Below are positions 1 to 64,000 of a DNA stretch of 64,000 bases, in pieces. Positions within the stretch are counted from its first letter, which is position 1; each line of letters opens with the position of its first letter. The position numbers were made by a program, and so were the translations under genes. Source of the DNA: Maribacter sedimenticola (GTDB lineage: Bacteria > Bacteroidota > Bacteroidia > Flavobacteriales > Flavobacteriaceae); the NCBI RefSeq assembly GCF_900188415.1, contig NZ_FZNV01000005.1:124001-188000 (forward strand), given 5' to 3'. The notes beneath the pieces are model-generated. The model searched no databases, had not been told where the DNA came from, and saw nothing but the letters and a program-made list of their open reading frames with translations.

Positions 1-47
1 ATTTGGTTCGCTACATGGTCTGGTAATAATCTAATAATATCGGCCAT
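1..47 (-). CDS. mutL: DNA mismatch repair protein MutL, N-terminal fragment (cut by window edge)
   Basis: Reading the minus strand from the ATG at 47 gives MADIIRLLPDHVANQ before the window ends. This is the characteristic first segment of MutL, just before the GHKL ATPase motif (known continuation IAAGEVV). MutL is the ATP-driven matchmaker that couples MutS mismatch recognition to strand excision. The start lies 2 bases past the stop of the small membrane protein gene at 50-346, so the two are probably co-transcribed. Only 15 codons are visible, but the match is distinctive. Confidence 0.93.
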   Translation of the reverse strand, partial: MADIIRLLPDHVANQ

Positions 48-49
48 TA

Positions 50-346
50 TTAAGAAAAGAAAATTGAGAGTTCAAAATCAATAATATAGAGAAAAATAAG
101 TATGAGTACCGCCAAAATTACGGCCATTCTTATTTTAATGTTCCGATCACCCTTTCTTTTGGTATCTTCAAGAGCACTATTGATTTTATTTTTAAGTCCC
201 CTAGAGGTATGTAAGGTACTTCTAAACTGATCGAACTTTGGTTCTATTTTGTAAGGGTTGGCTTTATCCTTGTTATCATAATACCTAGGATTATATTCAA
301 ACTGCCTGTTTTTTCGTAACCTCGTTATTTTACTCAACATCCCCAT
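50..346 (-). CDS. Small basic protein with C-terminal membrane anchor, between ribH and mutL
   Basis: 98 residues. The first ~70 are hydrophilic and rich in Lys, Arg and Asn. Residues ~72-96 form one strongly hydrophobic segment (AVILAVLILIFLYIIDF), so this should be a tail-anchored or C-terminally anchored inner membrane protein. In flavobacteria, orthologues at this position are often mislabelled riboflavin synthase beta subunit because of the neighbouring ribH. Nothing in the sequence supports that enzyme activity. An exact TAnnTTTG element (352-359) ends 5 bases before the ATG, so the message is probably leaderless. It runs directly into mutL. Function unknown. Confidence 0.85.
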   Translation of the reverse strand: MGMLSKITRLRKNRQFEYNPRYYDNKDKANPYKIEPKFDQFRSTLHTSRGLKNKINSALEDTKRKGDRNIKIRMAVILAVLILIFLYIIDFELSIFFS

Positions 347-351
347 AATAC

Positions 352-359
352 CAAAGTTA
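352..359 (-). promoter_or_regulatory. -7 promoter element for the 98-aa gene and mutL
   Basis: Minus-strand TAACTTTG matches TAnnTTTG. Its G is 5 bases before the ATG at 346, so transcription should start at or next to the start codon. Confidence 0.6.
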
Positions 360-470
360 CTTAAAATAGAAAAATAGCACCCTAAAGGAATGCCAAAATT
401 TGTTAACAGCTATATGGACTGTAGAACTAATCTATAATCAGTTAACAAATAAGTAAATAAACAGAAAGCG

Positions 471-953
471 CTAGTTTCCTAGAACAGCCATTTTAATGGC
501 GGCTATGGCAGCCTCAGTACCTTTATTGCCATGTTTTCCACCACTGCGATCAATGGATTGTTGTATGTTATTATCCGTAAGTACACAGAAAATAACGGGT
601 ACATCCATTAAAACATTCAGGTCCTTAATTCCTTGGGCGGTTGCATCACATACGAAATCAAAATGTTTGGTCTCACCCTGTATTACGCTACCTATGGCAA
701 TAACCGCGTCTACTTTTTGCGTTTGGATCATTTTTTTTGCACCAAAGGTAAGTTCAAAACTACCTGGAACATTCCACCGTAAAATATCCGTTTCCGTTAC
801 CCCACAATCTAACAATGCCTCCATGGCACCCGAAAAAAGTCCTTCCGTAATTTGGGAATTCCATTCAGAAACAACAATCCCAAACCGAAGTCCTTTCGCG
901 TTTGGGATTGTTGCTTTATCGTAAACTGATAAATTTTTATTGATCGTAGCCAT
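471..953 (-). CDS. ribH: 6,7-dimethyl-8-ribityllumazine synthase
   Basis: 160 residues, the usual length for RibH, the penultimate enzyme of riboflavin synthesis. It condenses 5-amino-6-ribitylamino-uracil with 3,4-dihydroxy-2-butanone 4-phosphate and assembles into icosahedral or pentameric shells. Visible family motifs are WNSQIT near residue 31 (substrate aromatic contact), the VPGSFE loop (~62-67), the AIGSVIQGETKHFD stretch (~86-99) with the catalytic His, and FCVLT near 122. The start overlaps the stop of the TPR gene by one base (TAATG), so the two are translationally coupled. No FMN riboswitch is visible upstream, because the gene is internal to an operon. Confidence 0.97.
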   Translation of the reverse strand: MATINKNLSVYDKATIPNAKGLRFGIVVSEWNSQITEGLFSGAMEALLDCGVTETDILRWNVPGSFELTFGAKKMIQTQKVDAVIAIGSVIQGETKHFDFVCDATAQGIKDLNVLMDVPVIFCVLTDNNIQQSIDRSGGKHGNKGTEAAIAAIKMAVLGN

Positions 954-1720
954 TATGCACCACTTTTAGCCATTCCTATAAATGCATCGATACTACCGGC
1001 ATTTTCAGATTTTGGATACTCGTCCTTTATTCTTTGGAAAAAGCCCAAAGCTTTGTCCTTATCACCCATTTCAAGAGCGGTAACACCTGCCTTGTAAAGA
1101 AATTTAGGCGTAGTATAATCATTGGTACTGTGGGCCACTGCTGCCTCATAATATCCCAAGGCATCTTCCGGCTGATCTAATTGCATAAAGGCATCACCCA
1201 ATCCGCCTTTGGCAAGTGCCCCCAATATGGCATCATCGGAACTGAAGTTTTCCAAATAATTGATTGCCTCTTGGTATTTGTTCATATTCAAGTAGGACAT
1301 ACCGGCACCATAGTTTGCCAAGTTTGCAGCTTGGGTACCACTATATTCCTCTATAATATCCTTAAAGCCGTACTTACCTTCTGCACCTTCCAAAGCCAAT
1401 GTAAACAATGAATCTTTGGCAGTTGTACTTGTCAACGCCTGATCAAAGTATTGCTGGGGATAATACATTTCGTTAGCCGCACTGGTCTCCTTTGGTTTTA
1501 CCACAAATTGACTATAGGCCAAATATCCCAAAACACTAATTGCAATAACCCCTATAGCACCCAATATATAATTTTGGTTTCTAGAAACCCACTCCTCTGA
1601 CCTTGAAGCCCCTTCGTCCAAGGAACTAAATACTTCTGCGGTAGTACTTTCTTGCTCATCGAATTCTTGCTTTTCAGCCTTTGTTTCAGGTTTGTATCCT
1701 CTTTTCTTATATGTAGCCAT
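953..1720 (-). CDS. Membrane-anchored tetratricopeptide repeat protein
   Basis: 255 residues from the ATG at 1720 (MATYKKRGYKPE). An upstream in-frame start at 1768 is rejected because the -7 element (1741-1748) lies inside that extension. The layout is a charged acidic N-terminus, one membrane segment at ~52-72 (YILGAIGVIAISVLGYLAY), then TPR-like helices in the C-terminal half (ANYGAGMSYLNMNKYQEA; GLGDAFMQLDQPEDALGYYEAA). It resembles YfgM/CpoB-type periplasmic TPR proteins that act as chaperone or envelope scaffolds. It is the first gene of the operon leading into ribH. The exact role is not known. Confidence 0.85.
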   Translation of the reverse strand: MATYKKRGYKPETKAEKQEFDEQESTTAEVFSSLDEGASRSEEWVSRNQNYILGAIGVIAISVLGYLAYSQFVVKPKETSAANEMYYPQQYFDQALTSTTAKDSLFTLALEGAEGKYGFKDIIEEYSGTQAANLANYGAGMSYLNMNKYQEAINYLENFSSDDAILGALAKGGLGDAFMQLDQPEDALGYYEAAVAHSTNDYTTPKFLYKAGVTALEMGDKDKALGFFQRIKDEYPKSENAGSIDAFIGMAKSGA

Positions 1721-1740
1721 CTCTAATTTTATTGGTCGCG

Positions 1741-1748
1741 CAAAAATA
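1741..1748 (-). promoter_or_regulatory. -7 promoter element for TPR-ribH operon
   Basis: Minus-strand TATTTTTG lies 20 bases before the ATG at 1720. It is divergent from the recF promoter at 1785-1792 and fixes the TPR protein start at 1720. Confidence 0.6.
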
Positions 1749-1784
1749 AAGTTTTTATTGAAATCCAATGGTGTATTTATTCGT

Positions 1785-1792
1785 TATTTTTG
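1785..1792 (+). promoter_or_regulatory. -7 promoter element for recF operon
   Basis: TATTTTTG lies 50 bases before the recF ATG and points away from the TPR-ribH promoter. Confidence 0.5.
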
Positions 1793-1842
1793 GATATTAT
1801 AGGGTAGTTATCGCCTAATAAATCCCAAATTCAAGAATTTTA

Positions 1843-2922
1843 ATGTTACTGAGACAATTATCATTAATCAATTATAAAAATTTCGAATCAAAAGAATTAG
1901 TGTTCGATGCTAAGATTAATTGTTTTGTGGGTGATAATGGGGTTGGCAAAACCAATATTCTGGATGCCATTTATCATTTATCCTTTGGTAAGAGTTATTT
2001 TAACCCTGTTTCCTCCCAAAATATAAAACATGGCACCGATTTTTTCGTCATTGACGGATTATTTGAGAAAGACGACCGTGAAGAAAAAATCGTTTGCAGC
2101 TTAAAGAAGAACAATAAAAAAATAATTAAACGTAATGGCAAAGCCTATGACCGTTTTTCCGACCATATTGGTTTTTTGCCTTTGGTCATAATTTCCCCGG
2201 CAGACCGTGACCTCATTGTTGAGGGAAGTGATACGCGCAGGAAATTTATGGACGGGGTCATATCACAATCTGACAAGGGATATCTTCAACACTTGATCAA
2301 TTATAATAAGATATTGTCCCAGCGCAATGCACTCCTAAAGTATTTTGCGGCCAACAGAACCTTCAATAAGGACACATTAGCAGTATATAACGAGCAACTT
2401 GCCGCGTATGGTACCGCTATCTTTGAAAAGAGAACAGCGTTTATAGAAACTTTTATTCCCATCTTTCAGGAGCAGTATAGGGCAATTACCGGTGGCAACG
2501 AACATGTAAGGCTCACCTATAACAGTAAGCTTTTGGATAATGGACTAATTGATCTATTGGAAAAAAACCTGGATAAGGACAGAGCGCTACAATATACGAG
2601 CGTAGGTATACACAAGGACGACCTTAACTTTGAGATCAACGAATATCCTATTAAGAAATTTGGGAGCCAAGGACAACAAAAATCATATTTGATCGCCCTT
2701 AAATTTGCCCAATTTCATTTTATGAAATCGCAAAGTAATACTACCCCGATCTTAATTTTGGATGATATTTTCGATAAATTGGACGAGCATCGTGTTGCAC
2801 ATATTATATCTTTGGTTAACAATGAAAATTTTGGCCAGATCTTTATAAGCGACACCCATGCCGATCGAACGGAGGACGTGGTAAAAAAAATTCATCAGTC
2901 CTATAGAATCTTTAAATTATAA
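1843..2922 (+). CDS. recF: DNA replication and repair protein RecF
   Basis: 359 residues, a typical RecF length. RecF is an SMC-like ATPase that binds ds/ssDNA junctions and, with RecO and RecR, loads RecA at gaps. The Walker A motif GDNGVGKTN is at residues 30-38. The ABC signature FGSQGQQKS is near 275, and Walker [13 protein letters not shown] with the D-loop is near 305. It starts a tight three-gene operon: the next start is 2 bases after its stop. Its own -7 element is at 1785-1792. Confidence 0.97.
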
Positions 2923-2924
2923 AC

Positions 2925-3341
2925 ATGCGTTATATAGCGTTACTAACATTGTTTCTAGCAACTTCCTGCAGCACCGCCGTGGATACCAAGGACCTTCCAA
3001 ACTTAAATGGTTATTGGGAAATTAAGGAAGTACGCTTTACCGATGGCACAAAAAAGGAATATAAGGTTAACAGTATGGTAGATTATATTACGCTAGATAG
3101 CTTAAACGGTTTTCGTAAAAAAGTACAGCCAAAATTTGATGGTTCTTTTGTAACCTCCAATGATGCAGAGCCGTTCAAGATCCTTATACAGAACGATTCC
3201 ATTTTTATGGAATACAATAATGACCTTACCCATTGGCGAGAAGCTTTACTTTCAATTAGCCAAGATTTTTTTTCCGTTAGGAACGAAGAAGGTATTATTT
3301 ATCATTATCAAAGATTTGAACCAATAAACATTACACCATAA
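2925..3341 (+). CDS. Lipocalin-like lipoprotein of unknown function
   Basis: 138 residues. The N-terminus is a lipoprotein signal with lipobox LATSC (Cys15). The mature part begins with an LNGYWEIKEVRF motif and alternating beta strands that resemble lipocalin-like/DUF4488-type small beta-barrels of Bacteroidota. No catalytic residues can be pointed to. It sits between recF and the DUF721 gene. Its stop overlaps the next start by one base (TAATG), so it is translated with them, although the reason for the linkage is unclear. Confidence 0.8.
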   Translation: MRYIALLTLFLATSCSTAVDTKDLPNLNGYWEIKEVRFTDGTKKEYKVNSMVDYITLDSLNGFRKKVQPKFDGSFVTSNDAEPFKILIQNDSIFMEYNNDLTHWREALLSISQDFFSVRNEEGIIYHYQRFEPINITP

Positions 3342-3637
3342 TGTCAAAAAGACAAAACGATAACCTATCAATGAAAGAAGCCCTTTCCGCTTTTATCCAG
3401 AAAAACAAATTGGAAAAAGGAATGGATAAGGTGAATGCAAAGGATGCATGGGTGAGGTTAATGGGTAACGGGGTAAATAATTACACTACCGCTGTTGAAC
3501 TCAGGAACGAAACACTTTATATATCGCTCTCCTCTTCCGTTCTGCGTGAAGAACTGAGTTTGGGAAAATCCAAAATCATTACCATGATGAACGAGGAATT
3601 GGGAAAAGAACTTATAAAAAAATTGATCTTACGGTAA
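3341..3637 (+). CDS. DUF721 domain protein (DciA-related)
   Basis: 98 residues. It fits the DUF721 family: helical N-terminus, then the WVRLMG segment and the LYISLSSSVLREELSLGK core. The family includes DciA, which loads the replicative helicase DnaB in bacteria that lack DnaC. The position next to recF matches the usual DUF721 neighbourhood of replication and repair genes. It ends the recF operon, before the hairpin terminator at 3680-3708. The family call is firm; the DciA role is inferred. Confidence 0.85.
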   Translation: MSKRQNDNLSMKEALSAFIQKNKLEKGMDKVNAKDAWVRLMGNGVNNYTTAVELRNETLYISLSSSVLREELSLGKSKIITMMNEELGKELIKKLILR

Positions 3638-3679
3638 AAGATTGTTTGACCTTAAACCATTATCAAATCTTATTAAAAC

Positions 3680-3708
3680 AAAGAACCGGCCTAATAGGCC
3701 GGTTCTTT
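3680..3708. terminator. Bidirectional intrinsic terminator between recF operon and ndk
   Basis: An A-flanked, T-flanked inverted repeat, AAGAACCGGCC - TAATA - GGCCGGTTCTT, with an 11-12 bp GC-rich stem. It lies between convergent genes, so it can serve both strands. Confidence 0.9.
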
Positions 3709-3730
3709 TGTTTATAACCTATTTAAGTAC

Positions 3731-4150
3731 TTAGTAAATTTCCCTTCCTGAAAAGTGAAATGCACCTTCTATTGCTGCATTTTCATCACTATCAGAACCA
3801 TGGACCGCATTTTCTGCAATATCCGTAGCGAACAGTTTACGAATGGTACCCTCTGCTGCCTCCGCAGGATTGGTTGCACCTATCAATGCCCTAAAATCTT
3901 CCACTGCATTTTCTTTCTCCAAAATGGCGGCAACAATTGGTCCTCTGGTCATAAATTCAACCAATTCACCAAAGAAAGGACGCTCTCTATGTATACCATA
4001 AAATTCTTGCGCATCCCTTAAGCTAAGTTGCGTATATTTCATGGCCACTATTTTAAATCCAGAAGCGGTAATCTTTTCCAATATAGCCCCTATATGTCCA
4101 TTTTCAACGGCATCTGGCTTAATCATAGTAAATGTTCTATTCGTACTCAT
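3731..4150 (-). CDS. ndk: Nucleoside diphosphate kinase
   Basis: 139 residues, typical for Ndk. The enzyme transfers the gamma phosphate of ATP to NDPs through a phospho-histidine. The active-site motif NAVHGSDS is intact with His117. The N-terminal [10 protein letters not shown] motif and the RGP loop (residues 69-71) are also present. It is a single gene facing the recF operon across a bidirectional terminator. A TATTTTTG element at 4166-4173 lies 15 bases before the start. Confidence 0.98.
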
Positions 4151-4165
4151 ATCTTAATTTTTGCG

Positions 4166-4173
4166 CAAAAATA
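4166..4173 (-). promoter_or_regulatory. -7 promoter element for ndk
   Basis: Minus-strand TATTTTTG, 15 bases before the ndk ATG. Confidence 0.6.
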
Positions 4174-4199
4174 CATTTTTCCCCATAACTGACAACTAT

Positions 4200-5225
4200 T
4201 CAAAAGACTTGTTCCATTTTCTCGAGCACCACTCCACCGTCACCAACAATTTGAAAATCAATCTTTTTTGCTTTAAAATTGAAATTTAAAAGACCAAAAC
4301 TTTCCGTAAAAATAACCTTACCTACCCTATAAGGGTTTGGTTCTCCTGTAAATCCTCTATAAGTATGGGTAAGACCACTACTTGTAAAATCTATAAGCGG
4401 ATACTCCATTCCGTCAAGGCTTTTTCTTGAAAATTCAGATATGTGTCTATCACCGGATAATAGGACAACCCCTTTGGCCTTGGACTTAACGATAGTTTGC
4501 TCCAAACGGTCTACTTCATGGGGAAAGTTCCCCCAAGTTTCAAAACCATGCTCCCGTGAGAGAAATTGAATACTGCTTACGATAATATTAAAATCGGCTT
4601 TGGAATGGATCAGTTCATTTTCTAACCACACCCATTGCCCTTCTCCCAAAATAGTTCCAATACCATATTCATTAGGTTTAATACGTTTCTTCGTTTCATG
4701 GTCAGGGGTCAAAGGGGTTCTAAAGTATCGGGTATCCAAAATAATGATTTTAATGCTGCCCTGATCTATATTAAAATCCTTGGTACGGTAGACCCCTTTT
4801 TGGGTTCTTAACGGGCTTTGCATAGGAACACGCATAAAGTTCCAAAATTCTTGTTGACTTTCATCTTTAGAGGTATATTCTACGCCCCCATCGTTTAAAC
4901 CGTAATCATGGTCGTCCCATGTGCCCAAAACCTCTGTGACATTGACCAGTTTGCTATAACCAGGTACGGCCTGTTGGGCATCATACATTGCACGCAATAA
5001 GGACATATCACCTGTATCCGCATAAATATTATCTCCACCCCAAATCCAAACATTAGGATTAGAATCAACTATATCGTCCCATAATAAATTAGGAAGTTCT
5101 GTCTTATTGCAGGAACCAAAGGCCAAAGTGAAATCTACCTCATGTGCGGAGTCTACCACCCCATGCTTAGGGGCAGAGCAAGATAGAATCAAGACCGCTA
5201 TCAAATAACTGAGCGTTTTTTTCAT
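4200..5225 (-). CDS. PhoD-like metallophosphatase lipoprotein
   Basis: 341 residues with a lipoprotein signal (lipobox ILSCS, Cys16). It belongs to the PhoD/alkaline phosphatase D metallophosphoesterase group. Metal-site motifs in order are FGSCN near 36, WGGDNIYAD near 63, GTWDDHDYG near 102 and LLSGDRHISE near 255. Substrates are likely phosphodi- or monoesters outside the inner membrane. It lies 49 bases upstream of ndk on the same strand and appears to be separately transcribed. No exact -7 element is visible before it. The precise substrate cannot be read from the sequence. Confidence 0.88.
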   Translation of the reverse strand: MKKTLSYLIAVLILSCSAPKHGVVDSAHEVDFTLAFGSCNKTELPNLLWDDIVDSNPNVWIWGGDNIYADTGDMSLLRAMYDAQQAVPGYSKLVNVTEVLGTWDDHDYGLNDGGVEYTSKDESQQEFWNFMRVPMQSPLRTQKGVYRTKDFNIDQGSIKIIILDTRYFRTPLTPDHETKKRIKPNEYGIGTILGEGQWVWLENELIHSKADFNIIVSSIQFLSREHGFETWGNFPHEVDRLEQTIVKSKAKGVVLLSGDRHISEFSRKSLDGMEYPLIDFTSSGLTHTYRGFTGEPNPYRVGKVIFTESFGLLNFNFKAKKIDFQIVGDGGVVLEKMEQVF

Positions 5226-5287
5226 GTCATAAATTTATGGACAAGTAAAATTAAACGATTCCATTTAAAGCCTATATTATTAAATTG

Positions 5288-5295
5288 TATCTTTG
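5288..5295 (+). promoter_or_regulatory. -7 promoter element for nrnA-gldI-PPIase operon
   Basis: TATCTTTG ends 5 bases before the ATG at 5301, which predicts a leaderless transcript. Confidence 0.65.
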
Positions 5296-5300
5296 CCGCC

Positions 5301-6317
5301 ATGAATTTAGAGCACCTAAACGCGCTTAAACAGTTACTTTCCACACCAAGGAAAATTGCGATTATACCCCATAAAAATCCGGATGGTGATGCCATAGGTT
5401 CAACCTTGGCGCTCTGGCATTATGCAATTAATAAAGGTCATAATGCCAGTATCGTTTCACCTAACGATGCTCCAAAATTTTTAAAATGGATGCCCGGAGC
5501 GGATAAAATCCTAAATTTTGAAAAACAGAATACCCAAGCCAAATCATGTATTGGAGCGGCAGACGTAATCTTCACATTGGATTTCAACCACTTGGGACGT
5601 GTTGGGCAAATGAGCGAACTATTGGAAGAATCATCCGCTACATTCGTAATGGTTGACCACCATCAAGAACCATCGGATTATGCAAAAATCATGTATTCCG
5701 ATGTAACCATGAGCTCCACTTGTGAAATGGTATATCATCTTATAGGACTATTGGGCGACGTAAATCAAATTACTAAAGAAATGGCCAATTGCATCTATAC
5801 CGGTATCATGACCGATACCGGGTCGTTTAAATTTGCTGCAACTACAAGTAATACGCATAGGGTGGTCGCAGATTTAATGGACAGAGGTGCAGAAGGTACA
5901 GAAATTCACCATCGTATTTACGACACCAATTCACCCAGTAGATTACATTTACTAGGATGTGCCTTAAAAAACATGGTCATTTTGGAAGAGTACCATACCG
6001 CTTATATCACCTTAAGCCAAGAAGAGTTGGATAAGTACAACTATCAAAAAGGAGACACCGAAGGTTTTGTAAACTATGGGTTAACCTTGGACGGCATTAA
6101 TTTTGCCGTAATTTTTATTGAAAACAAGGAGGAAGGCATATTGAAAATATCTTTTAGGTCGGTAGGTGATTTTTCCGTGAACGATTTTGCAAGAAAACAC
6201 TTTAATGGCGGCGGCCATACCAATGCCGCTGGAGGAAAGAGTGAAGATTCCATTGAAGATACTATCAAATATTTTACTTCGTTATTACCACAATACCAGA
6301 ATCAATTACAGTCATGA
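5301..6317 (+). CDS. nrnA: DHH/DHHA1 phosphoesterase, NrnA-type oligoribonuclease/pAp phosphatase
   Basis: 338 residues. The N-terminal DHH domain carries PHKNPDGDAIG (residues 23-33), the DFNHLGR motif and the VDHHQEP signature. The C-terminal DHHA1 domain has the GGGHTNAAGG glycine-rich substrate loop. NrnA proteins degrade 2-5 nt RNAs and dephosphorylate pAp, replacing Orn. The gene starts an operon with gldI and a cyclophilin-FKBP gene; its stop overlaps the gldI start (ATGA). Promoter spacing suggests a leaderless message. Confidence 0.92.
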   Translation: MNLEHLNALKQLLSTPRKIAIIPHKNPDGDAIGSTLALWHYAINKGHNASIVSPNDAPKFLKWMPGADKILNFEKQNTQAKSCIGAADVIFTLDFNHLGRVGQMSELLEESSATFVMVDHHQEPSDYAKIMYSDVTMSSTCEMVYHLIGLLGDVNQITKEMANCIYTGIMTDTGSFKFAATTSNTHRVVADLMDRGAEGTEIHHRIYDTNSPSRLHLLGCALKNMVILEEYHTAYITLSQEELDKYNYQKGDTEGFVNYGLTLDGINFAVIFIENKEEGILKISFRSVGDFSVNDFARKHFNGGGHTNAAGGKSEDSIEDTIKYFTSLLPQYQNQLQS

Positions 6318-6856
6318 GAGTAGTTTTTTTAGCATTACTTTTAATACTTGTATATAGCTGCAATGGGCCCGAGCCAAGAAAACCTGTACAGACAAAAAGC
6401 GGCAGTTTTTTTAAGGCTTCAATAGAAAGAAGCAGAAAATTATTGGAACAAGAAGAAAAAAAGATCCAGCAACTTATTAAAGCGGATTCATTAAAACATT
6501 ATACCCATAGTTCATCTGGATCTTGGTATACTTACTTGGCCGTTAACGACACCACGGACTATACCCCACAAACAGATGATATCGTAGTCTTCAATTATGA
6601 TGTATTAACCTTGGACAATGACACTATTTATTCTAAAAAAGATATCGGTGTAGTTACCTACAAAGTAGATAAACAGGAACTTTTTCAAGGCCTTAGGGAT
6701 GCCGTCAAGCTATTAAAGGAAAATGAGCGTGCCACATTTCTTTTTCCATCATCCTTGGCATTTGGTTATCATGGTGACGAAAACAAGATTGGCAGCAATG
6801 TTCCCATAAAATCTACAATTACAATTTTACAAATAGAAAAACAACAGGAAAATTAA
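6314..6856 (+). CDS. gldI: Gliding motility FKBP-type lipoprotein GldI
   Basis: 180 residues. The lipoprotein signal has Cys16 (LVYSC), followed by the GldI-typical ARRP-like segment (EPRKPVQTKSGSFFK) and a short coiled region. The FKBP peptidyl-prolyl isomerase fold is at ~70-175 (FLFPSSLAFGY in the active-site strand). GldI is needed for gliding and type IX secretion in Flavobacterium johnsoniae, probably as an outer-membrane-facing folding factor. It overlaps nrnA by 4 bases and precedes another isomerase gene. GldI is restricted to Bacteroidota, which supports the taxonomic placement. Confidence 0.88.
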   Translation: MRVVFLALLLILVYSCNGPEPRKPVQTKSGSFFKASIERSRKLLEQEEKKIQQLIKADSLKHYTHSSSGSWYTYLAVNDTTDYTPQTDDIVVFNYDVLTLDNDTIYSKKDIGVVTYKVDKQELFQGLRDAVKLLKENERATFLFPSSLAFGYHGDENKIGSNVPIKSTITILQIEKQQEN

Positions 6857-6857
6857 A

Positions 6858-8006
6858 ATGAATATTATGATTAAGAACATGTATATTATTGCAGTTGTTG
6901 GGCTAGTTATGGCCAGCTGCAATACTAGTAAAAGAGCAGATTTGGGCGATGGTCTTTTTGCTGATATAAAAACCAATAAAGGAGATATCATTGTTAGGTT
7001 AGAGCAGGAAAAAACACCTATAACGGTAGCCAATTTTGTTTCCCTTGCAGAAGGTAAAAATCCGTTTGTCAGCGAGCAGTACAAAAACAAAAAATTCTAT
7101 GACAGTTTAACATTCCATAGAGTAATGAAAGATTTTATGATCCAGGGAGGGGACCCATTAGGAAACGGGCAAGGCAATCCTGGATACCGTTTTATTGATG
7201 AGTTCAATGACTCACTGGTTCATGATAAAAAAGGAATACTGTCCATGGCCAATTCTGGCCCTTCTACCAATGGCAGTCAATTTTTTATAACCCATAAGGC
7301 AACGCCTTGGCTGAACAATAAGCATTCCGTTTTTGGCGAAGTGGTGGAAGGGTTGAACATTGTTGACTCTATTGCCAATGTTCCTGTAGGAGCAGGAAAC
7401 AAACCCATAGAACCCGTAACAATGAATACTATAGAGATTATCAGAAATGGTAAGGAAGCACGTAAATTCGATGCCGTAGAGGTCATGACCAACTATTTTG
7501 ACAACGAAGAGGAAAGACTAGCGGCCATAGAAAAGGAAAAAGCTGAAAAATTGGCGGAAGTACAAAAAATAAAAGCTGAATTTGCCTCTCAAATAGAAGC
7601 ACAAAAAGCAAAAGCAACGGCATTGGCATCTGGTCTAAAGGTTTTGACATTGAACGAAGGTTCTGGAGATAAACCAAAAGTTGGCCAAAAAGTAAATGTA
7701 ATGTATGCAGGTTACTTAATGGACGGTAGCTTGTTTGATAGTAATTATGTAGAAATTGCCAAAAAATACGGCACCTTTGATTGGAACAGGGAACAAGCTG
7801 GTGGTTACATGCCAATTCCTATGGATTATTCACCGGAATCCCGTTTGATTGCTGGTTTTAGGGAAGGTTTATTGACCATGAACGTAGGTGATAAAGTACG
7901 TTTGTTCATACCTTCACATTTGGGCTACGGAGCTCAAGGTGGTGGTCCCATCCCTGCAAATGCAGATTTGGTGTTCGATGTTGAGATTACAGGAGTAGTA
8001 GAATAA
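6858..8006 (+). CDS. Fused cyclophilin-FKBP peptidyl-prolyl isomerase lipoprotein
   Basis: 382 residues. The signal with lipobox VMASC (Cys21) is followed by a cyclophilin domain (~32-195; FHRVMKDFMIQGGDP carries the catalytic Arg and Gln). A charged helical linker (~210-255, rich in Glu, Lys and Ala) leads to an FKBP domain (~258-382; FIPSHLGYGAQGGG). It should catalyse proline isomerisation of envelope proteins. It begins one base after gldI, so the operon encodes three isomerase domains in two lipoproteins. Both active-site motifs look intact. A start at the fourth codon is also possible. Confidence 0.92.
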   Translation: MNIMIKNMYIIAVVGLVMASCNTSKRADLGDGLFADIKTNKGDIIVRLEQEKTPITVANFVSLAEGKNPFVSEQYKNKKFYDSLTFHRVMKDFMIQGGDPLGNGQGNPGYRFIDEFNDSLVHDKKGILSMANSGPSTNGSQFFITHKATPWLNNKHSVFGEVVEGLNIVDSIANVPVGAGNKPIEPVTMNTIEIIRNGKEARKFDAVEVMTNYFDNEEERLAAIEKEKAEKLAEVQKIKAEFASQIEAQKAKATALASGLKVLTLNEGSGDKPKVGQKVNVMYAGYLMDGSLFDSNYVEIAKKYGTFDWNREQAGGYMPIPMDYSPESRLIAGFREGLLTMNVGDKVRLFIPSHLGYGAQGGGPIPANADLVFDVEITGVVE

Positions 8007-8047
8007 AAATTTACAAAGACCAATATAATCGGTAACTTTATACAGAT

Positions 8048-9112
8048 ATGTATAGAGCAATTCATTTACCGATTGTATTGGTTCTTTTTTTAAGCATCAA
8101 TTTATCATGCGCCTCTAAAAATGAAATTGGAGCCGCGCCAAATTCCAACCAAGAACAATCCACCTCCACACCTACCGGCACCAATGAGGTGAACGAAAAA
8201 GAGTCTTTTGTATCCCTTCATGGACAATTGCGCGTAGAAGGTAATAAAATAGTGGATGAGTATGGAAATGCCGTACAATTAAGAGGCATGTCTTTTTTCT
8301 GGAGTCAATGGATGGGCAAATACTATACTCCCGAAACGGTTTCATGGCTAAAGGAAGATTGGCAATGTACCGTGGTAAGGGCTGCAATGGGCATTGAAGA
8401 TTCTGAAGGCTATATAACCAATCCACAAGCCGAAAAAGACAAAATTTTTACCGTTATAGATGCAGCAATAGCCAATGGAATCTATGTTATTGTAGATTGG
8501 CATAGTCATCATGCAGAGGATTATGAAGATGAGGCCAAACTATTTTTTACCGAAATAGCACAAAAATATGGAGCCCGCCCAAATATAATTTATGAACTGT
8601 ACAATGAACCCTTGGACGTTTCTTGGATTAATGTTCTTAAGCCATATCATGAAGCGGTCATAACGGAAATAAGAAAATATGATCCGGATAATATTGTTAT
8701 CTGCGGTACCAGAAATTGGTCACAACAGGTAAATGAAGTCATAGGCAATGAAATTGAAGATGATAATGTAGCCTACACATTGCACTACTATGCCTCATCG
8801 CATAAACAGGACTTACGTGATATAGCCCAAAGCGCGCTGGACAATGATATTGCCTTATTTGTTACGGAGTTCGGCACTACGGATTATTCGGGTGATGGAT
8901 TGATTGATGTACAAGAAACCAATACCTGGTGGAAGTTTTTGGATGACAATGCCATTTCCTGGTGCAATTGGTCCATAGCGGATAAAAACGAAAATTCTGC
9001 AGCATTACAGCCAAATGCAAGTACCAGTGGTCAATGGCCAGATAGTGCAATTACCCAAAGTGGCCGGTTAGTACGTGAAGAATTAAGAAATAAAAATCCT
9101 AAGTTTCAATAA
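8048..9112 (+). CDS. Glycoside hydrolase family 5 (endoglucanase-like) lipoprotein
   Basis: 354 residues. The lipoprotein signal (NLSCAS, Cys22) and a Ser/Thr/Asn linker (~30-60) precede a GH5 (beta/alpha)8 domain. The family motifs include IVDWHSHHAED (~155), IIYELYNEP with the acid/base Glu (~185), the HYYA segment (~244), and FVTEFGTTDYSGDG with the nucleophile Glu (~275). The pattern is closest to GH5_2 endo-beta-1,4-glucanases. It sits 41 bases after the isomerase gene with a near-consensus -7 element (TAACTTTA, 8033-8040) 7 bases before its start. No carbohydrate-binding module is visible. Confidence 0.88.
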   Translation: MYRAIHLPIVLVLFLSINLSCASKNEIGAAPNSNQEQSTSTPTGTNEVNEKESFVSLHGQLRVEGNKIVDEYGNAVQLRGMSFFWSQWMGKYYTPETVSWLKEDWQCTVVRAAMGIEDSEGYITNPQAEKDKIFTVIDAAIANGIYVIVDWHSHHAEDYEDEAKLFFTEIAQKYGARPNIIYELYNEPLDVSWINVLKPYHEAVITEIRKYDPDNIVICGTRNWSQQVNEVIGNEIEDDNVAYTLHYYASSHKQDLRDIAQSALDNDIALFVTEFGTTDYSGDGLIDVQETNTWWKFLDDNAISWCNWSIADKNENSAALQPNASTSGQWPDSAITQSGRLVREELRNKNPKFQ

Positions 9113-9147
9113 CCCTTTAAAAGGTTTTCTTTTGGTTTATCTATGAT

Positions 9148-10593
9148 CTATGGGGTACGCCGTAAGATTTCCTGTAAAAATTTCCAAAACTTCTGAACCG
9201 AACCAATATGAACACGTTCATCTGGGGAATGCGCCCCTAAAATGGTAGGCCCAAAACTAATCATATCAATCTCTGGGTAATTCTGTCCTAAAATACCACA
9301 TTCCAAACCTGCATGGCAGGCTACCACCCTAGGCTCATGCTGAAATAAATTGGTATATGTCTCTTTTGCTATAGCCAATATGCGTGAATTTGGATTAGGG
9401 TTCCAACCAGGGTAGGAACCACTGTAAGCTACTTCAAAACCAGCCAATTCAAAAACCGAACGCAAGGAATTTGCCAAATCCAATTTAGCGGAATCCACAG
9501 ATGAACGCGTTAAACAGCCCACCAAGATTTCACCATCCTTGACCATTACCTTGGCTATGTTATTGGAAGTTTCCACCAATCCTTCTATTGTGGCACTCAT
9601 AGCATAAACTCCATTGGTTGCTCCATATAATGCTTTTATCAATTTTCCCTGCGCACCAAGGCCCATGACCATTTTGGCCGGCTTAACTTCTGCAAGGGAT
9701 ATTTCCAATTCAGGTTCCTGGGCAAGTAACTCGTTTTTGATTGCTTTTGAAATTTCATTGAATTTTGCAGTAAAGTCGCCAACAGACTTTTTACCAATAT
9801 TTAAAATACACGTACTTTCCCTTGGTATTGCATTACGTAAACTTCCTCCTTCTAAATATGCAATACGCATATTATAAGGTAAACCTACGTACAATAGGCG
9901 GTTCATAATTTTATTGGCATTGCCCAACCCCTTTACTATATCCATTCCACTATGTCCACCCTTAAGGCCTTTAACAGAAATTTGATAGCCAATATCACCG
10001 TGCACACTAGATTTTTGATTGTAGTTTCTGGTGGCCGTAACATCTATACCTCCGGCACAACCAATATCTATCTCATCATCTTCTTCCGTATCAAGGTTTA
10101 AAAGAATTTCACCTTTTAGGACACCACCTTTTAATCCAAAAGCTCCGGTCATTCCCGTTTCCTCATCTATGGTAAATAAGGCTTCCAAAGCCGGATGTTC
10201 AATAGTATTGCTCTCCAGTAAGGCCATTATAGCGGCAACGCCCATTCCATTATCCGCTCCTAGTGTGGTTCCCTTGGCTTTTACCCATTCTTGGTCAATG
10301 AACATTTCTATACCTTGGGTTTCAAAATTAAATTGGGTATCGGTATTTTTCTGATGCACCATATCCAAATGGCTTTGTAGGGTAACCATTTTCCTATTCT
10401 CAAATCCCAAAGTAGCGGGTTTTCTAATAATCACGTTACCAATTTCATCTGAGAAGGTTTCCAGCCCCAATTGTTTGCCAAAATCTATCATAAAGGCAAT
10501 GACCTGTTCCTCTTTTTTGGAAGCTCTGGGCACCGCATTCAGATTTGCAAAATTTCTCCAGACGGATTTTGGTTCCAATTGATCAATATTCAT
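9148..10593 (-). CDS. pepD: Aminoacyl-histidine dipeptidase (M20C)
   Basis: 481 residues, typical PepD length. It is a cytosolic metallo-dipeptidase that splits Xaa-His and other dipeptides. Metal and catalytic motifs are TLQSHLDMVHQ near 87, the GADNGMG aspartate near 118, DEETGMTGAFGL near 150 and HAGLECGIL near 428. The dimerisation (lid) domain lies between. There is no signal peptide. It is convergent with the GH5 gene and divergent from DUF3810, with a TATTTTTG element (10619-10626) 25 bases upstream. Confidence 0.95.
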   Translation of the reverse strand: MNIDQLEPKSVWRNFANLNAVPRASKKEEQVIAFMIDFGKQLGLETFSDEIGNVIIRKPATLGFENRKMVTLQSHLDMVHQKNTDTQFNFETQGIEMFIDQEWVKAKGTTLGADNGMGVAAIMALLESNTIEHPALEALFTIDEETGMTGAFGLKGGVLKGEILLNLDTEEDDEIDIGCAGGIDVTATRNYNQKSSVHGDIGYQISVKGLKGGHSGMDIVKGLGNANKIMNRLLYVGLPYNMRIAYLEGGSLRNAIPRESTCILNIGKKSVGDFTAKFNEISKAIKNELLAQEPELEISLAEVKPAKMVMGLGAQGKLIKALYGATNGVYAMSATIEGLVETSNNIAKVMVKDGEILVGCLTRSSVDSAKLDLANSLRSVFELAGFEVAYSGSYPGWNPNPNSRILAIAKETYTNLFQHEPRVVACHAGLECGILGQNYPEIDMISFGPTILGAHSPDERVHIGSVQKFWKFLQEILRRTP

Positions 10594-10618
10594 ATTATTT
10601 GTTCATAGTTAGTGATGG

Positions 10619-10626
10619 CAAAAATA
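10619..10626 (-). promoter_or_regulatory. -7 promoter element for pepD
   Basis: Minus-strand TATTTTTG, 25 bases before the ATG. Divergent from the DUF3810 element at 10648-10655. Confidence 0.6.
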
Positions 10627-10647
10627 CTGATAGAAAAAGGATTTCGC

Positions 10648-10655
10648 TATTTTTG
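10648..10655 (+). promoter_or_regulatory. -7 promoter element for DUF3810 gene
   Basis: TATTTTTG ends 5 bases before the ATG at 10661, which predicts a leaderless transcript. Each of the two divergent elements lies in the other's upstream region. Confidence 0.62.
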
Positions 10656-10660
10656 AATCA

Positions 10661-11728
10661 ATGAAGATATCGTTTAAAGATGCAGTAGCCATTTCGCTTA
10701 TCCCCCAAATAATCATAATAAAATGGTTAGGGAAACACACACAATGGATAGAGATATATTACAGTAAAGGTATATATCCGTTTGTTTCCAAAATCTTCAG
10801 GACCCTATTTGGTTGGATACCTTTTTCCGTTGGCGACATTATTTATTTTGCCTTAATTTTTAGTGCCCTCTATTATTTAATCCGATACTTTTCCCATATC
10901 AAAACACACAAACTTGCATTTTTAAGAGATGTGGCCATGGTACTTTCTATTGCGTATTTTACCTTTCATTTAATGTGGGGACTAAATTATTACAGGGAAC
11001 CCTTGTCTACATCCTTAAATTTGACCGAAACCAAGGATTACCAACAGTTGGTCACTTTTACCCAGCAATTAATAGAAAAAACCAACCAAGCACAGATCAA
11101 CATTACCAAAGACTCAACAATAGCGGTAAATGTACCCTATACCCATAAGCAAATGTTTGAAAAAACCTTGGAAGGTTATGAAAATTTGGCAACCCTTCAC
11201 CCTTTCTTAAACTATACGACGCCCAGCATTAAAACATCCTTGTTCAGTACCGGGCTGACCTATATGGGCTATGCAGGATACCTAAACCCTTTCACCAATG
11301 AGGCACAAGTTAACCGCCTTCTGCCCAATTTTAGGTTTCCTATTGTTGCCGGTCACGAAATAGGACATCAATTGGGATACTCTGCTGAAAACGAGACCAA
11401 TTTTATAGGATACTTGGTCACGGCCAAAAATAAAGACCCCTATTTTCAATATGCGGCTTATGCATATGCACTAGGATATTGCTTAAACGATGTTAGGCGC
11501 GGAGACATTGAAGTGTTCAATGAATTACTGTTAGGACTAAACCCAGGCGTAAAAACTAATTTTCAGGAGATGGCGGTTTTTTGGAACTCCTATGAAAACC
11601 CGCTGGAGCCAATGTTTAAATCTGTATTCAACACATTTCTAAAAGCCAATAATCAGTCACAAGGCATAAAGAGTTACAATGCTGTGGTAGCTTTATTGAT
11701 TGCGTATCATAAAGAGCATCCGTTATAG
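10661..11728 (+). CDS. DUF3810 membrane protein with zincin-like HExxH motif
   Basis: 355 residues. There are probably three N-terminal membrane segments (~10-25, ~55-75, ~90-110). A soluble domain then carries AGHEIGHQLGYSAENETNFIGYL near 230-250. HEIGH matches the HExxH zinc-protease motif, and the following Glu residues (ENETN) can supply the third ligand as in gluzincins. DUF3810 is a Bacteroidota family without an assigned role. A membrane metallopeptidase is the natural inference. It is a single gene with its own promoter. Confidence 0.85.
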   Translation: MKISFKDAVAISLIPQIIIIKWLGKHTQWIEIYYSKGIYPFVSKIFRTLFGWIPFSVGDIIYFALIFSALYYLIRYFSHIKTHKLAFLRDVAMVLSIAYFTFHLMWGLNYYREPLSTSLNLTETKDYQQLVTFTQQLIEKTNQAQINITKDSTIAVNVPYTHKQMFEKTLEGYENLATLHPFLNYTTPSIKTSLFSTGLTYMGYAGYLNPFTNEAQVNRLLPNFRFPIVAGHEIGHQLGYSAENETNFIGYLVTAKNKDPYFQYAAYAYALGYCLNDVRRGDIEVFNELLLGLNPGVKTNFQEMAVFWNSYENPLEPMFKSVFNTFLKANNQSQGIKSYNAVVALLIAYHKEHPL

Positions 11729-11770
11729 ATGATCGCATGTTGTAAAATCCGTAATTACAATCATAAAAAC

Positions 11771-11825
11771 CAAGCCATCGTTCAATAATTTAAGATTAAA
11801 ATACAGATTTCCAATTTTGGCTTGG
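11771..11825. repeat. Inverted repeat CCAAGCCA / TGGCTTGG with 39-base spacer
   Basis: In the 179-base gap between DUF3810 and the amidohydrolase gene, an 8-bp perfect inverted repeat (11771-11778 and 11818-11825) encloses AT-rich sequence. No T-run follows, so it is not an obvious intrinsic terminator. It may be an operator or part of a long hairpin in the 3' UTR. The rest of this gap shows a near-consensus -7 element (TATTTTTA, 11876-11883), 24 bases before the next start. Confidence 0.35.
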
Positions 11826-11907
11826 ACAACTGTTAAACAAAAGCGAAAAATACGGGATATACTATTGAATCCCAGTATTTTTAAACAACTAATTCAAACT
11901 AACAAAA

Positions 11908-14859
11908 ATGAAAAAACTGACGTTGGCCCTATGCCTTTTATGGTGTAGCACATCTTTATTTGCACAAGAGTATTTTCCGGAAAATGCAGGAGTAAAAGCA
12001 AATAACAATAATTACACTGCTTTTACGAATGCGAAGATTTATGTTTCTCCCACGGAAATTATCGAAAAAGGAACCTTACTTATTCAACATGGAAAAATTG
12101 TAAATGCGGCAGCATCCGTAAACCTACCAAAAAACACGGTCGTCATTGATGTCAAGGGTAAGTCCATTTACCCTTCTTTTATTGATGTATATTCAGAATT
12201 TGGTGTAGAACAACCCAAAAGAAAACCGGGCGGCGGTCGCTCTGCCCAATATGAACCTTCTAGGGAAGGTTATTATTGGAACGACCATATCATGCCGGAA
12301 AATAAGGCAATTGCTAAATTTTCTTATGATGACAAAAAAGCCAAAGAATTACGTGAAGCTGGTTTTGGTGTGGTAAACAGTCATATCCAAGATGGAATAG
12401 CACGTGGAACCGGCGTACTAATTGCACTTAATTCAGAAGGTACGGATGCCAACAGAATTCTTGAGGACGAATCCGCACAATATTTTTCATTAAAGAAAAG
12501 TATATTGAAAAGACAATCTTATCCCGGTTCCTTAATGGGAACCTTGGCCCTATTGCGACAAATGTATAGTGATGCCGATTGGTATGCCAAGGGAAATGCC
12601 TCTACTACGGACCTTTCATTAGAAGCATTGAACGCCAATAAAAGTCTGGTACAGATATTTGAGGCAAAGGATAAGGGTAATGATTTACGGGCAGACAAAA
12701 TTGGTGATGCCAATGGTATACAATACACCATTCTTGGTGGTGGAAACGAATTTGAACGCATAGCGGAGATAAAGGCGACCAATGCTAAATATATCATTCC
12801 AATAAATTTTCCTGATGCCTATGATGTTTCTGACCCTTATGCAGAAGGCTATGTATCCTTAAGTGATATGCGCTATTGGAACCAAGCACCTGCCAACCCC
12901 AAAATTCTGTCAGAAAACGGAGTTGTGTTTTCATTGACATTGCATGATTTAAAGTCCCCTGCGAAATTTAAGGAAAAACTGGCAAAGGCTATTGAATATG
13001 GATTGCCAAAAACAAAGGCATTAGAAGCCCTGACTACCGTTCCAGCACAAATCTTAGGGAAATCCAACATCATAGGATCCTTGAAAAAAGGTTCATTGGC
13101 CAATTTTTTAATTACTTCCGGAGATGTATTTGAATCTTCCACCACATTGTACGAAAATTGGGTACAGGGTACTAAAAATGTAATCAATGATATGGATATT
13201 AAGGACATTCGTGGAGATTACGATATGGTGATCCAGGGCAAAACTTATACCATGTCCGTTACGGGTGAACTGTCAAAACCAAAAGTTGAAGTAAAACAGG
13301 ATACCGTAAAGTTAAGTTCAAAAATTTCCTATGACAATGACTGGGTAAATGTTTCCTTTACCACCAAAGAGGAAGATACGTTTAGAATGACCGGTGCCGT
13401 ACTACCTACGACCGATAATCTTTCCGGCAGATTAATATTACCAAACGGTACACAGACCCAGTTTACGGCCAACAAGACAAAATCCTTTGAGGAAAAAAAT
13501 GATAAAGATTCCCCAGCGGAAGAATCCGTAAAAATTATGCCCGTAACTTTTCCCAATGTAGGTTATGGTTTTGCCGTTAAACCTCAACAGGAAACAATGT
13601 TGTTCAAGAACGCGACGGTTTGGACCAGTGAAGATGCAGGCATTCTAGAAAATACAGATGTACTTATTAAAAATGGTAAGATCACTAAAATTGGGAAAGA
13701 TTTAAGTGCCGGTGGTGCAAAGGTCATTGATGCTACGGGAAAACATTTGACCGCGGGCATAATAGATGAACATAGCCATATTGCGGCATTGGCAGTAAAT
13801 GAAGCAGGTCAAAATAGTTCTGCGGAAGTTAAAATGGAAGATGTAGTAGACCCGGAGCATATGGGTATCTATCATTCACTTGCAGGTGGTGTAACCTCGT
13901 TACAGTTACTTCATGGCTCCGCCAACCCTATAGGTGGCAGATCGGCCATATTAAAATTAAAATGGGGTGAAGAGGCAGACGGTCTCATCTATGATAATTC
14001 ACCCAAATTTATAAAGTTTGCCTTGGGTGAAAACGTAAAACAGAGCAATTGGCAAAGTTATTCCCGTTTTCCACAGACACGTATGGGTGTAGAACAAATG
14101 TTGATGAATTATTTTCAGCGTGCTAAAGAATATGATACAAAAAAGAAAAGCGGTGTACCATATCGTTATGATGAGGAAATGGAAGTCTTGGCAGAAATCA
14201 TCAATGGGGAACGTTTTATCTCTTGCCACTCTTATGTACAGAGCGAAATTAATATGATGATGAAGGTTGCTGAACATTTTGGTTTCAAGGTCAATACCTT
14301 CACCCATATTCTAGAAGGTTATAAAGTTGCCGATAAAATGGCCGAACATGGCGTGGGCGCAGGTACCTTTAGTGATTGGTGGGCTTATAAATATGAGGTG
14401 AACGATGCAATTCCCTATAATGCTGCAATTATGCAAAAGCAAGGTGTAGTTACTGCTATTAATAGTGATGATCGTGAAATGATGAGAAGATTAAACCAAG
14501 AAGCTGCCAAAACAATCAAATATGGAGGTATGATAGAATTGGAAGCTTGGAAGATGGTAACCATTAATCCTGCAAAACTTTTACACTTGGACAATCGCGT
14601 AGGTAGCATTAAAGAAGGTAAGGATGCAGATGTGGTTCTATGGTCCGGTAATCCCTTGTCCGTATATTCCAAAGCAGAAAAAACGATTATTGAAGGAGTT
14701 ACTTATTTTGATTTGGAAATGGACAAGCAAAAGCGAGATGCTATAAAAAAAGAAAGAAATGAACTGGTGACCATGATGCTCAAGGAAAAAGCGGGCGGTA
14801 AGAAAATGCAAGGTCCAAAAAAATCAATAAAAAAGAATTTTACCTGTGAAAGCCTGTAA
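11908..14859 (+). CDS. Secreted two-domain amidohydrolase-like protein
   Basis: 983 residues with a signal peptide (cleavage after SLFAQ, ~20). It contains two composite amidohydrolase domains. Domain 1 (~25-430) lacks the metal-binding HxH at the expected place (SFIDVYSEFG). Domain 2 (~545-960) keeps it (GIIDEHSHIA near 625), plus later ligands HSYVQ, THILEG and INSDD. So one catalytic and one degenerate half are fused. Substrates of this periplasmic group are unknown; cyclic amides or peptides are possible. A second, fully degenerate paralogue follows after 42 bases, which suggests a shared complex. Confidence 0.85.
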   Translation: MKKLTLALCLLWCSTSLFAQEYFPENAGVKANNNNYTAFTNAKIYVSPTEIIEKGTLLIQHGKIVNAAASVNLPKNTVVIDVKGKSIYPSFIDVYSEFGVEQPKRKPGGGRSAQYEPSREGYYWNDHIMPENKAIAKFSYDDKKAKELREAGFGVVNSHIQDGIARGTGVLIALNSEGTDANRILEDESAQYFSLKKSILKRQSYPGSLMGTLALLRQMYSDADWYAKGNASTTDLSLEALNANKSLVQIFEAKDKGNDLRADKIGDANGIQYTILGGGNEFERIAEIKATNAKYIIPINFPDAYDVSDPYAEGYVSLSDMRYWNQAPANPKILSENGVVFSLTLHDLKSPAKFKEKLAKAIEYGLPKTKALEALTTVPAQILGKSNIIGSLKKGSLANFLITSGDVFESSTTLYENWVQGTKNVINDMDIKDIRGDYDMVIQGKTYTMSVTGELSKPKVEVKQDTVKLSSKISYDNDWVNVSFTTKEEDTFRMTGAVLPTTDNLSGRLILPNGTQTQFTANKTKSFEEKNDKDSPAEESVKIMPVTFPNVGYGFAVKPQQETMLFKNATVWTSEDAGILENTDVLIKNGKITKIGKDLSAGGAKVIDATGKHLTAGIIDEHSHIAALAVNEAGQNSSAEVKMEDVVDPEHMGIYHSLAGGVTSLQLLHGSANPIGGRSAILKLKWGEEADGLIYDNSPKFIKFALGENVKQSNWQSYSRFPQTRMGVEQMLMNYFQRAKEYDTKKKSGVPYRYDEEMEVLAEIINGERFISCHSYVQSEINMMMKVAEHFGFKVNTFTHILEGYKVADKMAEHGVGAGTFSDWWAYKYEVNDAIPYNAAIMQKQGVVTAINSDDREMMRRLNQEAAKTIKYGGMIELEAWKMVTINPAKLLHLDNRVGSIKEGKDADVVLWSGNPLSVYSKAEKTIIEGVTYFDLEMDKQKRDAIKKERNELVTMMLKEKAGGKKMQGPKKSIKKNFTCESL

Positions 14860-14901
14860 CCATATCATCAGTAAGCAGTATCTAAACTTAAAATCATTAA
14901 A

Positions 14902-16194
14902 ATGAAAAAACATATATATATTCTACTGGCCTTGGGAATCTTCTTTCAAACCACGGCACAACAGACACCGGCTCCAAAGCAAACGGAAGCCATAACTATA
15001 GAAGGCGCTACTGCCCATTTAGGAAACGGAGAAGTCATTGAAAGTTCCTTAATCATGTTTGAGGATGGTAAAATTACTTTTGTAGGTGACTCCAAGATGA
15101 GGATTGCCCGTAAAGGAAAAATTATAGATGCAACCGGAAAACACGTCTACCCCGGTTTTATTGCTCCTGGAAAAACCTTGGGGTTAGTGGAAATTGATGC
15201 CGTAAGGGCCACTAATGACAAGGACGAGTTAGGGGAACTCATTCCACATGTACGCAGTTTAATTGCGTACAATGCCGAATCTAAAGTGGTAGAAAGTATG
15301 CGCCCCAATGGAGTACTTTTGGCACAGATTGCACCTGAAGGCGGATTAATATCCGGTACCTCATCCATTGTTCAATTTGATGCCTGGAATTGGGAAGATG
15401 CCGCTATTAAAGTAGATGACGGTATACACCTGCATTGGCCCAATACGTTTAAACAAGGACGCTGGTGGGCTGGTGAAGAACCTGGTTACCAACCTAACAA
15501 GGAATATGCTAAACAAGTGCAAAAAGTAACGGACTTCATGCAAAACGCCATTGTATATGAAGATGGAACAGCCAAGGAAATGAATCCGGCATTTGCTGCC
15601 ATGAAAGGAGCGTTTGATGGTTCTAAAAAATTATATGTCTATGCAGATGGGGAAAAAGAAATTATAGATGCGATCAATACATTAAAGAACAATAAAGTAA
15701 AGGAGATTGTATTAATGGGCGGTTACCATGCCTATAAAATTACCGATTTTCTTAAAAGTCATAATATCCCGGTAATGGTTCAGTACACTCATAATCTGCC
15801 CGTATTTGAGGATGATGATTATGACCTACCATATAAACTTCCAAAACTGTTGGTAGATGCGGGTCTGTTTGTGGCCATACAAAATTCGGATGCGGAAAAT
15901 TTCCAGACTAGAAATCTACCTTTCTATGCAGGCCAGGTAGTGCAGCAAGGACTTGATAAAGAAGTTGCCGTGCAATTATTAACGGGCAATACAGCAAAAA
16001 TTTTAGGTATTGATGATTCTTACGGTACTTTGGAAAATGGCAAAAGTGCCACATTGTTCATATCTGAAGGAGATGCCTTGGATATGGCAGGTAACCAACT
16101 TACCCACGCCTTCATAGATGGCAGGTCGGTTTCACTGGAAACACACCAAACTAAACTATGGAAACGGTATTCTGAAAAATACGAAGCTGAATAA
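14902..16194 (+). CDS. Secreted amidohydrolase-like pseudoenzyme
   Basis: 430 residues with a signal peptide (cleavage near TTAQQ, ~20). The fold markers of amidohydrolases are present: the N-terminal beta segment ITIEGATAHLGNG, GKHVYPGFI, and the C-terminal ILGIDDSYGTLENGKSA. However, the HxH site reads APGKTLG, and no His/Asp metal set is visible later. It is most similar in layout to domain 1 of the preceding protein. It is likely a non-catalytic partner or binding protein. A strong terminator follows at 16214-16242, so it ends this two-gene operon. Confidence 0.82.
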   Translation: MKKHIYILLALGIFFQTTAQQTPAPKQTEAITIEGATAHLGNGEVIESSLIMFEDGKITFVGDSKMRIARKGKIIDATGKHVYPGFIAPGKTLGLVEIDAVRATNDKDELGELIPHVRSLIAYNAESKVVESMRPNGVLLAQIAPEGGLISGTSSIVQFDAWNWEDAAIKVDDGIHLHWPNTFKQGRWWAGEEPGYQPNKEYAKQVQKVTDFMQNAIVYEDGTAKEMNPAFAAMKGAFDGSKKLYVYADGEKEIIDAINTLKNNKVKEIVLMGGYHAYKITDFLKSHNIPVMVQYTHNLPVFEDDDYDLPYKLPKLLVDAGLFVAIQNSDAENFQTRNLPFYAGQVVQQGLDKEVAVQLLTGNTAKILGIDDSYGTLENGKSATLFISEGDALDMAGNQLTHAFIDGRSVSLETHQTKLWKRYSEKYEAE

Positions 16195-16213
16195 CGGACA
16201 GTATTTAAACATT

Positions 16214-16242
16214 AAAAGCCCACATGTTATGTGGGCTTTTTT
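16214..16242. terminator. Bidirectional intrinsic terminator after amidohydrolase operon
   Basis: AAAAGCCCACAT - GTT - ATGTGGGCTTTT forms a perfect 12-bp stem with a T-run on the plus strand and an A-run for the minus strand. It lies between convergent genes. Confidence 0.92.
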
Positions 16243-16265
16243 ATTGCTCAAATAAATCTTCGGCA

Positions 16266-16676
16266 TTATTTTTTTCCCGAGAGTATCCAACCCAGGTAAG
16301 CCATGGGAATATATGCTACTATTAAATCCAGAGCACTAAACCACAAAGGTCCACCCAGCATGGAAATATTAATAGTTCCTCCAATTAAAAAACAAAACCC
16401 TACGATCAAGGCCATCAACAATTTTCTGGTTCCGGCCAGTTTGGCCGCAACAAAAGCACCAACCAATGTACCTAGCGCATGGGCCAGAAAAGGAAACAGG
16501 AAATGCTTTGGTTCAAATAAATGAATGGTAGATTTTAAATCCTCCATTGTTGTTATATCTCCCCCTTCTGGAGGAGGAATGACGGAACCGCTTATCATAA
16601 CGATGCCCATATTCACTATACTGCCCACTATAAGTCCGGCAACGACCGCTAAAATATTTCTTAAGATGGTATTCAT
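16266..16676 (-). CDS. Four-helix membrane protein of unknown function
   Basis: 136 residues with about four hydrophobic segments: ~8-30, ~58-80, ~85-107 and ~110-132. Between the first two is a PPPEGGDI loop that should face the periplasm. No catalytic motif is visible. Similar small membrane proteins are common in Bacteroidota without assigned function. It begins 20 bases after the moeA stop on the same strand, so it may be the last gene of the molybdenum cofactor operon. The sequence gives no mechanistic link to cofactor synthesis. Confidence 0.75.
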   Translation of the reverse strand: MNTILRNILAVVAGLIVGSIVNMGIVMISGSVIPPPEGGDITTMEDLKSTIHLFEPKHFLFPFLAHALGTLVGAFVAAKLAGTRKLLMALIVGFCFLIGGTINISMLGGPLWFSALDLIVAYIPMAYLGWILSGKK

Positions 16677-16696
16677 ATGTATATATTTATGGTTAA

Positions 16697-17887
16697 TTAT
16701 TTCGTACTAATAAACGCCACCAATTCTCCTGACCTATACCCTTTCTCTCTTGGTTGCAAACAAATAAATCCGTTAGATTTGGATAGGCTTAACAAATCTC
16801 CCGATCCATTTTCACTAATTGGTACTGCATAAATACCCCCTTTTTCTCTTTTTGTACATACTTGAATAAAACGTGTTAAAGGTGGCTTAATATGTATTTC
16901 CCCGGAAAGCTTAATATATTGGTTGGCAACTGGGATATTCCAACATTTATGAAGCCAAGGTAAAAAATAGACATGAAAATTGGCAAATGTGGAAACCGGG
17001 TTTCCTGGAAAAGAAAATATGACCGTTTTCAGTTCTTTATGCACACCGAACCAAAATGGTTTTCCTGGTCTTTGAGCAACCCTATGAAAAACCTTTTCCA
17101 CTCCCAGGGATTCCATAACCTCAGGGATAAAATCAAATTTTCCTTTAGAAACACCCCCACTCAGTAGCAACACATCATTTTGTTCCAATGCAGTTTGAAG
17201 TGATTTAGACAGTGCCTCCTTATTATCTATAAGATGTAGGGTATTAGTAGGTATAGCCCTTGTTTGCAAAGCGGCCTCCAAGGTTATGGTATTGGATTTC
17301 CGTATTTGATGTGGTAACGGTACTGCATCAACCTCTACTAGTTCATTACCTGTAGCTATCGTGGTGATTTTTGGGTTTGCCTTTACCGTTACATATGATT
17401 TGCCCACAGTTGCCATTACCCCTATTTCCGCAGCCGTAATCTTAATACCTTTTGTCAATAGAACAGCCCCAGCTTTTTCATCGCTTCCTTTGTAATGTAT
17501 GTTTTGCCCTTTGGTAACCTTTTCATTGATTACCGCTACGTTATCGGTTATGGATATGTGTTCGTACATAATCACCGTATCGGTATTCTTGGGCACCACC
17601 GCTCCGGTCATAACTTCTACGCAATTACCCACAGTACGTAACTCCTGCTGTGGTGCACCAGCTGCAGCTACTCCTTCAATTTGAAAGATATGGTCCGTAT
17701 TAATGTGGTCAGAATAATTAATAGCAATCCCGTCCTTTGTAGCACGGTCAAAAGGTGGAAAATCCCTATCCGCACAAATATCCTCTGCTAAAACCCTCTG
17801 CAGGCTTTGCATAAGTGGAACCACTTCAACACCCAATTCCAAAGTATGTTCCAATACATGAGTATAGGCCTGATCAAATGAAATCAT
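16697..17887 (-). CDS. moeA: Molybdopterin molybdotransferase
   Basis: 396 residues, usual for MoeA. It inserts molybdate into adenylylated molybdopterin. Landmarks are DRDFPPFDRATKDG near 40-53 (the canonical RDxPxFDxSxMDGYA region, here with variations), GAVVPKNTDTVIMYE near 93-107, the MoCF domain with TGNELVE near 180, LLSGGVSKGKFDF near 247, and the SFPGNPVSTFANF loop near 304. It is the last recognisable cofactor gene of the operon, separated from tauE by 39 bases. A TATCTTTA near-consensus element at 17892-17899 could add an internal promoter. Confidence 0.94.
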   Translation of the reverse strand: MISFDQAYTHVLEHTLELGVEVVPLMQSLQRVLAEDICADRDFPPFDRATKDGIAINYSDHINTDHIFQIEGVAAAGAPQQELRTVGNCVEVMTGAVVPKNTDTVIMYEHISITDNVAVINEKVTKGQNIHYKGSDEKAGAVLLTKGIKITAAEIGVMATVGKSYVTVKANPKITTIATGNELVEVDAVPLPHQIRKSNTITLEAALQTRAIPTNTLHLIDNKEALSKSLQTALEQNDVLLLSGGVSKGKFDFIPEVMESLGVEKVFHRVAQRPGKPFWFGVHKELKTVIFSFPGNPVSTFANFHVYFLPWLHKCWNIPVANQYIKLSGEIHIKPPLTRFIQVCTKREKGGIYAVPISENGSGDLLSLSKSNGFICLQPREKGYRSGELVAFISTK

Positions 17888-17926
17888 ATCATAAAGATAA
17901 AAATTACCTTAGGAAAAGGTAAGAAA

Positions 17927-18706
17927 TTAAAAAACACCTAGACCATTTACCAATAGCACACGAATACCAACCAACAAAACCAGTAATGACGTAACCCTTT
18001 TTATGCCTTTGGCAGATAATTTTTTTAAACTGATGCGAATACCCAACTGCCCCCCTAAAAGAACAGCTATTAAAAAGCAAATGGTCTCGCGCCAAGGTAA
18101 TGATAATGCATTGCTTGTCACTAACCCAAACAAACCGGAAATTGAATTTACCAGAATGAAAAAACTCGCCAATGCCGCAATTTTAATGGCTTTGTCCCAT
18201 TTTATATGATTTAGTACCGGGGCCAGAAAAATACCCCCACCAATGCCTACCAACCCAGACAGGAAACCAATACCCGATCCAAGTATGTAGCTTAGATAAT
18301 TAGGATATGCCTTGGTCTCAGCGGTATTGTTCAAATTAAATGTCTGTAACGCCAAAGAAATTGCCGACAGAATTAGCGCACTTCCTAAAATGATAAAAAA
18401 TATATGTTCTTTTAACCGAAACGACGCACCTAAAAACGCCAAGGGTATACTTGCGACTACAAAAGGTAGAAAATCCTTTAATTTGGCGTGGCCATTTTTA
18501 AAATATAAATAGGTACTTCCAGATACTACTACCAAATTACACACCAAGGCTATTGACCTAATTGCAAAAAAACTGGATAAGAAAAGGGTCAATAATGCTA
18601 GATAACTTGAGCCCCCACCAAAACCTACGGAGGAATACAATGTGGCAATCATAAAAAACCCGATACACAAAAGTGCTAATTCATCAATGGGTAAGAGCAT
18701 ATACAT
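17927..18706 (-). CDS. TauE/SafE (TSUP) family membrane transporter
   Basis: 259 residues, about eight membrane segments. It belongs to the TSUP family, which moves sulfite, organosulfonates or related sulfur anions. The repeated family motif is seen as SSVGFGGGSSYLAL near 25-38 and LVGIGGGIFLAPVL near 150-163. It overlaps the end of moeB/rhodanese by 23 bases, so it is a true part of the cofactor operon. That position suggests supply or removal of a sulfur compound linked to molybdopterin sulfuration or to a molybdoenzyme such as sulfite oxidase. A start at 18700 is also possible. Confidence 0.88.
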   Translation of the reverse strand: MYMLLPIDELALLCIGFFMIATLYSSVGFGGGSSYLALLTLFLSSFFAIRSIALVCNLVVVSGSTYLYFKNGHAKLKDFLPFVVASIPLAFLGASFRLKEHIFFIILGSALILSAISLALQTFNLNNTAETKAYPNYLSYILGSGIGFLSGLVGIGGGIFLAPVLNHIKWDKAIKIAALASFFILVNSISGLFGLVTSNALSLPWRETICFLIAVLLGGQLGIRISLKKLSAKGIKRVTSLLVLLVGIRVLLVNGLGVF

Positions 18707-19757
18707 CTATATGGTTCATTCCACCCAAAACATTGACAAATTCATTGGATGGAAAAAGTTCACGAAGTAGAGCGATCGCTTTTTTACTACGTACTCCAGA
18801 CTGGCATATTATATATACAGGTGCTCTCAAATCAATTTCATTTGCCCTTTCCTTAAGCTCGCTCAAAGGAATATGTTTTGCCCCTGCTATATGTTGTCTT
18901 GAAAACTCCTTAATAGTTCTTACATCTACCAACTCTGTACCGCCAGGCGTATATATTTGTTGAAAATTCTTGGCCTCTATGGATGCAATAGGAATTTCAC
19001 ACTCAAATTCATAACTTTTTTCCAACTGTATTATGCTTTTGTTCTTGGGGTTTAAACTCAAATTCATACGTTGGAAACGTTGGGACAATCCGTCAAACAA
19101 TAATAGTACTCCAGATAGCACCTCCCCTATTCCAGTAATTATCTTAACGGTTTCCAAGGCCTGTAGATTACCAATTATTCCTGGTACTATCCCCAGAACG
19201 CCATGATCATTGCAGTTGGGTACGGCATCTGCCCCTGGCATTTCCGGAAACAAACAACGATATGTTGGCCCATCCCCATAGTTAAATACACTTACCTGTC
19301 CTTCAAAACCATGTAATGCACCGTAAACAAAAGGTTTGTTTAAAATAACACATGCATCATTGATTAAGTACCTTGTAGGAAAGTTATCCGTGGCATCAAT
19401 GACCACATCATAATCACCAATGATTTGTAAAGCGTTCAAAACAGTTAAAAAAGTTTGATGCACAATGATTTCAGTATCGGAGTTTTGCGCAAGCAATTGG
19501 TTTTTGGCGGCCAACACCTTTGGTTGCCCCACCATTTTTTCCGTATATAGGACTTGACGGTGTAAATTTGATAAGGAAACCACATCGTTATCAACAATAC
19601 CTAAGGTACCAACGCCCATTGCATTTAAATAGGTAAGGACAGGAACCCCCAACCCCCCAGCACCTACAACCAAGACCTTTGCCGACCTTAGTTTTTGCTG
19701 GCCTTCATTACCAAAACTTTTTAAAGTTGTCTGTCGTAGGTATCTATTATCGTTCAT
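18684..19757 (-). CDS. moeB: MoeB/ThiF-type adenylyltransferase fused to rhodanese
   Basis: 357 residues. The N-terminal E1-like domain (~1-245) has the ATP site VVGAGGLGVPVLTYL (~31-45), the adenylation region NLHRQVLY, and the DATDNFPTRYL motif near 127. The C-terminal rhodanese domain (~262-357) has the Cys loop CQSGVRSKKA. It should adenylate the MoaD C-terminus and pass sulfur to make the thiocarboxylate. Of the four zinc cysteines known in E. coli MoeB, only one remains (TYRC); the second pair is absent (LNPKNK). ThiS activation is an alternative role, but operon context favours MoaD. Confidence 0.9.
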   Translation of the reverse strand: MNDNRYLRQTTLKSFGNEGQQKLRSAKVLVVGAGGLGVPVLTYLNAMGVGTLGIVDNDVVSLSNLHRQVLYTEKMVGQPKVLAAKNQLLAQNSDTEIIVHQTFLTVLNALQIIGDYDVVIDATDNFPTRYLINDACVILNKPFVYGALHGFEGQVSVFNYGDGPTYRCLFPEMPGADAVPNCNDHGVLGIVPGIIGNLQALETVKIITGIGEVLSGVLLLFDGLSQRFQRMNLSLNPKNKSIIQLEKSYEFECEIPIASIEAKNFQQIYTPGGTELVDVRTIKEFSRQHIAGAKHIPLSELKERANEIDLRAPVYIICQSGVRSKKAIALLRELFPSNEFVNVLGGMNHIDVYALTH

Positions 19758-20347
19758 AATCCCAATTTTTGCAATGCCTGGGAATAATCTTCCTTGGAAT
19801 TTGCATTTAACAACACTTCCTTATTTCTTGGGAACACTAAATGAATATCTGTATTAATTAAAAATTTACGTGGACACGACCCATTTCCATTATTTAGATA
19901 GGCAATGGATTGCTCTAAGGACTCCGGTTCCCAAATAGCACACAATGGTTCCGGTAAAGGGTCATCCACATTGGCAAAAGCACTTGCTATTTTTTGGGTA
20001 TTGCGACCTGCAACCAATTCTTGTAGAGCCTTAATATCAATTAACGGAAGATCACATGCCAAAACAAGCCAAGCCACCTCAGGATAGGCCGCGTGTGCAG
20101 ATAGTAAACCGTTATAAGGCCCCCTATATTCATCTTGATCTATGATCGTTTCAAAATCCTGGGAAATTTCTTCTTCCTGATCACTACGTATACTTAAAAA
20201 GGTACGTTCACAAACTTTACTCAACAATTGATATAAATGTTCCCGTTGTGGGAGCTGGTGGTATGTAATCAACCCCTTATCATTACCCATTCTTGTACTT
20301 TTACCCCCAGAAAGTACTAATCCGTATAGCTTAACGTTGGAAATCAT
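19754..20347 (-). CDS. mobA: Molybdenum cofactor guanylyltransferase
   Basis: 197 residues from the ATG at 20347. This start is chosen over a longer one because a GGAGGT Shine-Dalgarno sequence lies 4-5 bases upstream and the protein then begins MISNVKLYGLVLSGG like other MobA. MobA attaches GMP to Mo-molybdopterin to give MGD, used by DMSO-reductase-type enzymes such as nitrate reductases. The nucleotide motif LVLSGGKSTRMGNDKG and the LVLACDLPL metal-binding Asp are intact. It overlaps moaC by 17 bases and moeB by 4. Confidence 0.92.
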   Translation of the reverse strand: MISNVKLYGLVLSGGKSTRMGNDKGLITYHQLPQREHLYQLLSKVCERTFLSIRSDQEEEISQDFETIIDQDEYRGPYNGLLSAHAAYPEVAWLVLACDLPLIDIKALQELVAGRNTQKIASAFANVDDPLPEPLCAIWEPESLEQSIAYLNNGNGSCPRKFLINTDIHLVFPRNKEVLLNANSKEDYSQALQKLGL

Positions 20348-20807
20348 GCTTACCTCCAGTTTTTTGTTCCAGTTGAATTGTACCGATGACGATATCCTGT
20401 GATAATGCTTTGCACATATCATAAATGGTAAGTGCGGCAATGGATACTCCTGTCAACGCTTCCATTTCCACACCGGTCTTCTCATTACATTTTACGGTAC
20501 ACGTTATTTTAAATTGGTGCTCACCCGGAACTATTTCCACATTTATTTTAGAAAGGTTTATTTGATGGCATAGCGGAATTAGTTCTGCTGTTTTTTTTAC
20601 CCCTTGAATTCCTGCAATTACCGCCGTTTGTACAATACTCCCTTTTTTACCTACAAAATCCTGGTCTGTCAAGGATTTGAACACTGTATGGGGAAATGTG
20701 ACCGTACCGGAGGCTATAGCTTGCCTTACAGATGCATCTTTTAGCGAAACATCTACCATGGTAGCATTACCAGATTCGTCTATGTGTGATAACTTTTTTT
20801 CCATCAT
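20331..20807 (-). CDS. moaC: Cyclic pyranopterin monophosphate synthase
   Basis: 158 residues, typical stand-alone MoaC. It converts 3',8-cyclo-7,8-dihydro-GTP to cPMP. Signature stretches are HIDESGNATMVDVS at the N-terminus, ELIPLCHQINL with the catalytic His near 83, and GVEMEALTGVSIAALTIYDMCKA with the KTGVEMEA active-site loop near 110. There is no C-terminal MogA fusion. It overlaps moaA by 4 bases. Either of two tandem ATGs (20807, 20804) could be used; an AGGAGG lies immediately before the first, which favours the second on spacing. Confidence 0.95.
   Translation of the reverse strand: MMEKKLSHIDESGNATMVDVSLKDASVRQAIASGTVTFPHTVFKSLTDQDFVGKKGSIVQTAVIAGIQGVKKTAELIPLCHQINLSKINVEIVPGEHQFKITCTVKCNEKTGVEMEALTGVSIAALTIYDMCKALSQDIVIGTIQLEQKTGGKHDFQR
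20352..20357 (-). promoter_or_regulatory. Strong Shine-Dalgarno sequence that fixes the mobA start
   Basis: Minus-strand GGAGGT is spaced 4 bases from the ATG at 20347, inside the end of moaC. Strong SD sequences are rare in flavobacteria, so it decides between the two possible mobA starts. Confidence 0.6.
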
Positions 20808-21787
20808 CCTCCTATAGAAGTCATTGAATTACTGAATACATCCTTATACTTTTCTTGAGCCTCAAAACCTGTTTTGGCCCTGCTTCCTACCGCTTGTAAA
20901 ATTGCGGATTTTATGTTCGCTTCAACATCATCCGCCCGCATGATATCCCTTAAATTGGCACTTGCTTTTGCATATAGACAGGTGATTACGTCACCCGTAG
21001 CGGAAATCCGTAACCTGTTGCAACTGCCACAGAACGTTCTACTGAACGAAGGAATGACGCCAAAAGTTCCCTTAAAACCGGGAATTTTATAGTTAATGGA
21101 GGTAGAAGTTTTAGGGGATTGCAATTTATAATAGCCAGGATGCGCCTCTTTAATATGCGCAAGAATTGCCCTAAAATCCCATTTTATGGACTGAAATTCC
21201 TTGGAACCACCATTGAACGGCATTTCCTCTAAAAAACGAACCGACACGTTATAATGTTTGGTAAGTTCTAACATAGGAATAATATCCTCTATATTCTGAC
21301 CATCCAATGCGATAAAATTTATCCGGACATTGAACCCTTCGGTAATTAGCCGTATCATATTATTATACACTACATCATAATGGTTGCGACGCGTAATACG
21401 TTCAAAAGTTTCGCGATTGATGGCATCCATACTGACATTTATATTCTTAATGCCCAATTCTTTCAATTCATCTATATACGGACCGATTAAGGTAGCATTG
21501 GTGGTCACTGAAATATCTTTTAAACCTGTAAGGGATGCCAGATTGCGTAACAAAACCATTAAATCCTTTCGTACAAAAGGCTCTCCCCCGGTAATACGGA
21601 TCTTATCTATACCTTGTGAAACCATAAGGGAACTCAAACGAACCAATTCATCTATTGTGAACAATTTGTCGTTTTTGGCAAAATTGATTCCTTCCTCTGG
21701 CATACAATAATTGCACCGCAAATTACATCGGTCCGTAACGGCCAATCGTAAGTAATTAATGGTCCTATTATGATTATCTACTAGCAT
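20804..21787 (-). CDS. moaA: GTP 3',8-cyclase (radical SAM)
   Basis: 327 residues. The N-terminal radical SAM cluster CNLRCNYC (Cys21, 25, 28) and GGEPFVRKDL near 64 bind Fe4S4 and SAM. The second Fe4S4 site is formed by CGSCNRLRISATGDVITC near 255-272. The essential C-terminal Gly-Gly (SIGG) is present. It catalyses the first step of molybdenum cofactor synthesis from GTP. It follows moaE after 68 bases and overlaps moaC, keeping the two sequential enzymes coupled. Confidence 0.97.
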   Translation of the reverse strand: MLVDNHNRTINYLRLAVTDRCNLRCNYCMPEEGINFAKNDKLFTIDELVRLSSLMVSQGIDKIRITGGEPFVRKDLMVLLRNLASLTGLKDISVTTNATLIGPYIDELKELGIKNINVSMDAINRETFERITRRNHYDVVYNNMIRLITEGFNVRINFIALDGQNIEDIIPMLELTKHYNVSVRFLEEMPFNGGSKEFQSIKWDFRAILAHIKEAHPGYYKLQSPKTSTSINYKIPGFKGTFGVIPSFSRTFCGSCNRLRISATGDVITCLYAKASANLRDIMRADDVEANIKSAILQAVGSRAKTGFEAQEKYKDVFSNSMTSIGG

Positions 21788-21855
21788 TTACCTTATTCAA
21801 GTTCAACATCAAACACATTTAATCTACTTTCTAAACTTACTCCTTTTAAAACAAC

Positions 21856-22272
21856 TTATGGATGTGCCGAAACCCAGACCGACTTGTTCTTGAATTTCTC
21901 CTTTTTCCAAATAGGCACAGTTTCCTTTAGCGTATCGATTAAAAACCTACAAGCTTCAAAACAGGCATCCCTATGAGCAGAAGATGCCCCAACTATTACA
22001 ACAGGCTCTGCCACTCCTTTCTCTCCCACTGCATGGCGCAGGACCACCTTATTAAGATTCCATTTTTCAATTGCCGTATCGGCAATTTTTTCCATTTCCT
22101 TTAAGGCCATGTCTCTGTAGGTTTCGAACTCCAAGGCAATTACCTGTTCTTGGTTTGTAAATTCACGAACCGTACCCACAAAAACGCAAATACCGCCGCT
22201 TTCAACATGGTTCAATTCGGTATACACCTTAGCGGTATCTATAACATCTACTATTTCTACTACTATTTTCAT
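21856..22272 (-). CDS. moaE: Molybdopterin synthase catalytic subunit
   Basis: 138 residues. MoaE transfers sulfur from the MoaD thiocarboxylate to cPMP to form molybdopterin. Landmarks are GGICVFVGTVRE near 26-37, LEFETYRDMA near 47 (active-site region), SSAHRDACFEACR near 96 and the catalytic-lysine segment PIWKKEKF near 119-126. It overlaps moaD by one base (TAATG), as expected for subunits of one heterotetramer. Confidence 0.96.
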   Translation of the reverse strand: MKIVVEIVDVIDTAKVYTELNHVESGGICVFVGTVREFTNQEQVIALEFETYRDMALKEMEKIADTAIEKWNLNKVVLRHAVGEKGVAEPVVIVGASSAHRDACFEACRFLIDTLKETVPIWKKEKFKNKSVWVSAHP

Positions 22273-22514
22273 TAGCCCCCGCTTACTGGTGGTATTATTG
22301 CAATTTCATCATTGCCGCTCAAAGTTACATCATCATTGGCATATTCACTATTAACGGCCACGGCAAGGGTCTTTAATTTTAAGAACTCCGGATAATTCTT
22401 AATCAAATCCTTTTTTAACGCGGCAACCGTTGCCGGCTTGGCCTCCTCATCAGAAAACAAGATTTCCGAACTACCAACAATATCCTTGGCTATTCCAAAA
22501 AACAATACGTTCAT
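22272..22514 (-). CDS. moaD: Molybdopterin synthase sulfur carrier subunit
   Basis: 80 residues from the ATG at 22514. A TTG three codons upstream at 22523 is rejected because it overlaps the -7 element. MoaD is a ubiquitin-like protein whose C-terminal Gly-Gly is adenylated by MoeB and then carries the thiocarboxylate. The C-terminus IPPVSGG is intact. It is the first gene of the cofactor operon, isolated from the upstream gene by a terminator (22557-22580). Promoter spacing of 6 bases suggests a leaderless message. Confidence 0.94.
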   Translation of the reverse strand: MNVLFFGIAKDIVGSSEILFSDEEAKPATVAALKKDLIKNYPEFLKLKTLAVAVNSEYANDDVTLSGNDEIAIIPPVSGG

Positions 22515-22520
22515 CTGCTT

Positions 22521-22528
22521 CAAAATTA
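22521..22528 (-). promoter_or_regulatory. -7 promoter element for the molybdenum cofactor operon
   Basis: Minus-strand TAATTTTG, 6 bases before the moaD ATG. Confidence 0.62.
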
Positions 22529-22549
22529 TTTGAATTTCAAGTTAGTTAT

Positions 22550-22580
22550 AAAAACTAAGGTGCCATAAAAATGACACCTT
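22550..22580 (-). terminator. Intrinsic terminator after the DUF6503 gene
   Basis: On the minus strand AAGGTG-t-CAT-TTTT-ATG-g-CACCTT forms a 9-bp stem with one internal mismatch and is followed by AGTTTTT. It separates the DUF6503 gene from moaD. Confidence 0.75.
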
Positions 22581-22612
22581 TATTAACTAAATAATAATAA
22601 TTTGATCCACAA

Positions 22613-23410
22613 TCAATCCACCACCTTTGCATTGGAAGGTTTGGCAAAAAATGTTGTTGGCTCAGCGCTTTTTAACAGTTTGGCATTTTCAAACTTAACC
22701 GTATTCACCCGGTCCTTTACATTATTGTTTTCAGTAGAATACCAGGAAATAGCACTCGGTAAAAGTACCTCTCCTACTTTATTCCAATTTGCATATTCTA
22801 TCCAGCTGATCTCGTTGGATGGTATACCGCTAAAATAGGTTACGGTATATCCCAACCATTTCATTTGAAAAGTTTCTGGATCATAGTGTAGAAAATATTC
22901 GTCTTTAGATGAGGCACCTACACCGTTGTTAAAAGTAATATGGAATCCCGGATAGGAAACCCCATCCACGACCAATGCAGGTATCTCCTCATAATTAAGC
23001 CCTTCATCTGCCAGCACAAAGGGCATGGCATAAAAATAAAACATTAGATTATGGTAAAACTTAGGTTTACCCTCGTACGAACCGGCCTCATCCATCAACC
23101 AAACATCTTTCCCGTCAAAACCTAAACTGTAAGTTTCCGCTATGATCTTATCGGTCCTTCTGTATAGGTCAACTATATGGGTTTCTACACTAGCCGGTTT
23201 TGGTAAATCAAAACGTAAGGTTTTATACTGTTTCCAATTATCCAACCCACCGTGTGCATTCAATACCTTAAAAAATTCTTGCGGATAGGTATTTAAGGTA
23301 ATTTGTTCTTCAGTTTGGGCCGCGGTGTCTATAATCTCCTCTTTTTTTGGAGCTTCCTTGCACGAAAAGGCAAATGATACTAGCAAGCACCCTAAAATGT
23401 ATTTCTTCAT
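22613..23410 (-). CDS. DUF6503-like lipoprotein
   Basis: 265 residues with a lipoprotein signal (FAFSC, Cys17). The mature part starts with an acidic linker and then the family's LNAHGGLDNWKQYKTLRFDL segment near 50. Beta-rich sequence follows, with repeated aromatic positions and a motif of the type found in outer-membrane lipoprotein carrier (LolA/LolB) folds. DUF6503 proteins are frequent in Bacteroidota, with no function proven. It is transcribed on its own: the cofactor operon begins after its terminator. The family name is from memory of the pattern. Confidence 0.7.
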   Translation of the reverse strand: MKKYILGCLLVSFAFSCKEAPKKEEIIDTAAQTEEQITLNTYPQEFFKVLNAHGGLDNWKQYKTLRFDLPKPASVETHIVDLYRRTDKIIAETYSLGFDGKDVWLMDEAGSYEGKPKFYHNLMFYFYAMPFVLADEGLNYEEIPALVVDGVSYPGFHITFNNGVGASSKDEYFLHYDPETFQMKWLGYTVTYFSGIPSNEISWIEYANWNKVGEVLLPSAISWYSTENNNVKDRVNTVKFENAKLLKSAEPTTFFAKPSNAKVVD

Positions 23411-23473
23411 ATTTTCTTAGGTTAATTTGAATTCTCTTGGTCGATATTATTTAGCCTACTTAACAGATTAGAT

Positions 23474-23481
23474 TACTTTTG
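23474..23481 (+). promoter_or_regulatory. -7 promoter element for trmH-type gene
   Basis: TACTTTTG ends 6 bases before the ATG at 23488. It overlaps an alternative TTG start at 23479, which is therefore unlikely. Confidence 0.62.
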
Positions 23482-23487
23482 TACCTA

Positions 23488-24300
23488 ATGCACGAACATA
23501 AACATATAAGTAGCGCCCAAAACCCTTTAATCAAAAAGGCTGTTTTATTAAAGGATAAGGCTAGGGAACGCAAAAAGACAGGACTCTTTTTATTAGAGGG
23601 ACTGCGTGAATTGAGCATTGCCATTAAGGCCGAATATGAAATTACGACCATTTTTTATTGTGCTGATATTTTTGAGAACAGCGATGGCAATAGCCTTTTA
23701 AAAGATTTTCCTGAAAATAAAATAATTTCCGTTAGTCATGAAATCTATAAAAAACTAGCTTATAGAGATACTACAGAAGGTATTTTGGCCATTGCAAAAG
23801 GAAAAGACCATACTTTGTCCACTTTAGCGTTCAACAAACCCAATCCGCTTATCCTTGTTGCTGAGGCCCCTGAAAAACCAGGAAATATAGGTGCGTTGTT
23901 AAGAACGGCAGATGCTGCCAATTTAGACGCCGTTTTTATTGCAAACCCAAAAACGGACCTGTATAATCCCAACATTATACGATCAAGCGTTGGATGTGTA
24001 TTTTCAAGGACAATCAAGACAGGGAGCACACAAGAAATTATTTCCTATTTACAACAGGAACGGTTTGGCATTTTCTGTGCCGCATTGACCGCATCAAAAG
24101 AATACACCTCAATAAACTATACTGGCCCTACAGCTATAGTGGTCGGCACCGAACATGATGGACTTAGCAAGGAATGGCTTTCCAATTCAACTCAAAATAT
24201 TATAATACCAATGGAAGGAGAAATAGACTCCATGAACGTTTCGGTATCAGCGGCAATACTTATCTTTGAGGTCAAAAGACAACAAAAACTTGGGCGTTAA
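23488..24300 (+). CDS. SpoU/TrmH-family RNA 2'-O-methyltransferase
   Basis: 270 residues from the ATG at 23488. The N-terminal substrate-binding domain (~1-100) is followed by the SPOUT domain. SAM-binding knot motifs are AEAPEKPGNIGALLRTADAA (motif 1, near 132), VVGTEHDGLSKEWL (motif 2, near 215) and IPMEGEIDSMNVSVSAAIL (motif 3, near 236). It methylates a ribose in rRNA or tRNA; RlmB-like 23S activity is possible but the target is not determined. It leads a run with an M48 protease and relA. Confidence 0.92.
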   Translation: MHEHKHISSAQNPLIKKAVLLKDKARERKKTGLFLLEGLRELSIAIKAEYEITTIFYCADIFENSDGNSLLKDFPENKIISVSHEIYKKLAYRDTTEGILAIAKGKDHTLSTLAFNKPNPLILVAEAPEKPGNIGALLRTADAANLDAVFIANPKTDLYNPNIIRSSVGCVFSRTIKTGSTQEIISYLQQERFGIFCAALTASKEYTSINYTGPTAIVVGTEHDGLSKEWLSNSTQNIIIPMEGEIDSMNVSVSAAILIFEVKRQQKLGR

Positions 24301-24338
24301 CCCGTTAACCATTAAACAAAAAACCAATAGCATTTTTT

Positions 24339-25571
24339 ATGGATAGCACCTTCGTTTTTTATTGTATCCTAATTATCTTGGTTGCCGAGTTTTTATTGGC
24401 CACTGCATTAAATTTTCTGAACGCCCAAAAATTCAAAGACCCTGTTCCAAAAGATTTGGAGGATGTTTACAATATTAAGGAATATGAAAAATCCCAAGCT
24501 TATAAGCTCACCAATTACAGATTTGGAATTTTGACCTCTACCTTTTCATTGGCACTTATACTTGGGTTTATAGTTTTTGGAGGATTTAATTGGGTAGACC
24601 AAATTGCTCAAAATAGTACAGACCACCCTATTGGCCAGGCCTTACTATTTTTTGGAATTATTTTATTGGGCAGTGATATCATCAATATACCGTTTACCTA
24701 TTACCAAACATTTGTCATAGAAGAAAAATTTGGGTTCAACAAAACAACACATAACACCTTTATCTTGGACAAAATAAAGCAATGGGCACTAACTTTAATT
24801 GTTGGTGGTGGTATTTTAGCGTTGATCATATGGTTTTTTCAGACCGTAGGCACAAATTTCTGGTGGTACACCTGGATTGCCATTGCATTTTTTACCTTAA
24901 TCGTTAATTTATTTTACAGCAAATTAATTGTTCCTTTATTCAACAAACAAGAACCCTTGGAAGCTGGTAGCCTTAAAGAGAAAATAGAACATTATGCGGC
25001 CAATGTAGGTTTTGACCTTAAGCACATATTCGTTATAAATGGATCAAAACGGTCTACAAAGGCCAACGCTTATTTTTCCGGATTTGGCAAGGAAAAAAGA
25101 GTGACCCTATATGACACATTGATCAATGATTTGGAAGAAGAAGAAATAGTTGCCGTTTTGGCACATGAAGTGGGCCATTACAAACGAAAGCACATTATTT
25201 TTAATTTGGCATCTTCCATTTTACTTACCGGCTTAATGCTGTTTTTGCTATCATTGTTCATTAATAATCCTGAACTATCTTTAGCTATAGGTGTAGATAG
25301 ACCCAGCTTTCACGCCGCTCTAATTGGTTTTGGTATACTATACAGTCCGGTTTCAGAACTTACGGGGCTGTTAATGAATTATTTTTCCAGAAAATTTGAA
25401 TACCAAGCAGATGATTATGCAAAGAACACTTATGCCGCAACGCCGTTGGTAACTTCCCTAAAGAAATTATCAAAAAACAGTTTAAGCAACCTGACCCCTC
25501 ATCCGGCCTATGTTTTTATGCATTATTCCCACCCACCGCTAATTGACCGCATACGTAATTTAAAGGCATAA
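24339..25571 (+). CDS. M48 family (Ste24-type) membrane metalloprotease
   Basis: 410 residues. There are several N-terminal membrane segments (~5-25, ~62-82, ~100-120, ~145-170, ~178-198), then the catalytic motif LAHEVGHYKRKH near 275 with the HExxH zinc site. The third ligand comes in the EYQADDYA segment near 355. The layout and length match CAAX prenyl protease 1/Ste24 homologues. In bacteria these act in membrane protein quality control, since prenylated substrates are absent. It lies 38 bases downstream of the methyltransferase and 44 before relA. Confidence 0.92.
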   Translation: MDSTFVFYCILIILVAEFLLATALNFLNAQKFKDPVPKDLEDVYNIKEYEKSQAYKLTNYRFGILTSTFSLALILGFIVFGGFNWVDQIAQNSTDHPIGQALLFFGIILLGSDIINIPFTYYQTFVIEEKFGFNKTTHNTFILDKIKQWALTLIVGGGILALIIWFFQTVGTNFWWYTWIAIAFFTLIVNLFYSKLIVPLFNKQEPLEAGSLKEKIEHYAANVGFDLKHIFVINGSKRSTKANAYFSGFGKEKRVTLYDTLINDLEEEEIVAVLAHEVGHYKRKHIIFNLASSILLTGLMLFLLSLFINNPELSLAIGVDRPSFHAALIGFGILYSPVSELTGLLMNYFSRKFEYQADDYAKNTYAATPLVTSLKKLSKNSLSNLTPHPAYVFMHYSHPPLIDRIRNLKA

Positions 25572-25615
25572 TTTTTGTTGTTCATCATTTAAGATTATCT
25601 TATTTTTAATCTAGT

Positions 25616-27820
25616 ATGACACAGGCAGCGATAGAAAAGGAAAACAAGCTTATAGCTCAAGAGTATAAGGAACTTTTACGTATTAGTTACCAAACCTTAA
25701 CAGATGAGGACAAAACTTTAATACGAAGTGCTTTTGAGGTAGCTGTTGACGCGCACAAAAACCAAAGAAGAAAATCTGGTGAAGCTTATATCTTCCACCC
25801 AATAGCAGTTGCTAAAATCGTAGCATCCGAGATAGGTCTAGATGCCGTATCCATTGCCTCTGCCCTTTTACACGATGTAGTTGAGGATACAGAATATACT
25901 TTGGACGACCTAGACCGGATGTTCGGTGAGACCGTAGCACGTATTGTTGATGGGCTTACTAAAATTGCCCATTTAAAAAAAGAGATGAACATCTCTCAAC
26001 AAGCGGAGAATTTTAGAAAAATGCTGCTGACCTTAAATGATGATGTTCGTGTTATTATCATTAAGATAGCCGACCGTTACCATAATATGCTTACCATGGA
26101 CTCCATGCCGGAGCATAAACAGGTTAAAATAGCGTCTGAAACCTTATACATATACGCCCCGTTGGCCCACAGGATCGGCCTTTATAATATAAAGACCGAA
26201 CTGGAGGACCTGAGCCTTAAGTACACAGAGCCCGAAGTATATAATTCCATAAAGGATAAAATTGAGGAAAGCAAGGAGGAACAACAGGCGTATATCGATG
26301 CATTTTCCGCTACAATAGACAATTCATTAAAAAAAGAAGGCTTAAACTACATTATAAAAGGTAGAATGAAATCTATCTTTTCAATGAGAAGAAAGATGCT
26401 GGCGCAAAATGTCACATATGAAGAAATCTATGATAAGTTCGCCATAAGAATCATCTATGAGTCAGATGCGCAGAATGAAAAATTCTTGGCCTGGAAAATA
26501 TATTCCATTGTTACGGACCACTTTACACCTAATCCCGTACGTCTTCGTGATTGGATTTCCTCTCCAAAGTCCACAGGTTACGAAGCTCTGCATATAACGG
26601 TAATGGGGCCTCAGGGTAAATGGGTTGAAGTACAGATAAGAAGTGAGCGCATGCATGAAATTGCAGAAAAAGGATATGCGGCCCATTTTAAATATAAGCA
26701 TGGCAACCAAAAAGAACAAGGTATTGAAGTCTGGTTGAACAAACTTCAGGAAGCTTTGGAAAATGCAAATACAAATGCAGTGGATTTTGTGGAGGAATTT
26801 AAACTCAACCTCTACTCCAAGGAAATTTTTGTATTTACCCCTAAAGGGGATTTAAAATCCTTACCAAAAGGTGCTACACCGTTAGATTTTTCCTTTAACA
26901 TACATACCGAGGTAGGTATGCGTACAAGGGGTGCAAAAGTGAACGGAAAATTGGTTCCTTTGAACACCACGCTACAAAGTGGCGACCAAGTAGAAATTAT
27001 AACTTCAGAACAGGCCAGGCCCAATCAAAACTGGTTGGACTATGCCACAACGGCCAGGGCCAGGGCAAAAATAAAATCTGTATTAAGGGAAGAGAAAAAA
27101 TCCGTTGCAGAAGAAGGAAAAGAAATATTAAGAAGAAAGTTAAAGTCCCAAAAAATTAATTTGAACGAGGACTCCATCAACAAAATGGTGACCTATTTCA
27201 AATTAAAGACCAGTCTAGATTTATTTTACAGGGTGGGTATTGGTTCTATAGACAACACCATGTTAAAGGATTTTGCATCTTCTTACAACAATGCATTTAT
27301 CAGTTTTTTTAAAAACAGAATGCGCCGTACGCCAGCTCCTGAGGAAATCAATAAAGATGAAATTACGTCTAAATATGATATGCTGGTTTTTGGCAAGGAA
27401 GAGGAAAAACTGGAATACAAATTATCCCAGTGCTGTAATCCTATACCAGGTGATAGTGTTTTTGGTTTTGTCAGTGTATCCGAAGGTATTAAAGTACACA
27501 AAAAGAACTGTCCCAACGCTATATCGCTTCAGTCTAATTACGCCTATAGAATCATTACCGCAAAATGGATAGATTCCTCTCAACAAGAATATCAGGCAGA
27601 TATTGAATTAACGGGAATAGATAACCTAGGACTTATCAATGACATTACGGAAGTCATTTCGGATATTATGCATGTTAATATGCGAAACCTTAATTTTAGT
27701 ACGGACGGGGGCACCTTCAAAGGCAAGATTACCGTAGTGGTCAAGAACAAGTCAATCCTTAAAAAACTGACCGATAATCTTAAGGAGATACACGGTATTG
27801 ACAAAGTAACCCGAATTTAG
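25616..27820 (+). CDS. Bifunctional (p)ppGpp synthetase/hydrolase RelA/SpoT
   Basis: 734 residues with the full Rel/SpoT layout. The HD hydrolase is at ~25-200 (SALLHDVVEDTEY keeps the HD and ED residues, so hydrolysis should work). The synthetase is at ~240-370 (STGYEALHITV; VEVQIRSERMHEIAE). A TGS domain lies near 405-465 (FVFTPKGDLKSLPKGATPLDF), then helical and Cys-containing regions (CCNPIPGD near 605), and a C-terminal ACT domain (~660-734). It controls the stringent response to starvation. It is followed after 50 bases by fur. Confidence 0.96.
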   Translation: MTQAAIEKENKLIAQEYKELLRISYQTLTDEDKTLIRSAFEVAVDAHKNQRRKSGEAYIFHPIAVAKIVASEIGLDAVSIASALLHDVVEDTEYTLDDLDRMFGETVARIVDGLTKIAHLKKEMNISQQAENFRKMLLTLNDDVRVIIIKIADRYHNMLTMDSMPEHKQVKIASETLYIYAPLAHRIGLYNIKTELEDLSLKYTEPEVYNSIKDKIEESKEEQQAYIDAFSATIDNSLKKEGLNYIIKGRMKSIFSMRRKMLAQNVTYEEIYDKFAIRIIYESDAQNEKFLAWKIYSIVTDHFTPNPVRLRDWISSPKSTGYEALHITVMGPQGKWVEVQIRSERMHEIAEKGYAAHFKYKHGNQKEQGIEVWLNKLQEALENANTNAVDFVEEFKLNLYSKEIFVFTPKGDLKSLPKGATPLDFSFNIHTEVGMRTRGAKVNGKLVPLNTTLQSGDQVEIITSEQARPNQNWLDYATTARARAKIKSVLREEKKSVAEEGKEILRRKLKSQKINLNEDSINKMVTYFKLKTSLDLFYRVGIGSIDNTMLKDFASSYNNAFISFFKNRMRRTPAPEEINKDEITSKYDMLVFGKEEEKLEYKLSQCCNPIPGDSVFGFVSVSEGIKVHKKNCPNAISLQSNYAYRIITAKWIDSSQQEYQADIELTGIDNLGLINDITEVISDIMHVNMRNLNFSTDGGTFKGKITVVVKNKSILKKLTDNLKEIHGIDKVTRI

Positions 27821-27844
27821 AAAAAGGAAATTAAAATTTAACTG

Positions 27845-27852
27845 TACATTTG
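27845..27852 (+). promoter_or_regulatory. -7 promoter element for fur
   Basis: TACATTTG, 18 bases before the ATG at 27871. It covers an upstream TTG start codon (27850), which argues against that longer reading. Confidence 0.55.
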
Positions 27853-27870
27853 TATATTAATGCAGTAAAT

Positions 27871-28332
27871 ATGTCTTCGGATAAAAATCAAGAAATTGTA
27901 AAAAATGTCTTCACAACCTTTTTAGAGGACAAAGGACATAGAAAAACCCCAGAACGCTACGCTATACTTCAGGAAATATATGAAAGTGACGAACATTTTG
28001 ATATAGAATCGCTGTATATCAACATGAAGAACAAGAACTATCGTGTTAGCCGGGCTACTTTATACAATACCATTGAACTTCTTTTAGATTGCAAGTTGGT
28101 ACGCAAACACCAATTTGGAAAAAACCAGGCACAGTATGAAAAATCATATTTTGACCGTCAGCATGACCATGTCATACTTACCGATACCGGTGAGGTTATG
28201 GAATTTTGCGACCCAAGAATTCAATCTATAAAAAAAACCATAGAGGAGGTTTTTGATATAACCATTAACACGCACTCCTTATATTTTTACGGAACAAAGA
28301 ATACGCCCACCAAAGAGGTAGGCAAAAAATAA
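27871..28332 (+). CDS. Fur family transcriptional regulator
   Basis: 153 residues from the ATG at 27871. The winged helix is at ~15-90 ([38 protein letters not shown] is the recognition region). The dimerisation domain holds the metal-site HDH (QHDHVIL) near 105. The structural zinc CxxC that usually follows is replaced by ILTDTG, and only one Cys (EFCD) is left. It should repress iron-uptake genes or respond to peroxide (PerR-like). Its own -7 element indicates separate control from relA. purA follows 27 bases later. Confidence 0.9.
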
Positions 28333-28359
28333 AATAACTAACCTAGTATATAAAATTAA

Positions 28360-29631
28360 ATGGCAGTAGATTTATTGTTGGGCCTACAATGGGGTGACGA
28401 AGGAAAAGGAAAAATCGTAGATGTATTAACCGCAAATTATGATATCATTGCTCGTTTTCAAGGTGGACCAAATGCAGGCCACACGCTTGAATTTGATGGT
28501 ATAAAGCATGTGTTACACACCATACCCTCTGGAATTTTTCATAAAAATGCAGTAAACGTGGTAGGTAACGGGGTTGTTATAGACCCGGTTATATTTAAAA
28601 AGGAATTGGATGCGCTAAAGAAATTCAATCTTGACATCAATGCCAAGTTGCTTATTTCTAGAAAAGCACATTTAATATTACCTACACACCGTTTATTGGA
28701 TGCCGCATCGGAAGCTTCAAAAGGTAAGGCAAAAATAGGTTCTACTCTTAAAGGTATTGGGCCCACGTATATGGACAAGACCGGGAGAAATGGTATGCGC
28801 GTAGGTGATTTGGAATTAAGTGATTGGAAAGAAAAATACAGAAACCTGGCCAATAAACATGAAGCCATGATCAGCTTCTATGACGTGGATATACAATATG
28901 ACCTAGCAGAATTAGAAGCAGATTTCTTTAAGGCAGTAGCAGCGCTAAAGGATTTGACCTTTATTGATAGTGAGGAATATTTGTACCAAGCTCAAAAACA
29001 AGGCAAGAAAATTTTAGCTGAAGGTGCACAGGGATCCTTATTGGATATTGATTTTGGCACCTACCCATTTGTAACCTCATCCAATACAACGGCTGCCGGA
29101 GCATGTACAGGATTGGGCGTAGCTCCAAACCAAATTGGAGAAGTAAAAGGAATCTTCAAGGCATATACTACAAGGGTTGGTAGCGGCCCTTTCCCTACGG
29201 AATTGTTTGATGAGGACGGTGAGACCATGGGTCGGGTGGGAAATGAATTTGGAGCCACCACAGGAAGACCGAGAAGATGTGGATGGTTAGACTTAGTAGC
29301 CCTAAAATATGCGGTACGCATTAATGGCGTAACGGAACTCATGATGATGAAGGGCGATGTGCTTAGTGGTTTTGATAAACTTAAAGTGTGTACCGCCTAC
29401 AATTACAAAGGAGAGCAAATAGACCATTTTCCATATAATATTGAAGCGGAAAACGTTACACCCGTTTATACAGAAGTTAATGGTTGGAAAGAGGATTTGA
29501 CAAAAATGACCGCTGCGGATCAATTACCAAAAAATTTAATGGACTATATTTTGTTCTTGGAAAAAGAATTGGAGGTACCCATTAAAATAGTCTCCGTTGG
29601 TCCAGATAGGACACAGACGATCCATAGATAA
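28360..29631 (+). CDS. purA: Adenylosuccinate synthetase
   Basis: 423 residues, standard PurA. It makes adenylosuccinate from IMP, aspartate and GTP in the AMP branch of purine synthesis. Visible motifs are LQWGDEGKGKIVD (P-loop-like, near 8-20), GGPNAGHTLEF near 35, the KGIGPTYMDK switch near 131, TTGRPRRCGWLDL near 300-312 and the C-terminal SVGPDRTQTI near 413. It lies downstream of fur. A long hairpin terminator follows at 29665-29709. Confidence 0.98.
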   Translation: MAVDLLLGLQWGDEGKGKIVDVLTANYDIIARFQGGPNAGHTLEFDGIKHVLHTIPSGIFHKNAVNVVGNGVVIDPVIFKKELDALKKFNLDINAKLLISRKAHLILPTHRLLDAASEASKGKAKIGSTLKGIGPTYMDKTGRNGMRVGDLELSDWKEKYRNLANKHEAMISFYDVDIQYDLAELEADFFKAVAALKDLTFIDSEEYLYQAQKQGKKILAEGAQGSLLDIDFGTYPFVTSSNTTAAGACTGLGVAPNQIGEVKGIFKAYTTRVGSGPFPTELFDEDGETMGRVGNEFGATTGRPRRCGWLDLVALKYAVRINGVTELMMMKGDVLSGFDKLKVCTAYNYKGEQIDHFPYNIEAENVTPVYTEVNGWKEDLTKMTAADQLPKNLMDYILFLEKELEVPIKIVSVGPDRTQTIHR

Positions 29632-29664
29632 ACTTTCAGCGACCCATAGAGGTTGTTCAACTTT

Positions 29665-29709
29665 AAAGAATGGCGATATAGGGAAATACCTTTATCGCCA
29701 TTCTTTTTT
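29665..29709 (+). terminator. Intrinsic terminator after purA
   Basis: AAGAATGGCGATA (29666-29678) pairs with TATCGCCATTCTT (29693-29705), an uninterrupted 13-bp stem followed by a T-run. An inner AGG/CCT pairing extends it. Confidence 0.9.
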
Positions 29710-29766
29710 TTTGTACTTTACATAATGTGCTTTTTACCAACAACGATGTTAAAATAATAGCGACTT

Positions 29767-30564
29767 ATGAAAAAATTAACGTACCCAACTATCTTATCTG
29801 TAATTTTACTTATCACATCCTGTAAAACAGAAAAGAACAAACCTGAAGGTCAAGAAGAAAATACGGTACAACAAACGCAAGAAGAATGGATACCCTTGTT
29901 TGACGGTAAGACTACAAAAGGTTGGCGGGCCTATAATGGTGATGAATTGCCACCGGGGTGGATCGTTAAGAACGGAGAATTGACCTTTGACACCGAGCTT
30001 GGTAAGGAACAGGATTATACGGGTGGTACAGATATCATATATGGAGCGGAAGAGTTTGATAATTTTGAACTTTATCTTGAATGGAAACTTCCAAAAGGAG
30101 GAAATAGCGGCATTTTTTACCATTTAAAGGAAGGGTATGATTCGCCGCCGGAAGTAGCTCCGGAATACCAATTGATCGATGATGAAAATTATGCAAGCAT
30201 ACATGACCTAACAGCGTACAATCTAAGTTTGGGCTATACGGACAAACCAGAGGAGCTGAAACCTCTACAACAAACAGGGTCGGATTATGCCATGCATGCA
30301 GCAGATCCAAATGGTAAAATCCTTAACCCGGTAGGAACATGGAACACTACCAGAATAATCTTTACGCCCAATCAGGTAGAACACTGGCTGAACGGCAAAA
30401 AAGTAGTATCTTTTGTTCCATGGGACGATGCCTGGTACGAGAAAAAAAATTCCGACAAATGGAAAAATAGTGAAGATTACGGAAAATACAAGACCGGTTT
30501 CATAGGACTACAGGATCATTCGAGTCCAATTTGGTTCCGGAACATTAAAATCAAAAAATTATAA
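29767..30564 (+). CDS. DUF1080 lipoprotein (3-keto-disaccharide hydrolase family)
   Basis: 265 residues with a lipoprotein signal (LLITSC, Cys19) and a Glu/Gln-rich linker. A concanavalin-like beta-sandwich domain (~40-265) follows. Family hallmarks are WIPLFDGKTTKGWRAYNG near 42, FELYLEWKLPKGGNSGIFYHL near 100, the EYQLIDDENY segment near 136 and GFIGLQDHSSPIWFRNIKIK at the end. Members are reported to cleave 3-keto-glycosides. It is followed 10 bases later by a Gfo/Idh/MocA oxidoreductase, the expected source of 3-keto sugars. It starts a likely periplasmic oxidative glycoside pathway. Confidence 0.88.
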   Translation: MKKLTYPTILSVILLITSCKTEKNKPEGQEENTVQQTQEEWIPLFDGKTTKGWRAYNGDELPPGWIVKNGELTFDTELGKEQDYTGGTDIIYGAEEFDNFELYLEWKLPKGGNSGIFYHLKEGYDSPPEVAPEYQLIDDENYASIHDLTAYNLSLGYTDKPEELKPLQQTGSDYAMHAADPNGKILNPVGTWNTTRIIFTPNQVEHWLNGKKVVSFVPWDDAWYEKKNSDKWKNSEDYGKYKTGFIGLQDHSSPIWFRNIKIKKL

Positions 30565-30574
30565 CCAACTACCA

Positions 30575-32017
30575 ATGAACAAAAGAGATTTTATCAAAAA
30601 TGCAGCTGCATTGTCCACGTTTGTATTATTGCCATCAGGACTTTGGTCGTGCAAAAACGAAGCCTCTAAGGCCAAACCAAAACGTTTGCGCACCGCACAT
30701 ATAGGTGTTGGCAATATGGGTGCGGAAGACCTAAAAGCAATATCATCGCACCAAAAAGTAGATGTTACCGCTTTGTGCGATGTAGATGCCAACAACTTGG
30801 CTGCTGCTAAGGAGCTGCACCCCAATGCAAAGACGTATTCTGACTATAGGATCATGTTAAAGGAAATGGGCGACGAAATAGATGCGGTAATAGTGTCCAC
30901 TCCTGATCACACCCATGCACCCGCATCTATGATGGCTATGGAAATGGACAAACCGGTCTACTGCCAAAAACCATTGACCCATTACGTATCCGAAGCGCGG
31001 GCAATGAATAAATTGGCAGCGGAAAAAGGCCTAGTAACCCAAATGGGAATTCAGGTACACTCCTTTTATGATTATAAATTAGCTACACTTTTAATTCAGT
31101 CCGGCATAATCGGAAAAGTACATACCGTACGAGCATGGTCACCCAAAGATTGGGGGTATGATGGCGATGAACCAAACGGGGAGGACCCCGTACCAGAGAC
31201 TTTGGACTGGAACCTATGGCTGGGTACCTCAGCCCAAAGGCCATATATAGAAGGTTTTTACCATCCAGGAAACTGGAGAAAATTGGTAGACTATGGATGT
31301 GGTACTTTAGGAGATATGGGCGTTCATATTTTTGATACACCTTACAATGCCCTGGATCTTCAAGTACCAAGGACCATTAAGAATGAATGCAGGGAACCAA
31401 ACGGATTTGGCTACCCTCAAAAAAATAAGGTTACCTATGAGTTTCCACAGACAAAGTATACTGCAGAAACGCTAACATGGGTTTGGTATGATGGGCCAGG
31501 AGCCCCAGAAGATCATGAAGATTTATTATTGCCAGGCGCTGAAAATGTCTCAACAAATAGTGATAGCGGAGATGATACCTTAGAGGACAAAATGTCTTTG
31601 GAAACCAAAACCGCCGGTGAAGGAACGTTGCCGGATCAAGGAGCTATGTTCATAGGTGACAAAGGCAGATTGCTACTTCCTCATTTCATGCAGCTCCCCA
31701 AAAAGATAGTGGATGGAAAATATGTGGATATTTCTGCAGAGATAGAAGCGGTAGAAAAAGCCAATAATATGGGCAAACCCATTCGTAATTACGATACTGA
31801 AGGACCTAAACATTATCACCAATTCGTTGATGCTTGTTTGGGCACGGGAGAAACTACGGCTCCTTTCTCATACGCATCACGTTTAACGGAAACAATTTTA
31901 TTAGGTGTCATTGCAGGTAGGTTCCCCAACCAAGTATTACATTGGGACAGTGAAAAGGCAAAATTTGCCGAAGAAGAGGCAAATGCTTTTTTAGAAGGAG
32001 ATTATAGAAATTTTTAA
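30575..32017 (+). CDS. Exported Gfo/Idh/MocA family oxidoreductase
   Basis: 480 residues. The N-terminus NKRDFIKNAAALSTF followed by LWSC looks like a Tat-type signal (KR instead of RR) with a lipobox. The Rossmann domain begins at ~35 (RTAHIGVGNMGAEDL), with the EKP-equivalent motif reading KPVYCQKPLTHYVSEA near 127-142 and the usual QMGIQVHS strand near 155. Tat export would let it carry bound NAD(P) across the membrane. It probably oxidises glycosides at C3. It is co-transcribed with the DUF1080 gene, and a terminator follows at 32037-32062. Confidence 0.9.
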   Translation: MNKRDFIKNAAALSTFVLLPSGLWSCKNEASKAKPKRLRTAHIGVGNMGAEDLKAISSHQKVDVTALCDVDANNLAAAKELHPNAKTYSDYRIMLKEMGDEIDAVIVSTPDHTHAPASMMAMEMDKPVYCQKPLTHYVSEARAMNKLAAEKGLVTQMGIQVHSFYDYKLATLLIQSGIIGKVHTVRAWSPKDWGYDGDEPNGEDPVPETLDWNLWLGTSAQRPYIEGFYHPGNWRKLVDYGCGTLGDMGVHIFDTPYNALDLQVPRTIKNECREPNGFGYPQKNKVTYEFPQTKYTAETLTWVWYDGPGAPEDHEDLLLPGAENVSTNSDSGDDTLEDKMSLETKTAGEGTLPDQGAMFIGDKGRLLLPHFMQLPKKIVDGKYVDISAEIEAVEKANNMGKPIRNYDTEGPKHYHQFVDACLGTGETTAPFSYASRLTETILLGVIAGRFPNQVLHWDSEKAKFAEEEANAFLEGDYRNF

Positions 32018-32036
32018 TGAACAGTTTCAAAATTAC

Positions 32037-32062
32037 AAAAACCACTTTCGAGTGGTTTTTTT
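32037..32062 (+). terminator. Intrinsic terminator after Gfo/Idh/MocA gene
   Basis: AAAAACCACT - TTCG - AGTGGTTTTT, a 10-bp stem with a TTCG tetraloop and a T-run. It splits the glycoside cluster into two transcription units. Confidence 0.85.
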
Positions 32063-32107
32063 ATATCTATATTTAAAGAACAATTTACTTCAACCAATTA
32101 ACAAACC

Positions 32108-35100
32108 ATGAAAAGCAAACCAACCGATCAACTTTTCAAACTTACCATTAGCATTTCCTGTTTACTTTTGGCCATAGGTTGTACCAAAAAAAAAGACCCT
32201 TTAATTTCAATTGAACCACATTCCTCCATTGTTTTAATCGGCAACAATTTAGGATCGCGAATGTTGAATTACGGTAGTTTTGAAACAGAAATGCACTTAC
32301 GCCATCCCAAGGATTCCTTATTAATAAGAAATATTTGCGATGGTGGCGACACCCCGGGCTTTAGGCCCCATTCAGGCAGAGTGTCTCCGTGGGCTTTTCC
32401 AGGAGCCGATAAATTTCAAAATGAACTGGCCCAAAATTCTGGTAGCGAAGGCGTATTTGAAACGCCTGATGAATGGTTGGCTCGTTTAAAGGCAGATATT
32501 GTAATAGGTTTTTTTGGATTCAACGAATCTTTTGAGGGGGACCAAGGTTTAGAAAATTTTAAGGCAGAACTAAATGCTTTTATCGAACATTCCCTTAAAC
32601 AAACATATAATGGCTCCACCCCTCCAGAATTGGTAATTGTTTCCCCTATAGCTTTTGAAGACCTCTCCGATCATATGGATGTACCCAATGGAATTCAGGA
32701 AAACAAAAACTTGGATTTATATTCCCAGGCCATGGAAGAAATTTGTGCATTGAAGAATGTAGCTTTTATCAATGTATTTAAGGAGTCCAAAAAATGGTTT
32801 AAGGAAAAAAAAGAAGATTACACCATAGATGGATCACAACTAAATAAATTCGGCTACGAAGTGTTTGCCCGTTTTTTGGCCAATGAACTCACTGGAAACA
32901 AAAAGATTACCAATGAAGACTATAGGTTAGCAGTCAATAAAGCGGTAAACGAGAAAAATTTTTATTGGCATAATGACTTCAAGATTCCCAATGGTGTTCA
33001 CGTTTTTGGAAGACGTCATGCCCCATATGGTCCGGACAATTATCCGTTTGAAATACAAAAAACAAGGGAATTGACTTCGGTAAGGGATACCTTGATATGG
33101 TCCTCTGTACAAAATAAATCTTTTGACATTGAGGCTGCAGATGCACGAACAAGTAAACTACCACCGGTAGAAACCAATTATAATTTAGGAAACAAAGAGG
33201 ATATCGTGCATTACAAGTATGGTGAGGATGCTCTTGAAACACTAACAGTACCTGAAGGATACAAAGTTGAACTGTTTGCTTCGGAAAAGGAATTTCCAGA
33301 TTTGGCAAACCCAGCACAGATTTCTTTTGATAACGAAGGTAGGTTATGGGTGGCTACCCTCCCCTCTTATCCCCACTACAAACCAGGAGATCCTAAACCA
33401 AATGATAAAATAATAATTCTGGAGGATACCGATAAGGATGGCAAAGCAGATAAACAAACGGTATTTGCGGACCAGTTACATTTGCCGATCGGCTTTGAAT
33501 TTGCACCGGAAGGCGTATACGTTAGTCAAGGCACCAACCTCAAGTTATTTACGGACACCGATGGTGATGACAAAGCAGATAAAATAGAAATTGTTTTAAG
33601 CGGTTTTGACGATCATGATACCCACCATGCCATTTCTGCATTTTGCGCAGACCCCTCTGGCGCATTCTATATGTCTGAAGGTATTTTTCTTCACACCAAT
33701 GTAGAAACATCCTACGGGCCCGTACGCGCCACCAATGGTGGTTTTTACAGATATAATCCGCAACGTAAAAAATTGGAACGTACATTACAGGTAGCCATAC
33801 CCAACCCTTGGGGCATTGCTTTTGATGAATGGGGGCAAGATTTCTTTTTGCATACTTCGGGCCCAAAAGTTAATTGGATGATGCCAAGTTCCCTAAAACC
33901 AATATATGGCGTCTTTTCGCCCTTGACAGAAGAATTGATAGAAAAGGAGCATAGGGTTAGACCCACATCAGGTATGGAGTTTATTTCAAGCAGACATTTT
34001 CCGGATGATGTCCAAGGTGATATGCTGTTGGCAAACTCCATAGGATTTTTAGGACTAAAACAACATGAGATGATGGAGGACGGTACGGGGTACAAAACCA
34101 AACATCGTCAAGACTTGATTACAAGTACGGATCCCAACTTTAGACCCGTGGAAATGGAGTTTGCCCCAGACGGGTCATTGTATGTCGTAGATTGGCACAA
34201 TGTGCTTATAGGCCATATGCAACACAACGCTCGTGACCCTTTGCGCGACCATGTTCATGGCAGAATATACAGGATAACCTACCCATCTAGACCATTGGTA
34301 CAACCGGCAATGGTAAATGGTGCATCATTGGCACAATTATTTGAAAATTTAAAATTACCGGAATATAGGACTCGTTACCGTACCCGTAGGGAACTAAGGG
34401 GAAGAAATACGGAAGAAGTCCTTAAAACTGCCAAAGAGTGGGTCAAAAACCTAGATGAAGATGACCCAAATTATGACCATAACAGATTAGAGGCGTTATG
34501 GGTTTCATGGGGAATGAACAAGGTAGATGCCGAACTGCTAATGGCGCTATCCAAATCAAAAGATCATAGGGTACGCGCAGCAGTGGTCAGGGTAGTTAGG
34601 TATATGGGCCACCAAGTGAAAAATTCACAGGAAATATTGATGCAGGCAGCCTCCGATGTTCATGGCAGGGTTAGACTTGAAGCAATTACCGCGGCATCAT
34701 GGTTGCCACAAGCAGAAGGTATGGAAATACTTGATATAGCAAGACAACACCCGTTGGACGAGTGGATGTTGGATTCTTTCAATTTTGCGGAAACAAGGTT
34801 GACCGGAAACTTTTTGGAGAAAGCAGATGAAAAAATTTTGGCATCACACCTAAAGGGTGAAGATTTAAAAATATTCACTAAAGGGAAAAAAATTTATGAG
34901 ACAGAAGGGTATTGCATAACCTGTCATCAAGAAAGCGGCAGTGGACTCCAAAAAGCCGGATACCCCACCTTAGTTGGCCAACAATGGGTTTTAGGCGACC
35001 AGGACAGACTAATTAAACTTGTCCTGCATGGACTTTATGGACCAATGGATATTATGGGCAACCATTATGACGGGCAAGTACCCATGATGGCGTTCAAGGG

Positions 35101-35272
35101 ATTATTGACCGATGAGGAAATTGCAGCGGTACTGACCTATGTAAGAAATTCATTTGGCAATAAAGCTTCGGTCATAAATAAGGAACAAGTACAAAAAATT
35201 AGGGAAGCAACTAAGACCCGGGAAGCTTTTTATACCCCAGAAGAATTATTGAAAGAACATCCCATGCAATAA
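32108..35272 (+). CDS. SGNH / propeller dehydrogenase / HEAT / cytochrome c lipoprotein
   Basis: 1054 residues. The lipoprotein signal has LAIGC (Cys25). Domains in order: an SGNH-hydrolase-like fold (~35-280); a PVC-type membrane-bound dehydrogenase beta-propeller (~385-720; DEGRLWVATLPSYPHY, repeated DTDKDGKAD-type loops, LYVVDWHN); HEAT-like helices (~760-890); and a C-terminal cytochrome c with CITCH near 938 and Met ligand in VPMMAF near 997. It likely oxidises a sugar and passes electrons to the respiratory chain. The SGNH part has lost Ser (GNN at block I) and His (DGSQLN), so it is probably non-catalytic. Confidence 0.87.
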   Translation: MKSKPTDQLFKLTISISCLLLAIGCTKKKDPLISIEPHSSIVLIGNNLGSRMLNYGSFETEMHLRHPKDSLLIRNICDGGDTPGFRPHSGRVSPWAFPGADKFQNELAQNSGSEGVFETPDEWLARLKADIVIGFFGFNESFEGDQGLENFKAELNAFIEHSLKQTYNGSTPPELVIVSPIAFEDLSDHMDVPNGIQENKNLDLYSQAMEEICALKNVAFINVFKESKKWFKEKKEDYTIDGSQLNKFGYEVFARFLANELTGNKKITNEDYRLAVNKAVNEKNFYWHNDFKIPNGVHVFGRRHAPYGPDNYPFEIQKTRELTSVRDTLIWSSVQNKSFDIEAADARTSKLPPVETNYNLGNKEDIVHYKYGEDALETLTVPEGYKVELFASEKEFPDLANPAQISFDNEGRLWVATLPSYPHYKPGDPKPNDKIIILEDTDKDGKADKQTVFADQLHLPIGFEFAPEGVYVSQGTNLKLFTDTDGDDKADKIEIVLSGFDDHDTHHAISAFCADPSGAFYMSEGIFLHTNVETSYGPVRATNGGFYRYNPQRKKLERTLQVAIPNPWGIAFDEWGQDFFLHTSGPKVNWMMPSSLKPIYGVFSPLTEELIEKEHRVRPTSGMEFISSRHFPDDVQGDMLLANSIGFLGLKQHEMMEDGTGYKTKHRQDLITSTDPNFRPVEMEFAPDGSLYVVDWHNVLIGHMQHNARDPLRDHVHGRIYRITYPSRPLVQPAMVNGASLAQLFENLKLPEYRTRYRTRRELRGRNTEEVLKTAKEWVKNLDEDDPNYDHNRLEALWVSWGMNKVDAELLMALSKSKDHRVRAAVVRVVRYMGHQVKNSQEILMQAASDVHGRVRLEAITAASWLPQAEGMEILDIARQHPLDEWMLDSFNFAETRLTGNFLEKADEKILASHLKGEDLKIFTKGKKIYETEGYCITCHQESGSGLQKAGYPTLVGQQWVLGDQDRLIKLVLHGLYGPMDIMGNHYDGQVPMMAFKGLLTDEEIAAVLTYVRNSFGNKASVINKEQVQKIREATKTREAFYTPEELLKEHPMQ

Positions 35273-35292
35273 AAAAAGACCAATCACCACCT

Positions 35293-36288
35293 ATGAAACA
35301 CATATTTGATAAAATAGTTTTTACAATGGTCGCCATTGCCTCCATATTGGCCTGCGGAGAGAACAAGAAAGAGAAACAAAAATTGGACGAAGGGACTGCG
35401 CCACCTCCCCATATTGTTTTTGTAACCGGCGACGAAGAATACCGTTCTGAAGAATCCATGCCAATGCTGGCCAAATTGGCAAAGCGTGAGCTAGGTGCCA
35501 AAGTCACTGTTTTATATGCGCTGGACAGCCTTGGTTTTATAGACCCTAACAGAACCGATCATATTGCAGGTTTGGAAGCATTGAAAAATGCGGATTTAAT
35601 GGTCATATTTACAAGATTCAGGAACCTGCCTAATGAAGAGCGCACCTATATTACAGATTATGTAGAATCTGGAAAACCTATTATGGGATTTAGAACGGCT
35701 ACCCATGCGTTTATGTACAAGAAAGATTCTTCCCTAACAGTATTTAACGGGGAATGGCCCGCCAAGGTATTTGGCCAACAATGGATAACACACCATGGCC
35801 ATTTTGATGATGGCAAGTTTCAAGTAACCAATGTAACGGTCAAGGAAGGACAGGAAACACATCCTATATTAAGGGGTTTCAATGATTTTAAGGCATATTC
35901 CTGGTTATACCATGTTGATGGCGGCGGTTGGAAACTACAAGGAGACAGCAAGCCAATTCTTATGGGGCACTCCACAAAATCACAGCATGAAATTGATGGC
36001 AAGTTGAACAAGTATCCTTTGGATAACCCCGTTGCATGGACCAAAAGTTATACGGGCTCTTCTGGAATCAAGGCCAGAGTTTTCTTCACAACTCTTGGCC
36101 ATCCTTTTGACTTTAAAATTCCCGAAGCTAGAAAAATTGCTTTGAACGGTATTTTTTGGGCCTTGGGAAAGGAAAATCTTATTCCAGAAGATGGTGCAAA
36201 CGTTGTGTTGGACGAAGCCTATATGCCCAACAACTCAGGATTTGGACAAAAGTTTAAAAAGAACAGGAAACCAGAGCTAATACCCTAA
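35293..36288 (+). CDS. ThuA domain lipoprotein
   Basis: 331 residues with a lipoprotein signal (SILAC, Cys21), a lysine-rich linker, and a ThuA/glutamine-amidotransferase-like fold (~38-300). Recognisable are IVFVTGDEEYRSEESMPMLA near 40, the IMGFRTATHAF strand near 135, WITHHGH near 165 and RVFFTTLGHPFDF near 265-277. ThuA proteins take part in trehalose/sucrose use through 3-keto sugars in rhizobia. It follows the large cytochrome protein by 20 bases, which supports a joint oxidative sugar pathway. Its chemistry is not established. Confidence 0.88.
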   Translation: MKHIFDKIVFTMVAIASILACGENKKEKQKLDEGTAPPPHIVFVTGDEEYRSEESMPMLAKLAKRELGAKVTVLYALDSLGFIDPNRTDHIAGLEALKNADLMVIFTRFRNLPNEERTYITDYVESGKPIMGFRTATHAFMYKKDSSLTVFNGEWPAKVFGQQWITHHGHFDDGKFQVTNVTVKEGQETHPILRGFNDFKAYSWLYHVDGGGWKLQGDSKPILMGHSTKSQHEIDGKLNKYPLDNPVAWTKSYTGSSGIKARVFFTTLGHPFDFKIPEARKIALNGIFWALGKENLIPEDGANVVLDEAYMPNNSGFGQKFKKNRKPELIP

Positions 36289-36338
36289 GCGTTTCCTAAA
36301 TGTATACTAATAGTATTATCCGCTCTTGGAAATTGTTC

Positions 36339-36346
36339 TATTTTTG
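36339..36346 (+). promoter_or_regulatory. -7 promoter element for the LptA-like gene
   Basis: TATTTTTG, 14 bases before the TTG start at 36361. A small palindrome ATACTAATAGTAT lies upstream at 36304-36316. Confidence 0.5.
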
Positions 36347-36360
36347 AAAAAAAAAGTAGA

Positions 36361-38061
36361 TTGAAAACTATCGGTTTATTCGCCCTATTACTTTTGGCAT
36401 TTGCAAATCATGGTCTAGCCCAAAATAGAGCGGATCAAGAAGAAGCCAAACAAATTAATATTGTTCATGGGGCCAATTTCACAAAGAACGAAGTAGACTA
36501 TCCCGGAGCTTCAATATTCAGCAAAGATGAACGACAGGTACAATTTGAACATCAAGGTGCAGACCTTTGGTGCGATGTAGCCATTTATTACCAACTTGAG
36601 AACCGCTTGGAAGCCATTGGCAATGTAATTCTGAAACAAGGGGACTCGGTTCAAATGACCAGTAAAAAAATCAATTACCTAGGGGACGATAAATTGGCAA
36701 AAGCATGGGGCAACGTCATTTTAAAAAATGCCTCCATGACCTTAAAAACGGACACCCTGAGATTTGACAGGGAAAAACAAGAGGCCTTTTATCGTGACAA
36801 TGGTACTGTAATTGATTCGGCAAATACGTTGACCAGCAAGATTGGCAAATACTTCATGGAATTGAAAAAGTATCAATTTTTGGATAGCGTACATGTTCAA
36901 AATCCAGAATACACCTTAGATTCCGAACAGTTGGATTATTACACTACCTCTAAAAATGCATACATGTACGGCCCCTCGACAATTGTAGGGGAAGCCTATA
37001 AAATTTACTGTGAACGTGGATTTTACGATACCAAAATAGAAAGCGGTTATGGTATTAAAAATACACGTATAGATTATAATAATAGAATAATTGAAGGGGA
37101 TAGCGTTTATTTTAACAAAGCCAATGAATTTGCATCTGCTACCAATAATATTACCGTAACGGATACCATTAACAAGGGTATCATAAGGGCACATTATGCA
37201 GAGGTACATAAAGCAAAAGACTCTGTATTTGCCACCAGAAGAGCGGTATCTATTTCAGTACAGCAACAAGACTCGCTCTATGTACATGGAGACACTTTGA
37301 TGGTTACCGGCAAACCTGAAGAACGCTTGCTCAGGGCATTTAGAAATGCCAAATTCTATAAGACAGATTTGAGCGGTAAGTGCGATAGCATACACTCGGA
37401 GCAAAAGACAGGTATCACCCAATTGATCAAGAATCCGGTTATATGGAACGGTGCCAATCAAATGACAGGAGATAGCATCCATTTAAAATCCAATCTAAAA
37501 ACTGAAAAACTAGATTCCTTAAAAGTATTAAGAAATGCCTTTATAATTTCTTTGGATAGTGTTAGCATGACTGGTTATAACCAGGCAAAGGGCATTAACC
37601 TATTTGGCAAGTTCATAGAAAACGAATTAAAATTAATTGACCTGGTACAAAATACGGAGGTGGTCTACTACATGTATAACGATGACGATGAACTTATTGG
37701 GATAGATAAAACGGTATGTAGCAAGATTAGGATAACCATGGAAGAGAACGATATAGAAAACCTTACTTTTTTTACGGATCCTGATGGTGATATATTTCCC
37801 GAAAAGGACCTGCCCGAAAATAGCAGGATATTAAAAGGATTTGTGTGGCGGGGCGATGAGCGTATTTTGACCAAGGAGGATATTTTTGACGAGGACGACA
37901 ATAATTTGGAACTGGTGGTCATTCAAGGAATAGACAATCCTATTGACATAGATGCAGAAGAACAGCAGCGCGGTCAAAATGAGTCTGACCCCGTTAATAA
38001 GATCAAAACGGACAATGCCATAGACCCAAAAGCAAAGGCAACCAAAAAGAAGGTGAATTAA
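36361..38061 (+). CDS. OstA/LptA-like LPS transport protein
   Basis: 566 residues starting at a TTG codon. No in-frame ATG exists in the signal peptide MKTIGLFALLLLAFANHGLAQ, and the promoter is just upstream. Extended OstA-type beta-jellyroll repeats fill the protein: GNVILKQGDSVQMTSKKINY, GNVILKNASMTLKTDTLRF, and later blocks near 160-330. LptA-like proteins bridge lipopolysaccharide across the periplasm. Bacteroidota versions are much longer than the ~180-residue E. coli LptA. The C-terminus is charged and low in complexity. An aminotransferase gene follows after 9 bases. Confidence 0.85.
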   Translation: MKTIGLFALLLLAFANHGLAQNRADQEEAKQINIVHGANFTKNEVDYPGASIFSKDERQVQFEHQGADLWCDVAIYYQLENRLEAIGNVILKQGDSVQMTSKKINYLGDDKLAKAWGNVILKNASMTLKTDTLRFDREKQEAFYRDNGTVIDSANTLTSKIGKYFMELKKYQFLDSVHVQNPEYTLDSEQLDYYTTSKNAYMYGPSTIVGEAYKIYCERGFYDTKIESGYGIKNTRIDYNNRIIEGDSVYFNKANEFASATNNITVTDTINKGIIRAHYAEVHKAKDSVFATRRAVSISVQQQDSLYVHGDTLMVTGKPEERLLRAFRNAKFYKTDLSGKCDSIHSEQKTGITQLIKNPVIWNGANQMTGDSIHLKSNLKTEKLDSLKVLRNAFIISLDSVSMTGYNQAKGINLFGKFIENELKLIDLVQNTEVVYYMYNDDDELIGIDKTVCSKIRITMEENDIENLTFFTDPDGDIFPEKDLPENSRILKGFVWRGDERILTKEDIFDEDDNNLELVVIQGIDNPIDIDAEEQQRGQNESDPVNKIKTDNAIDPKAKATKKKVN

Positions 38062-38070
38062 ATAGTTCCC

Positions 38071-39246
38071 ATGACCAAGGACTTTTTAAAATATCAGGCA
38101 CAAACCTCACCCTATCCTTTAGGGATGGAAATTTCACATGCCAGTGGTAGCTATATTTATGATACTGCCGGTAACGCACATTTAGATTTTGTTGCAGGGG
38201 TTTCTGCCTGTACCTTGGGGCACAGTAATCCTAACGTGGTAGAGGCCGTACAGAAACAAGCTGCAAAATACATGCATGTAATGGTTTATGGTGAATATGC
38301 ACAATCGCCCGCAACGGACTATGTAAAGTTGTTGGCCGCACAATTGCCTCAGCCCTTGGAGGTTACTTATCTGGTAAATTCAGGAACGGAAGCAATTGAG
38401 GGAGCTTTAAAATTGGCAAGGAGGTATACGGGGAGATCACAGATAATATCCGCAAGGAACGCGTATCATGGCAATACGATGGGAAGCTTAAGTTTAATGG
38501 ATTTTGAGGAACGCAAAAGTGTGTTTAGGCCATTGCTCCCAGACGTGTATCACATAACCTTCAATAATGAAAAGGAATTAAATAAAATTACCACCAAGAC
38601 GGCGTGTGTAATTTTGGAGACCATACAAGGAGGTGCCGGATTTATTGAACCCCAAAACCGGTATTTGGAAAAGGTAAGAAAACGTTGTGATGAAACTGGT
38701 GCGTTATTGATACTGGATGAGATACAGCCTGGTTTTGGACGAACCGGTAAACTATTTGCTTTTGAACATTACAATTGTGTACCGGATATATTGGTCATTG
38801 GTAAGGGAATGGCATCGGGTATGCCCGTTGGGGCCTTCGTGTCTAGTCCTAAAATAATGGGTACGCTAAGTGAACGGCCTAAAATGGGTCATATTACCAC
38901 ATTTGGAGGACATCCGGTGGTAGCATCGGCCAGTTTGGCCACCTTAAACGAGCTACTGCAGACCACATTAATAAAAGATACTTTGTCCAAAGAACAAGTA
39001 TTCAGAAAGCATTTGGTCCATCCAAGGATAAAAGAGATACGCGGAAGAGGATTAATGCTCGCATTGATAATGGATACTGCAGATACGGCCAACTCCGTCG
39101 TGCTTAAAGCTAAAGAGAAAAATTTAATATTGTTCTGGCTATTATTTGAAAATAAGGCAGTAAGAATTACCCCTCCCTTAACCATTTCCGTAGAGGAAAT
39201 TAAAGAAGGATGTGCTATAGTTTTAGGTATTTTGGATAAGCTGTAA
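38071..39246 (+). CDS. Class III PLP-dependent aminotransferase
   Basis: 391 residues, related to acetylornithine/ornithine aminotransferases. Landmarks are FVAGVSACTLGHSNP near 35, the PLP phosphate loop NSGTEAIEGALKLAR near 105-119, ILDEIQPGFGRTGK near 214-227 and the Schiff-base lysine in VIGKGMASGMPVGA near 245. No signal peptide is visible. The substrate cannot be set from the sequence; it could be a biosynthetic or cell-envelope sugar/amino acid amine. It is distinct from rocD at 56819-58099. It lies directly behind the LptA-like gene and is probably co-transcribed. Confidence 0.88.
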   Translation: MTKDFLKYQAQTSPYPLGMEISHASGSYIYDTAGNAHLDFVAGVSACTLGHSNPNVVEAVQKQAAKYMHVMVYGEYAQSPATDYVKLLAAQLPQPLEVTYLVNSGTEAIEGALKLARRYTGRSQIISARNAYHGNTMGSLSLMDFEERKSVFRPLLPDVYHITFNNEKELNKITTKTACVILETIQGGAGFIEPQNRYLEKVRKRCDETGALLILDEIQPGFGRTGKLFAFEHYNCVPDILVIGKGMASGMPVGAFVSSPKIMGTLSERPKMGHITTFGGHPVVASASLATLNELLQTTLIKDTLSKEQVFRKHLVHPRIKEIRGRGLMLALIMDTADTANSVVLKAKEKNLILFWLLFENKAVRITPPLTISVEEIKEGCAIVLGILDKL

Positions 39247-39349
39247 TTTAAGGTTGTTAACTAATTTGTTAATAATATAGCCACTATCACCTACCCTAAC
39301 ACGCTTCAAACACTTACTTTTAATTATCTAGAAATCCCAAAAAGTTCCT

Positions 39350-40753
39350 ATGGCGTTAGAATCTAACGAGAAACCGGACAAGCCAATTACAAAATTTGAA
39401 TCGATGCTCAAGACAGACGATGTCTATTTCTTTGATGCGGAGGATTTTGAAGATATTGTTCACCATTATCTAAACCACGGGAAAATTTCCTTGGCCAAAA
39501 AAGGCATTAAGATAGGGTTACAACAGCATCCTGCATCAATTGAATTAAAATTGCTTCAAGTTGAAGTATTGGTGTTTGAAAATCAAATAGAAAAAGCGGA
39601 AGCCTTATTGGATGAACTGCAACTGTTAGACCACCAAAACGAAGAAATATATATACAAAGAGCAAATATTTTCTCCAAGCAGGACAATCATGAAGCTGCG
39701 GTTGAACTATTGCGCCAAGCCCTAGCCTTCAGCACCAATAGTTTTGACATTTATAGCTTACTTGGAATGGAATATCTGTTCATGGACGATTTTAAAGAAG
39801 CTAAGAAAAGCTTTATGAAATGTGTTGAATATGATGAACAGGATTATTCATCGCTCTACAATGTAATTTACTGTTTTGAGTTTTTGGAAGATTACGATGG
39901 GGCCATCATATACTTGAACGACTATTTGGAAAGTAATCCGTATTGCGAAGTAGCTTGGCACCAACTAGGTAAGCAATATTCGTACATAGAAATGTACGCA
40001 GAGGCATTGACCGCCTTTGAGTTTGCCATTATATCAGATGACAGTTTTATAGGTGCATATTTTGAAAAAGGAAAGGTGTTGGAGAAATTAGGTAGACATA
40101 AAGAGGCCATAGAAAATTATGAGACCACAATATCTATTGAAGATCCCACCTCACATGCATTCTTAAGAATAGGAAAATGCTATGAAAAGCTAAAAGATAT
40201 TGAAATGGCCAAATATTACTTTTACCAAACGGTACATGAAGATCCGTTATTGGATAAAGGATGGTTGGCCATTACCAATCTTTATTACAATATTAAAGAC
40301 TTTGAAAAGGCAGTTTTTTACATCAACAAAGCACTTAACATAGATGGGGAAAACCCACTATACTGGAAAAAGTGTGCACAGATTCATACAGCGCTCAAAA
40401 ATTATGACCAAGCAGATTTTGCCTTTAAACAAACCGTGGATTTAGGTAATTATGAATTGGATACGTGGTTGAAATGGGCAGACGTGGTGCATATAAATGG
40501 GGAAACCCATGCCGCAATAGAAATTCTGGCACAGGGAAGGGAATTTTATCCTGACAATCTTAAGCTTTTATATAAATCTGTAGGATTTCAATGTATGGCC
40601 AATGATTTGATCAATGCCAGAATAACTTTAATGGATGCGCTAAAGATTGACAAAAATCAAAAAAAGCTTCATCTGTTCAAAGAAAAATTTCCTGAATTTG
40701 GCAATTCTGAATGGACCCAGAAAATTGTAAATAAATACAATAAAGCCTCTTAG
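39350..40753 (+). CDS. Cytosolic tetratricopeptide repeat protein
   Basis: 467 residues, no signal peptide, built almost wholly of TPR helices from ~45 to ~440 (for example AANIFSKQD-type turns, DSFIGAYFEKGKVLEKLGRH, HAFLRIGKCYEKLKDIEMA, WLAITNLYYNIKDFEKA). The N-terminal ~40 residues are charged. Such proteins are protein-protein scaffolds. The partner is unknown. It lies 17 bases upstream of the two DUF368 transporters, and the three are likely co-transcribed. The region before it (39247-39349) shows only a weak near-consensus -7 element. Confidence 0.85.
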   Translation: MALESNEKPDKPITKFESMLKTDDVYFFDAEDFEDIVHHYLNHGKISLAKKGIKIGLQQHPASIELKLLQVEVLVFENQIEKAEALLDELQLLDHQNEEIYIQRANIFSKQDNHEAAVELLRQALAFSTNSFDIYSLLGMEYLFMDDFKEAKKSFMKCVEYDEQDYSSLYNVIYCFEFLEDYDGAIIYLNDYLESNPYCEVAWHQLGKQYSYIEMYAEALTAFEFAIISDDSFIGAYFEKGKVLEKLGRHKEAIENYETTISIEDPTSHAFLRIGKCYEKLKDIEMAKYYFYQTVHEDPLLDKGWLAITNLYYNIKDFEKAVFYINKALNIDGENPLYWKKCAQIHTALKNYDQADFAFKQTVDLGNYELDTWLKWADVVHINGETHAAIEILAQGREFYPDNLKLLYKSVGFQCMANDLINARITLMDALKIDKNQKKLHLFKEKFPEFGNSEWTQKIVNKYNKAS

Positions 40754-40770
40754 AACGGGTTCTACATTTC

Positions 40771-41685
40771 ATGGAAAATAGAAAACCAATAGATTACATA
40801 TTTATTAGCCTTAAAGGCATGGCCATGGGCATTGCGGAACTGGTCCCCGGGGTATCGGGAGGAACCATAGCTTTTGTTACAGGAATATATGAAGAATTCA
40901 TAACCTCAATCAACAACGTTAATTTAACGACATTAAAATTGTTTAGGGAAAAAGGTTTTGCCACCTTTTGGGACAAATTGAACGGAAATTTTTTAGTAGC
41001 TCTTTGTTTGGGAATGCTTATTAGTATACTCTCACTTTCAAAAGTAATTTCCTGGCTTCTGGATACCCACCCCATACCTACTTGGGCATTTTTCTTCGGG
41101 TTGGTTCTGGCAAGTGTACTATTTGTTGCAAAATCAATTAAAAAATGGGGTATACTGGCTATAGCGCTGTTCATTTTAGGAACCGTATCCGCCTTCTATA
41201 TTACTACGCTACCACCATCAACCAGTACGGGTAGCCTACCATTTATATTTCTATCCGGCGCCATAGCCATTTGTGCAATGGTCTTACCAGGTATATCCGG
41301 GTCTTTTATTTTAGTATTGCTCGGCTCTTACAAAACAGTGCTAGAAGCGGTAAACGATAAGGACCTCGCCATAGTAACGACCTTCGCCGCAGGGGTAATT
41401 TTTGGTATTTTGAGTTTTGCAAGAATCTTAAAATGGATGTTCACCAACTACAAAGATGCTACTCTAGCCATTTTAACAGGTTTTATACTAGGTTCATTGA
41501 ACAAAATATGGCCTTGGAAAAACATTACCGAGGTTATACAGATTGGCAAAAAGGAGATTATTATAGATGAAAACATATCGCCATTTTCTTTTACGGGCGA
41601 TAATCATTTAACCTTTGCAATTGTAGCTGCTGTCATTGGTTTTTCCCTTATTTTTATATTGGAAAAATCAGCTTCCAAGAAGTAA
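40771..41685 (+). CDS. DUF368 membrane protein (PopT-type undecaprenyl-phosphate translocase candidate), copy 1
   Basis: 304 residues with about eight membrane segments. The DUF368 signature occurs as an inverted pair: ELVPGVSGGTIAFVTG near 23-38 and VLPGISGSFILVLLG near 171-185. Members of this family have been linked to recycling of the lipid carrier undecaprenyl phosphate across the inner membrane (PopT). It is followed by a second DUF368 gene after 13 bases, and then aroE. The family call is firm; the transport role is by family knowledge. Confidence 0.87.
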   Translation: MENRKPIDYIFISLKGMAMGIAELVPGVSGGTIAFVTGIYEEFITSINNVNLTTLKLFREKGFATFWDKLNGNFLVALCLGMLISILSLSKVISWLLDTHPIPTWAFFFGLVLASVLFVAKSIKKWGILAIALFILGTVSAFYITTLPPSTSTGSLPFIFLSGAIAICAMVLPGISGSFILVLLGSYKTVLEAVNDKDLAIVTTFAAGVIFGILSFARILKWMFTNYKDATLAILTGFILGSLNKIWPWKNITEVIQIGKKEIIIDENISPFSFTGDNHLTFAIVAAVIGFSLIFILEKSASKK

Positions 41686-41698
41686 GCAATAAAACTAC

Positions 41699-42712
41699 AT
41701 GAACCATCCCAGATCCTTAACCGATAAAATTTTCTTGGTCATAAAAGGATTATGCATGGGTACAGCCAACAAAGTACCCGGCGTATCTGGGGGCATCGTT
41801 GCCTTTGTCGGAGGGTTTTACGAGGAATTTATATACTCGCTTCAAAAAATCAATGCAAAGGCGTTCAAATTATTGATCGGCGGAAGATTTAAAAGCTTTT
41901 ATAGATATATAAACGGACCCTTTTTAACCCTGTTGATCTTTGGTATGCTCATAAGTTATTTCAGCATATCCAAACTACTGGATTATTTTTTGGTCAAAAA
42001 AGAATTACTGGTTTGGTCCACTTTTTTTGGTATGATATTAGGTTCTATCTATTATATAGGTAAGGATTTTGATTATTGGAAAAAGAAAACCTTTACCGCT
42101 GCACTCATAGGATTAGGTATTGGTGTGGCCATTAGTTTTTTGAGTCCGGCAAAGGAAAACGACAATTTAATATTCATATTTCTATGTGGTATGATCAGTG
42201 TATCCGGCATGACCTTACCAGGACTTTCGGGTTCTTTTATATTAATTCTCTTGGGCAATTATGTGCTGCTTTTAGTAGATTCCGTAAATGCCCTGTATGA
42301 TACTTTTTCAGAAATAATTGTTGGTGATTTTAGCTTCACTTCTAATAGTGAACGATTGCATACCTTAAAAATATTAGCGGTGTTTACATTGGGCTCCGCA
42401 ACAGGCTTGGTAACATTATCACACGTATTAAGTTTTGTCCTAAAACATTATAAACATATTACAACTGCCACCATATTAGGTTTTATTACTGGTTCTTTGG
42501 GCGTAGTATGGCCTTGGAAAAAAACAATTTATAAAATTGGTGAAGATGGCAATGTATTACTGGATTCCAATGGAAAAAGGATAATCATGAACTATGAACG
42601 TTTTCTACCGGACATGGGCATTTTAGAAAATTGGACCGCTATTTTATTTATCGTTATTGGTATTAGCATTTTGTTACTTTTAGATTGGTATGGAAAAAAC
42701 AGAACAACATAA
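41699..42712 (+). CDS. DUF368 membrane protein, copy 2
   Basis: 337 residues, paralogous to the preceding protein, with the same two motifs: NKVPGVSGGIVAFVGG near 22-37 and TLPGLSGSFILILLG near 171-185. It has a longer loop before the last helix (~285-310). Its end overlaps the aroE start by 23 bases. Tandem copies in one operon point to a heterodimer or to two related substrates. The function is as inferred for copy 1. Confidence 0.87.
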   Translation: MNHPRSLTDKIFLVIKGLCMGTANKVPGVSGGIVAFVGGFYEEFIYSLQKINAKAFKLLIGGRFKSFYRYINGPFLTLLIFGMLISYFSISKLLDYFLVKKELLVWSTFFGMILGSIYYIGKDFDYWKKKTFTAALIGLGIGVAISFLSPAKENDNLIFIFLCGMISVSGMTLPGLSGSFILILLGNYVLLLVDSVNALYDTFSEIIVGDFSFTSNSERLHTLKILAVFTLGSATGLVTLSHVLSFVLKHYKHITTATILGFITGSLGVVWPWKKTIYKIGEDGNVLLDSNGKRIIMNYERFLPDMGILENWTAILFIVIGISILLLLDWYGKNRTT

Positions 42713-43439
42713 ATTTGGCTTGGTAGGAAAGAATATTTCGTACTCTTTCTCCCGGGGATATTTCAAAAAAAAATTCCAAGATTTAGGTCTTGAAAATTAT
42801 AGTTACGAAAATTTTGACTTGAATTCCATAGAAGTGTTTCCATCAATATTTTCAAAAAACAATACAATTAGCGGACTCAATGTAACCATTCCCTATAAAG
42901 AAGAGGTTATTCCTTACTTGGACCATATTGATCATGCGGCTCAACAAATTGGAGCGGTGAACACCATAAAAATTGATGAGAATGGCCTTACAGGCTTTAA
43001 TACGGATGCCTATGGTTTTAAAAACGCCATATTGCCCCACATACAACCTCACCACAACGATGCATTGATATTGGGTACCGGAGGCGCTTCAAAAGCAATA
43101 GCTTTTGTACTTGATGAATTGGGAATTGATTATAGATTTGTATCAAGGTCAGGCAAAAAAAATGGTTTTAGATATGATGAGTTAACTGGTGATACTATCG
43201 AAAAACATACCTTGATCATTAATTGTTCTCCTGTAGGAACCTTTCCTAATATAGAGGAAAAACCTGCCTTACCCTATACTTCTATTGGCCAAAAACATTT
43301 ATTGTTCGACCTTATTTATAACCCGGAGGTTACGGCATTTTTGCAAACGGGTAAATTAAATGGAGCACGTATTTGCAACGGGTTAAGAATGTTAGAGTTG
43401 CAAGCGGAGAAAGCATGGTCTATTTGGAACAATATTTAA
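42690..43439 (+). CDS. aroE: Shikimate dehydrogenase
   Basis: 249 residues, slightly short for AroE (usual ~270) but complete. It reduces 3-dehydroshikimate to shikimate with NADPH in chorismate synthesis. Motifs are the SRGYFKKKF shikimate-binding start (S-x-S analogue near 17-19), NVTIPYKEEVIPYLD near 65-79 with the catalytic Lys, FNTDAYGF near 103, the dinucleotide loop ILGTGGASKAIAF near 121-133 and CNGLRMLELQAEKAW at the end. It overlaps the second DUF368 gene, so it is translationally coupled. Confidence 0.94.
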   Translation: MEKTEQHKFGLVGKNISYSFSRGYFKKKFQDLGLENYSYENFDLNSIEVFPSIFSKNNTISGLNVTIPYKEEVIPYLDHIDHAAQQIGAVNTIKIDENGLTGFNTDAYGFKNAILPHIQPHHNDALILGTGGASKAIAFVLDELGIDYRFVSRSGKKNGFRYDELTGDTIEKHTLIINCSPVGTFPNIEEKPALPYTSIGQKHLLFDLIYNPEVTAFLQTGKLNGARICNGLRMLELQAEKAWSIWNNI

Positions 43440-43586
43440 TAAAGAAAAAAACACTATAGTCTAAAATGAATAAAAAAACACAATCCTAAAGCCTGTCAAT
43501 GCACCGTAGGCCAATACTAAAAATAGACGCTAATACTTTGCAATTCTAGGGGTAGTCACTATCTTGTAAACATATAATTAAGGAAT

Positions 43587-45593
43587 ATGTCCGAGGATAA
43601 AGAACACCAATTACCAGAATCATCAACAGAAGAAAATTCTACTACGGATACTTCAAGTAACGTTGCGGAAGGTCAAGATGTACAGAAGGAAATTACAGAA
43701 GAGCAAAAAACGGAAGAATCTTTAGATTCAGCCGCAAAAGAACCTAATGCCATAGATGAAATAGATGAGTCCAATGCAGAGGACGCGGAAGATGAAGATA
43801 CCGTAAAAAGACATGAAATACCTATGCCGGATTATCATGAAATGAACATGGAAAACCTGGTTGGGGAACTGCAACGCTTAGTTAAAAATGAAAAGGTACA
43901 GGCCATACGTAAACATGTAGATTCCATTAAAGATGAATTCAACCAAAAGTTCGATGAATTTATAGAAGAAAAAAAGGAAGAATTCATAGCCAATGGTGGA
44001 AATGAAATTGACTTTAGGTACAACTCCGTTGACAAAAGACAATTCAACGAAGTGTATGCAGAATATAGGGAGAAAAGAAATCAGTATTACAAAAGCTTAG
44101 AAAAAAGCCATAAAGAAAATCTCGCCTATCGGTTAGATTTAATAGAACAGTTAAAAGCTTTGGTAAATGTTGAGGAGGATATTAACACAACCTACAACAA
44201 CTTTAAGGACATACAGGCCAAATGGAGGCACGCGGGTCCTATACCTAAGGCCAATTACAACAATGTTTGGAAAACGTATCACCACCACATTGAAATTTTT
44301 TATGATTTCTTAAATATCAACCGGGAATTAAGGGATCTTGATTTTAAGCACAATCTGGAAGAGAAAAGCAAAATAGTCACAAGAGCTGAAGAACTTGCAA
44401 AAGAACCAGATTTAAATAGGGCCTTTAGGGAATTACAAGTATTACATAAAATTTGGAAAGAAGATTTGGGACCGGTTGGCAAAGAGCATCGGGAGGAAAT
44501 CTGGGGCCGCTTTAGCGCGGCTACCAAAACTATTCACGAAAGAAGACAGGACTATTTTAAGAACCTTGATCAAATCAAGGAAGAAAATTTAGAGCGCAAG
44601 AATGCCATCATAGAAGAAATAAAGGAAATAGCATCTTCTGTTTCTTCCAATCATGGTACTTTGCAGCAACAAATAAAAAAGATTGAGGAATTAAGGGAGA
44701 CATTCTTTAAGGCCGGCCAAGTTCCCCAAAAGGTGAATTCAAAAACATGGAATGCGTTTAAAAGCGCAGTACGTGAATTCAACCAAAACAAAAATGCCTT
44801 TTACAAAAACTTAAAAAAAGAACAACAGGAAAACCTGCAAAAGAAAAGGGAGCTCCTTGATTTGGCTATATCATTAAAAGATAGTGAGGATTGGGATGTA
44901 ACCACCTCAGAAATGAAGCGTATACAAAGCCAATGGAAAAAGATAGGCCATGTTCCGCGTAAGTATTCAGATAAAATTTGGAAGGATTTTAAAAATGCCT
45001 GTAACCATTATTTTGACAGATTAAATGCACTTAAGAATGATGCATTTAAGGAAGAAGAAGAAAATTACAAGAAAAAAGATGCCTGTATTGAGCGTCTAAA
45101 GGATTTTAAATTGAGCGGCGAAAAAGAAAAGGACCTCGCAGCTATTAAGGAATTTACAGAAGAATGGAAAAAAATTGGTAAAGTTCCGTTCAAGAAAAAG
45201 AACATTAACCAAAAATTCGACAAAATAATTGATGCCTTGTTCTATAAATGTGGAGTTAGCAAGCAAGAGTCTGAACTGTTGAAATATGGTAATAAAATTC
45301 AACAGCTCAAAACAACGGATAACCAAGAACAGGCAATTCAAAACGAACGCGCTTTTATTAGGAAAAAAATAGATGAGAGCAAGAGCGAAATAAGGCAGTT
45401 GGAAAACAATCTTGAATTTTTCTCGAATGCATCTGAAAGCAATCCGTTGGTACAGGATGTGATAAAACGAGTCAATCAGCATAAAGAATCGCTAGCTGCT
45501 TGGAAAGCGAAATTGAAAAAATTGAATATTCTCAAAAATAATTTGACCAAGGATGTAGATGAAAGTGAAGGTGTTGCCGGTGAGGAAGAATAA
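43587..45593 (+). CDS. DUF349 repeat protein
   Basis: 668 residues, cytosolic, very rich in Lys and Glu. An acidic low-complexity N-terminus (~1-80) precedes at least five DUF349 helical repeats. Each has a W-[KR]-x-[IA]-G-x-[VI]-P-[KR]-x-x-x-x-x-x-W core (for example WRHAGPIPKANYNNVW near 212, WKKIGHVPRKYSDKIW near 450, WKKIGKVPFKKKN near 527), ending in a coiled coil (~575-650). DUF349 proteins are common in Bacteroidota; no biochemical function is established. The mini-cytochrome gene follows. Confidence 0.88.
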   Translation: MSEDKEHQLPESSTEENSTTDTSSNVAEGQDVQKEITEEQKTEESLDSAAKEPNAIDEIDESNAEDAEDEDTVKRHEIPMPDYHEMNMENLVGELQRLVKNEKVQAIRKHVDSIKDEFNQKFDEFIEEKKEEFIANGGNEIDFRYNSVDKRQFNEVYAEYREKRNQYYKSLEKSHKENLAYRLDLIEQLKALVNVEEDINTTYNNFKDIQAKWRHAGPIPKANYNNVWKTYHHHIEIFYDFLNINRELRDLDFKHNLEEKSKIVTRAEELAKEPDLNRAFRELQVLHKIWKEDLGPVGKEHREEIWGRFSAATKTIHERRQDYFKNLDQIKEENLERKNAIIEEIKEIASSVSSNHGTLQQQIKKIEELRETFFKAGQVPQKVNSKTWNAFKSAVREFNQNKNAFYKNLKKEQQENLQKKRELLDLAISLKDSEDWDVTTSEMKRIQSQWKKIGHVPRKYSDKIWKDFKNACNHYFDRLNALKNDAFKEEEENYKKKDACIERLKDFKLSGEKEKDLAAIKEFTEEWKKIGKVPFKKKNINQKFDKIIDALFYKCGVSKQESELLKYGNKIQQLKTTDNQEQAIQNERAFIRKKIDESKSEIRQLENNLEFFSNASESNPLVQDVIKRVNQHKESLAAWKAKLKKLNILKNNLTKDVDESEGVAGEEE

Positions 45594-45604
45594 AAACAAA
45601 TGTA

Positions 45605-45651
45605 GTTGACCGCAATTCTGAATAGTATTAATCGATAGTATTAAGGTCAAC
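45605..45651. repeat. Compact inverted and direct repeat element before the mini-cytochrome gene
   Basis: GTTGACC (45605-45611) and GGTCAAC (45645-45651) form a 7-bp inverted repeat. Inside it are two identical copies of ATAGTATTAA (45622-45631 and 45635-45644) separated by TCG. The element ends 6 bases before the ATG at 45658. It looks like an operator, though with a 33-base loop it could also be a 3' structure of the DUF349 message. Confidence 0.45.
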
Positions 45652-45657
45652 ATTATC

Positions 45658-45984
45658 ATGAAGCATCTTATACTTTTGTCAATTATGTTCGTTATAGGTG
45701 TATTTAATAGACCCCTATCAACAAATAACATAGTTCCCTATTCATTTCCCCAAGAAAATACCCAAGAGAATGCCTATATCATTCTTATGGACCAATGTAA
45801 TGGTTGTCATATTACTAAACAAAGAGGTATGGTGTTTACTCGTGATAATATGAATCGTTATTCCTTGGCTATAGAACAGCAAGTATTTGTAAAGAAAAGA
45901 ATGCCAAAAGGCAAAAAGAATAAGCTTACCTCAACAGAACTGAACAAGCTTAGATTATGGTTGGATAGCTTAAATAATCATTGA
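45658..45984 (+). CDS. Small exported c-type cytochrome-like protein
   Basis: 108 residues. A hydrophobic N-terminal segment (~1-16) is a signal or membrane anchor. One heme-attachment motif, CNGCH (Cys47, Cys50, His51), is followed 31 residues later by Met82 in KKRMPKGKK, a plausible axial ligand, and by a basic tail and the LTSTELNKLRLWLDSL helix typical of cytochrome c C-termini. The domain is only ~65 residues, near the minimum for a mono-heme cytochrome c. Function is probably electron shuttling. It ends at a convergent terminator. Confidence 0.75.
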   Translation: MKHLILLSIMFVIGVFNRPLSTNNIVPYSFPQENTQENAYIILMDQCNGCHITKQRGMVFTRDNMNRYSLAIEQQVFVKKRMPKGKKNKLTSTELNKLRLWLDSLNNH

Positions 45985-45987
45985 CAT

Positions 45988-46020
45988 AAAAAAAGCCTCT
46001 ATCAATAAGAAGCTTTTTTT
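45988..46020. terminator. Bidirectional terminator between mini-cytochrome gene and rny
   Basis: AAAAAAAGC-c-TCT - 7-base loop - AGA-a-GCTTTTTTT gives a 12-bp stem with one mismatch, with A and T runs on either side. Confidence 0.82.
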
Positions 46021-46037
46021 CACTATATGATTTATTA

Positions 46038-47606
46038 TTACTTGGCTACATTCACCGCCCTAGTCTCCCTGATAACCGTAACTTTTACTTGACCAGGATA
46101 GGTCATATCCGTTTGAATTTTTTGTGAAATCTCAAAGGACAATTGTGCTGCCCTTTCATCATTTACTTTTTCGCTCTCAACAATAACCCTTAGTTCTCTA
46201 CCGGCCTGTATAGCATAGGCTTTCTGCACCCCGCTAAAACCAAATGCAATTTCTTCCAAGTCTTTTAAACGTTGAATATACGAATCCAATACCTGTCTTC
46301 TAGCACCTGGCCTAGCACCGCTTATGGCATCACAGACCTGTACTATTGGAGCTATAAGAGTCTTCATTTCTATTTCATCATGGTGTGCTCCAATGGCATT
46401 ACAGACCTCAGCTTTTTCTCCAAATTTCTCCGCCCATTGCATACCAAGGATAGCATGCGGAGTCTCCACTTCATTTTCAGTATTGGGCACTTTGCCAATA
46501 TCATGCAATAGACCTGCTCGTTTGGCAATTTTAGGGTTAAGCCCAAGTTCAGATGCCATAACACCACACAATTTAGCCACTTCCCTAGAGTGCTGCAACA
46601 AATTTTGGCCATATGAAGAACGATATTTCATTCTACCCACGGCGCGTATAAGTTCAGGGTGCAATCCATGAATACCTAAATCAATGACCGTACGCTTACC
46701 AATTTCAACAATCTCCGCCTCTATTTGTTTCTCGGTCTTTTTAACTATTTCCTCAATTCTAGCCGGGTGTATTCTACCGTCTGTCACTAATTTATGTAAC
46801 GACAATCTTGCCACTTCTCTACGTACAGAATCAAAACAGGAAAGGATGATAGCTTCAGGAGTGTCATCAACAATGATTTCCACACCAGTAGCCGCCTCCA
46901 ATGCCCTAATGTTCCTACCTTCCCTACCAATAATTCTACCCTTAACGTCATCAGATTCAATATTGAATACAGAAACACAGTTCTCTACTGCTTCTTCCGT
47001 ACCAATTCGTTGAATGGTATTGATAATGATCTTACGGGCTTCTTGTTGGGCGGTAAGTTTGGATTCTTCTACCGTAGATTGTATAAAGGCCATAGCGTCT
47101 GACTTGGCAGTCTCCTTAAGGCTTTCCACCAATTGATTTTTAGCTTCATCTGCAGAAAGTCCAGATATGACCTCTAGTTGCTGAACTTGGCTTTTATGCA
47201 TCTTGTCCAGTTCTTCGTGTCTTTTTTCAAACAAGGCCCTTTTCTGCTCTACTTCCTTTAGTTTTCCGTCTAATTGGGAGTTCATTTGCTTGTTTTTGGC
47301 AAGCTCGCTACTTACTTGAGATTCCTTATCTCGCGTACGCTTTTCCGCCTCGCTAATTTTTTTGTCCTTCCCGTAAATTACTTTTTCATGTTCGGCCTTT
47401 AGTTCTAAAAACTTTTCTTTGGCCTGTAATATTTTTTCCTTCTTAATGCTTTCCCCTTCCTTATTAGCTTCCTTTATAATGCGCTCAGCATCTTTCTTTG
47501 CATTTATTATGGTTTTAGAGGCTTTCCCTTTTTCCAAAAATTTTGCTATTGCAAAACCGATTGCCAGCCCAACTATTGCGGCAATAATTATCATTGTACT
47601 ATCCAT
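46038..47606 (-). CDS. rny: Ribonuclease Y
   Basis: 522 residues, standard RNase Y. A single N-terminal membrane helix (~2-22) and a long coiled coil (~25-190) precede the KH domain (~210-270; [19 protein letters not shown]) and the HD domain (~330-430; [17 protein letters not shown]). It is a membrane-bound endoribonuclease that starts mRNA decay. The ATG lies 16 bases past the 3' U-run of the 6S-like RNA at 47623-47793, so rny is either read through from zapA or has a promoter inside the RNA gene. Confidence 0.97.
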
Positions 47607-47622
47607 AGTCTAATTAATTAAT

Positions 47623-47793
47623 AAAAAAAAAGCCCACATTGGAGAAGTTTTGATCAAACTCCGGTAAACAGGTTTAGGGCTAACAGACTGATCAAGGATC
47701 CCTATACGAGTAGGGCCTGCTTTTACAATCTAAACTCACCCTTTTTAAAAAAATAAATGTTGAGTTTGTCAAAAGGTATTACCAATGTGGGCA
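47623..47793 (-). ncRNA. ssrS: 6S RNA (6S-Flavo type)
   Basis: The minus-strand transcript has its two ends paired: GCCCACATTGG at the 5' end (47782-47792) and CCAATGTGGGC at the 3' end (47632-47642), followed by nine U residues. Between them are hairpins such as TTGATCA/TGATCAA and CCCTA/TAGGG. The length is about 170 bases. It lies between zapA and rny, the usual place of 6S in this group, and parallels zapA-ssrS in proteobacteria. 6S RNA mimics an open promoter and binds RNA polymerase in stationary phase. The exact 5' end is an estimate. Confidence 0.8.
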
Positions 47794-47825
47794 GTAACTT
47801 AATGTATTTTAAAGAACGTTTTTTT

Positions 47826-48119
47826 TTACAAAGCCAATTTAGAGTTCACCAAATCGTTCAACGCTTTTAAACGTTGTTCGGCCTCTTTGGATCCTTCCGT
47901 TTGCTCAATGCCGTTTTGCTCAATTTTAGATGCAAATTGCAGGGCACACATGGCCAATACATCTTGCTTATCTCTAACTGCATAATTCTGCTCAAATTTT
48001 TTGGCCAACTGTTCAATATTTTTAGCGGCCTTTCTTAAACCTTCCTCTTGCGCAGGATCGATCGTCAACGGATATACCCTATCTGCAATAGAAAGTTTTA
48101 TTTTGAGCTTTTCTGACAT
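47826..48119 (-). CDS. zapA: Cell division protein ZapA
   Basis: 97 residues, typical ZapA length. The N-terminal beta-strand domain contains LKIKLSIADRVYPLTI near 4-19. A coiled-coil helix follows (EEGLRKAAKNIEQLAKKFEQ near 25-44; ALQFASKIE near 60). ZapA crosslinks FtsZ filaments at mid-cell. It follows a small coiled-coil gene by 12 bases and precedes the 6S RNA. Confidence 0.9.
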   Translation of the reverse strand: MSEKLKIKLSIADRVYPLTIDPAQEEGLRKAAKNIEQLAKKFEQNYAVRDKQDVLAMCALQFASKIEQNGIEQTEGSKEAEQRLKALNDLVNSKLAL

Positions 48120-48131
48120 ATTTTATAGACA

Positions 48132-48422
48132 TTATTCTGAAAGTTGGGCTATACAATGGTCCAACTCCCGTATCAATGTATTTATTTTAAGCTTAGCTTC
48201 TGTTTTGTTTGTATTACTGCCAAGCATTGAATTTGCCAGTTTAAGAGAATTGTACTTCTCTTCCCATTCGGATACCGTTTTACTTGCATTCTCCTGTGAA
48301 GATTTTATATTCTTCAATTCCTTTTCCAACTCTAAATTAGCCTTGTTCAGCACTTCCAGCTTATGCAACAATTTGCTAATTTTATCTTCTAAGGAATCAA
48401 CGATTTTAATCAATTCGCCCAT
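48132..48422 (-). CDS. Small coiled-coil protein upstream of zapA
   Basis: 96 residues, predicted to be almost entirely alpha-helical coiled coil (leucine/isoleucine heptads at ~4-75, e.g. IVDSLEDKISKLLHKLEVL). It has no signal peptide or membrane segment. By size, structure and linkage to zapA it could play a ZapB-like role in division-site organisation, but I see no diagnostic motif. It has a TAACTTTG element 24 bases upstream with a TTG triplet 20 bases further, so it starts the zapA operon. Confidence 0.75.
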   Translation of the reverse strand: MGELIKIVDSLEDKISKLLHKLEVLNKANLELEKELKNIKSSQENASKTVSEWEEKYNSLKLANSMLGSNTNKTEAKLKINTLIRELDHCIAQLSE

Positions 48423-48446
48423 ACATCAAAATCAATGCGATTTACA

Positions 48447-48454
48447 CAAAGTTA
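48447..48454 (-). promoter_or_regulatory. -7 promoter element for coiled-coil-zapA operon
   Basis: Minus-strand TAACTTTG, with a TTG -33 triplet at 48475-48477 (20-base spacer), 24 bases before the ATG at 48422. Confidence 0.65.
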
Positions 48455-48617
48455 ACATAGATTAGATGACTTAGCAATAGTTTTGTGAAATATTCCAAAA
48501 TGAACTGTAATTAAATTGACAATTATATAGCCAAGATGTCTTTATAAAAATTTTAGCACGGGCAACTTCATAGAATTGTGGTTGTTTAATTATTTTCGCA
48601 CTATTGCAATCTACCAT

Positions 48618-50309
48618 ATGAAAAATTCACCCTGCGTCCTATTCTTTCTTTTTTGTCTAACATTACTAGGTCAAGAACAATATCCTAAGGATGTTTTTGG
48701 CCCTCCAATGGACATACCTATTATTTTGGCCGGGACGTTCGGTGAGCTACGTTCCAATCATTTTCATGCGGGTCTGGACATCAAGACACAGCAGCGGGAA
48801 GGAATTCCGGTCAACGCCATAGGTGACGGAACGGTTACCCGTATTAAGGTTTCCTTATGGGGATATGGCAAAGTGCTGTACATTGCCCACCCAAACGGCT
48901 ACACCTCGGTATATGGCCACCTACAGAAGTTTTCACCTACCATAGAAGCCTATATTAAAAAACTCCAATATGAAAAAAAATCATTTGAGGTTGAAGTTTT
49001 TCCTGATTATGGGGAAATAAAGGTCACCAAAGGAGAATTAATTGCATATAGCGGAAACACGGGTGGCTCTGCTGGTCCACACCTACACTTTGAAATTAGA
49101 AGTAGTATATCAGAAAAGCCAACGAACCCGTTTCTTTATGGAATGCATGTAGCTGATGCAACAAATCCTATTTTGGAAAAACTATTTGCATATCCGTTAA
49201 GCGACAACGCGCACATTAATCATAACCAAGAAAGGACACAGATCAATTTTAGTAGACAGGATGATGGCACCTATTTGGCAGATAAGGTCGAAGCCCTTGG
49301 AGAAATAGGTTTTGGATTCATTGGGTATGATAGATTGGATATGGCTGCAAATAAAAACGGGGTTTACTCCGTAGAATTCAACGTCAACGGAAAAATTTAT
49401 TCGCTATATAATTTTGAGTCGTTCTCATTTGGCGAAACCAGATACATCAATACATTGATAGACTATGATTATTATGGTAGGCATAGGCAGCGCATACAGA
49501 AAAGTTTTAAATCTCCCGGTAACAACTTAAGCATTTACAAGGAGCTTTATAATGAAGGTAAGGTCAAAGTAAATAAAGGGCTTAGCTATACTGCTAATCT
49601 AATCATTAAGGATTATGCCGGTAACACGGTTAAACTTGCCATTCCTATTGAAGGGAAGGAAAATCAAGGCCCCAGCACAAACAATGATAACGTGACCGAT
49701 AATTTTTTGGTAGCCAAAAAGCCAAATAACTATGACTTGGGGGGCGCAAAAGTCTATTTTCCTGCAAATACATTTTATGAAGATTTTTATATCGATTTAA
49801 AAAAAGGTGCCGATACGGTTACCATACATAGCAATACTGTACCGGCCCATAGGAATTTCACTATTACTTTTGACGCATCAAAATATCCCAAGGAAACGCA
49901 CAAACAGTTGTTCATTGCAAGATTGAACGATAAAATACAGCCAAATTTTACCAACACATACAAACGCGGCGATCTGTTTACCGCACGTACCAGAAATTTG
50001 GGAACCTATACCATTGCACAAGACACTACACCGCCAACCATTAGAACAAAAAATTTTAAGGAAAAGCAATGGCTCAACAACTACAAATACCTTAGTGTAA
50101 GCATTGCGGACGATTTAAGCGGAATTGATTCATATACGGCAACTTTGAACGGTGAATGGATATTGATGGAATATGAACCTAAACGCAATACATTGACGTA
50201 TAATTTTGATGATAAGATTGCCGACCAAACGCAATGTGTTCTTAAAGTGACCGTTACAGATAATGTAGGCAATGTAAGTACGCTTACCACCTCTTTTTAT
50301 AGAAAATAG
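48618..50309 (+). CDS. Secreted M23 (LytM) family peptidase
   Basis: 563 residues from the ATG at 48618. A longer TTG-start reading from 48576 is rejected because a clean signal peptide (MKNSPCVLFFLFCLTLLGQ) begins at this ATG. The LytM domain is at ~35-175, with zinc ligands in NHFHAGLDI (HxxxD) and PHLHFEIRS (HxH). The remaining ~390 residues are beta-rich domains without a clear family. M23 enzymes cut peptidoglycan cross-bridges or act as activators. The TonB-dependent receptor begins 4 bases after its stop. Confidence 0.9.
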   Translation: MKNSPCVLFFLFCLTLLGQEQYPKDVFGPPMDIPIILAGTFGELRSNHFHAGLDIKTQQREGIPVNAIGDGTVTRIKVSLWGYGKVLYIAHPNGYTSVYGHLQKFSPTIEAYIKKLQYEKKSFEVEVFPDYGEIKVTKGELIAYSGNTGGSAGPHLHFEIRSSISEKPTNPFLYGMHVADATNPILEKLFAYPLSDNAHINHNQERTQINFSRQDDGTYLADKVEALGEIGFGFIGYDRLDMAANKNGVYSVEFNVNGKIYSLYNFESFSFGETRYINTLIDYDYYGRHRQRIQKSFKSPGNNLSIYKELYNEGKVKVNKGLSYTANLIIKDYAGNTVKLAIPIEGKENQGPSTNNDNVTDNFLVAKKPNNYDLGGAKVYFPANTFYEDFYIDLKKGADTVTIHSNTVPAHRNFTITFDASKYPKETHKQLFIARLNDKIQPNFTNTYKRGDLFTARTRNLGTYTIAQDTTPPTIRTKNFKEKQWLNNYKYLSVSIADDLSGIDSYTATLNGEWILMEYEPKRNTLTYNFDDKIADQTQCVLKVTVTDNVGNVSTLTTSFYRK

Positions 50310-50313
50310 ATAT

Positions 50314-52779
50314 TTGAGACCATTTAGTGTTCTGGGGGCTATCATAGTATTGTGCAACACCATTGTTTTTGCGCAAAATGCCACCATTACGGGTATTGTG
50401 TTGGATGAAAATAACAACGCCTTGTCCAACGTAAATATTTCTGCTGGAACTTTAGGAACCACCACAAATGATATAGGGTATTATTCGCTAGAGCTTGTTG
50501 CGGACCAAGAAAACACTATTATCTTTTCCCATATTGCATTCAAGGATGTAGTGTTGGAAAATTTGATTCTTACTACGAACGACATATTTGAGTTTAACCC
50601 AGTACTAAAAAATAATACCATACAAATTGGTGGCGTAACGGTATTGGCAAACGGAGAACGGGCAACAGAAACAATTTTAAATATCGCCCCCGCAACTATC
50701 AGAAAAATCCCAGGAGCCAATGCGGGAGTAGAAACTATTTTAAAATTACTTCCAGGCGTAAATGCCAATAACGAACTTTCCACCCAATATGCGGTAAGGG
50801 GAGGCAATTATGACGAAAATTTGGTCTATGTAAACGAAATTGAAGTGTACAGACCTTTTTTAATAAGGTCTGCCCAACAAGAAGGTCTTAGTTTCGTTAA
50901 TAGCGACCTTGTCCAAAATGTTAAGTTTTCCGCAGGAGGATTTCAGGCCAAGTACGGAGATAAATTATCTTCTGTATTGGATATCAAATACAAGACCCCT
51001 ACGGTATTTTCCTTACGTATGGAAGGCAGCTTTTTAGGGGCACAAGCTAGTGTGGAAACTGTATCTAAAAATGGCAAGTTCAGTAGCTTATCCGGTTTAA
51101 GATATAGGAATAATGCCTTATTGGTCAACACCCAACAGACACAAAGCAATTTTAATCCTTCATTTACGGATGTACAGAGTTATTTAACCTACCGGTTCAA
51201 CCCAAAATTTAAATTGGATTTTTTAGGCAATTTGGCCCTTAACGATTATGTTAACGAGCCATTGAACAGGCAGACCAATTTTGGCACCTTAGAGAACCCA
51301 CAAGCTTTAATCGTTTATTATGAAGGGTTGGAGAAAAACAGATATACCACAGCATTGGGGGCTTTAAAAGGTACGTATCAATTAAATGAAAATACGGTTT
51401 TAAAGCTAATATCTTCGCTATACCATACTACTGAAGAGGAATACTCAGATGTTATCGCAACCTATGGTCTGGGCCAAGTAGACAGCAATTTTACCAGTGA
51501 GACCATGGGCAGTGCATTGAACCCTAGAGGCATAGGCTCTCAATTTAATAGAACCCGAAATGACTTGGACGCCCTAATTTTAAATGTTGAACATAAAGGC
51601 TCCCATACAATGAACAACTCCATTCTTGAATGGGGTACAAAATATACCCATGAAGATATAAGGGACCAATTAAGGGAATCAGAATTTATAGATTCTGTCG
51701 GGTTTTCAATTAGACCTCCACGACCAGAATTTGTAAACAATCAACCTTTAGACCCTTACAATGCTCCCTTAGTTGCCTATAACAGTTTAAACGCCTTAAA
51801 TTTTGTTCAGACCGACCGTTTCTCCGGTTATGCGCAATTTGGTACACAAAATAAATGGAACAAAGCCAATGTATATTATAATCTAGGTATAAGATTTCAT
51901 CATTGGTCCGTTAGCGATGATACCGGTGAACAAGTATCCCAAACCGTATATAGTCCAAGGTTACAATTGGCCCTTAAACCAGATTGGAATAAGGATATGT
52001 TATTCCGGTTTTCTACGGGACTCTACCACCAACCACCATTTTATAGGGAATTAAGGGATGTTACTGGTGTGGTTATACCTTCGGTAAAGGCACAAAGGGC
52101 AATACATTTTGTTCTTGGTAGTGAGTACAGTTTTCTTTTATGGGAACGGGCCTTTAAACTATTGGGCGAGGCCTATTATAAAAAATTGGAACATGTAAAT
52201 CCCTATACCTTAGAAGATGTGCGCATTCGGTATAGTGCAAATAATGATACGGAGGCCTATGTTTACGGTGCAGAGTTACGTATGAACGGGGCGTTTGTAC
52301 CTGGAACAGAATCTTGGATCAGTGTAGGTTATTTAAAGACTGAAGAAAACAGGAATAACCGGGGTTATATTTCTAGGCCTACAGATCAACGCTTGAAAAT
52401 AGGAGTACTGTTCCAGGATTACATTCCTAAAATTCCAGATTTAAAAATGTACCTTAACCTGGTTTATCAAACCGGTGTACCGGGAGGTTCGCCCAGCTAT
52501 GCAGATCCGTATATTTTTCAGAATAGATTAAGGGATTATAAACGTGCAGATTTAGGAATTTCCTATATTTTTGTAGGCAAGGACAAGCAATTTCCTGCCA
52601 CGCATTGGTTACACGCCTTTAAAGAGCTAAGCCTAGGGTTTGAAATCTTTAATTTATTCAACAACCAAAACTCCATAACCAATACATGGGTTAGAGATGT
52701 GGACAGTAAGAACGAATTTGCCGTGCCCAATTATTTAACATCAAGGGTATTGAATCTAAAATTAGGAATACACCTTTAA
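50314..52779 (+). CDS. TonB-dependent outer membrane receptor with carboxypeptidase-like domain
   Basis: 821 residues starting at TTG. No in-frame ATG precedes the signal peptide (cleavage near TIVFAQ, ~21). A CarboxypepD_reg-like domain (~25-105; TGIVLDENNNALSNVNISAGTLG) is followed by a plug domain (~115-230; IRKIPGANAGVETILKLLPG, YAVRGGNYDENLVYVNEI) and a 22-strand barrel to the C-terminus, ending in the outer-membrane motif LNLKLGIHL. The ligand is not deducible; no SusD-like partner is next to it. It is coupled to the upstream M23 peptidase gene, and a CsgG-like secreted protein gene follows after 9 bases. Confidence 0.93.
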   Translation: MRPFSVLGAIIVLCNTIVFAQNATITGIVLDENNNALSNVNISAGTLGTTTNDIGYYSLELVADQENTIIFSHIAFKDVVLENLILTTNDIFEFNPVLKNNTIQIGGVTVLANGERATETILNIAPATIRKIPGANAGVETILKLLPGVNANNELSTQYAVRGGNYDENLVYVNEIEVYRPFLIRSAQQEGLSFVNSDLVQNVKFSAGGFQAKYGDKLSSVLDIKYKTPTVFSLRMEGSFLGAQASVETVSKNGKFSSLSGLRYRNNALLVNTQQTQSNFNPSFTDVQSYLTYRFNPKFKLDFLGNLALNDYVNEPLNRQTNFGTLENPQALIVYYEGLEKNRYTTALGALKGTYQLNENTVLKLISSLYHTTEEEYSDVIATYGLGQVDSNFTSETMGSALNPRGIGSQFNRTRNDLDALILNVEHKGSHTMNNSILEWGTKYTHEDIRDQLRESEFIDSVGFSIRPPRPEFVNNQPLDPYNAPLVAYNSLNALNFVQTDRFSGYAQFGTQNKWNKANVYYNLGIRFHHWSVSDDTGEQVSQTVYSPRLQLALKPDWNKDMLFRFSTGLYHQPPFYRELRDVTGVVIPSVKAQRAIHFVLGSEYSFLLWERAFKLLGEAYYKKLEHVNPYTLEDVRIRYSANNDTEAYVYGAELRMNGAFVPGTESWISVGYLKTEENRNNRGYISRPTDQRLKIGVLFQDYIPKIPDLKMYLNLVYQTGVPGGSPSYADPYIFQNRLRDYKRADLGISYIFVGKDKQFPATHWLHAFKELSLGFEIFNLFNNQNSITNTWVRDVDSKNEFAVPNYLTSRVLNLKLGIHL

Positions 52780-52788
52780 AATTAACAG

Positions 52789-53442
52789 ATGAAAAGAATA
52801 CTTTTCTTATTGACCACATTGTACTGTATAGCAGCCCTTGGACAAAAGAACATTTATGAAAGCCCAAATTTTGATGAATTAAGTGAAGATCATGCCGTAT
52901 TGGCCATAATTCCTTTTCTAACAAATCTAGACCTTAACGAACCCATTTCCAGGGAGGAACAAAAAAGACTTGAAGAAAATGAAGGATATGCTGTACAAAA
53001 TGCTTTGGAAACTTATTTTTCCAGAAGAAGTAAAAAGAAAAAGTTACCGGTAAAGTTTCAGAATATAAAAAATACTACCGCTATTTTGGCACAAAACAAT
53101 GTAACCTATGAAAATATAGATGTCTACACCACCAAACAATTAAGTGAAATTTTGGGTGTAGATGGTATAATTAGCGGAACTTTAGATTTAAACATATTAC
53201 TTTCTAGCGGTATACCTACAGAGTTCAGCTTTACAGATTATATTTCCGGTGGAGCAGATTATGGCCGAATTGGCATAAAGATCAGCGATGGCGACACTGG
53301 AAGACTGCTATGGAAATATGAAAAGGAGATTAATAAAAAAACTGGCAAAAACACCACGGACCTCATTGACCGTATGATGAAATTGGCCATTAGAAAATTT
53401 CCATACGAAAGGGAAAGAAAACGAGACCGCAACAAAAATTAA
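52789..53442 (+). CDS. Secreted protein with CsgG/TolB-N-like features
   Basis: 217 residues with a signal peptide (cleavage near ALGQ, ~19). The mature protein has the pattern of the TolB-N/CsgG alpha-beta fold: AVLAIIPFLTNLDL near 36-49, a helix, then TKQLSEILGVDGIISGTLDL near 115-134 and YGRIGIKISDGDTGRLLWKYE near 163-183. The C-terminus is very basic. A role as an envelope accessory to the upstream receptor is inferred from the operon. The family assignment is by pattern only. Its stop is one base from the convergent iscS stop. Confidence 0.7.
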   Translation: MKRILFLLTTLYCIAALGQKNIYESPNFDELSEDHAVLAIIPFLTNLDLNEPISREEQKRLEENEGYAVQNALETYFSRRSKKKKLPVKFQNIKNTTAILAQNNVTYENIDVYTTKQLSEILGVDGIISGTLDLNILLSSGIPTEFSFTDYISGGADYGRIGIKISDGDTGRLLWKYEKEINKKTGKNTTDLIDRMMKLAIRKFPYERERKRDRNKN

Positions 53443-53443
53443 A

Positions 53444-54592
53444 CTAACTTTCTATTATATCCTTGAGCACCTTAATGGTGTAATCAATTTCCTCCCTCGT
53501 GTTATAGGTAGAAAATGAAAAACGCACAGATGGTTTTTTCATGTCTTCCTTGGACAAAATTTGGGTAAGGACATGACTACCGGTATCGCTCCCTGATTGA
53601 CATGCACTTCCTTTTGAACACGCTATACCTTTAATATCCAAGTTGAACAAAAGCATCATAGCCTTATCTTCCGTAATGGGCAAACAAACGTTCACCAACG
53701 TATAGGTGCTTTTTTCCATATCTGCGGAATGTCCGTTAAATTTGGCTTCCGGTATATCCTTTCTTACCTGTTCTATAAAATACCTCTTAAGTCCTTCAAC
53801 ATATTTCTTTTCCGTTTCCAAATTATCATAGGCGTGCACAAACGCTTCTTGGAGACCAACAATATTATGGAAAGACTCCGTACCTGCCCTGAGCCCACGT
53901 TCTTGAGACCCTCCGGATATCATACAGCTCATACCTGAATTTTTTCGGATAAAAGCAAAACCAATACCTTTAGGCCCATGAAATTTATGAGCTGCTGCAG
54001 CTAGAAAATCTATTGGAAACTTTTTTACATCCCATTCATAATGACCTAAAGATTGAACAGTATCGGAATGTACCAAGGCATCGTATTTTTTGGATAATAA
54101 GGTAATCTGTTCCAAATCTATTTTATTGCCTATTTCGTTGTTCACATGCATAAGGCTTACCAATTTTTTAGAACCATTGCTTTTCAATAGTTCTTCCAAA
54201 TGCAACAAATCAGGATTGCCATAAGCGTCCAAATTAACATATTGCAATTCTATAAGACCTTTTGCTTCCAGTTCCTCTACCGTATGTAGTACTGCATGAT
54301 GTTCTATTCTAGTAGTGATTATAGTCTTTACCCCTAGATCACGCACCGCACATCTTAATATCATGTTATCCGCCTCAGTACCTCCACTGGTAAAAATAAT
54401 TTCAGAGGGCTGTGCATTAATATATTTGGCAATTGTCTTTCTTGCACTTTCTATGGCCGTTTTCGCTGTTCTGCCAAAACTATGTGTAGAAGAAGGATTT
54501 CCGTAGGAATTAGCCAATGCATCCTGCATTTTTGAAATTACCTTAGGGTGAACCTGTGTTGTTGCCGCATTATCTAAATATACCTGTTTCAT
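53444..54592 (-). CDS. Cysteine desulfurase (NifS/IscS family)
   Basis: 382 residues from the ATG at 54592. The TTG one codon upstream is less likely. It is a PLP enzyme that removes sulfur from cysteine for Fe-S clusters and thio-cofactors. Visible are YLDNAATTQVHP at the N-terminus, SGGTEADNM near 70, the Schiff-base lysine in AAHKFHGPKGIGF near 203 and the catalytic loop CSKGSACQSGSDTGSHVL near 325-342. A -7 element (54619-54626) lies 26 bases upstream. It may also feed the rhodanese of the cofactor operon, but that is inference. Confidence 0.94.
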   Translation of the reverse strand: MKQVYLDNAATTQVHPKVISKMQDALANSYGNPSSTHSFGRTAKTAIESARKTIAKYINAQPSEIIFTSGGTEADNMILRCAVRDLGVKTIITTRIEHHAVLHTVEELEAKGLIELQYVNLDAYGNPDLLHLEELLKSNGSKKLVSLMHVNNEIGNKIDLEQITLLSKKYDALVHSDTVQSLGHYEWDVKKFPIDFLAAAAHKFHGPKGIGFAFIRKNSGMSCMISGGSQERGLRAGTESFHNIVGLQEAFVHAYDNLETEKKYVEGLKRYFIEQVRKDIPEAKFNGHSADMEKSTYTLVNVCLPITEDKAMMLLFNLDIKGIACSKGSACQSGSDTGSHVLTQILSKEDMKKPSVRFSFSTYNTREEIDYTIKVLKDIIES

Positions 54593-54618
54593 CAAAGCCT
54601 GCTCTAATAAATAAAGAA

Positions 54619-54626
54619 CAAAAATA
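54619..54626 (-). promoter_or_regulatory. -7 promoter element for cysteine desulfurase gene
   Basis: Minus-strand TATTTTTG, 26 bases before the ATG at 54592. Confidence 0.6.
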
Positions 54627-54692
54627 GCTCAAATAAAGTTAATTTACCCATAAATGGAGGGTGTGCTTTCCATGGGTTTATAATTTTTAAAT

Positions 54693-54700
54693 TAAATTTG
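54693..54700 (+). promoter_or_regulatory. -7 promoter element for lipoprotein gene at 54705
   Basis: TAAATTTG ends 4 bases before the ATG at 54705, which predicts a leaderless transcript. Confidence 0.6.
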
Positions 54701-54704
54701 ATGT

Positions 54705-55208
54705 ATGAAAAAATACCTACTAATTGGTTGTTTATTTTTATTGTTTGCCTGTGACGATGGCGACCTTCAAATAGAAACGGTGGACTTTGATAGCATAGAC
54801 AATGTCCAAAATTGTGGAACGTTATCCACATCTTCTACCAACGTGGTTTTTAAGATCAATGGTGACGAGTCCTTGATCATTACCTTGGCTAGCGGACTCC
54901 TAAAAAATGAAGTAACCACGACGGATAGGGAAAGTGCAGTTCCCGGAAACTCACAAGTAAGCTATCGTATATTTTCTGAAACCGTAACCAGTGCCTATTT
55001 TTGTGATGCACCACCACCACTTACACCAACGGTCATTGAAGAAATTGAGGCTGAAGGCGGCTCTGTTACCGTTAGTACTACAACGGCGGATAGCGTAACC
55101 TTTACGCACACTATCAAGCTAAGTGGCATTACATTTGTCAATGAAAACGGAAGTAGAATTACGGATCTGCAGATTAATGAGTTTGGTGAAGTAACTACTG
55201 GAGGATAA
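54705..55208 (+). CDS. Lipoprotein of unknown function
   Basis: 167 residues with a lipoprotein signal (FLLFACDD, Cys16) and Asp/Glu residues right after the Cys, as is common for exported Bacteroidota lipoproteins. The mature part is beta-rich and Thr/Ser-rich, with one Cys at NCGTLS near 37 and one at YFCDAPPPL near 103 that could form a disulfide. No known domain is recognised. Its promoter is 4 bases upstream. Its stop lies one base from that of the convergent Smr gene. Confidence 0.72.
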   Translation: MKKYLLIGCLFLLFACDDGDLQIETVDFDSIDNVQNCGTLSTSSTNVVFKINGDESLIITLASGLLKNEVTTTDRESAVPGNSQVSYRIFSETVTSAYFCDAPPPLTPTVIEEIEAEGGSVTVSTTTADSVTFTHTIKLSGITFVNENGSRITDLQINEFGEVTTGG

Positions 55209-55209
55209 T

Positions 55210-55752
55210 CTAAGGGTTTTGGTAGACATAAACTTCTGTTGCCCCTAGGCCATATTTTTGATACTCTGCATCATAATATTTAATATTCTCATATTTATTG
55301 AAAAGGTAACGTAGTTCTTCCTTTAGAATTCCTTCCCCTACTCCGTGGATAAAGACAATTTTTTGAATGCGTTTGGCTATGGCAAAATCCAATTGCCTTT
55401 TTGCGGTTTCCAATTGCAGGTTCAGAATAGCATAGTTGTCCAGTTGTTTAGGATTTTTTACCAATTGGTTAATATGCAGGTCCACTTCCATCTTAGGTGC
55501 GTTACGCTCTTTTGGCTTAACAATGGTAGATTTTTTCCGCTTTGGTATTTCCTTTTCTTTTTTAATGCGAGCAATATCAAAATTAGAGACACGTATATCG
55601 TTGGCCATTAACACAAGTTCATGGGGCTCATAGACTAGAGGAAAACCATCATCGCTAATGATTGTTATATCCTTACCGTTAATGGCATTTACCCTTCCCT
55701 TGATAACATCATCAATTGTTTCTACAATATCGCCTATCTGAAATTGAGACAT
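55210..55752 (-). CDS. Smr domain protein with N-terminal beta-barrel (DUF2027-like)
   Basis: 180 residues from the ATG at 55752 (MSQFQIGD). The reading from 55773 overlaps the -7 element and is rejected. An N-terminal SH3/KOW-like segment (~1-60; GDIVETIDDVIKGRVNAING) and a basic linker (~65-85) precede a C-terminal Smr domain (~88-178), with the DLHI box and the FIHGVGEGILKEEL nuclease-type motif. Smr domains nick or bind branched nucleic acids or stalled mRNA. In Bacteroidota this two-part protein is common; its substrate is not known. Confidence 0.86.
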   Translation of the reverse strand: MSQFQIGDIVETIDDVIKGRVNAINGKDITIISDDGFPLVYEPHELVLMANDIRVSNFDIARIKKEKEIPKRKKSTIVKPKERNAPKMEVDLHINQLVKNPKQLDNYAILNLQLETAKRQLDFAIAKRIQKIVFIHGVGEGILKEELRYLFNKYENIKYYDAEYQKYGLGATEVYVYQNP

Positions 55753-55770
55753 GTTTTTATTTTGAATACA

Positions 55771-55778
55771 CAAAAATA
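55771..55778 (-). promoter_or_regulatory. -7 promoter element for Smr protein gene
   Basis: Minus-strand TATTTTTG, 18 bases before the ATG at 55752. Confidence 0.6.
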
Positions 55779-55810
55779 ATGGTAATTTTCCAACTTAGAA
55801 TTTCTATAAA

Positions 55811-56116
55811 ATGCGATTAAGGGCATTATTTATTTATTTGGGGTTGGATAATTTTATGTTGCCCTGTTTCACCAAAAAATTAATAGGGATAGATTGCCCA
55901 GGTTGCGGTATGCAACGTGCCATACTTTTTTTGACCAAGGGAGAATTTATTGAGGCATTTAAAATGTATCCTGCCATTTATCCTATGCTATTACTTTTGG
56001 CTTTTTTGGGAGCAAACAAATTATATACAATAAAGTATGCTAACACCATTACAATAATTCTCATGATTAGCACCGTAGGATTTATATTGACCAATTATAT
56101 ATTAAAATTTATCTAA
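55811..56116 (+). CDS. DUF2752 membrane protein
   Basis: 101 residues. The hallmark IDCPGCGMQRA (Cys29, Cys32, with the Arg/Ala) is near the N-terminus, followed by two or three membrane segments (~50-67, ~75-98). DUF2752 proteins have no proven role; the CPGC motif resembles a redox or metal-binding site at the membrane face. It heads a three-gene run with two CCC-motif membrane proteins, 15 bases to the next. A near-consensus TAATTTTC element is upstream. Confidence 0.82.
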   Translation: MRLRALFIYLGLDNFMLPCFTKKLIGIDCPGCGMQRAILFLTKGEFIEAFKMYPAIYPMLLLLAFLGANKLYTIKYANTITIILMISTVGFILTNYILKFI

Positions 56117-56131
56117 CTAAACCTTTAAATT

Positions 56132-56470
56132 ATGGAACAACAAAAATTACCTAATGTAACATTGATATTAGTGCTCGGCATAGCTTCAATCATTCTATGC
56201 TGGTGTTATGGTATTTTAGGGCTAATTCTTAGTATCATTGGTTTGGTACTTGCACTTAATACTACCAAGCTCTATAATGCAAATCCAAATGATTACACTA
56301 ATTACTCCGCCCTTAAAACGGCAAAGCTGGTTACCATCATAGGTCTGGTACTGAACATTTTATTTTTACTGTTCATGATTTGGTTTATTATGTGGATCGG
56401 TTGGGATGTAATCATGAGTCAAGATCAAGAGCTTATACAGGAGCGAATGAACGAATTATTAAATCAATAA
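56132..56470 (+). CDS. CCC-motif (CD225/dispanin-like) membrane protein, copy 1
   Basis: 112 residues with two long hydrophobic segments: ~9-43 (with a CWCYG at 23-27) and ~65-96. Between them lies a soluble loop NTTKLYNANPNDYTNYSALKTAK. Its order, a Cys-rich first helix with Gly, a short loop ending in DY and a basic turn, then a second helix, matches the dispanin (CD225) pattern by eye. The gene belongs to the DUF2752 cluster. The second copy starts 2 bases after its stop. Function unknown. Confidence 0.78.
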   Translation: MEQQKLPNVTLILVLGIASIILCWCYGILGLILSIIGLVLALNTTKLYNANPNDYTNYSALKTAKLVTIIGLVLNILFLLFMIWFIMWIGWDVIMSQDQELIQERMNELLNQ

Positions 56471-56472
56471 TA

Positions 56473-56772
56473 ATGGAAGAAAAAATTCCAGGTTCCAGTA
56501 ATGCATTAACATTTGGCATTCTATCTATAGTATTGACCCTTTTCTGTTGTGGGCCTTTTGGTGCAATTTTTAGTTTCATAGGTTTGAACTATGCTAAAAA
56601 AGCAAAAGCTTTCCATGAAGCCAATCCGGGCAATTATAGTGGTTATGATAACATACAGACCGGTAGAGTGCTCTCTTATATAGGCCTGGCCCTTTCAGTT
56701 ATATTATTAATACTTACCATTATTTATTTTGGATTGATCATTGCGTTTTTTGCTACGGCAGATTTCCAATAA
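56473..56772 (+). CDS. CCC-motif (CD225/dispanin-like) membrane protein, copy 2
   Basis: 99 residues from the ATG at 56473; a longer upstream frame overlapping copy 1 is not credible. The first helix (~11-37) carries FCCGPFG (Cys25, 26). The loop AKKAKAFHEANPGNYSGYDN and second helix (~64-95) follow. It is a paralogue of copy 1 and matches the CD225 pattern more closely (CC-x-P-x-G, then a DY/NY loop). It ends the operon at a very strong palindromic terminator. Confidence 0.8.
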   Translation: MEEKIPGSSNALTFGILSIVLTLFCCGPFGAIFSFIGLNYAKKAKAFHEANPGNYSGYDNIQTGRVLSYIGLALSVILLILTIIYFGLIIAFFATADFQ

Positions 56773-56788
56773 CCAATAGTAAGCAAAG

Positions 56789-56818
56789 AAAAATCCCCGA
56801 ACATGTTCGGGGATTTTT
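56789..56818. terminator. Bidirectional terminator, perfect 30-base palindrome
   Basis: AAAAATCCCCGAACA and its exact complement are adjacent with no spacer, flanked by T-runs. The rocD stop codon begins on the next base (56819). Confidence 0.93.
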
Positions 56819-58099
56819 TTATTGTTTAAATGTTTGCAAGGTTCTTATGATAATGGACACACAGTCCAACAACTCTGCTTTTGTCATAACCAAAGGTGGT
56901 GCAAAACGAATTATGTTACCGTGTGTTGGTTTAGCAAGAAGACCGTTTTCCTTTAATGCCATACAAATATCCCATGCAGTGGAACTTTCTTCTGTATCGT
57001 TGATAAGAATTGCATTTAAAAGTCCCTTGCCCCTAACACTTTTCACAAGGTCACAAGTAGGAATAAACTCATTGAGTTCTTTCCTGAAAATTTCACCTAG
57101 AACATAAGCGTTTTCAGCAAGTTTTTCTTCTTTGACAACACCTAGGGCCGCCATACCTACGGCCGCGGCAATTGGGTTACCTCCAAAGGTACTTCCGTGA
57201 TTGCCTGGGCGAATTACATTCATGATGGCATCATTGGCCAAAACGGCAGAAACTGGGTATGCACCACCGGATAATGCCTTTCCTAAGATTAATATATCCG
57301 GTTTTACTTCTGGTTCTCCGCTACAATGTTTGTCCACACAAGAGCAATTACCGCATGTGGCAAGTAAACGACCCGTACGGGCAATACCTGTCTGTACTTC
57401 ATCTGCAATGAACAATACGTTATATTTTTCACATAATGCCTTAGCACCTTTTAAATAACCTTCAGATGGCACATAAACCCCAGCTTCACCTTGAATTGGT
57501 TCAACCAAGAACCCAGCTACATTTTCATTGGTTTTCAAGGCCTCTTCCAGAGCCATTAAATTATCGTATTCTATTTTAATGAATCCGTCCGTATACGGGC
57601 CAAAATTCTTACGAGCCACCGGGTCATTTGAAAAGGAGATGATTGTTGTGGTACGACCATGAAAATTATTTTCACAAACAATGATTTCCGCAGCATTTTC
57701 TGCTATACCCTTTTTTTCATAAGCCCATTTCCTACATATTTTCAATGCGGTCTCAACAGCCTCTGCCCCCGTATTCATTGGTAAGAGCTTGTCAAAATGA
57801 AAAGTCTCCGTTGCATACTTTTCATATTTCCCCAACATATCATTATAAAACGCCCTAGAGGTCAAGGATAGCGTTTTAGCCTGATCAACCATTGCATTAA
57901 CTATTGTTGGGTGACAATGCCCTTGGTTAACGGCAGAATAGGCCGAAAGAAAATCATAATACTTTTTTCCTTCCACATCCCAAACGAAAACACCTTCACC
58001 CCTGCTTAAAACAACAGGCAATGGGTGATAATTATGGGCTCCGTGTTTTTCTTCCAAGGCAATTGCATCCTTAGAAGTAATCTTTTCTAAAACTGACAT
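56819..58099 (-). CDS. rocD: Ornithine--oxo-acid aminotransferase
   Basis: 426 residues, class III PLP aminotransferase converting ornithine to glutamate semialdehyde. Landmarks are [15 protein letters not shown] near 50, [17 protein letters not shown] near 108-124, the ENNFHGRT motif near 145, [16 protein letters not shown] near 228-243 and the PLP lysine in [15 protein letters not shown] near 272. Between the last two is a Cys-rich insert ([11 protein letters not shown]) absent from classic OATs. A -7 element at 58203-58210 would give an unusually long (~100-base) leader. It shares a terminator with the CCC cluster. Confidence 0.95.
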
Positions 58100-58150
58100 G
58101 ATAAAATTACTTTAAATAAAACTTTAGCAATTCCTTCTATACCTTTTTCC

Positions 58151-58166
58151 TTTCGAAGAGTCGAAA
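58151..58166 (-). promoter_or_regulatory. Hairpin in the rocD leader
   Basis: The inverted repeat TTTCGA - 4 bases - TCGAAA lies within the ~100-base leader between the predicted promoter and the rocD start. No following T-run is seen. Apart from this and the promoter elements, the 218-base gap 58100-58317 holds nothing I recognise. Confidence 0.3.
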
Positions 58167-58202
58167 ATTCAGCGTAGGAGAGAAATCATCCCTGTAGAAT
58201 TC

Positions 58203-58210
58203 CAAAAATA
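58203..58210 (-). promoter_or_regulatory. -7 promoter element, likely rocD
   Basis: Minus-strand TATTTTTG, 103 bases before the rocD ATG; no closer exact match is seen. Confidence 0.4.
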
Positions 58211-58305
58211 CAAATTAATGCTGTCATAATAAATAATACCGTCCAACGTATTTAATTACTTGTTAATACTATCAATAACAGTATTCGCAATCCAAAGAAA
58301 CCTTT

Positions 58306-58313
58306 TATTTTTG
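58306..58313 (+). promoter_or_regulatory. -7 promoter element for rlmD
   Basis: TATTTTTG ends 4 bases before the ATG at 58318, which predicts a leaderless transcript. Confidence 0.65.
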
Positions 58314-58317
58314 CGCT

Positions 58318-59739
58318 ATGCGAAAAAAGACAAAGCGACTGGTTTTTGAAAAGGTTACGGTCCTAGATGCGGCAGCCAAGGGTAAAACCATAGGAAAAGC
58401 TCCGGATGGAAGGGTAATCTTTTTAACCAATACCGTACCGGGTGATGTGGTTGATGTACAGACCACAAAAAAAAGAAAAGCATATTTTGAAGGTGTGGCG
58501 ACCAATTTTCATACCCTATCGAAAAAAAGGGTTGATCCGGTCTGCCAACATTTTGGTGTATGTGGAGGATGCAAGTGGCAAGATATGGGTTATGAGCACC
58601 AACTTTTTTATAAACAAAAAGAGGTTGAGAATAACTTAAAAAGAATAGGCCATATTGAGCTACCGGAAGTAACACCGATCTTAGGATCAAAAGAACAATA
58701 TTTCTATAGGAATAAAATGGAATTTTCATTTTCCGATAGTCGTTGGCTTACCTTGAACGAAATTCAGTCCGATCAACAGATAGAAGATAGAAACGCTTTA
58801 GGTTTTCATATTCCAGGAATGTGGGATAAAATTTTGGATATAAAAAAATGTCATTTACAACGTGACCCTTCCAATGCCATACGCTTACAGACCAAAAAAT
58901 TTGCTGCGGTAAATGGCCTCACCTTTTTTAATCCAAGAAACCAACATGGTCTTTTACGAACATTAATGATCCGTACCACCTCTATTGGTGAAGTAATGGT
59001 AATGGTACAATTTTTTGAGGATGATAAAGAGAAAAGAGAATTGTTGCTAAACCATCTTACTAAAACATTTCCAGAGATAACATCCTTGTTATATGTTATC
59101 AACCCAAAACAGAACGACACCATTTATGATCAAGAAATTATTTGTTTTTCGGGTAGAGACCATATTTTAGAAGAAATGGAAGGGTTGAAGTTTAAGATAA
59201 ACGCCAAATCTTTTTACCAAACCAATTCTGAACAGGCCTATGAATTATATAAAATCACAAGAAATTTTGCAGATTTAAAAGGTGATGAATTGGTATATGA
59301 TTTATATACAGGCACAGGAACCATTGCTCAGTTCGTTTCTAAAAAAGCTAAAAAGGTAGTTGGAATTGAATCTGTACCTGAAGCAATTTTAGATGCCAAG
59401 GCAAATGCAGAGCGAAACAATATTGAAAACGTGGATTTCTTTGTTGGAGATATGAAAAATGTATTCAACGAACAATTTATAGCTCAAAACGGTGTGCCAG
59501 ATGTAATCATCACTGATCCCCCACGAGATGGTATGCATAAAGACGTTGTTCAACAAATCTTGAATATTGCACCTAACAAAGTGGTTTATGTAAGTTGTAA
59601 CAGTGCCACGCAAGCCAGGGATTTGGAACTTATGAAAGATATGTACAAGGTTACCAAGGTGCAGCCAGTAGATATGTTTCCACAAACCCACCATGTAGAA
59701 AATGTTGTACTTTTAGAAAAGAAAGAATTAGATGAGTAG
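58318..59739 (+). CDS. rlmD: 23S rRNA (uracil-5-)-methyltransferase RlmD-type
   Basis: 473 residues. The N-terminal TRAM beta-barrel is at ~5-70 (GKTIGKAPDGRVIFL; VPGDVVDVQ). The Fe4S4 cysteines sit in CQHFGVCGGCKWQ near 77-89 with CHLQ near 180. The methyltransferase domain (~270-470) has the SAM motif VYDLYTGTGTIAQF near 325 and ends with the catalytic Cys in VYVSCNSATQARDL near 427. It methylates a specific uridine in 23S rRNA (U1939 or U747 in E. coli numbering). Its stop overlaps the DUF6452 start by 8 bases. Confidence 0.93.
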   Translation: MRKKTKRLVFEKVTVLDAAAKGKTIGKAPDGRVIFLTNTVPGDVVDVQTTKKRKAYFEGVATNFHTLSKKRVDPVCQHFGVCGGCKWQDMGYEHQLFYKQKEVENNLKRIGHIELPEVTPILGSKEQYFYRNKMEFSFSDSRWLTLNEIQSDQQIEDRNALGFHIPGMWDKILDIKKCHLQRDPSNAIRLQTKKFAAVNGLTFFNPRNQHGLLRTLMIRTTSIGEVMVMVQFFEDDKEKRELLLNHLTKTFPEITSLLYVINPKQNDTIYDQEIICFSGRDHILEEMEGLKFKINAKSFYQTNSEQAYELYKITRNFADLKGDELVYDLYTGTGTIAQFVSKKAKKVVGIESVPEAILDAKANAERNNIENVDFFVGDMKNVFNEQFIAQNGVPDVIITDPPRDGMHKDVVQQILNIAPNKVVYVSCNSATQARDLELMKDMYKVTKVQPVDMFPQTHHVENVVLLEKKELDE

Positions 59740-60238
59740 GCTGCGAACTGTAATATTGTGTTTCTTGTGTATCATAGCAATATCCTCATGCGAAAAGGAT
59801 GATATTTGTGTTGAAGGAGACACTCCTCTCTTGGTCATAGAGTTTTATAATATTTTGGACACTAGTGCTTTAAAAAATGTCCCCACCTTAAGAGTGGTCG
59901 GTGTAGGCCAAAATGTTACGGTCAATACAGTGGCGGACAGAACGGCTTTAAGTACCATCTCCATACCACTAAAGACGGATGCTGATATTACCAGCTTTAT
60001 AATGATCAATAGTTCCGCCACTAACGATGAAGGTATAGAAACCGGAAATATAGATACGATAAACTTTTCCTATCAAAGAGTAGAAGACTTTCTTTCAAGA
60101 GGTTGTGGGTTTATTGTTAACTATGATGAATTACAAGCTACCATAACAACAGATTCCGAAAATTGGATTCAGGATATAGAAATAACAAGAAGTCAAGTAA
60201 TCAATTCAGATTCTACCCATGTCAAGATTTTTCATTAA
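59732..60238 (+). CDS. DUF6452 lipoprotein
   Basis: 168 residues with a lipoprotein signal (IAISSC, Cys20) followed by acidic residues and a second Cys (DDICVEGDTPLLVIEFYN). The mature part is beta-rich and matches the DUF6452 pattern. These proteins are usually encoded next to DUF6048 in Bacteroidota, as here. It overlaps rlmD at its start and the DUF6048 gene at its end (20 bases), so the three are a single unit. They may form an outer-membrane lipoprotein/barrel pair. Function unknown. Confidence 0.75.
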   Translation: MSRLRTVILCFLCIIAISSCEKDDICVEGDTPLLVIEFYNILDTSALKNVPTLRVVGVGQNVTVNTVADRTALSTISIPLKTDADITSFIMINSSATNDEGIETGNIDTINFSYQRVEDFLSRGCGFIVNYDELQATITTDSENWIQDIEITRSQVINSDSTHVKIFH

Positions 60239-60986
60239 TCTTTTTTTCATTTTCTTTAGCTGCTTGGCCATTTGCCAAAATAAGCCCATAGACCTAAATC
60301 CAAAAGATACGATTACCTATAAACAATCTTATGGATTACGTCTTGGAGTGGATTTAAGTAGAATCCTAAGAACATCTCTGGATGATAATTACAAAGGATT
60401 GGAATTGGTTGCTGACTATAGATTAACACAAAATTTATATATAGCCGCAGAAATAGGTAATGAAGAAAAGACCAAACAGGAAGACTTATATAATTTTACC
60501 ACATCTGGTAGTTACATTAAGGTTGGGGTAAATAAGAACAACTATGCCAATTGGTATGGTGAGCAAAATTTGATTTATATTGGAGGAAGGTTAGCATTCA
60601 GTACATTTGAAAATACGCTTAACAACTATCAATATTTTGACACCAATCGTTATTGGAGCTCAGAGGATTTTTCGAGCGGATCGGATATACCTGAAAATTT
60701 TTCTGGTCTTTCCGCCACTTGGCTAGAGGCGGTCTTTGGCACCAAAGTAGAATTATTCAAGAACCTTTATTTAGGTGCTAGTATACGGCTAGGAATTATA
60801 ATATCCCAAAAAGAAGATGACAGATTTCCAAATCTATATATTCCAGGATTTAATAAGGTTACTGATGATAGCCGATTTGGAGTAGGTTACAACTACAGTA
60901 TTTCTTATTTTTTACCTTTTTACAAAAAAAATAAGAAGGCCACTACCCTGCCCGAATCAGAAGAGCCCAATAGTGGAGAATTATAA
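60219..60986 (+). CDS. DUF6048 outer membrane beta-barrel-like protein
   Basis: 255 residues with a signal peptide (cleavage near AICQN, ~20). Alternating beta strands with aromatic belts (GLRLGVDLSRILRTS; LYIAAEIGNEEK; SYIKVGVNKNNYANWY; LYLGASIRLGIIIS) suggest an 8-stranded outer membrane barrel. The C-terminus is charged, without a barrel-ending aromatic. It is partnered with the DUF6452 lipoprotein gene. Its end overlaps that of the convergent membrane protein gene by 6 bases. Confidence 0.75.
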   Translation: MSRFFINLFFIFFSCLAICQNKPIDLNPKDTITYKQSYGLRLGVDLSRILRTSLDDNYKGLELVADYRLTQNLYIAAEIGNEEKTKQEDLYNFTTSGSYIKVGVNKNNYANWYGEQNLIYIGGRLAFSTFENTLNNYQYFDTNRYWSSEDFSSGSDIPENFSGLSATWLEAVFGTKVELFKNLYLGASIRLGIIISQKEDDRFPNLYIPGFNKVTDDSRFGVGYNYSISYFLPFYKKNKKATTLPESEEPNSGEL

Positions 60987-61211
60987 AACCCTAAAACCTT
61001 TAATAAAAATCCACTTCATTACCATTTTCTCCTTTCCTTCTTTATTTACCAAAGCAAATTTAGGTGCCAATAATGAAGCGGCAATGGCCGAAATCAAGGA
61101 GATAAAGAACGAATATTCCTTATACACAAAACCAATCCCAAAACGTAGGATTACAAACAGAACGGCAAAGCAAACAAAATTTAAGATCAGTACTTTATGT
61201 TTTAATTTCAT
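60981..61211 (-). CDS. Small two-helix membrane protein
   Basis: 76 residues with hydrophobic segments at ~8-26 and ~33-55 (VLILNFVCFAVLFVILRFGIG; ISLISAIAASLLAPKFALV), then a basic tail. The start overlaps the stop of the THUMP methyltransferase gene by 4 bases (ATGA), strong support for a real coding gene on this strand rather than the plus-strand reading frame here. Function unknown. Confidence 0.7.
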   Translation of the reverse strand: MKLKHKVLILNFVCFAVLFVILRFGIGFVYKEYSFFISLISAIAASLLAPKFALVNKEGKEKMVMKWIFIKGFRVL

Positions 61212-62377
61212 TCTTTTGTATTTCCTTGATATTTAGCTTTCTTACTTCCTTCATACATTTCATACTTGACCAAGCGAGACTCCAGATGACTATTAAAAAC
61301 CTTAATCTTGCGTGAAGGTCTTAAACCAACAAATTTTAAAGCCTGAAGATTACTTGTAATGAACCAGGCATTGGTACCAGGGTATCCTTGCTTTAAGGTA
61401 TCCCCAATTGCACCATAAAAGTTTTCCATCTCAATATCCAATCGTTCTCCATAAGGTGGATTAAAACACATATGTAAAGTACCCTCCGTAGATTTTACGG
61501 TTTTAAAAAAATTCTTTCTCTCAACGGTAATATATTCCTCTAAATGAGCATTCTCAATATTATCCTGAGCCTTTCTCACTGCGGACGGAGCTTTGTCATA
61601 ACCAATTATTTTATGATGAAACTCTCTGGTTTTTTTTAAACTGGCATCAGTGATTTTCTCAAATAATTCCGCATCAAAATCTGGCCACTTTTCAAAAGCA
61701 AATCCCTTTCTGTTAATATTAGCAGGTATATTACATGCGATCATAGCCGCTTCTGTCAACATGGTTCCACTTCCGCACATGGGATCCAGAAAATCACATT
61801 GTCCGTCCCAACCACTTAAAAGTAATAGCCCAGAAGCCAACACCTCATTTATGGGAGCAATATTCGTAGCCGTTCTATAGCCTCTTCGATGTAAAGAAGT
61901 ACCTGAACTATCCAAAGATACATTACATTCATTATTATGGATATGGATATTAATACGTAAATCTGGATTCTTGACATCCACATCTGGTCTAGATCCATCT
62001 GTATCCCTAAATTTGTCCACTATGGCATCTTTCGCTTTTTGGGAAACATATAAGGAATGCGTAAAGTTATCGGAATTGACCGTAGTATCTATTGCGAACG
62101 TTTCCGAAACAGAAAGGTGTTCTGTCCAATCCATAGCATAGATTTTTTTATACAGGTCATTTTCATCCCTCACATAAAAAAAATGAATGGGCTTAATGAT
62201 TTTTATTGCGGTTCGTAAGCATAGGTTTGCCTTGTACATAAAACCGGTATCTCCTTCAAATGAGACATTCCTAACGCCTTCTACCACATTACTAGCTCCA
62301 AGATTTCTAAGTTCTTTAGACAAAAGCTCTTCAAAACCAAATAAAGTCTTGGCGACCATTTTAAAATTATTACCCAT
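61208..62377 (-). CDS. THUMP-domain RNA methyltransferase (RlmL N-type)
   Basis: 389 residues. The N-terminal ferredoxin-like/THUMP RNA-binding region is at ~5-155. The class I SAM methyltransferase domain is at ~160-380, with LDPMCGSGTMLTEAAMIA near 197-214 (motif I) and the catalytic MCFNPPYGERL near 300 (NPPY). This tetrad marks N2-guanine or N6-adenine methylation, as in RlmL, which makes m2G2445 in 23S rRNA. It lacks the C-terminal RlmK part of E. coli RlmKL. Promoter TATTTTTG lies 20 bases upstream. Confidence 0.92.
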   Translation of the reverse strand: MGNNFKMVAKTLFGFEELLSKELRNLGASNVVEGVRNVSFEGDTGFMYKANLCLRTAIKIIKPIHFFYVRDENDLYKKIYAMDWTEHLSVSETFAIDTTVNSDNFTHSLYVSQKAKDAIVDKFRDTDGSRPDVDVKNPDLRINIHIHNNECNVSLDSSGTSLHRRGYRTATNIAPINEVLASGLLLLSGWDGQCDFLDPMCGSGTMLTEAAMIACNIPANINRKGFAFEKWPDFDAELFEKITDASLKKTREFHHKIIGYDKAPSAVRKAQDNIENAHLEEYITVERKNFFKTVKSTEGTLHMCFNPPYGERLDIEMENFYGAIGDTLKQGYPGTNAWFITSNLQALKFVGLRPSRKIKVFNSHLESRLVKYEMYEGSKKAKYQGNTKE

Positions 62378-62397
62378 ATCCTTCTTTTCTCGTACCG

Positions 62398-62405
62398 CAA
62401 AAATA
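62398..62405 (-). promoter_or_regulatory. -7 promoter element for THUMP methyltransferase gene
   Basis: Minus-strand TATTTTTG, 20 bases before the ATG at 62377. Only 3 bases separate it from a plus-strand element at 62409-62416. Confidence 0.6.
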
Positions 62406-62408
62406 CGC

Positions 62409-62416
62409 TAATTTTG
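62409..62416 (+). promoter_or_regulatory. -7 promoter element, likely ZIP transporter gene
   Basis: Plus-strand TAATTTTG, 55 bases before the ATG at 62472, directly back to back with the methyltransferase promoter. Confidence 0.4.
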
Positions 62417-62471
62417 AAGTCTGATTAATTAAAGTCCTAATTCCTTTAATTAAAGCCAAACCAGCATTTAC

Positions 62472-63143
62472 ATGATTTACTTATTACCCATTTTGGGAGT
62501 ATTGCTTAGCTTTTTATTTGTAGTCATAGCAAAACCAAAAAAAAACGAATATTTTAAGCTATTATTGGCATTTAGCGGTGCGTTTTTATTGGCTTTGACA
62601 ATTTTTGAAATGTTACCGGAAGTATATATAGATTCCGATGCAAAAACGATTGGGGTTTTTATCATGTTAGGAATTCTATTTCAGATTTTCTTGGAATTTT
62701 TTTCCAAAGGTGCGGAACATGGCCATGTACATATTTCAAAAGATAGATTAAACTTTCCTTGGTTATTATTTTTTAGCTTAAGTATACATTCCTTATTGGA
62801 AGGATTACCCATAGAAACCAATGATACTATTATATATGGTATACTGATACATAAAATTCCTATTGCCATAATTCTTAGCATATTTCTTTTAAGTTCAAAA
62901 ATTAAAAAATTACATGCCGGATTTTTTATGTTGCTTTTTTCTATCATGACCCCGTTAGGTACATTTTTAGCCCATAATGTAGAATTTCTATCTACATATT
63001 CTGTCTATTTACATGCTTTGGTTATAGGAGTTTTATTGCACATATCTACCGTAATTTTATTTGAAAGCTCCGAAGGTCATAAATTCAACCTACATAAACT
63101 TTTGGTCATTGTTTTAGGGATAGTCATCGCATATTTTTTATAA
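62472..63143 (+). CDS. ZIP family metal transporter
   Basis: 223 residues, about seven or eight membrane segments and a short His-containing loop (EHGHVHIS near 79-86) between helices 3 and 4. The metal-path motifs are HSLLEGLPI near 105-113 (helix 4) and IHKIPIAIIL near 126-135 (helix 5; the usual Glu after the Pro is missing). ZIP proteins bring divalent metals such as zinc or iron into the cytosol. The next gene follows directly after the stop. Confidence 0.85.
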   Translation: MIYLLPILGVLLSFLFVVIAKPKKNEYFKLLLAFSGAFLLALTIFEMLPEVYIDSDAKTIGVFIMLGILFQIFLEFFSKGAEHGHVHISKDRLNFPWLLFFSLSIHSLLEGLPIETNDTIIYGILIHKIPIAIILSIFLLSSKIKKLHAGFFMLLFSIMTPLGTFLAHNVEFLSTYSVYLHALVIGVLLHISTVILFESSEGHKFNLHKLLVIVLGIVIAYFL

Positions 63144-63569
63144 ATGTTCAGTAAAGAAGACTCAAGAAAATTACGAGAAGACTTTTGGATTTCTTTTGGA
63201 AAATCCTTCCCTGTTAAATGGACTTTATACAAGACAGGTATTAAGGGTCTTTCATTTAAGTTTCATTTTAATTTAAAAGCTGCAATGGTCTCTATTGATG
63301 TTGATACTGACTTTGACCAACGTATAAAAGTTTGGGACAAATTAGTTGCCTTAAAATCTATTCTAATTGATGACTACTTACCAAATGCTATTTATGAAGA
63401 CTTTTATACTCTAGAAAATCAAAAAGAGATATCTAGAATATATGTTGAATTAAACGATGTATCTATCCACAATAAAAATAGCTGGAGAGAAACTATGGAG
63501 TTTTTAAACCAAACTATGTTACAAATTGAGAAATTTTATGAAGACTATATGGATGTAATAGATTCTTAA
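63144..63569 (+). CDS. DUF4268 protein
   Basis: 141 residues, no signal peptide, soluble alpha/beta protein. It matches DUF4268: the N-terminal FWISFGKSFPVKWTLYKTGIKGLSFKF stretch (about residues 14-40) and the later RIYVELNDVSIHNKNSW strand-helix. The domain also occurs at the C-terminus of some restriction-type nuclease proteins; alone, its role is not known. It starts on the base after the ZIP stop, so the two are co-transcribed. Confidence 0.8.
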   Translation: MFSKEDSRKLREDFWISFGKSFPVKWTLYKTGIKGLSFKFHFNLKAAMVSIDVDTDFDQRIKVWDKLVALKSILIDDYLPNAIYEDFYTLENQKEISRIYVELNDVSIHNKNSWRETMEFLNQTMLQIEKFYEDYMDVIDS

Positions 63570-63600
63570 TAGCATACAGCACTATAAAGTATTTTAAGAT

Positions 63601-64000
63601 TTAAATGACATCTAAATAAATAAAGAACCAGTGACTTATTGCGCCTCCAAGTACAAATAGGTGCCAAATAAAATGATTATATGAAATTCTTCTAACGGCA
63701 TAAAAAATGATGCCTATAGTATAGAATGCCCCTCCAAGCATCAACAGCTCTATTCCTACTTCAGATGTATTAGCTAGTAGATTCTGGAAATCAAATACGA
63801 TTAGCCAACCCATAAGTAAGTACAAGAGCAATGACACTATTTCATATTTACCAGTAAAAAATAGCTTTAATATAGTACCTACAGCTGCAATTGCCCATAC
63901 TGTAAAGAATATTTGCCAACCATTACCATTTATTAATGTTATTAGCGCAACCGGAGTATAAGTACCTGCTATGAGATAATAAATATTTATATGATCGAGT
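63601..64000 (-). CDS. Hemolysin III family (HlyIII/TrhA, PAQR-like) membrane protein, partial
   Basis: The C-terminal ~133 codons are in the window; the start is beyond 64000. The minus-strand reading contains DHINIYYLIAGTYTPV, a hallmark of the HlyIII/PAQR family, then four or more membrane segments, and the final HFIWHLFVLGGAISHWFF with the conserved His pair. The GTG at 63837 is an internal Val codon. Family members are seven-helix membrane proteins with a metal-site geometry. Bacterial TrhA is linked to membrane energetics. Confidence 0.92.
   Translation of the reverse strand, partial: LDHINIYYLIAGTYTPVALITLINGNGWQIFFTVWAIAAVGTILKLFFTGKYEIVSLLLYLLMGWLIVFDFQNLLANTSEVGIELLMLGGAFYTIGIIFYAVRRISYNHFIWHLFVLGGAISHWFFIYLDVI

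Follow-up and report, generated by a model that had tools for sequence, protein, structure and literature searches.

The question raised by this locus is whether genes that carry a promoter -7 element almost next to the start codon give leaderless mRNAs. An earlier note on the window (the whole 64-kb stretch of DNA analysed here) had listed seven genes with TAnnTTTG 4–6 bases before the ATG. Taking spacing as the number of bases from the G of TAnnTTTG to the ATG, we found all seven in place. On the forward strand these are the nrnA-like DHH/DHHA1 gene (5288–5303; element TATCTTTG at 5288–5295, 5-nt spacer, ATG 5301), the DUF3810 gene (10648–10663; TATTTTTG at 10648–10655, 5-nt spacer, ATG 10661), the SpoU/TrmH-type (MRM3-like) methyltransferase gene, here called trmH-type (23474–23490; TACTTTTG at 23474–23481, 6-nt spacer, ATG 23488), a 167-aa gene previously described as a lipoprotein gene (54693–54707; TAAATTTG at 54693–54700, 4-nt spacer, ATG 54705) and the rlmD-type 23S rRNA methyltransferase gene (58306–58320; TATTTTTG at 58306–58313, 4-nt spacer, ATG 58318). 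On the reverse strand are a 98-aa gene (344–359; TAACTTTG at 359–352, 5-nt spacer, ATG 346–344) and, as a weak member, the moaD/ThiS-family gene (22512–22528; TAATTTTG at 22521–22528, 6-nt spacer, ATG 22514). All seven elements also match TAHHTTTG, the revised form of the sigma-ABfr -7 element TANNTTTG.

TAnnTTTG occurs 96 times in the window and 89.2 times (sd 9.8) in shuffles. It is thus not enriched, and the signal lies in position rather than number. A gene caller that is blind to promoters called 56 genes and recovered six of the seven, missing the 98-aa gene. None of three control motifs was found at 4–6 before these 56 genes, and on contig C10 of the same genome (28% of the genome, 891 genes) the controls occurred there 1, 0 and 2 times. 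Scaled to the window, the control motifs predict about 0–0.13 cases, so the figure of about 0.1 chance cases that had been estimated from base composition was fair.

The nine comparison genes said to have 14–26 bases between element and start were also confirmed, one of them with a proviso. The ndk promoter (4148–4173, reverse strand) is leadered, with its element 15 nt from the ATG and 15–29 among relatives. The M20 peptidase (pepD) promoter (10591–10626, reverse strand), divergent from DUF3810, has a spacing of 25, and its relatives have 18, 19, 25 or 26. Spacings are 20 for the TPR protein, 18 for fur, 18 for Smr, 20 for THUMP, 24 for a 96-aa protein (the earlier coiled-coil protein) and 26 for an aminotransferase V protein (cysteine desulfurase). 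For the LptA/OstA-like gene, a spacing of 14 requires TTG 36361 to be the start. As claimed, nothing falls between the two groups: no called start in the window has an element at 7–13. Elements do stand 8 and 11 bases before ATGs in the window, and those ATGs are internal to longer genes or ORFs. Three further window starts, absent from the earlier list, have the element at 47–55.

The distance distribution, proposed earlier as a check because a smooth one would count against two classes, was two-class in four sets outside the window: C10, another species of the genus, another family and the flanks of 80 public loci. On C10, TAnnTTTG lies at 4–6 in 16 cases, at 7–12 in 8 and at 13–27 in 83. 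The gap thus holds 8 of 163 elements, and the control motifs occur there 3, 7 and 1 times. For TAHHTTTG the counts in the same three bins were 15/7/74 on C10, 11/3/26 in G007, 10/3/34 in G020 and, as family-distance pairs in the public flanks (gene starts less than 70 bases from a locus end left out), 17/11/120, or 14/11/119 without rlmD. Pooled without rlmD, the density per position was 16.7 at 4–6, 4.0 at 7–12 and 16.9 at 13–27. Under a uniform null, the excess at 4–6 over 7–12 has p = 2e-9 and the deficit at 7–12 against 13–27 has p = 3e-16. Control motifs at 4–6 numbered 0–3 per set (genomic sets in longest-start mode, and flanks). The pooled gap is deep but not empty. It holds 24 elements, with controls at 0–7 per set, and part of these elements is background. 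A pattern search of the whole genome gave 406 matches, and the reversed pattern gave 279.

The sequence around the element agrees with a start site close to the ATG. Among 199 leadered elements the frequency of A peaks at 54% behind a 4-nt spacer, as expected of a transcription start site. Of the 42 short-class genes (36 outside the window and 6 in it), 25 have their ATG at this same position. The 4 nt after the element are 47% GC in the short class (79/168). This is similar to the same 4 nt in leadered promoters (318/796; p = 0.10), whereas the 4 nt directly preceding the ATG of leadered genes have less GC (206/796; p = 1.4e-7). By composition, short-class spacers resemble a promoter discriminator and not a leader. 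The A+T-rich stretch centred near -18, a feature of sigma-ABfr promoters, is present: at the position six bases before the first T of the element, A+T is 93% in the 42 short-class elements and 87% in the 199 leadered elements. A at -3 was found in 14/42 short-class and 89/198 leadered genes (p = 0.18), a weak trend toward the predicted loss.

Across the genus, six of the seven genes keep their spacing while the spacer letters change (2–16 distinct spacers per gene in same-genus loci); moaD does not. Spacing is 5 in all 19 same-genus loci of nrnA. The 98-aa gene has the element in 18/18 loci (16 at 5, one at 6 and one at 4). Among 17 DUF3810 loci with an intact 5′ end (the partial or broken L208, L209 and L215 left out), 16 have 5 and one has 6. 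The trmH-type gene has 6 in 17 of 18 loci, with 16 distinct spacers among the 18, and the 167-aa gene has 4 in 16 of 19. For rlmD the spacing is 4 in 18 of 19 same-genus loci, leaving out the duplicate L160, and L159, which has no alignable rlmD. Further away, three of 11 nrnA loci from other families have 5 and one has 7. In the flank family of the 167-aa gene only 3 of 30 members have 4 and 13 are leadered, at 13–40; judged by these spacings, outside the genus the gene usually has a leader. Kept spacing is also seen outside the short class: of the five leadered genes used as controls, two had an equally fixed spacing, TPR (20 in 14/14) and Smr (18 in 16/17). Excluded from this comparison were hits that shared less than 50% identity or began beyond residue 8, upstream stretches that were identical, and the five window genes lacking an orthologue in the fetched flanks.

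The promoters might be real and the assumed ATGs wrong, with translation from a downstream codon of mRNAs with ordinary leaders. Start codons are not provable from sequence, and in the 98-aa gene another ATG follows in frame 6 nt downstream of the first; that second ATG, however, is missing in L268, L269 and L272. Leaderless genes prefer an AUG start codon. Elements were found 4–6 nt before 39 of 2061 candidate ATG starts, 0 of 244 GTG and 2 of 827 TTG; there is some background, since in-frame ATT (12/2012), ATA (11/1681) and CTG (2/278) near gene starts carry elements at 4–6 too. In codons 2–12 of each of the six conserved genes (same-genus loci), change is greatest at third positions, which is what a genuine start at the ATG predicts. 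Changes at the first, second and third codon positions are clear in rlmD (14/18/55), trmH-type (42/37/91), DUF3810 (47/19/103) and the 98-aa gene (26/4/45), and the third-position margin is modest in nrnA (41/10/55) and the 167-aa gene (73/45/84). In addition, rlmD retains an ATG at a spacing of 4–6 in 67 of the 80 public loci. We therefore regard misassigned starts as improbable.

We consider it very improbable that transcription comes from another promoter further upstream, the ATG-proximal TAnnTTTG being coincidental or marking a weak secondary promoter. Such a reading suits moaD, for which 16 of 18 same-genus loci have no element at 3–7, the remaining two having it at 6 (the window's own) and 7. 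The scaled control counts, and the retention of element and spacing while flanking DNA diverges, argue against it for the set. It is likewise very improbable that the 7–12 gap reflects only avoidance of ATG within or just after the melted promoter region, without leaderless translation. Such avoidance leaves unexplained the positive peak at 4–5, the preference for ATG over GTG and TTG, and the agreement of the peak with the start-site-like A peak.

The claim that these mRNAs start at the AUG is thus supported by the two-class spacing, the A peak in leadered genes and the conservation of six genes. Very probably these are sigma-A promoters with predicted transcription starts at, or 0–2 nt before, the AUG, giving leaderless mRNAs. 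The trmH-type and moaD mRNAs, with their 6-base spacers, may have a 1–2 nt leader. The two spacing classes, the spacing kept across species, the discriminator-like spacers and the AUG preference can be read from the DNA itself; we infer the actual start site, the ribosome mechanism and the reason for the gap. In this reading, ordinary primary-sigma (sigma-ABfr type) promoters carry TAHHTTTG at a distance of 4–6 nt from the start codon, and RNA polymerase would begin transcription on the A of the AUG or 1–2 nt earlier. The ribosome would recognise the 5′-terminal AUG directly, making a Shine-Dalgarno or leader signal unnecessary; Bacteroidota are a phylum without Shine-Dalgarno sequences. Leaders of about 2–8 nt would be selected against, presumably because they are too long to present a 5′-terminal AUG and too short to fill the mRNA channel of the 30S subunit. 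This selection would split genes into a leaderless class and a class with leaders of about 9 nt or more.

Leaderless mRNAs have been reported in Bacteroidota at about 4–6% (PMC9723704, PMC7366714). In Flavobacterium psychrophilum 5.5% of mapped mRNAs are leaderless (PMC9723704). In Bacteroides thetaiotaomicron about 3.7% of 5′ UTRs are shorter than 10 nt, with transposases, sensor kinases and transporters as examples (PMC7366714). In F. johnsoniae leaders exceed 10 nt in 87% of the transcripts with a probable promoter, so at most 13% would be leaderless; 241 of 434 candidate -7 elements lie 4–5 nt before the RNA-seq-predicted start site, the same distance as at the A peak of our leadered genes, and the -33 TTTG element is much less evident (PMC6847099). 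These species share phylum and -7 element with our set. In the sections of these reports used here, however, there are totals and, for B. thetaiotaomicron, a few examples, with no conserved set such as rlmD and nrnA-like genes and no spacing gap. Zheng et al. 2011 (PMC3160421) predicted leaderless (TA-led) genes in bacteria by the same logic, taking a promoter element about 10–12 nt before the start codon as the mark of a leaderless gene. They had fitted their model to the Pribnow box TANNNT, whereas we used TAHHTTTG. They found leaderless genes in one of 37 Bacteroidetes/Chlorobi genomes (2.4% of genes), and conceded a possible underestimate in Bacteroidetes while thinking high percentages unlikely.

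Leaderless messages are therefore already known in this group, and the present genes are a well-supported new set and not a new kind. In the literature searched we found no earlier report of the deep spacing gap, the conservation or the named leaderless members, and these are what is added here. In those sources, leaderless genes of Bacteroidota have been counted but hardly named; the promoter-distance rule reads them straight from sequence. Orthologues predicted to stay leaderless across many genera offer test cases for two questions: how Bacteroidota ribosomes handle a 5′-terminal AUG, and whether regulation is what maintains the leaderless state.

As to why these genes, RNA-modification enzymes were noticed post hoc among Pfam-annotated short-class genes. 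The scan covered 33 of 40 short-class genes on C10, G007 and G020 (one spanning two stretches and six more, four of them orthologues of window genes, left out) and 40 of 64 leadered C10 genes (four of the first 44 left out). With an E. coli gene list, 4 of 13 RNA-modification orthologues (reciprocal-best) fell in the short class, against 0 of 41 other genes of the same E. coli regions (p = 0.002; p = 0.06 for short against leadered only), on the same DNA that had prompted the idea. Two fresh families do not support the enrichment: no short-class locus was found among 29 with a readable start (30 fetched) for miaA, which has elements at 7 and 9 once each, nor among 29 (30 fetched) for mnmG. A third family, mnmA, yielded no loci. 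The enrichment is a lead only. A broader and doubtful reading would make leaderless initiation an old, actively kept class in Flavobacteriales, with a core set (rlmD, nrnA, a SpoU/TrmH-type methyltransferase and others) held leaderless for a distinct response to ribosome state, and with leaders of about 2–8 nt as a forbidden zone. Enzymes of RNA modification and nucleic-acid housekeeping may be frequent in such a core set. Compact divergent promoters were rejected as the main cause, as intergenic length does not differ between the classes (p = 0.46). A divergent upstream neighbour is somewhat commoner in the short class (26/42 against 88/198, p = 0.043).

The TAnnTTTG element is the -7 promoter motif of the Bacteroidota primary sigma factor, and all distances are counted from its G to the start codon. 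When the window sequence was checked directly, all seven elements that the earlier note had placed 4–6 bases 5′ of an ATG (the short class: the 98-aa gene, nrnA, DUF3810, moaD, the trmH-type gene, the 167-aa gene and rlmD) were present as claimed. The distances of 14–26 claimed for nine comparison genes were also borne out, with the LptA/OstA-like gene qualifying only if its start is TTG. Elements at 47–55 precede three additional starts. TAnnTTTG as such is not enriched in the window (96 vs 89.2 expected, sd 9.8); its informative feature there is position.

Pfam matches of the predicted products support the names nrnA-like (DHH/DHHA1 domains), rlmD-type (tRNA_U5-meth_tr plus a weak TRAM match), SpoU/MRM3-like (SpoU and an MRM3-like domain), DUF3810 (DUF3810) and moaD-like (ThiS). 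The 98-aa protein (53–346, minus strand) and the 167-aa protein (54705–55205, plus strand) matched no Pfam family. For each of them, 19 of 31 genomes contain a match; outside the genus there is one weak match to the 98-aa protein and none to the 167-aa protein. The name "lipoprotein" for the latter, a putative lipoprotein, is the earlier note's label. The window covers positions 124001–188000 of contig C18 in the 4.27-Mb source genome (G000). Among the matches listed, the window RlmD shares 82% identity with one Pricia and one Allomuricauda homologue and 81% with one from Cellulophaga and one from Arenibacter, which points to a source in the Flavobacteriaceae.

The earlier note had named a smooth genome-wide distribution of distances as what would refute its reading; in the DNA examined outside the window the distribution was not smooth. 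Genes there were called by a promoter-blind hexamer model with the longest ATG start. The counts at 4–6/7–12/13–27 were 16/8/83 in C10, another contig of the same genome (891 genes), 12/3/29 in G007 from the same genus (248 genes) and 12/3/40 in G020, a member of the order but of a different family (337 genes). The excess at 4–6 gave p = 0.0009, 0.0007 and 0.0016, respectively. Three control motifs, scored with longest-ATG starts in these sets, occurred at most 2 times per set at 4–6. The C10 count at 7–12 is close to background, because control motifs reach up to 7 there. The histogram kept this shape under two alternative start-calling modes. DNA flanking 80 public rlmD loci (the best 80 of at least 586 confirmed, many from MAGs) contributed 1244 genes in 550 families and yielded 17/11/120 family-distance pairs, or 14/11/119 with rlmD itself excluded (4–6 excess, p = 0.016). 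With rlmD excluded, the pooled density per position was 16.7 at 4–6, 4.0 at 7–12 and 16.9 at 13–27, and the pooled set departed from a uniform spread by both an excess at 4–6 (p = 2e-9) and a deficit at 7–12 (p = 3e-16).

The spacing is conserved for six of the genes. Counting our own genome, the same-genus loci have the element at 5 for nrnA (19/19), at 4 for rlmD (18/19), at 6 for the trmH-type gene (17/18), at 5 for DUF3810 (16/17, the remaining one at 6), at 4 for the 167-aa gene (16/19) and at 5 for the 98-aa gene (16/18, the other two at 6 and 4). Spacer length stayed constant while the letters varied, with 2 to 16 distinct spacers per gene. Among five leadered controls, ndk (15–29), M20 peptidase (18–26) and cysteine desulfurase (25–30) drifted, and TPR (20) and Smr (17–18) were as fixed as the short class; constant spacing alone is therefore not diagnostic.

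In other families, 5 of 10 rlmD loci and 3 of 11 nrnA loci have a short-class element, and a further nrnA locus has one at 7. Of the 80 top-ranking public rlmD loci (from at least 586), 67 are short-class (59 at 4 and 8 at 5 or 6), among them loci of Flavobacterium, Aquimarina, Lutibacter, Myroides and Moheibacter; the element was not detected in two Chryseobacterium-labelled loci, in loci of Parabacteroides, Azobacteroides and Paludibacteraceae or in four further loci, and the ATG could not be read in another four. Within the public flanks, the 167-aa gene's family has 3 of 30 members at 4 and 13 leadered. Near rlmD in Leeuwenhoekiella (L296), a gene 56% identical in product to the window SpoU/TrmH-type protein (23488–24297) has an element at 5, so the leaderless state of this family may extend to other genera. 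Members of the aminotransferase V/cysteine desulfurase family (window 53447–54592, minus strand) in the flanks of public loci L274–L353 (e.g. L305) have the element at 4–5 in 6 of 28 and at 13–40 in 9 of 28. This flip is a natural leaderless/leadered contrast, usable as a test case.

The exception is moaD. Its element lies at 6 in our locus and at 7 in 1 of 17 other same-genus loci. Seven of these 17 relatives (L217, L219–L223, L226) carry TAATTTTA or TAACTTTA 7 bases 5′ of the ATG, and L225 has TAATTTTG at 7. The promoter may have decayed in these relatives, or it may be a gain of the source species.

Across 199 leadered elements, the frequency of A climbs to 54% at the base after a 4-nt spacer. 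In F. johnsoniae, RNA-seq-predicted start sites lie 4–5 nt after 241 of 434 candidate elements (PMC6847099). The short-class ATG lies exactly 4 nt from the element in 25 of 42 cases, 5 in 13 and 6 in 4. The four bases 3′ of the element have 47% GC in the short class vs 40% in leadered promoters (p = 0.10); the final four bases 5′ of the ATG of leadered genes have 26% GC, vs 47% for the short class (p = 1.4e-7). An A at −3 relative to the start codon occurs in 14 of 42 short-class and 89 of 198 leadered genes, a weak trend (p = 0.18). Leaderless initiation prefers AUG. Elements at 4–6 precede 39 of 2061 ATG, 0 of 244 GTG and 2 of 827 TTG candidate starts, against a non-start-codon background of 12/2012 for ATT, 11/1681 for ATA and 2/278 for CTG.

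The sequences show which promoter is present and where it lies, that its spacing falls into two classes and is conserved, and that AUG is preferred. Transcription would begin at the AUG or 1–2 nt upstream, and the ribosome would bind the 5′-terminal AUG directly. Leaders of about 2–8 nt would be avoided, serving neither initiation mode. We consider a leader of 0–2 nt highly probable for the six conserved genes and give it an even chance for moaD.

Leaderless mRNAs in Bacteroidota, and their inference from promoter distance, are already known. Published figures are as follows: 5.5% of mapped mRNAs are leaderless in F. psychrophilum (PMC9723704), 5′ UTRs below 10 nt make up about 3.7% in B. thetaiotaomicron (PMC7366714), and leaders exceed 10 nt in 87% of probable-promoter transcripts in F. 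johnsoniae (PMC6847099), so that the leaderless share there is at most 13%. Promoter distance has served to predict leaderless genes with a Pribnow-box model, which detected such genes in 1 of 37 Bacteroidetes/Chlorobi genomes (PMC3160421). For Bacteroidota, the surveyed titles and abstract openings, mostly of non-subscription literature, mention neither a conserved leaderless set nor a gap in spacing.

On C10, G007 and G020, the short class includes tsaB, tadA, SpoU/rlmB-like, mnmE, tsaD, CvfB-like (two families), TatD, RarA-like, RecQ and holB-like genes, some names being interpretations of Pfam matches. CvfB-like S1-domain genes are short-class in both G007 (L096:908–1738) and G020 (L124:15848–16681). 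An apparent enrichment of RNA-modification enzymes in the short class was noticed post hoc; two fresh families (miaA, mnmG) did not support it, and we treat it as a lead.

Several genes in four loci of genome G010 (L048, L157, L179, L209) are split or stop-bearing, as in an error-rich assembly. The perfect palindrome TGTTCCACGTGGAACA, which resembles a parS site, precedes the start of mnmG by about 35 bases or less in 19 of the 30 loci examined (L405, L407–L410, L412–L415, L417–L421, L423, L425, L426, L428, L429; L413 is our own genome), and near variants occur in L411 and L424.
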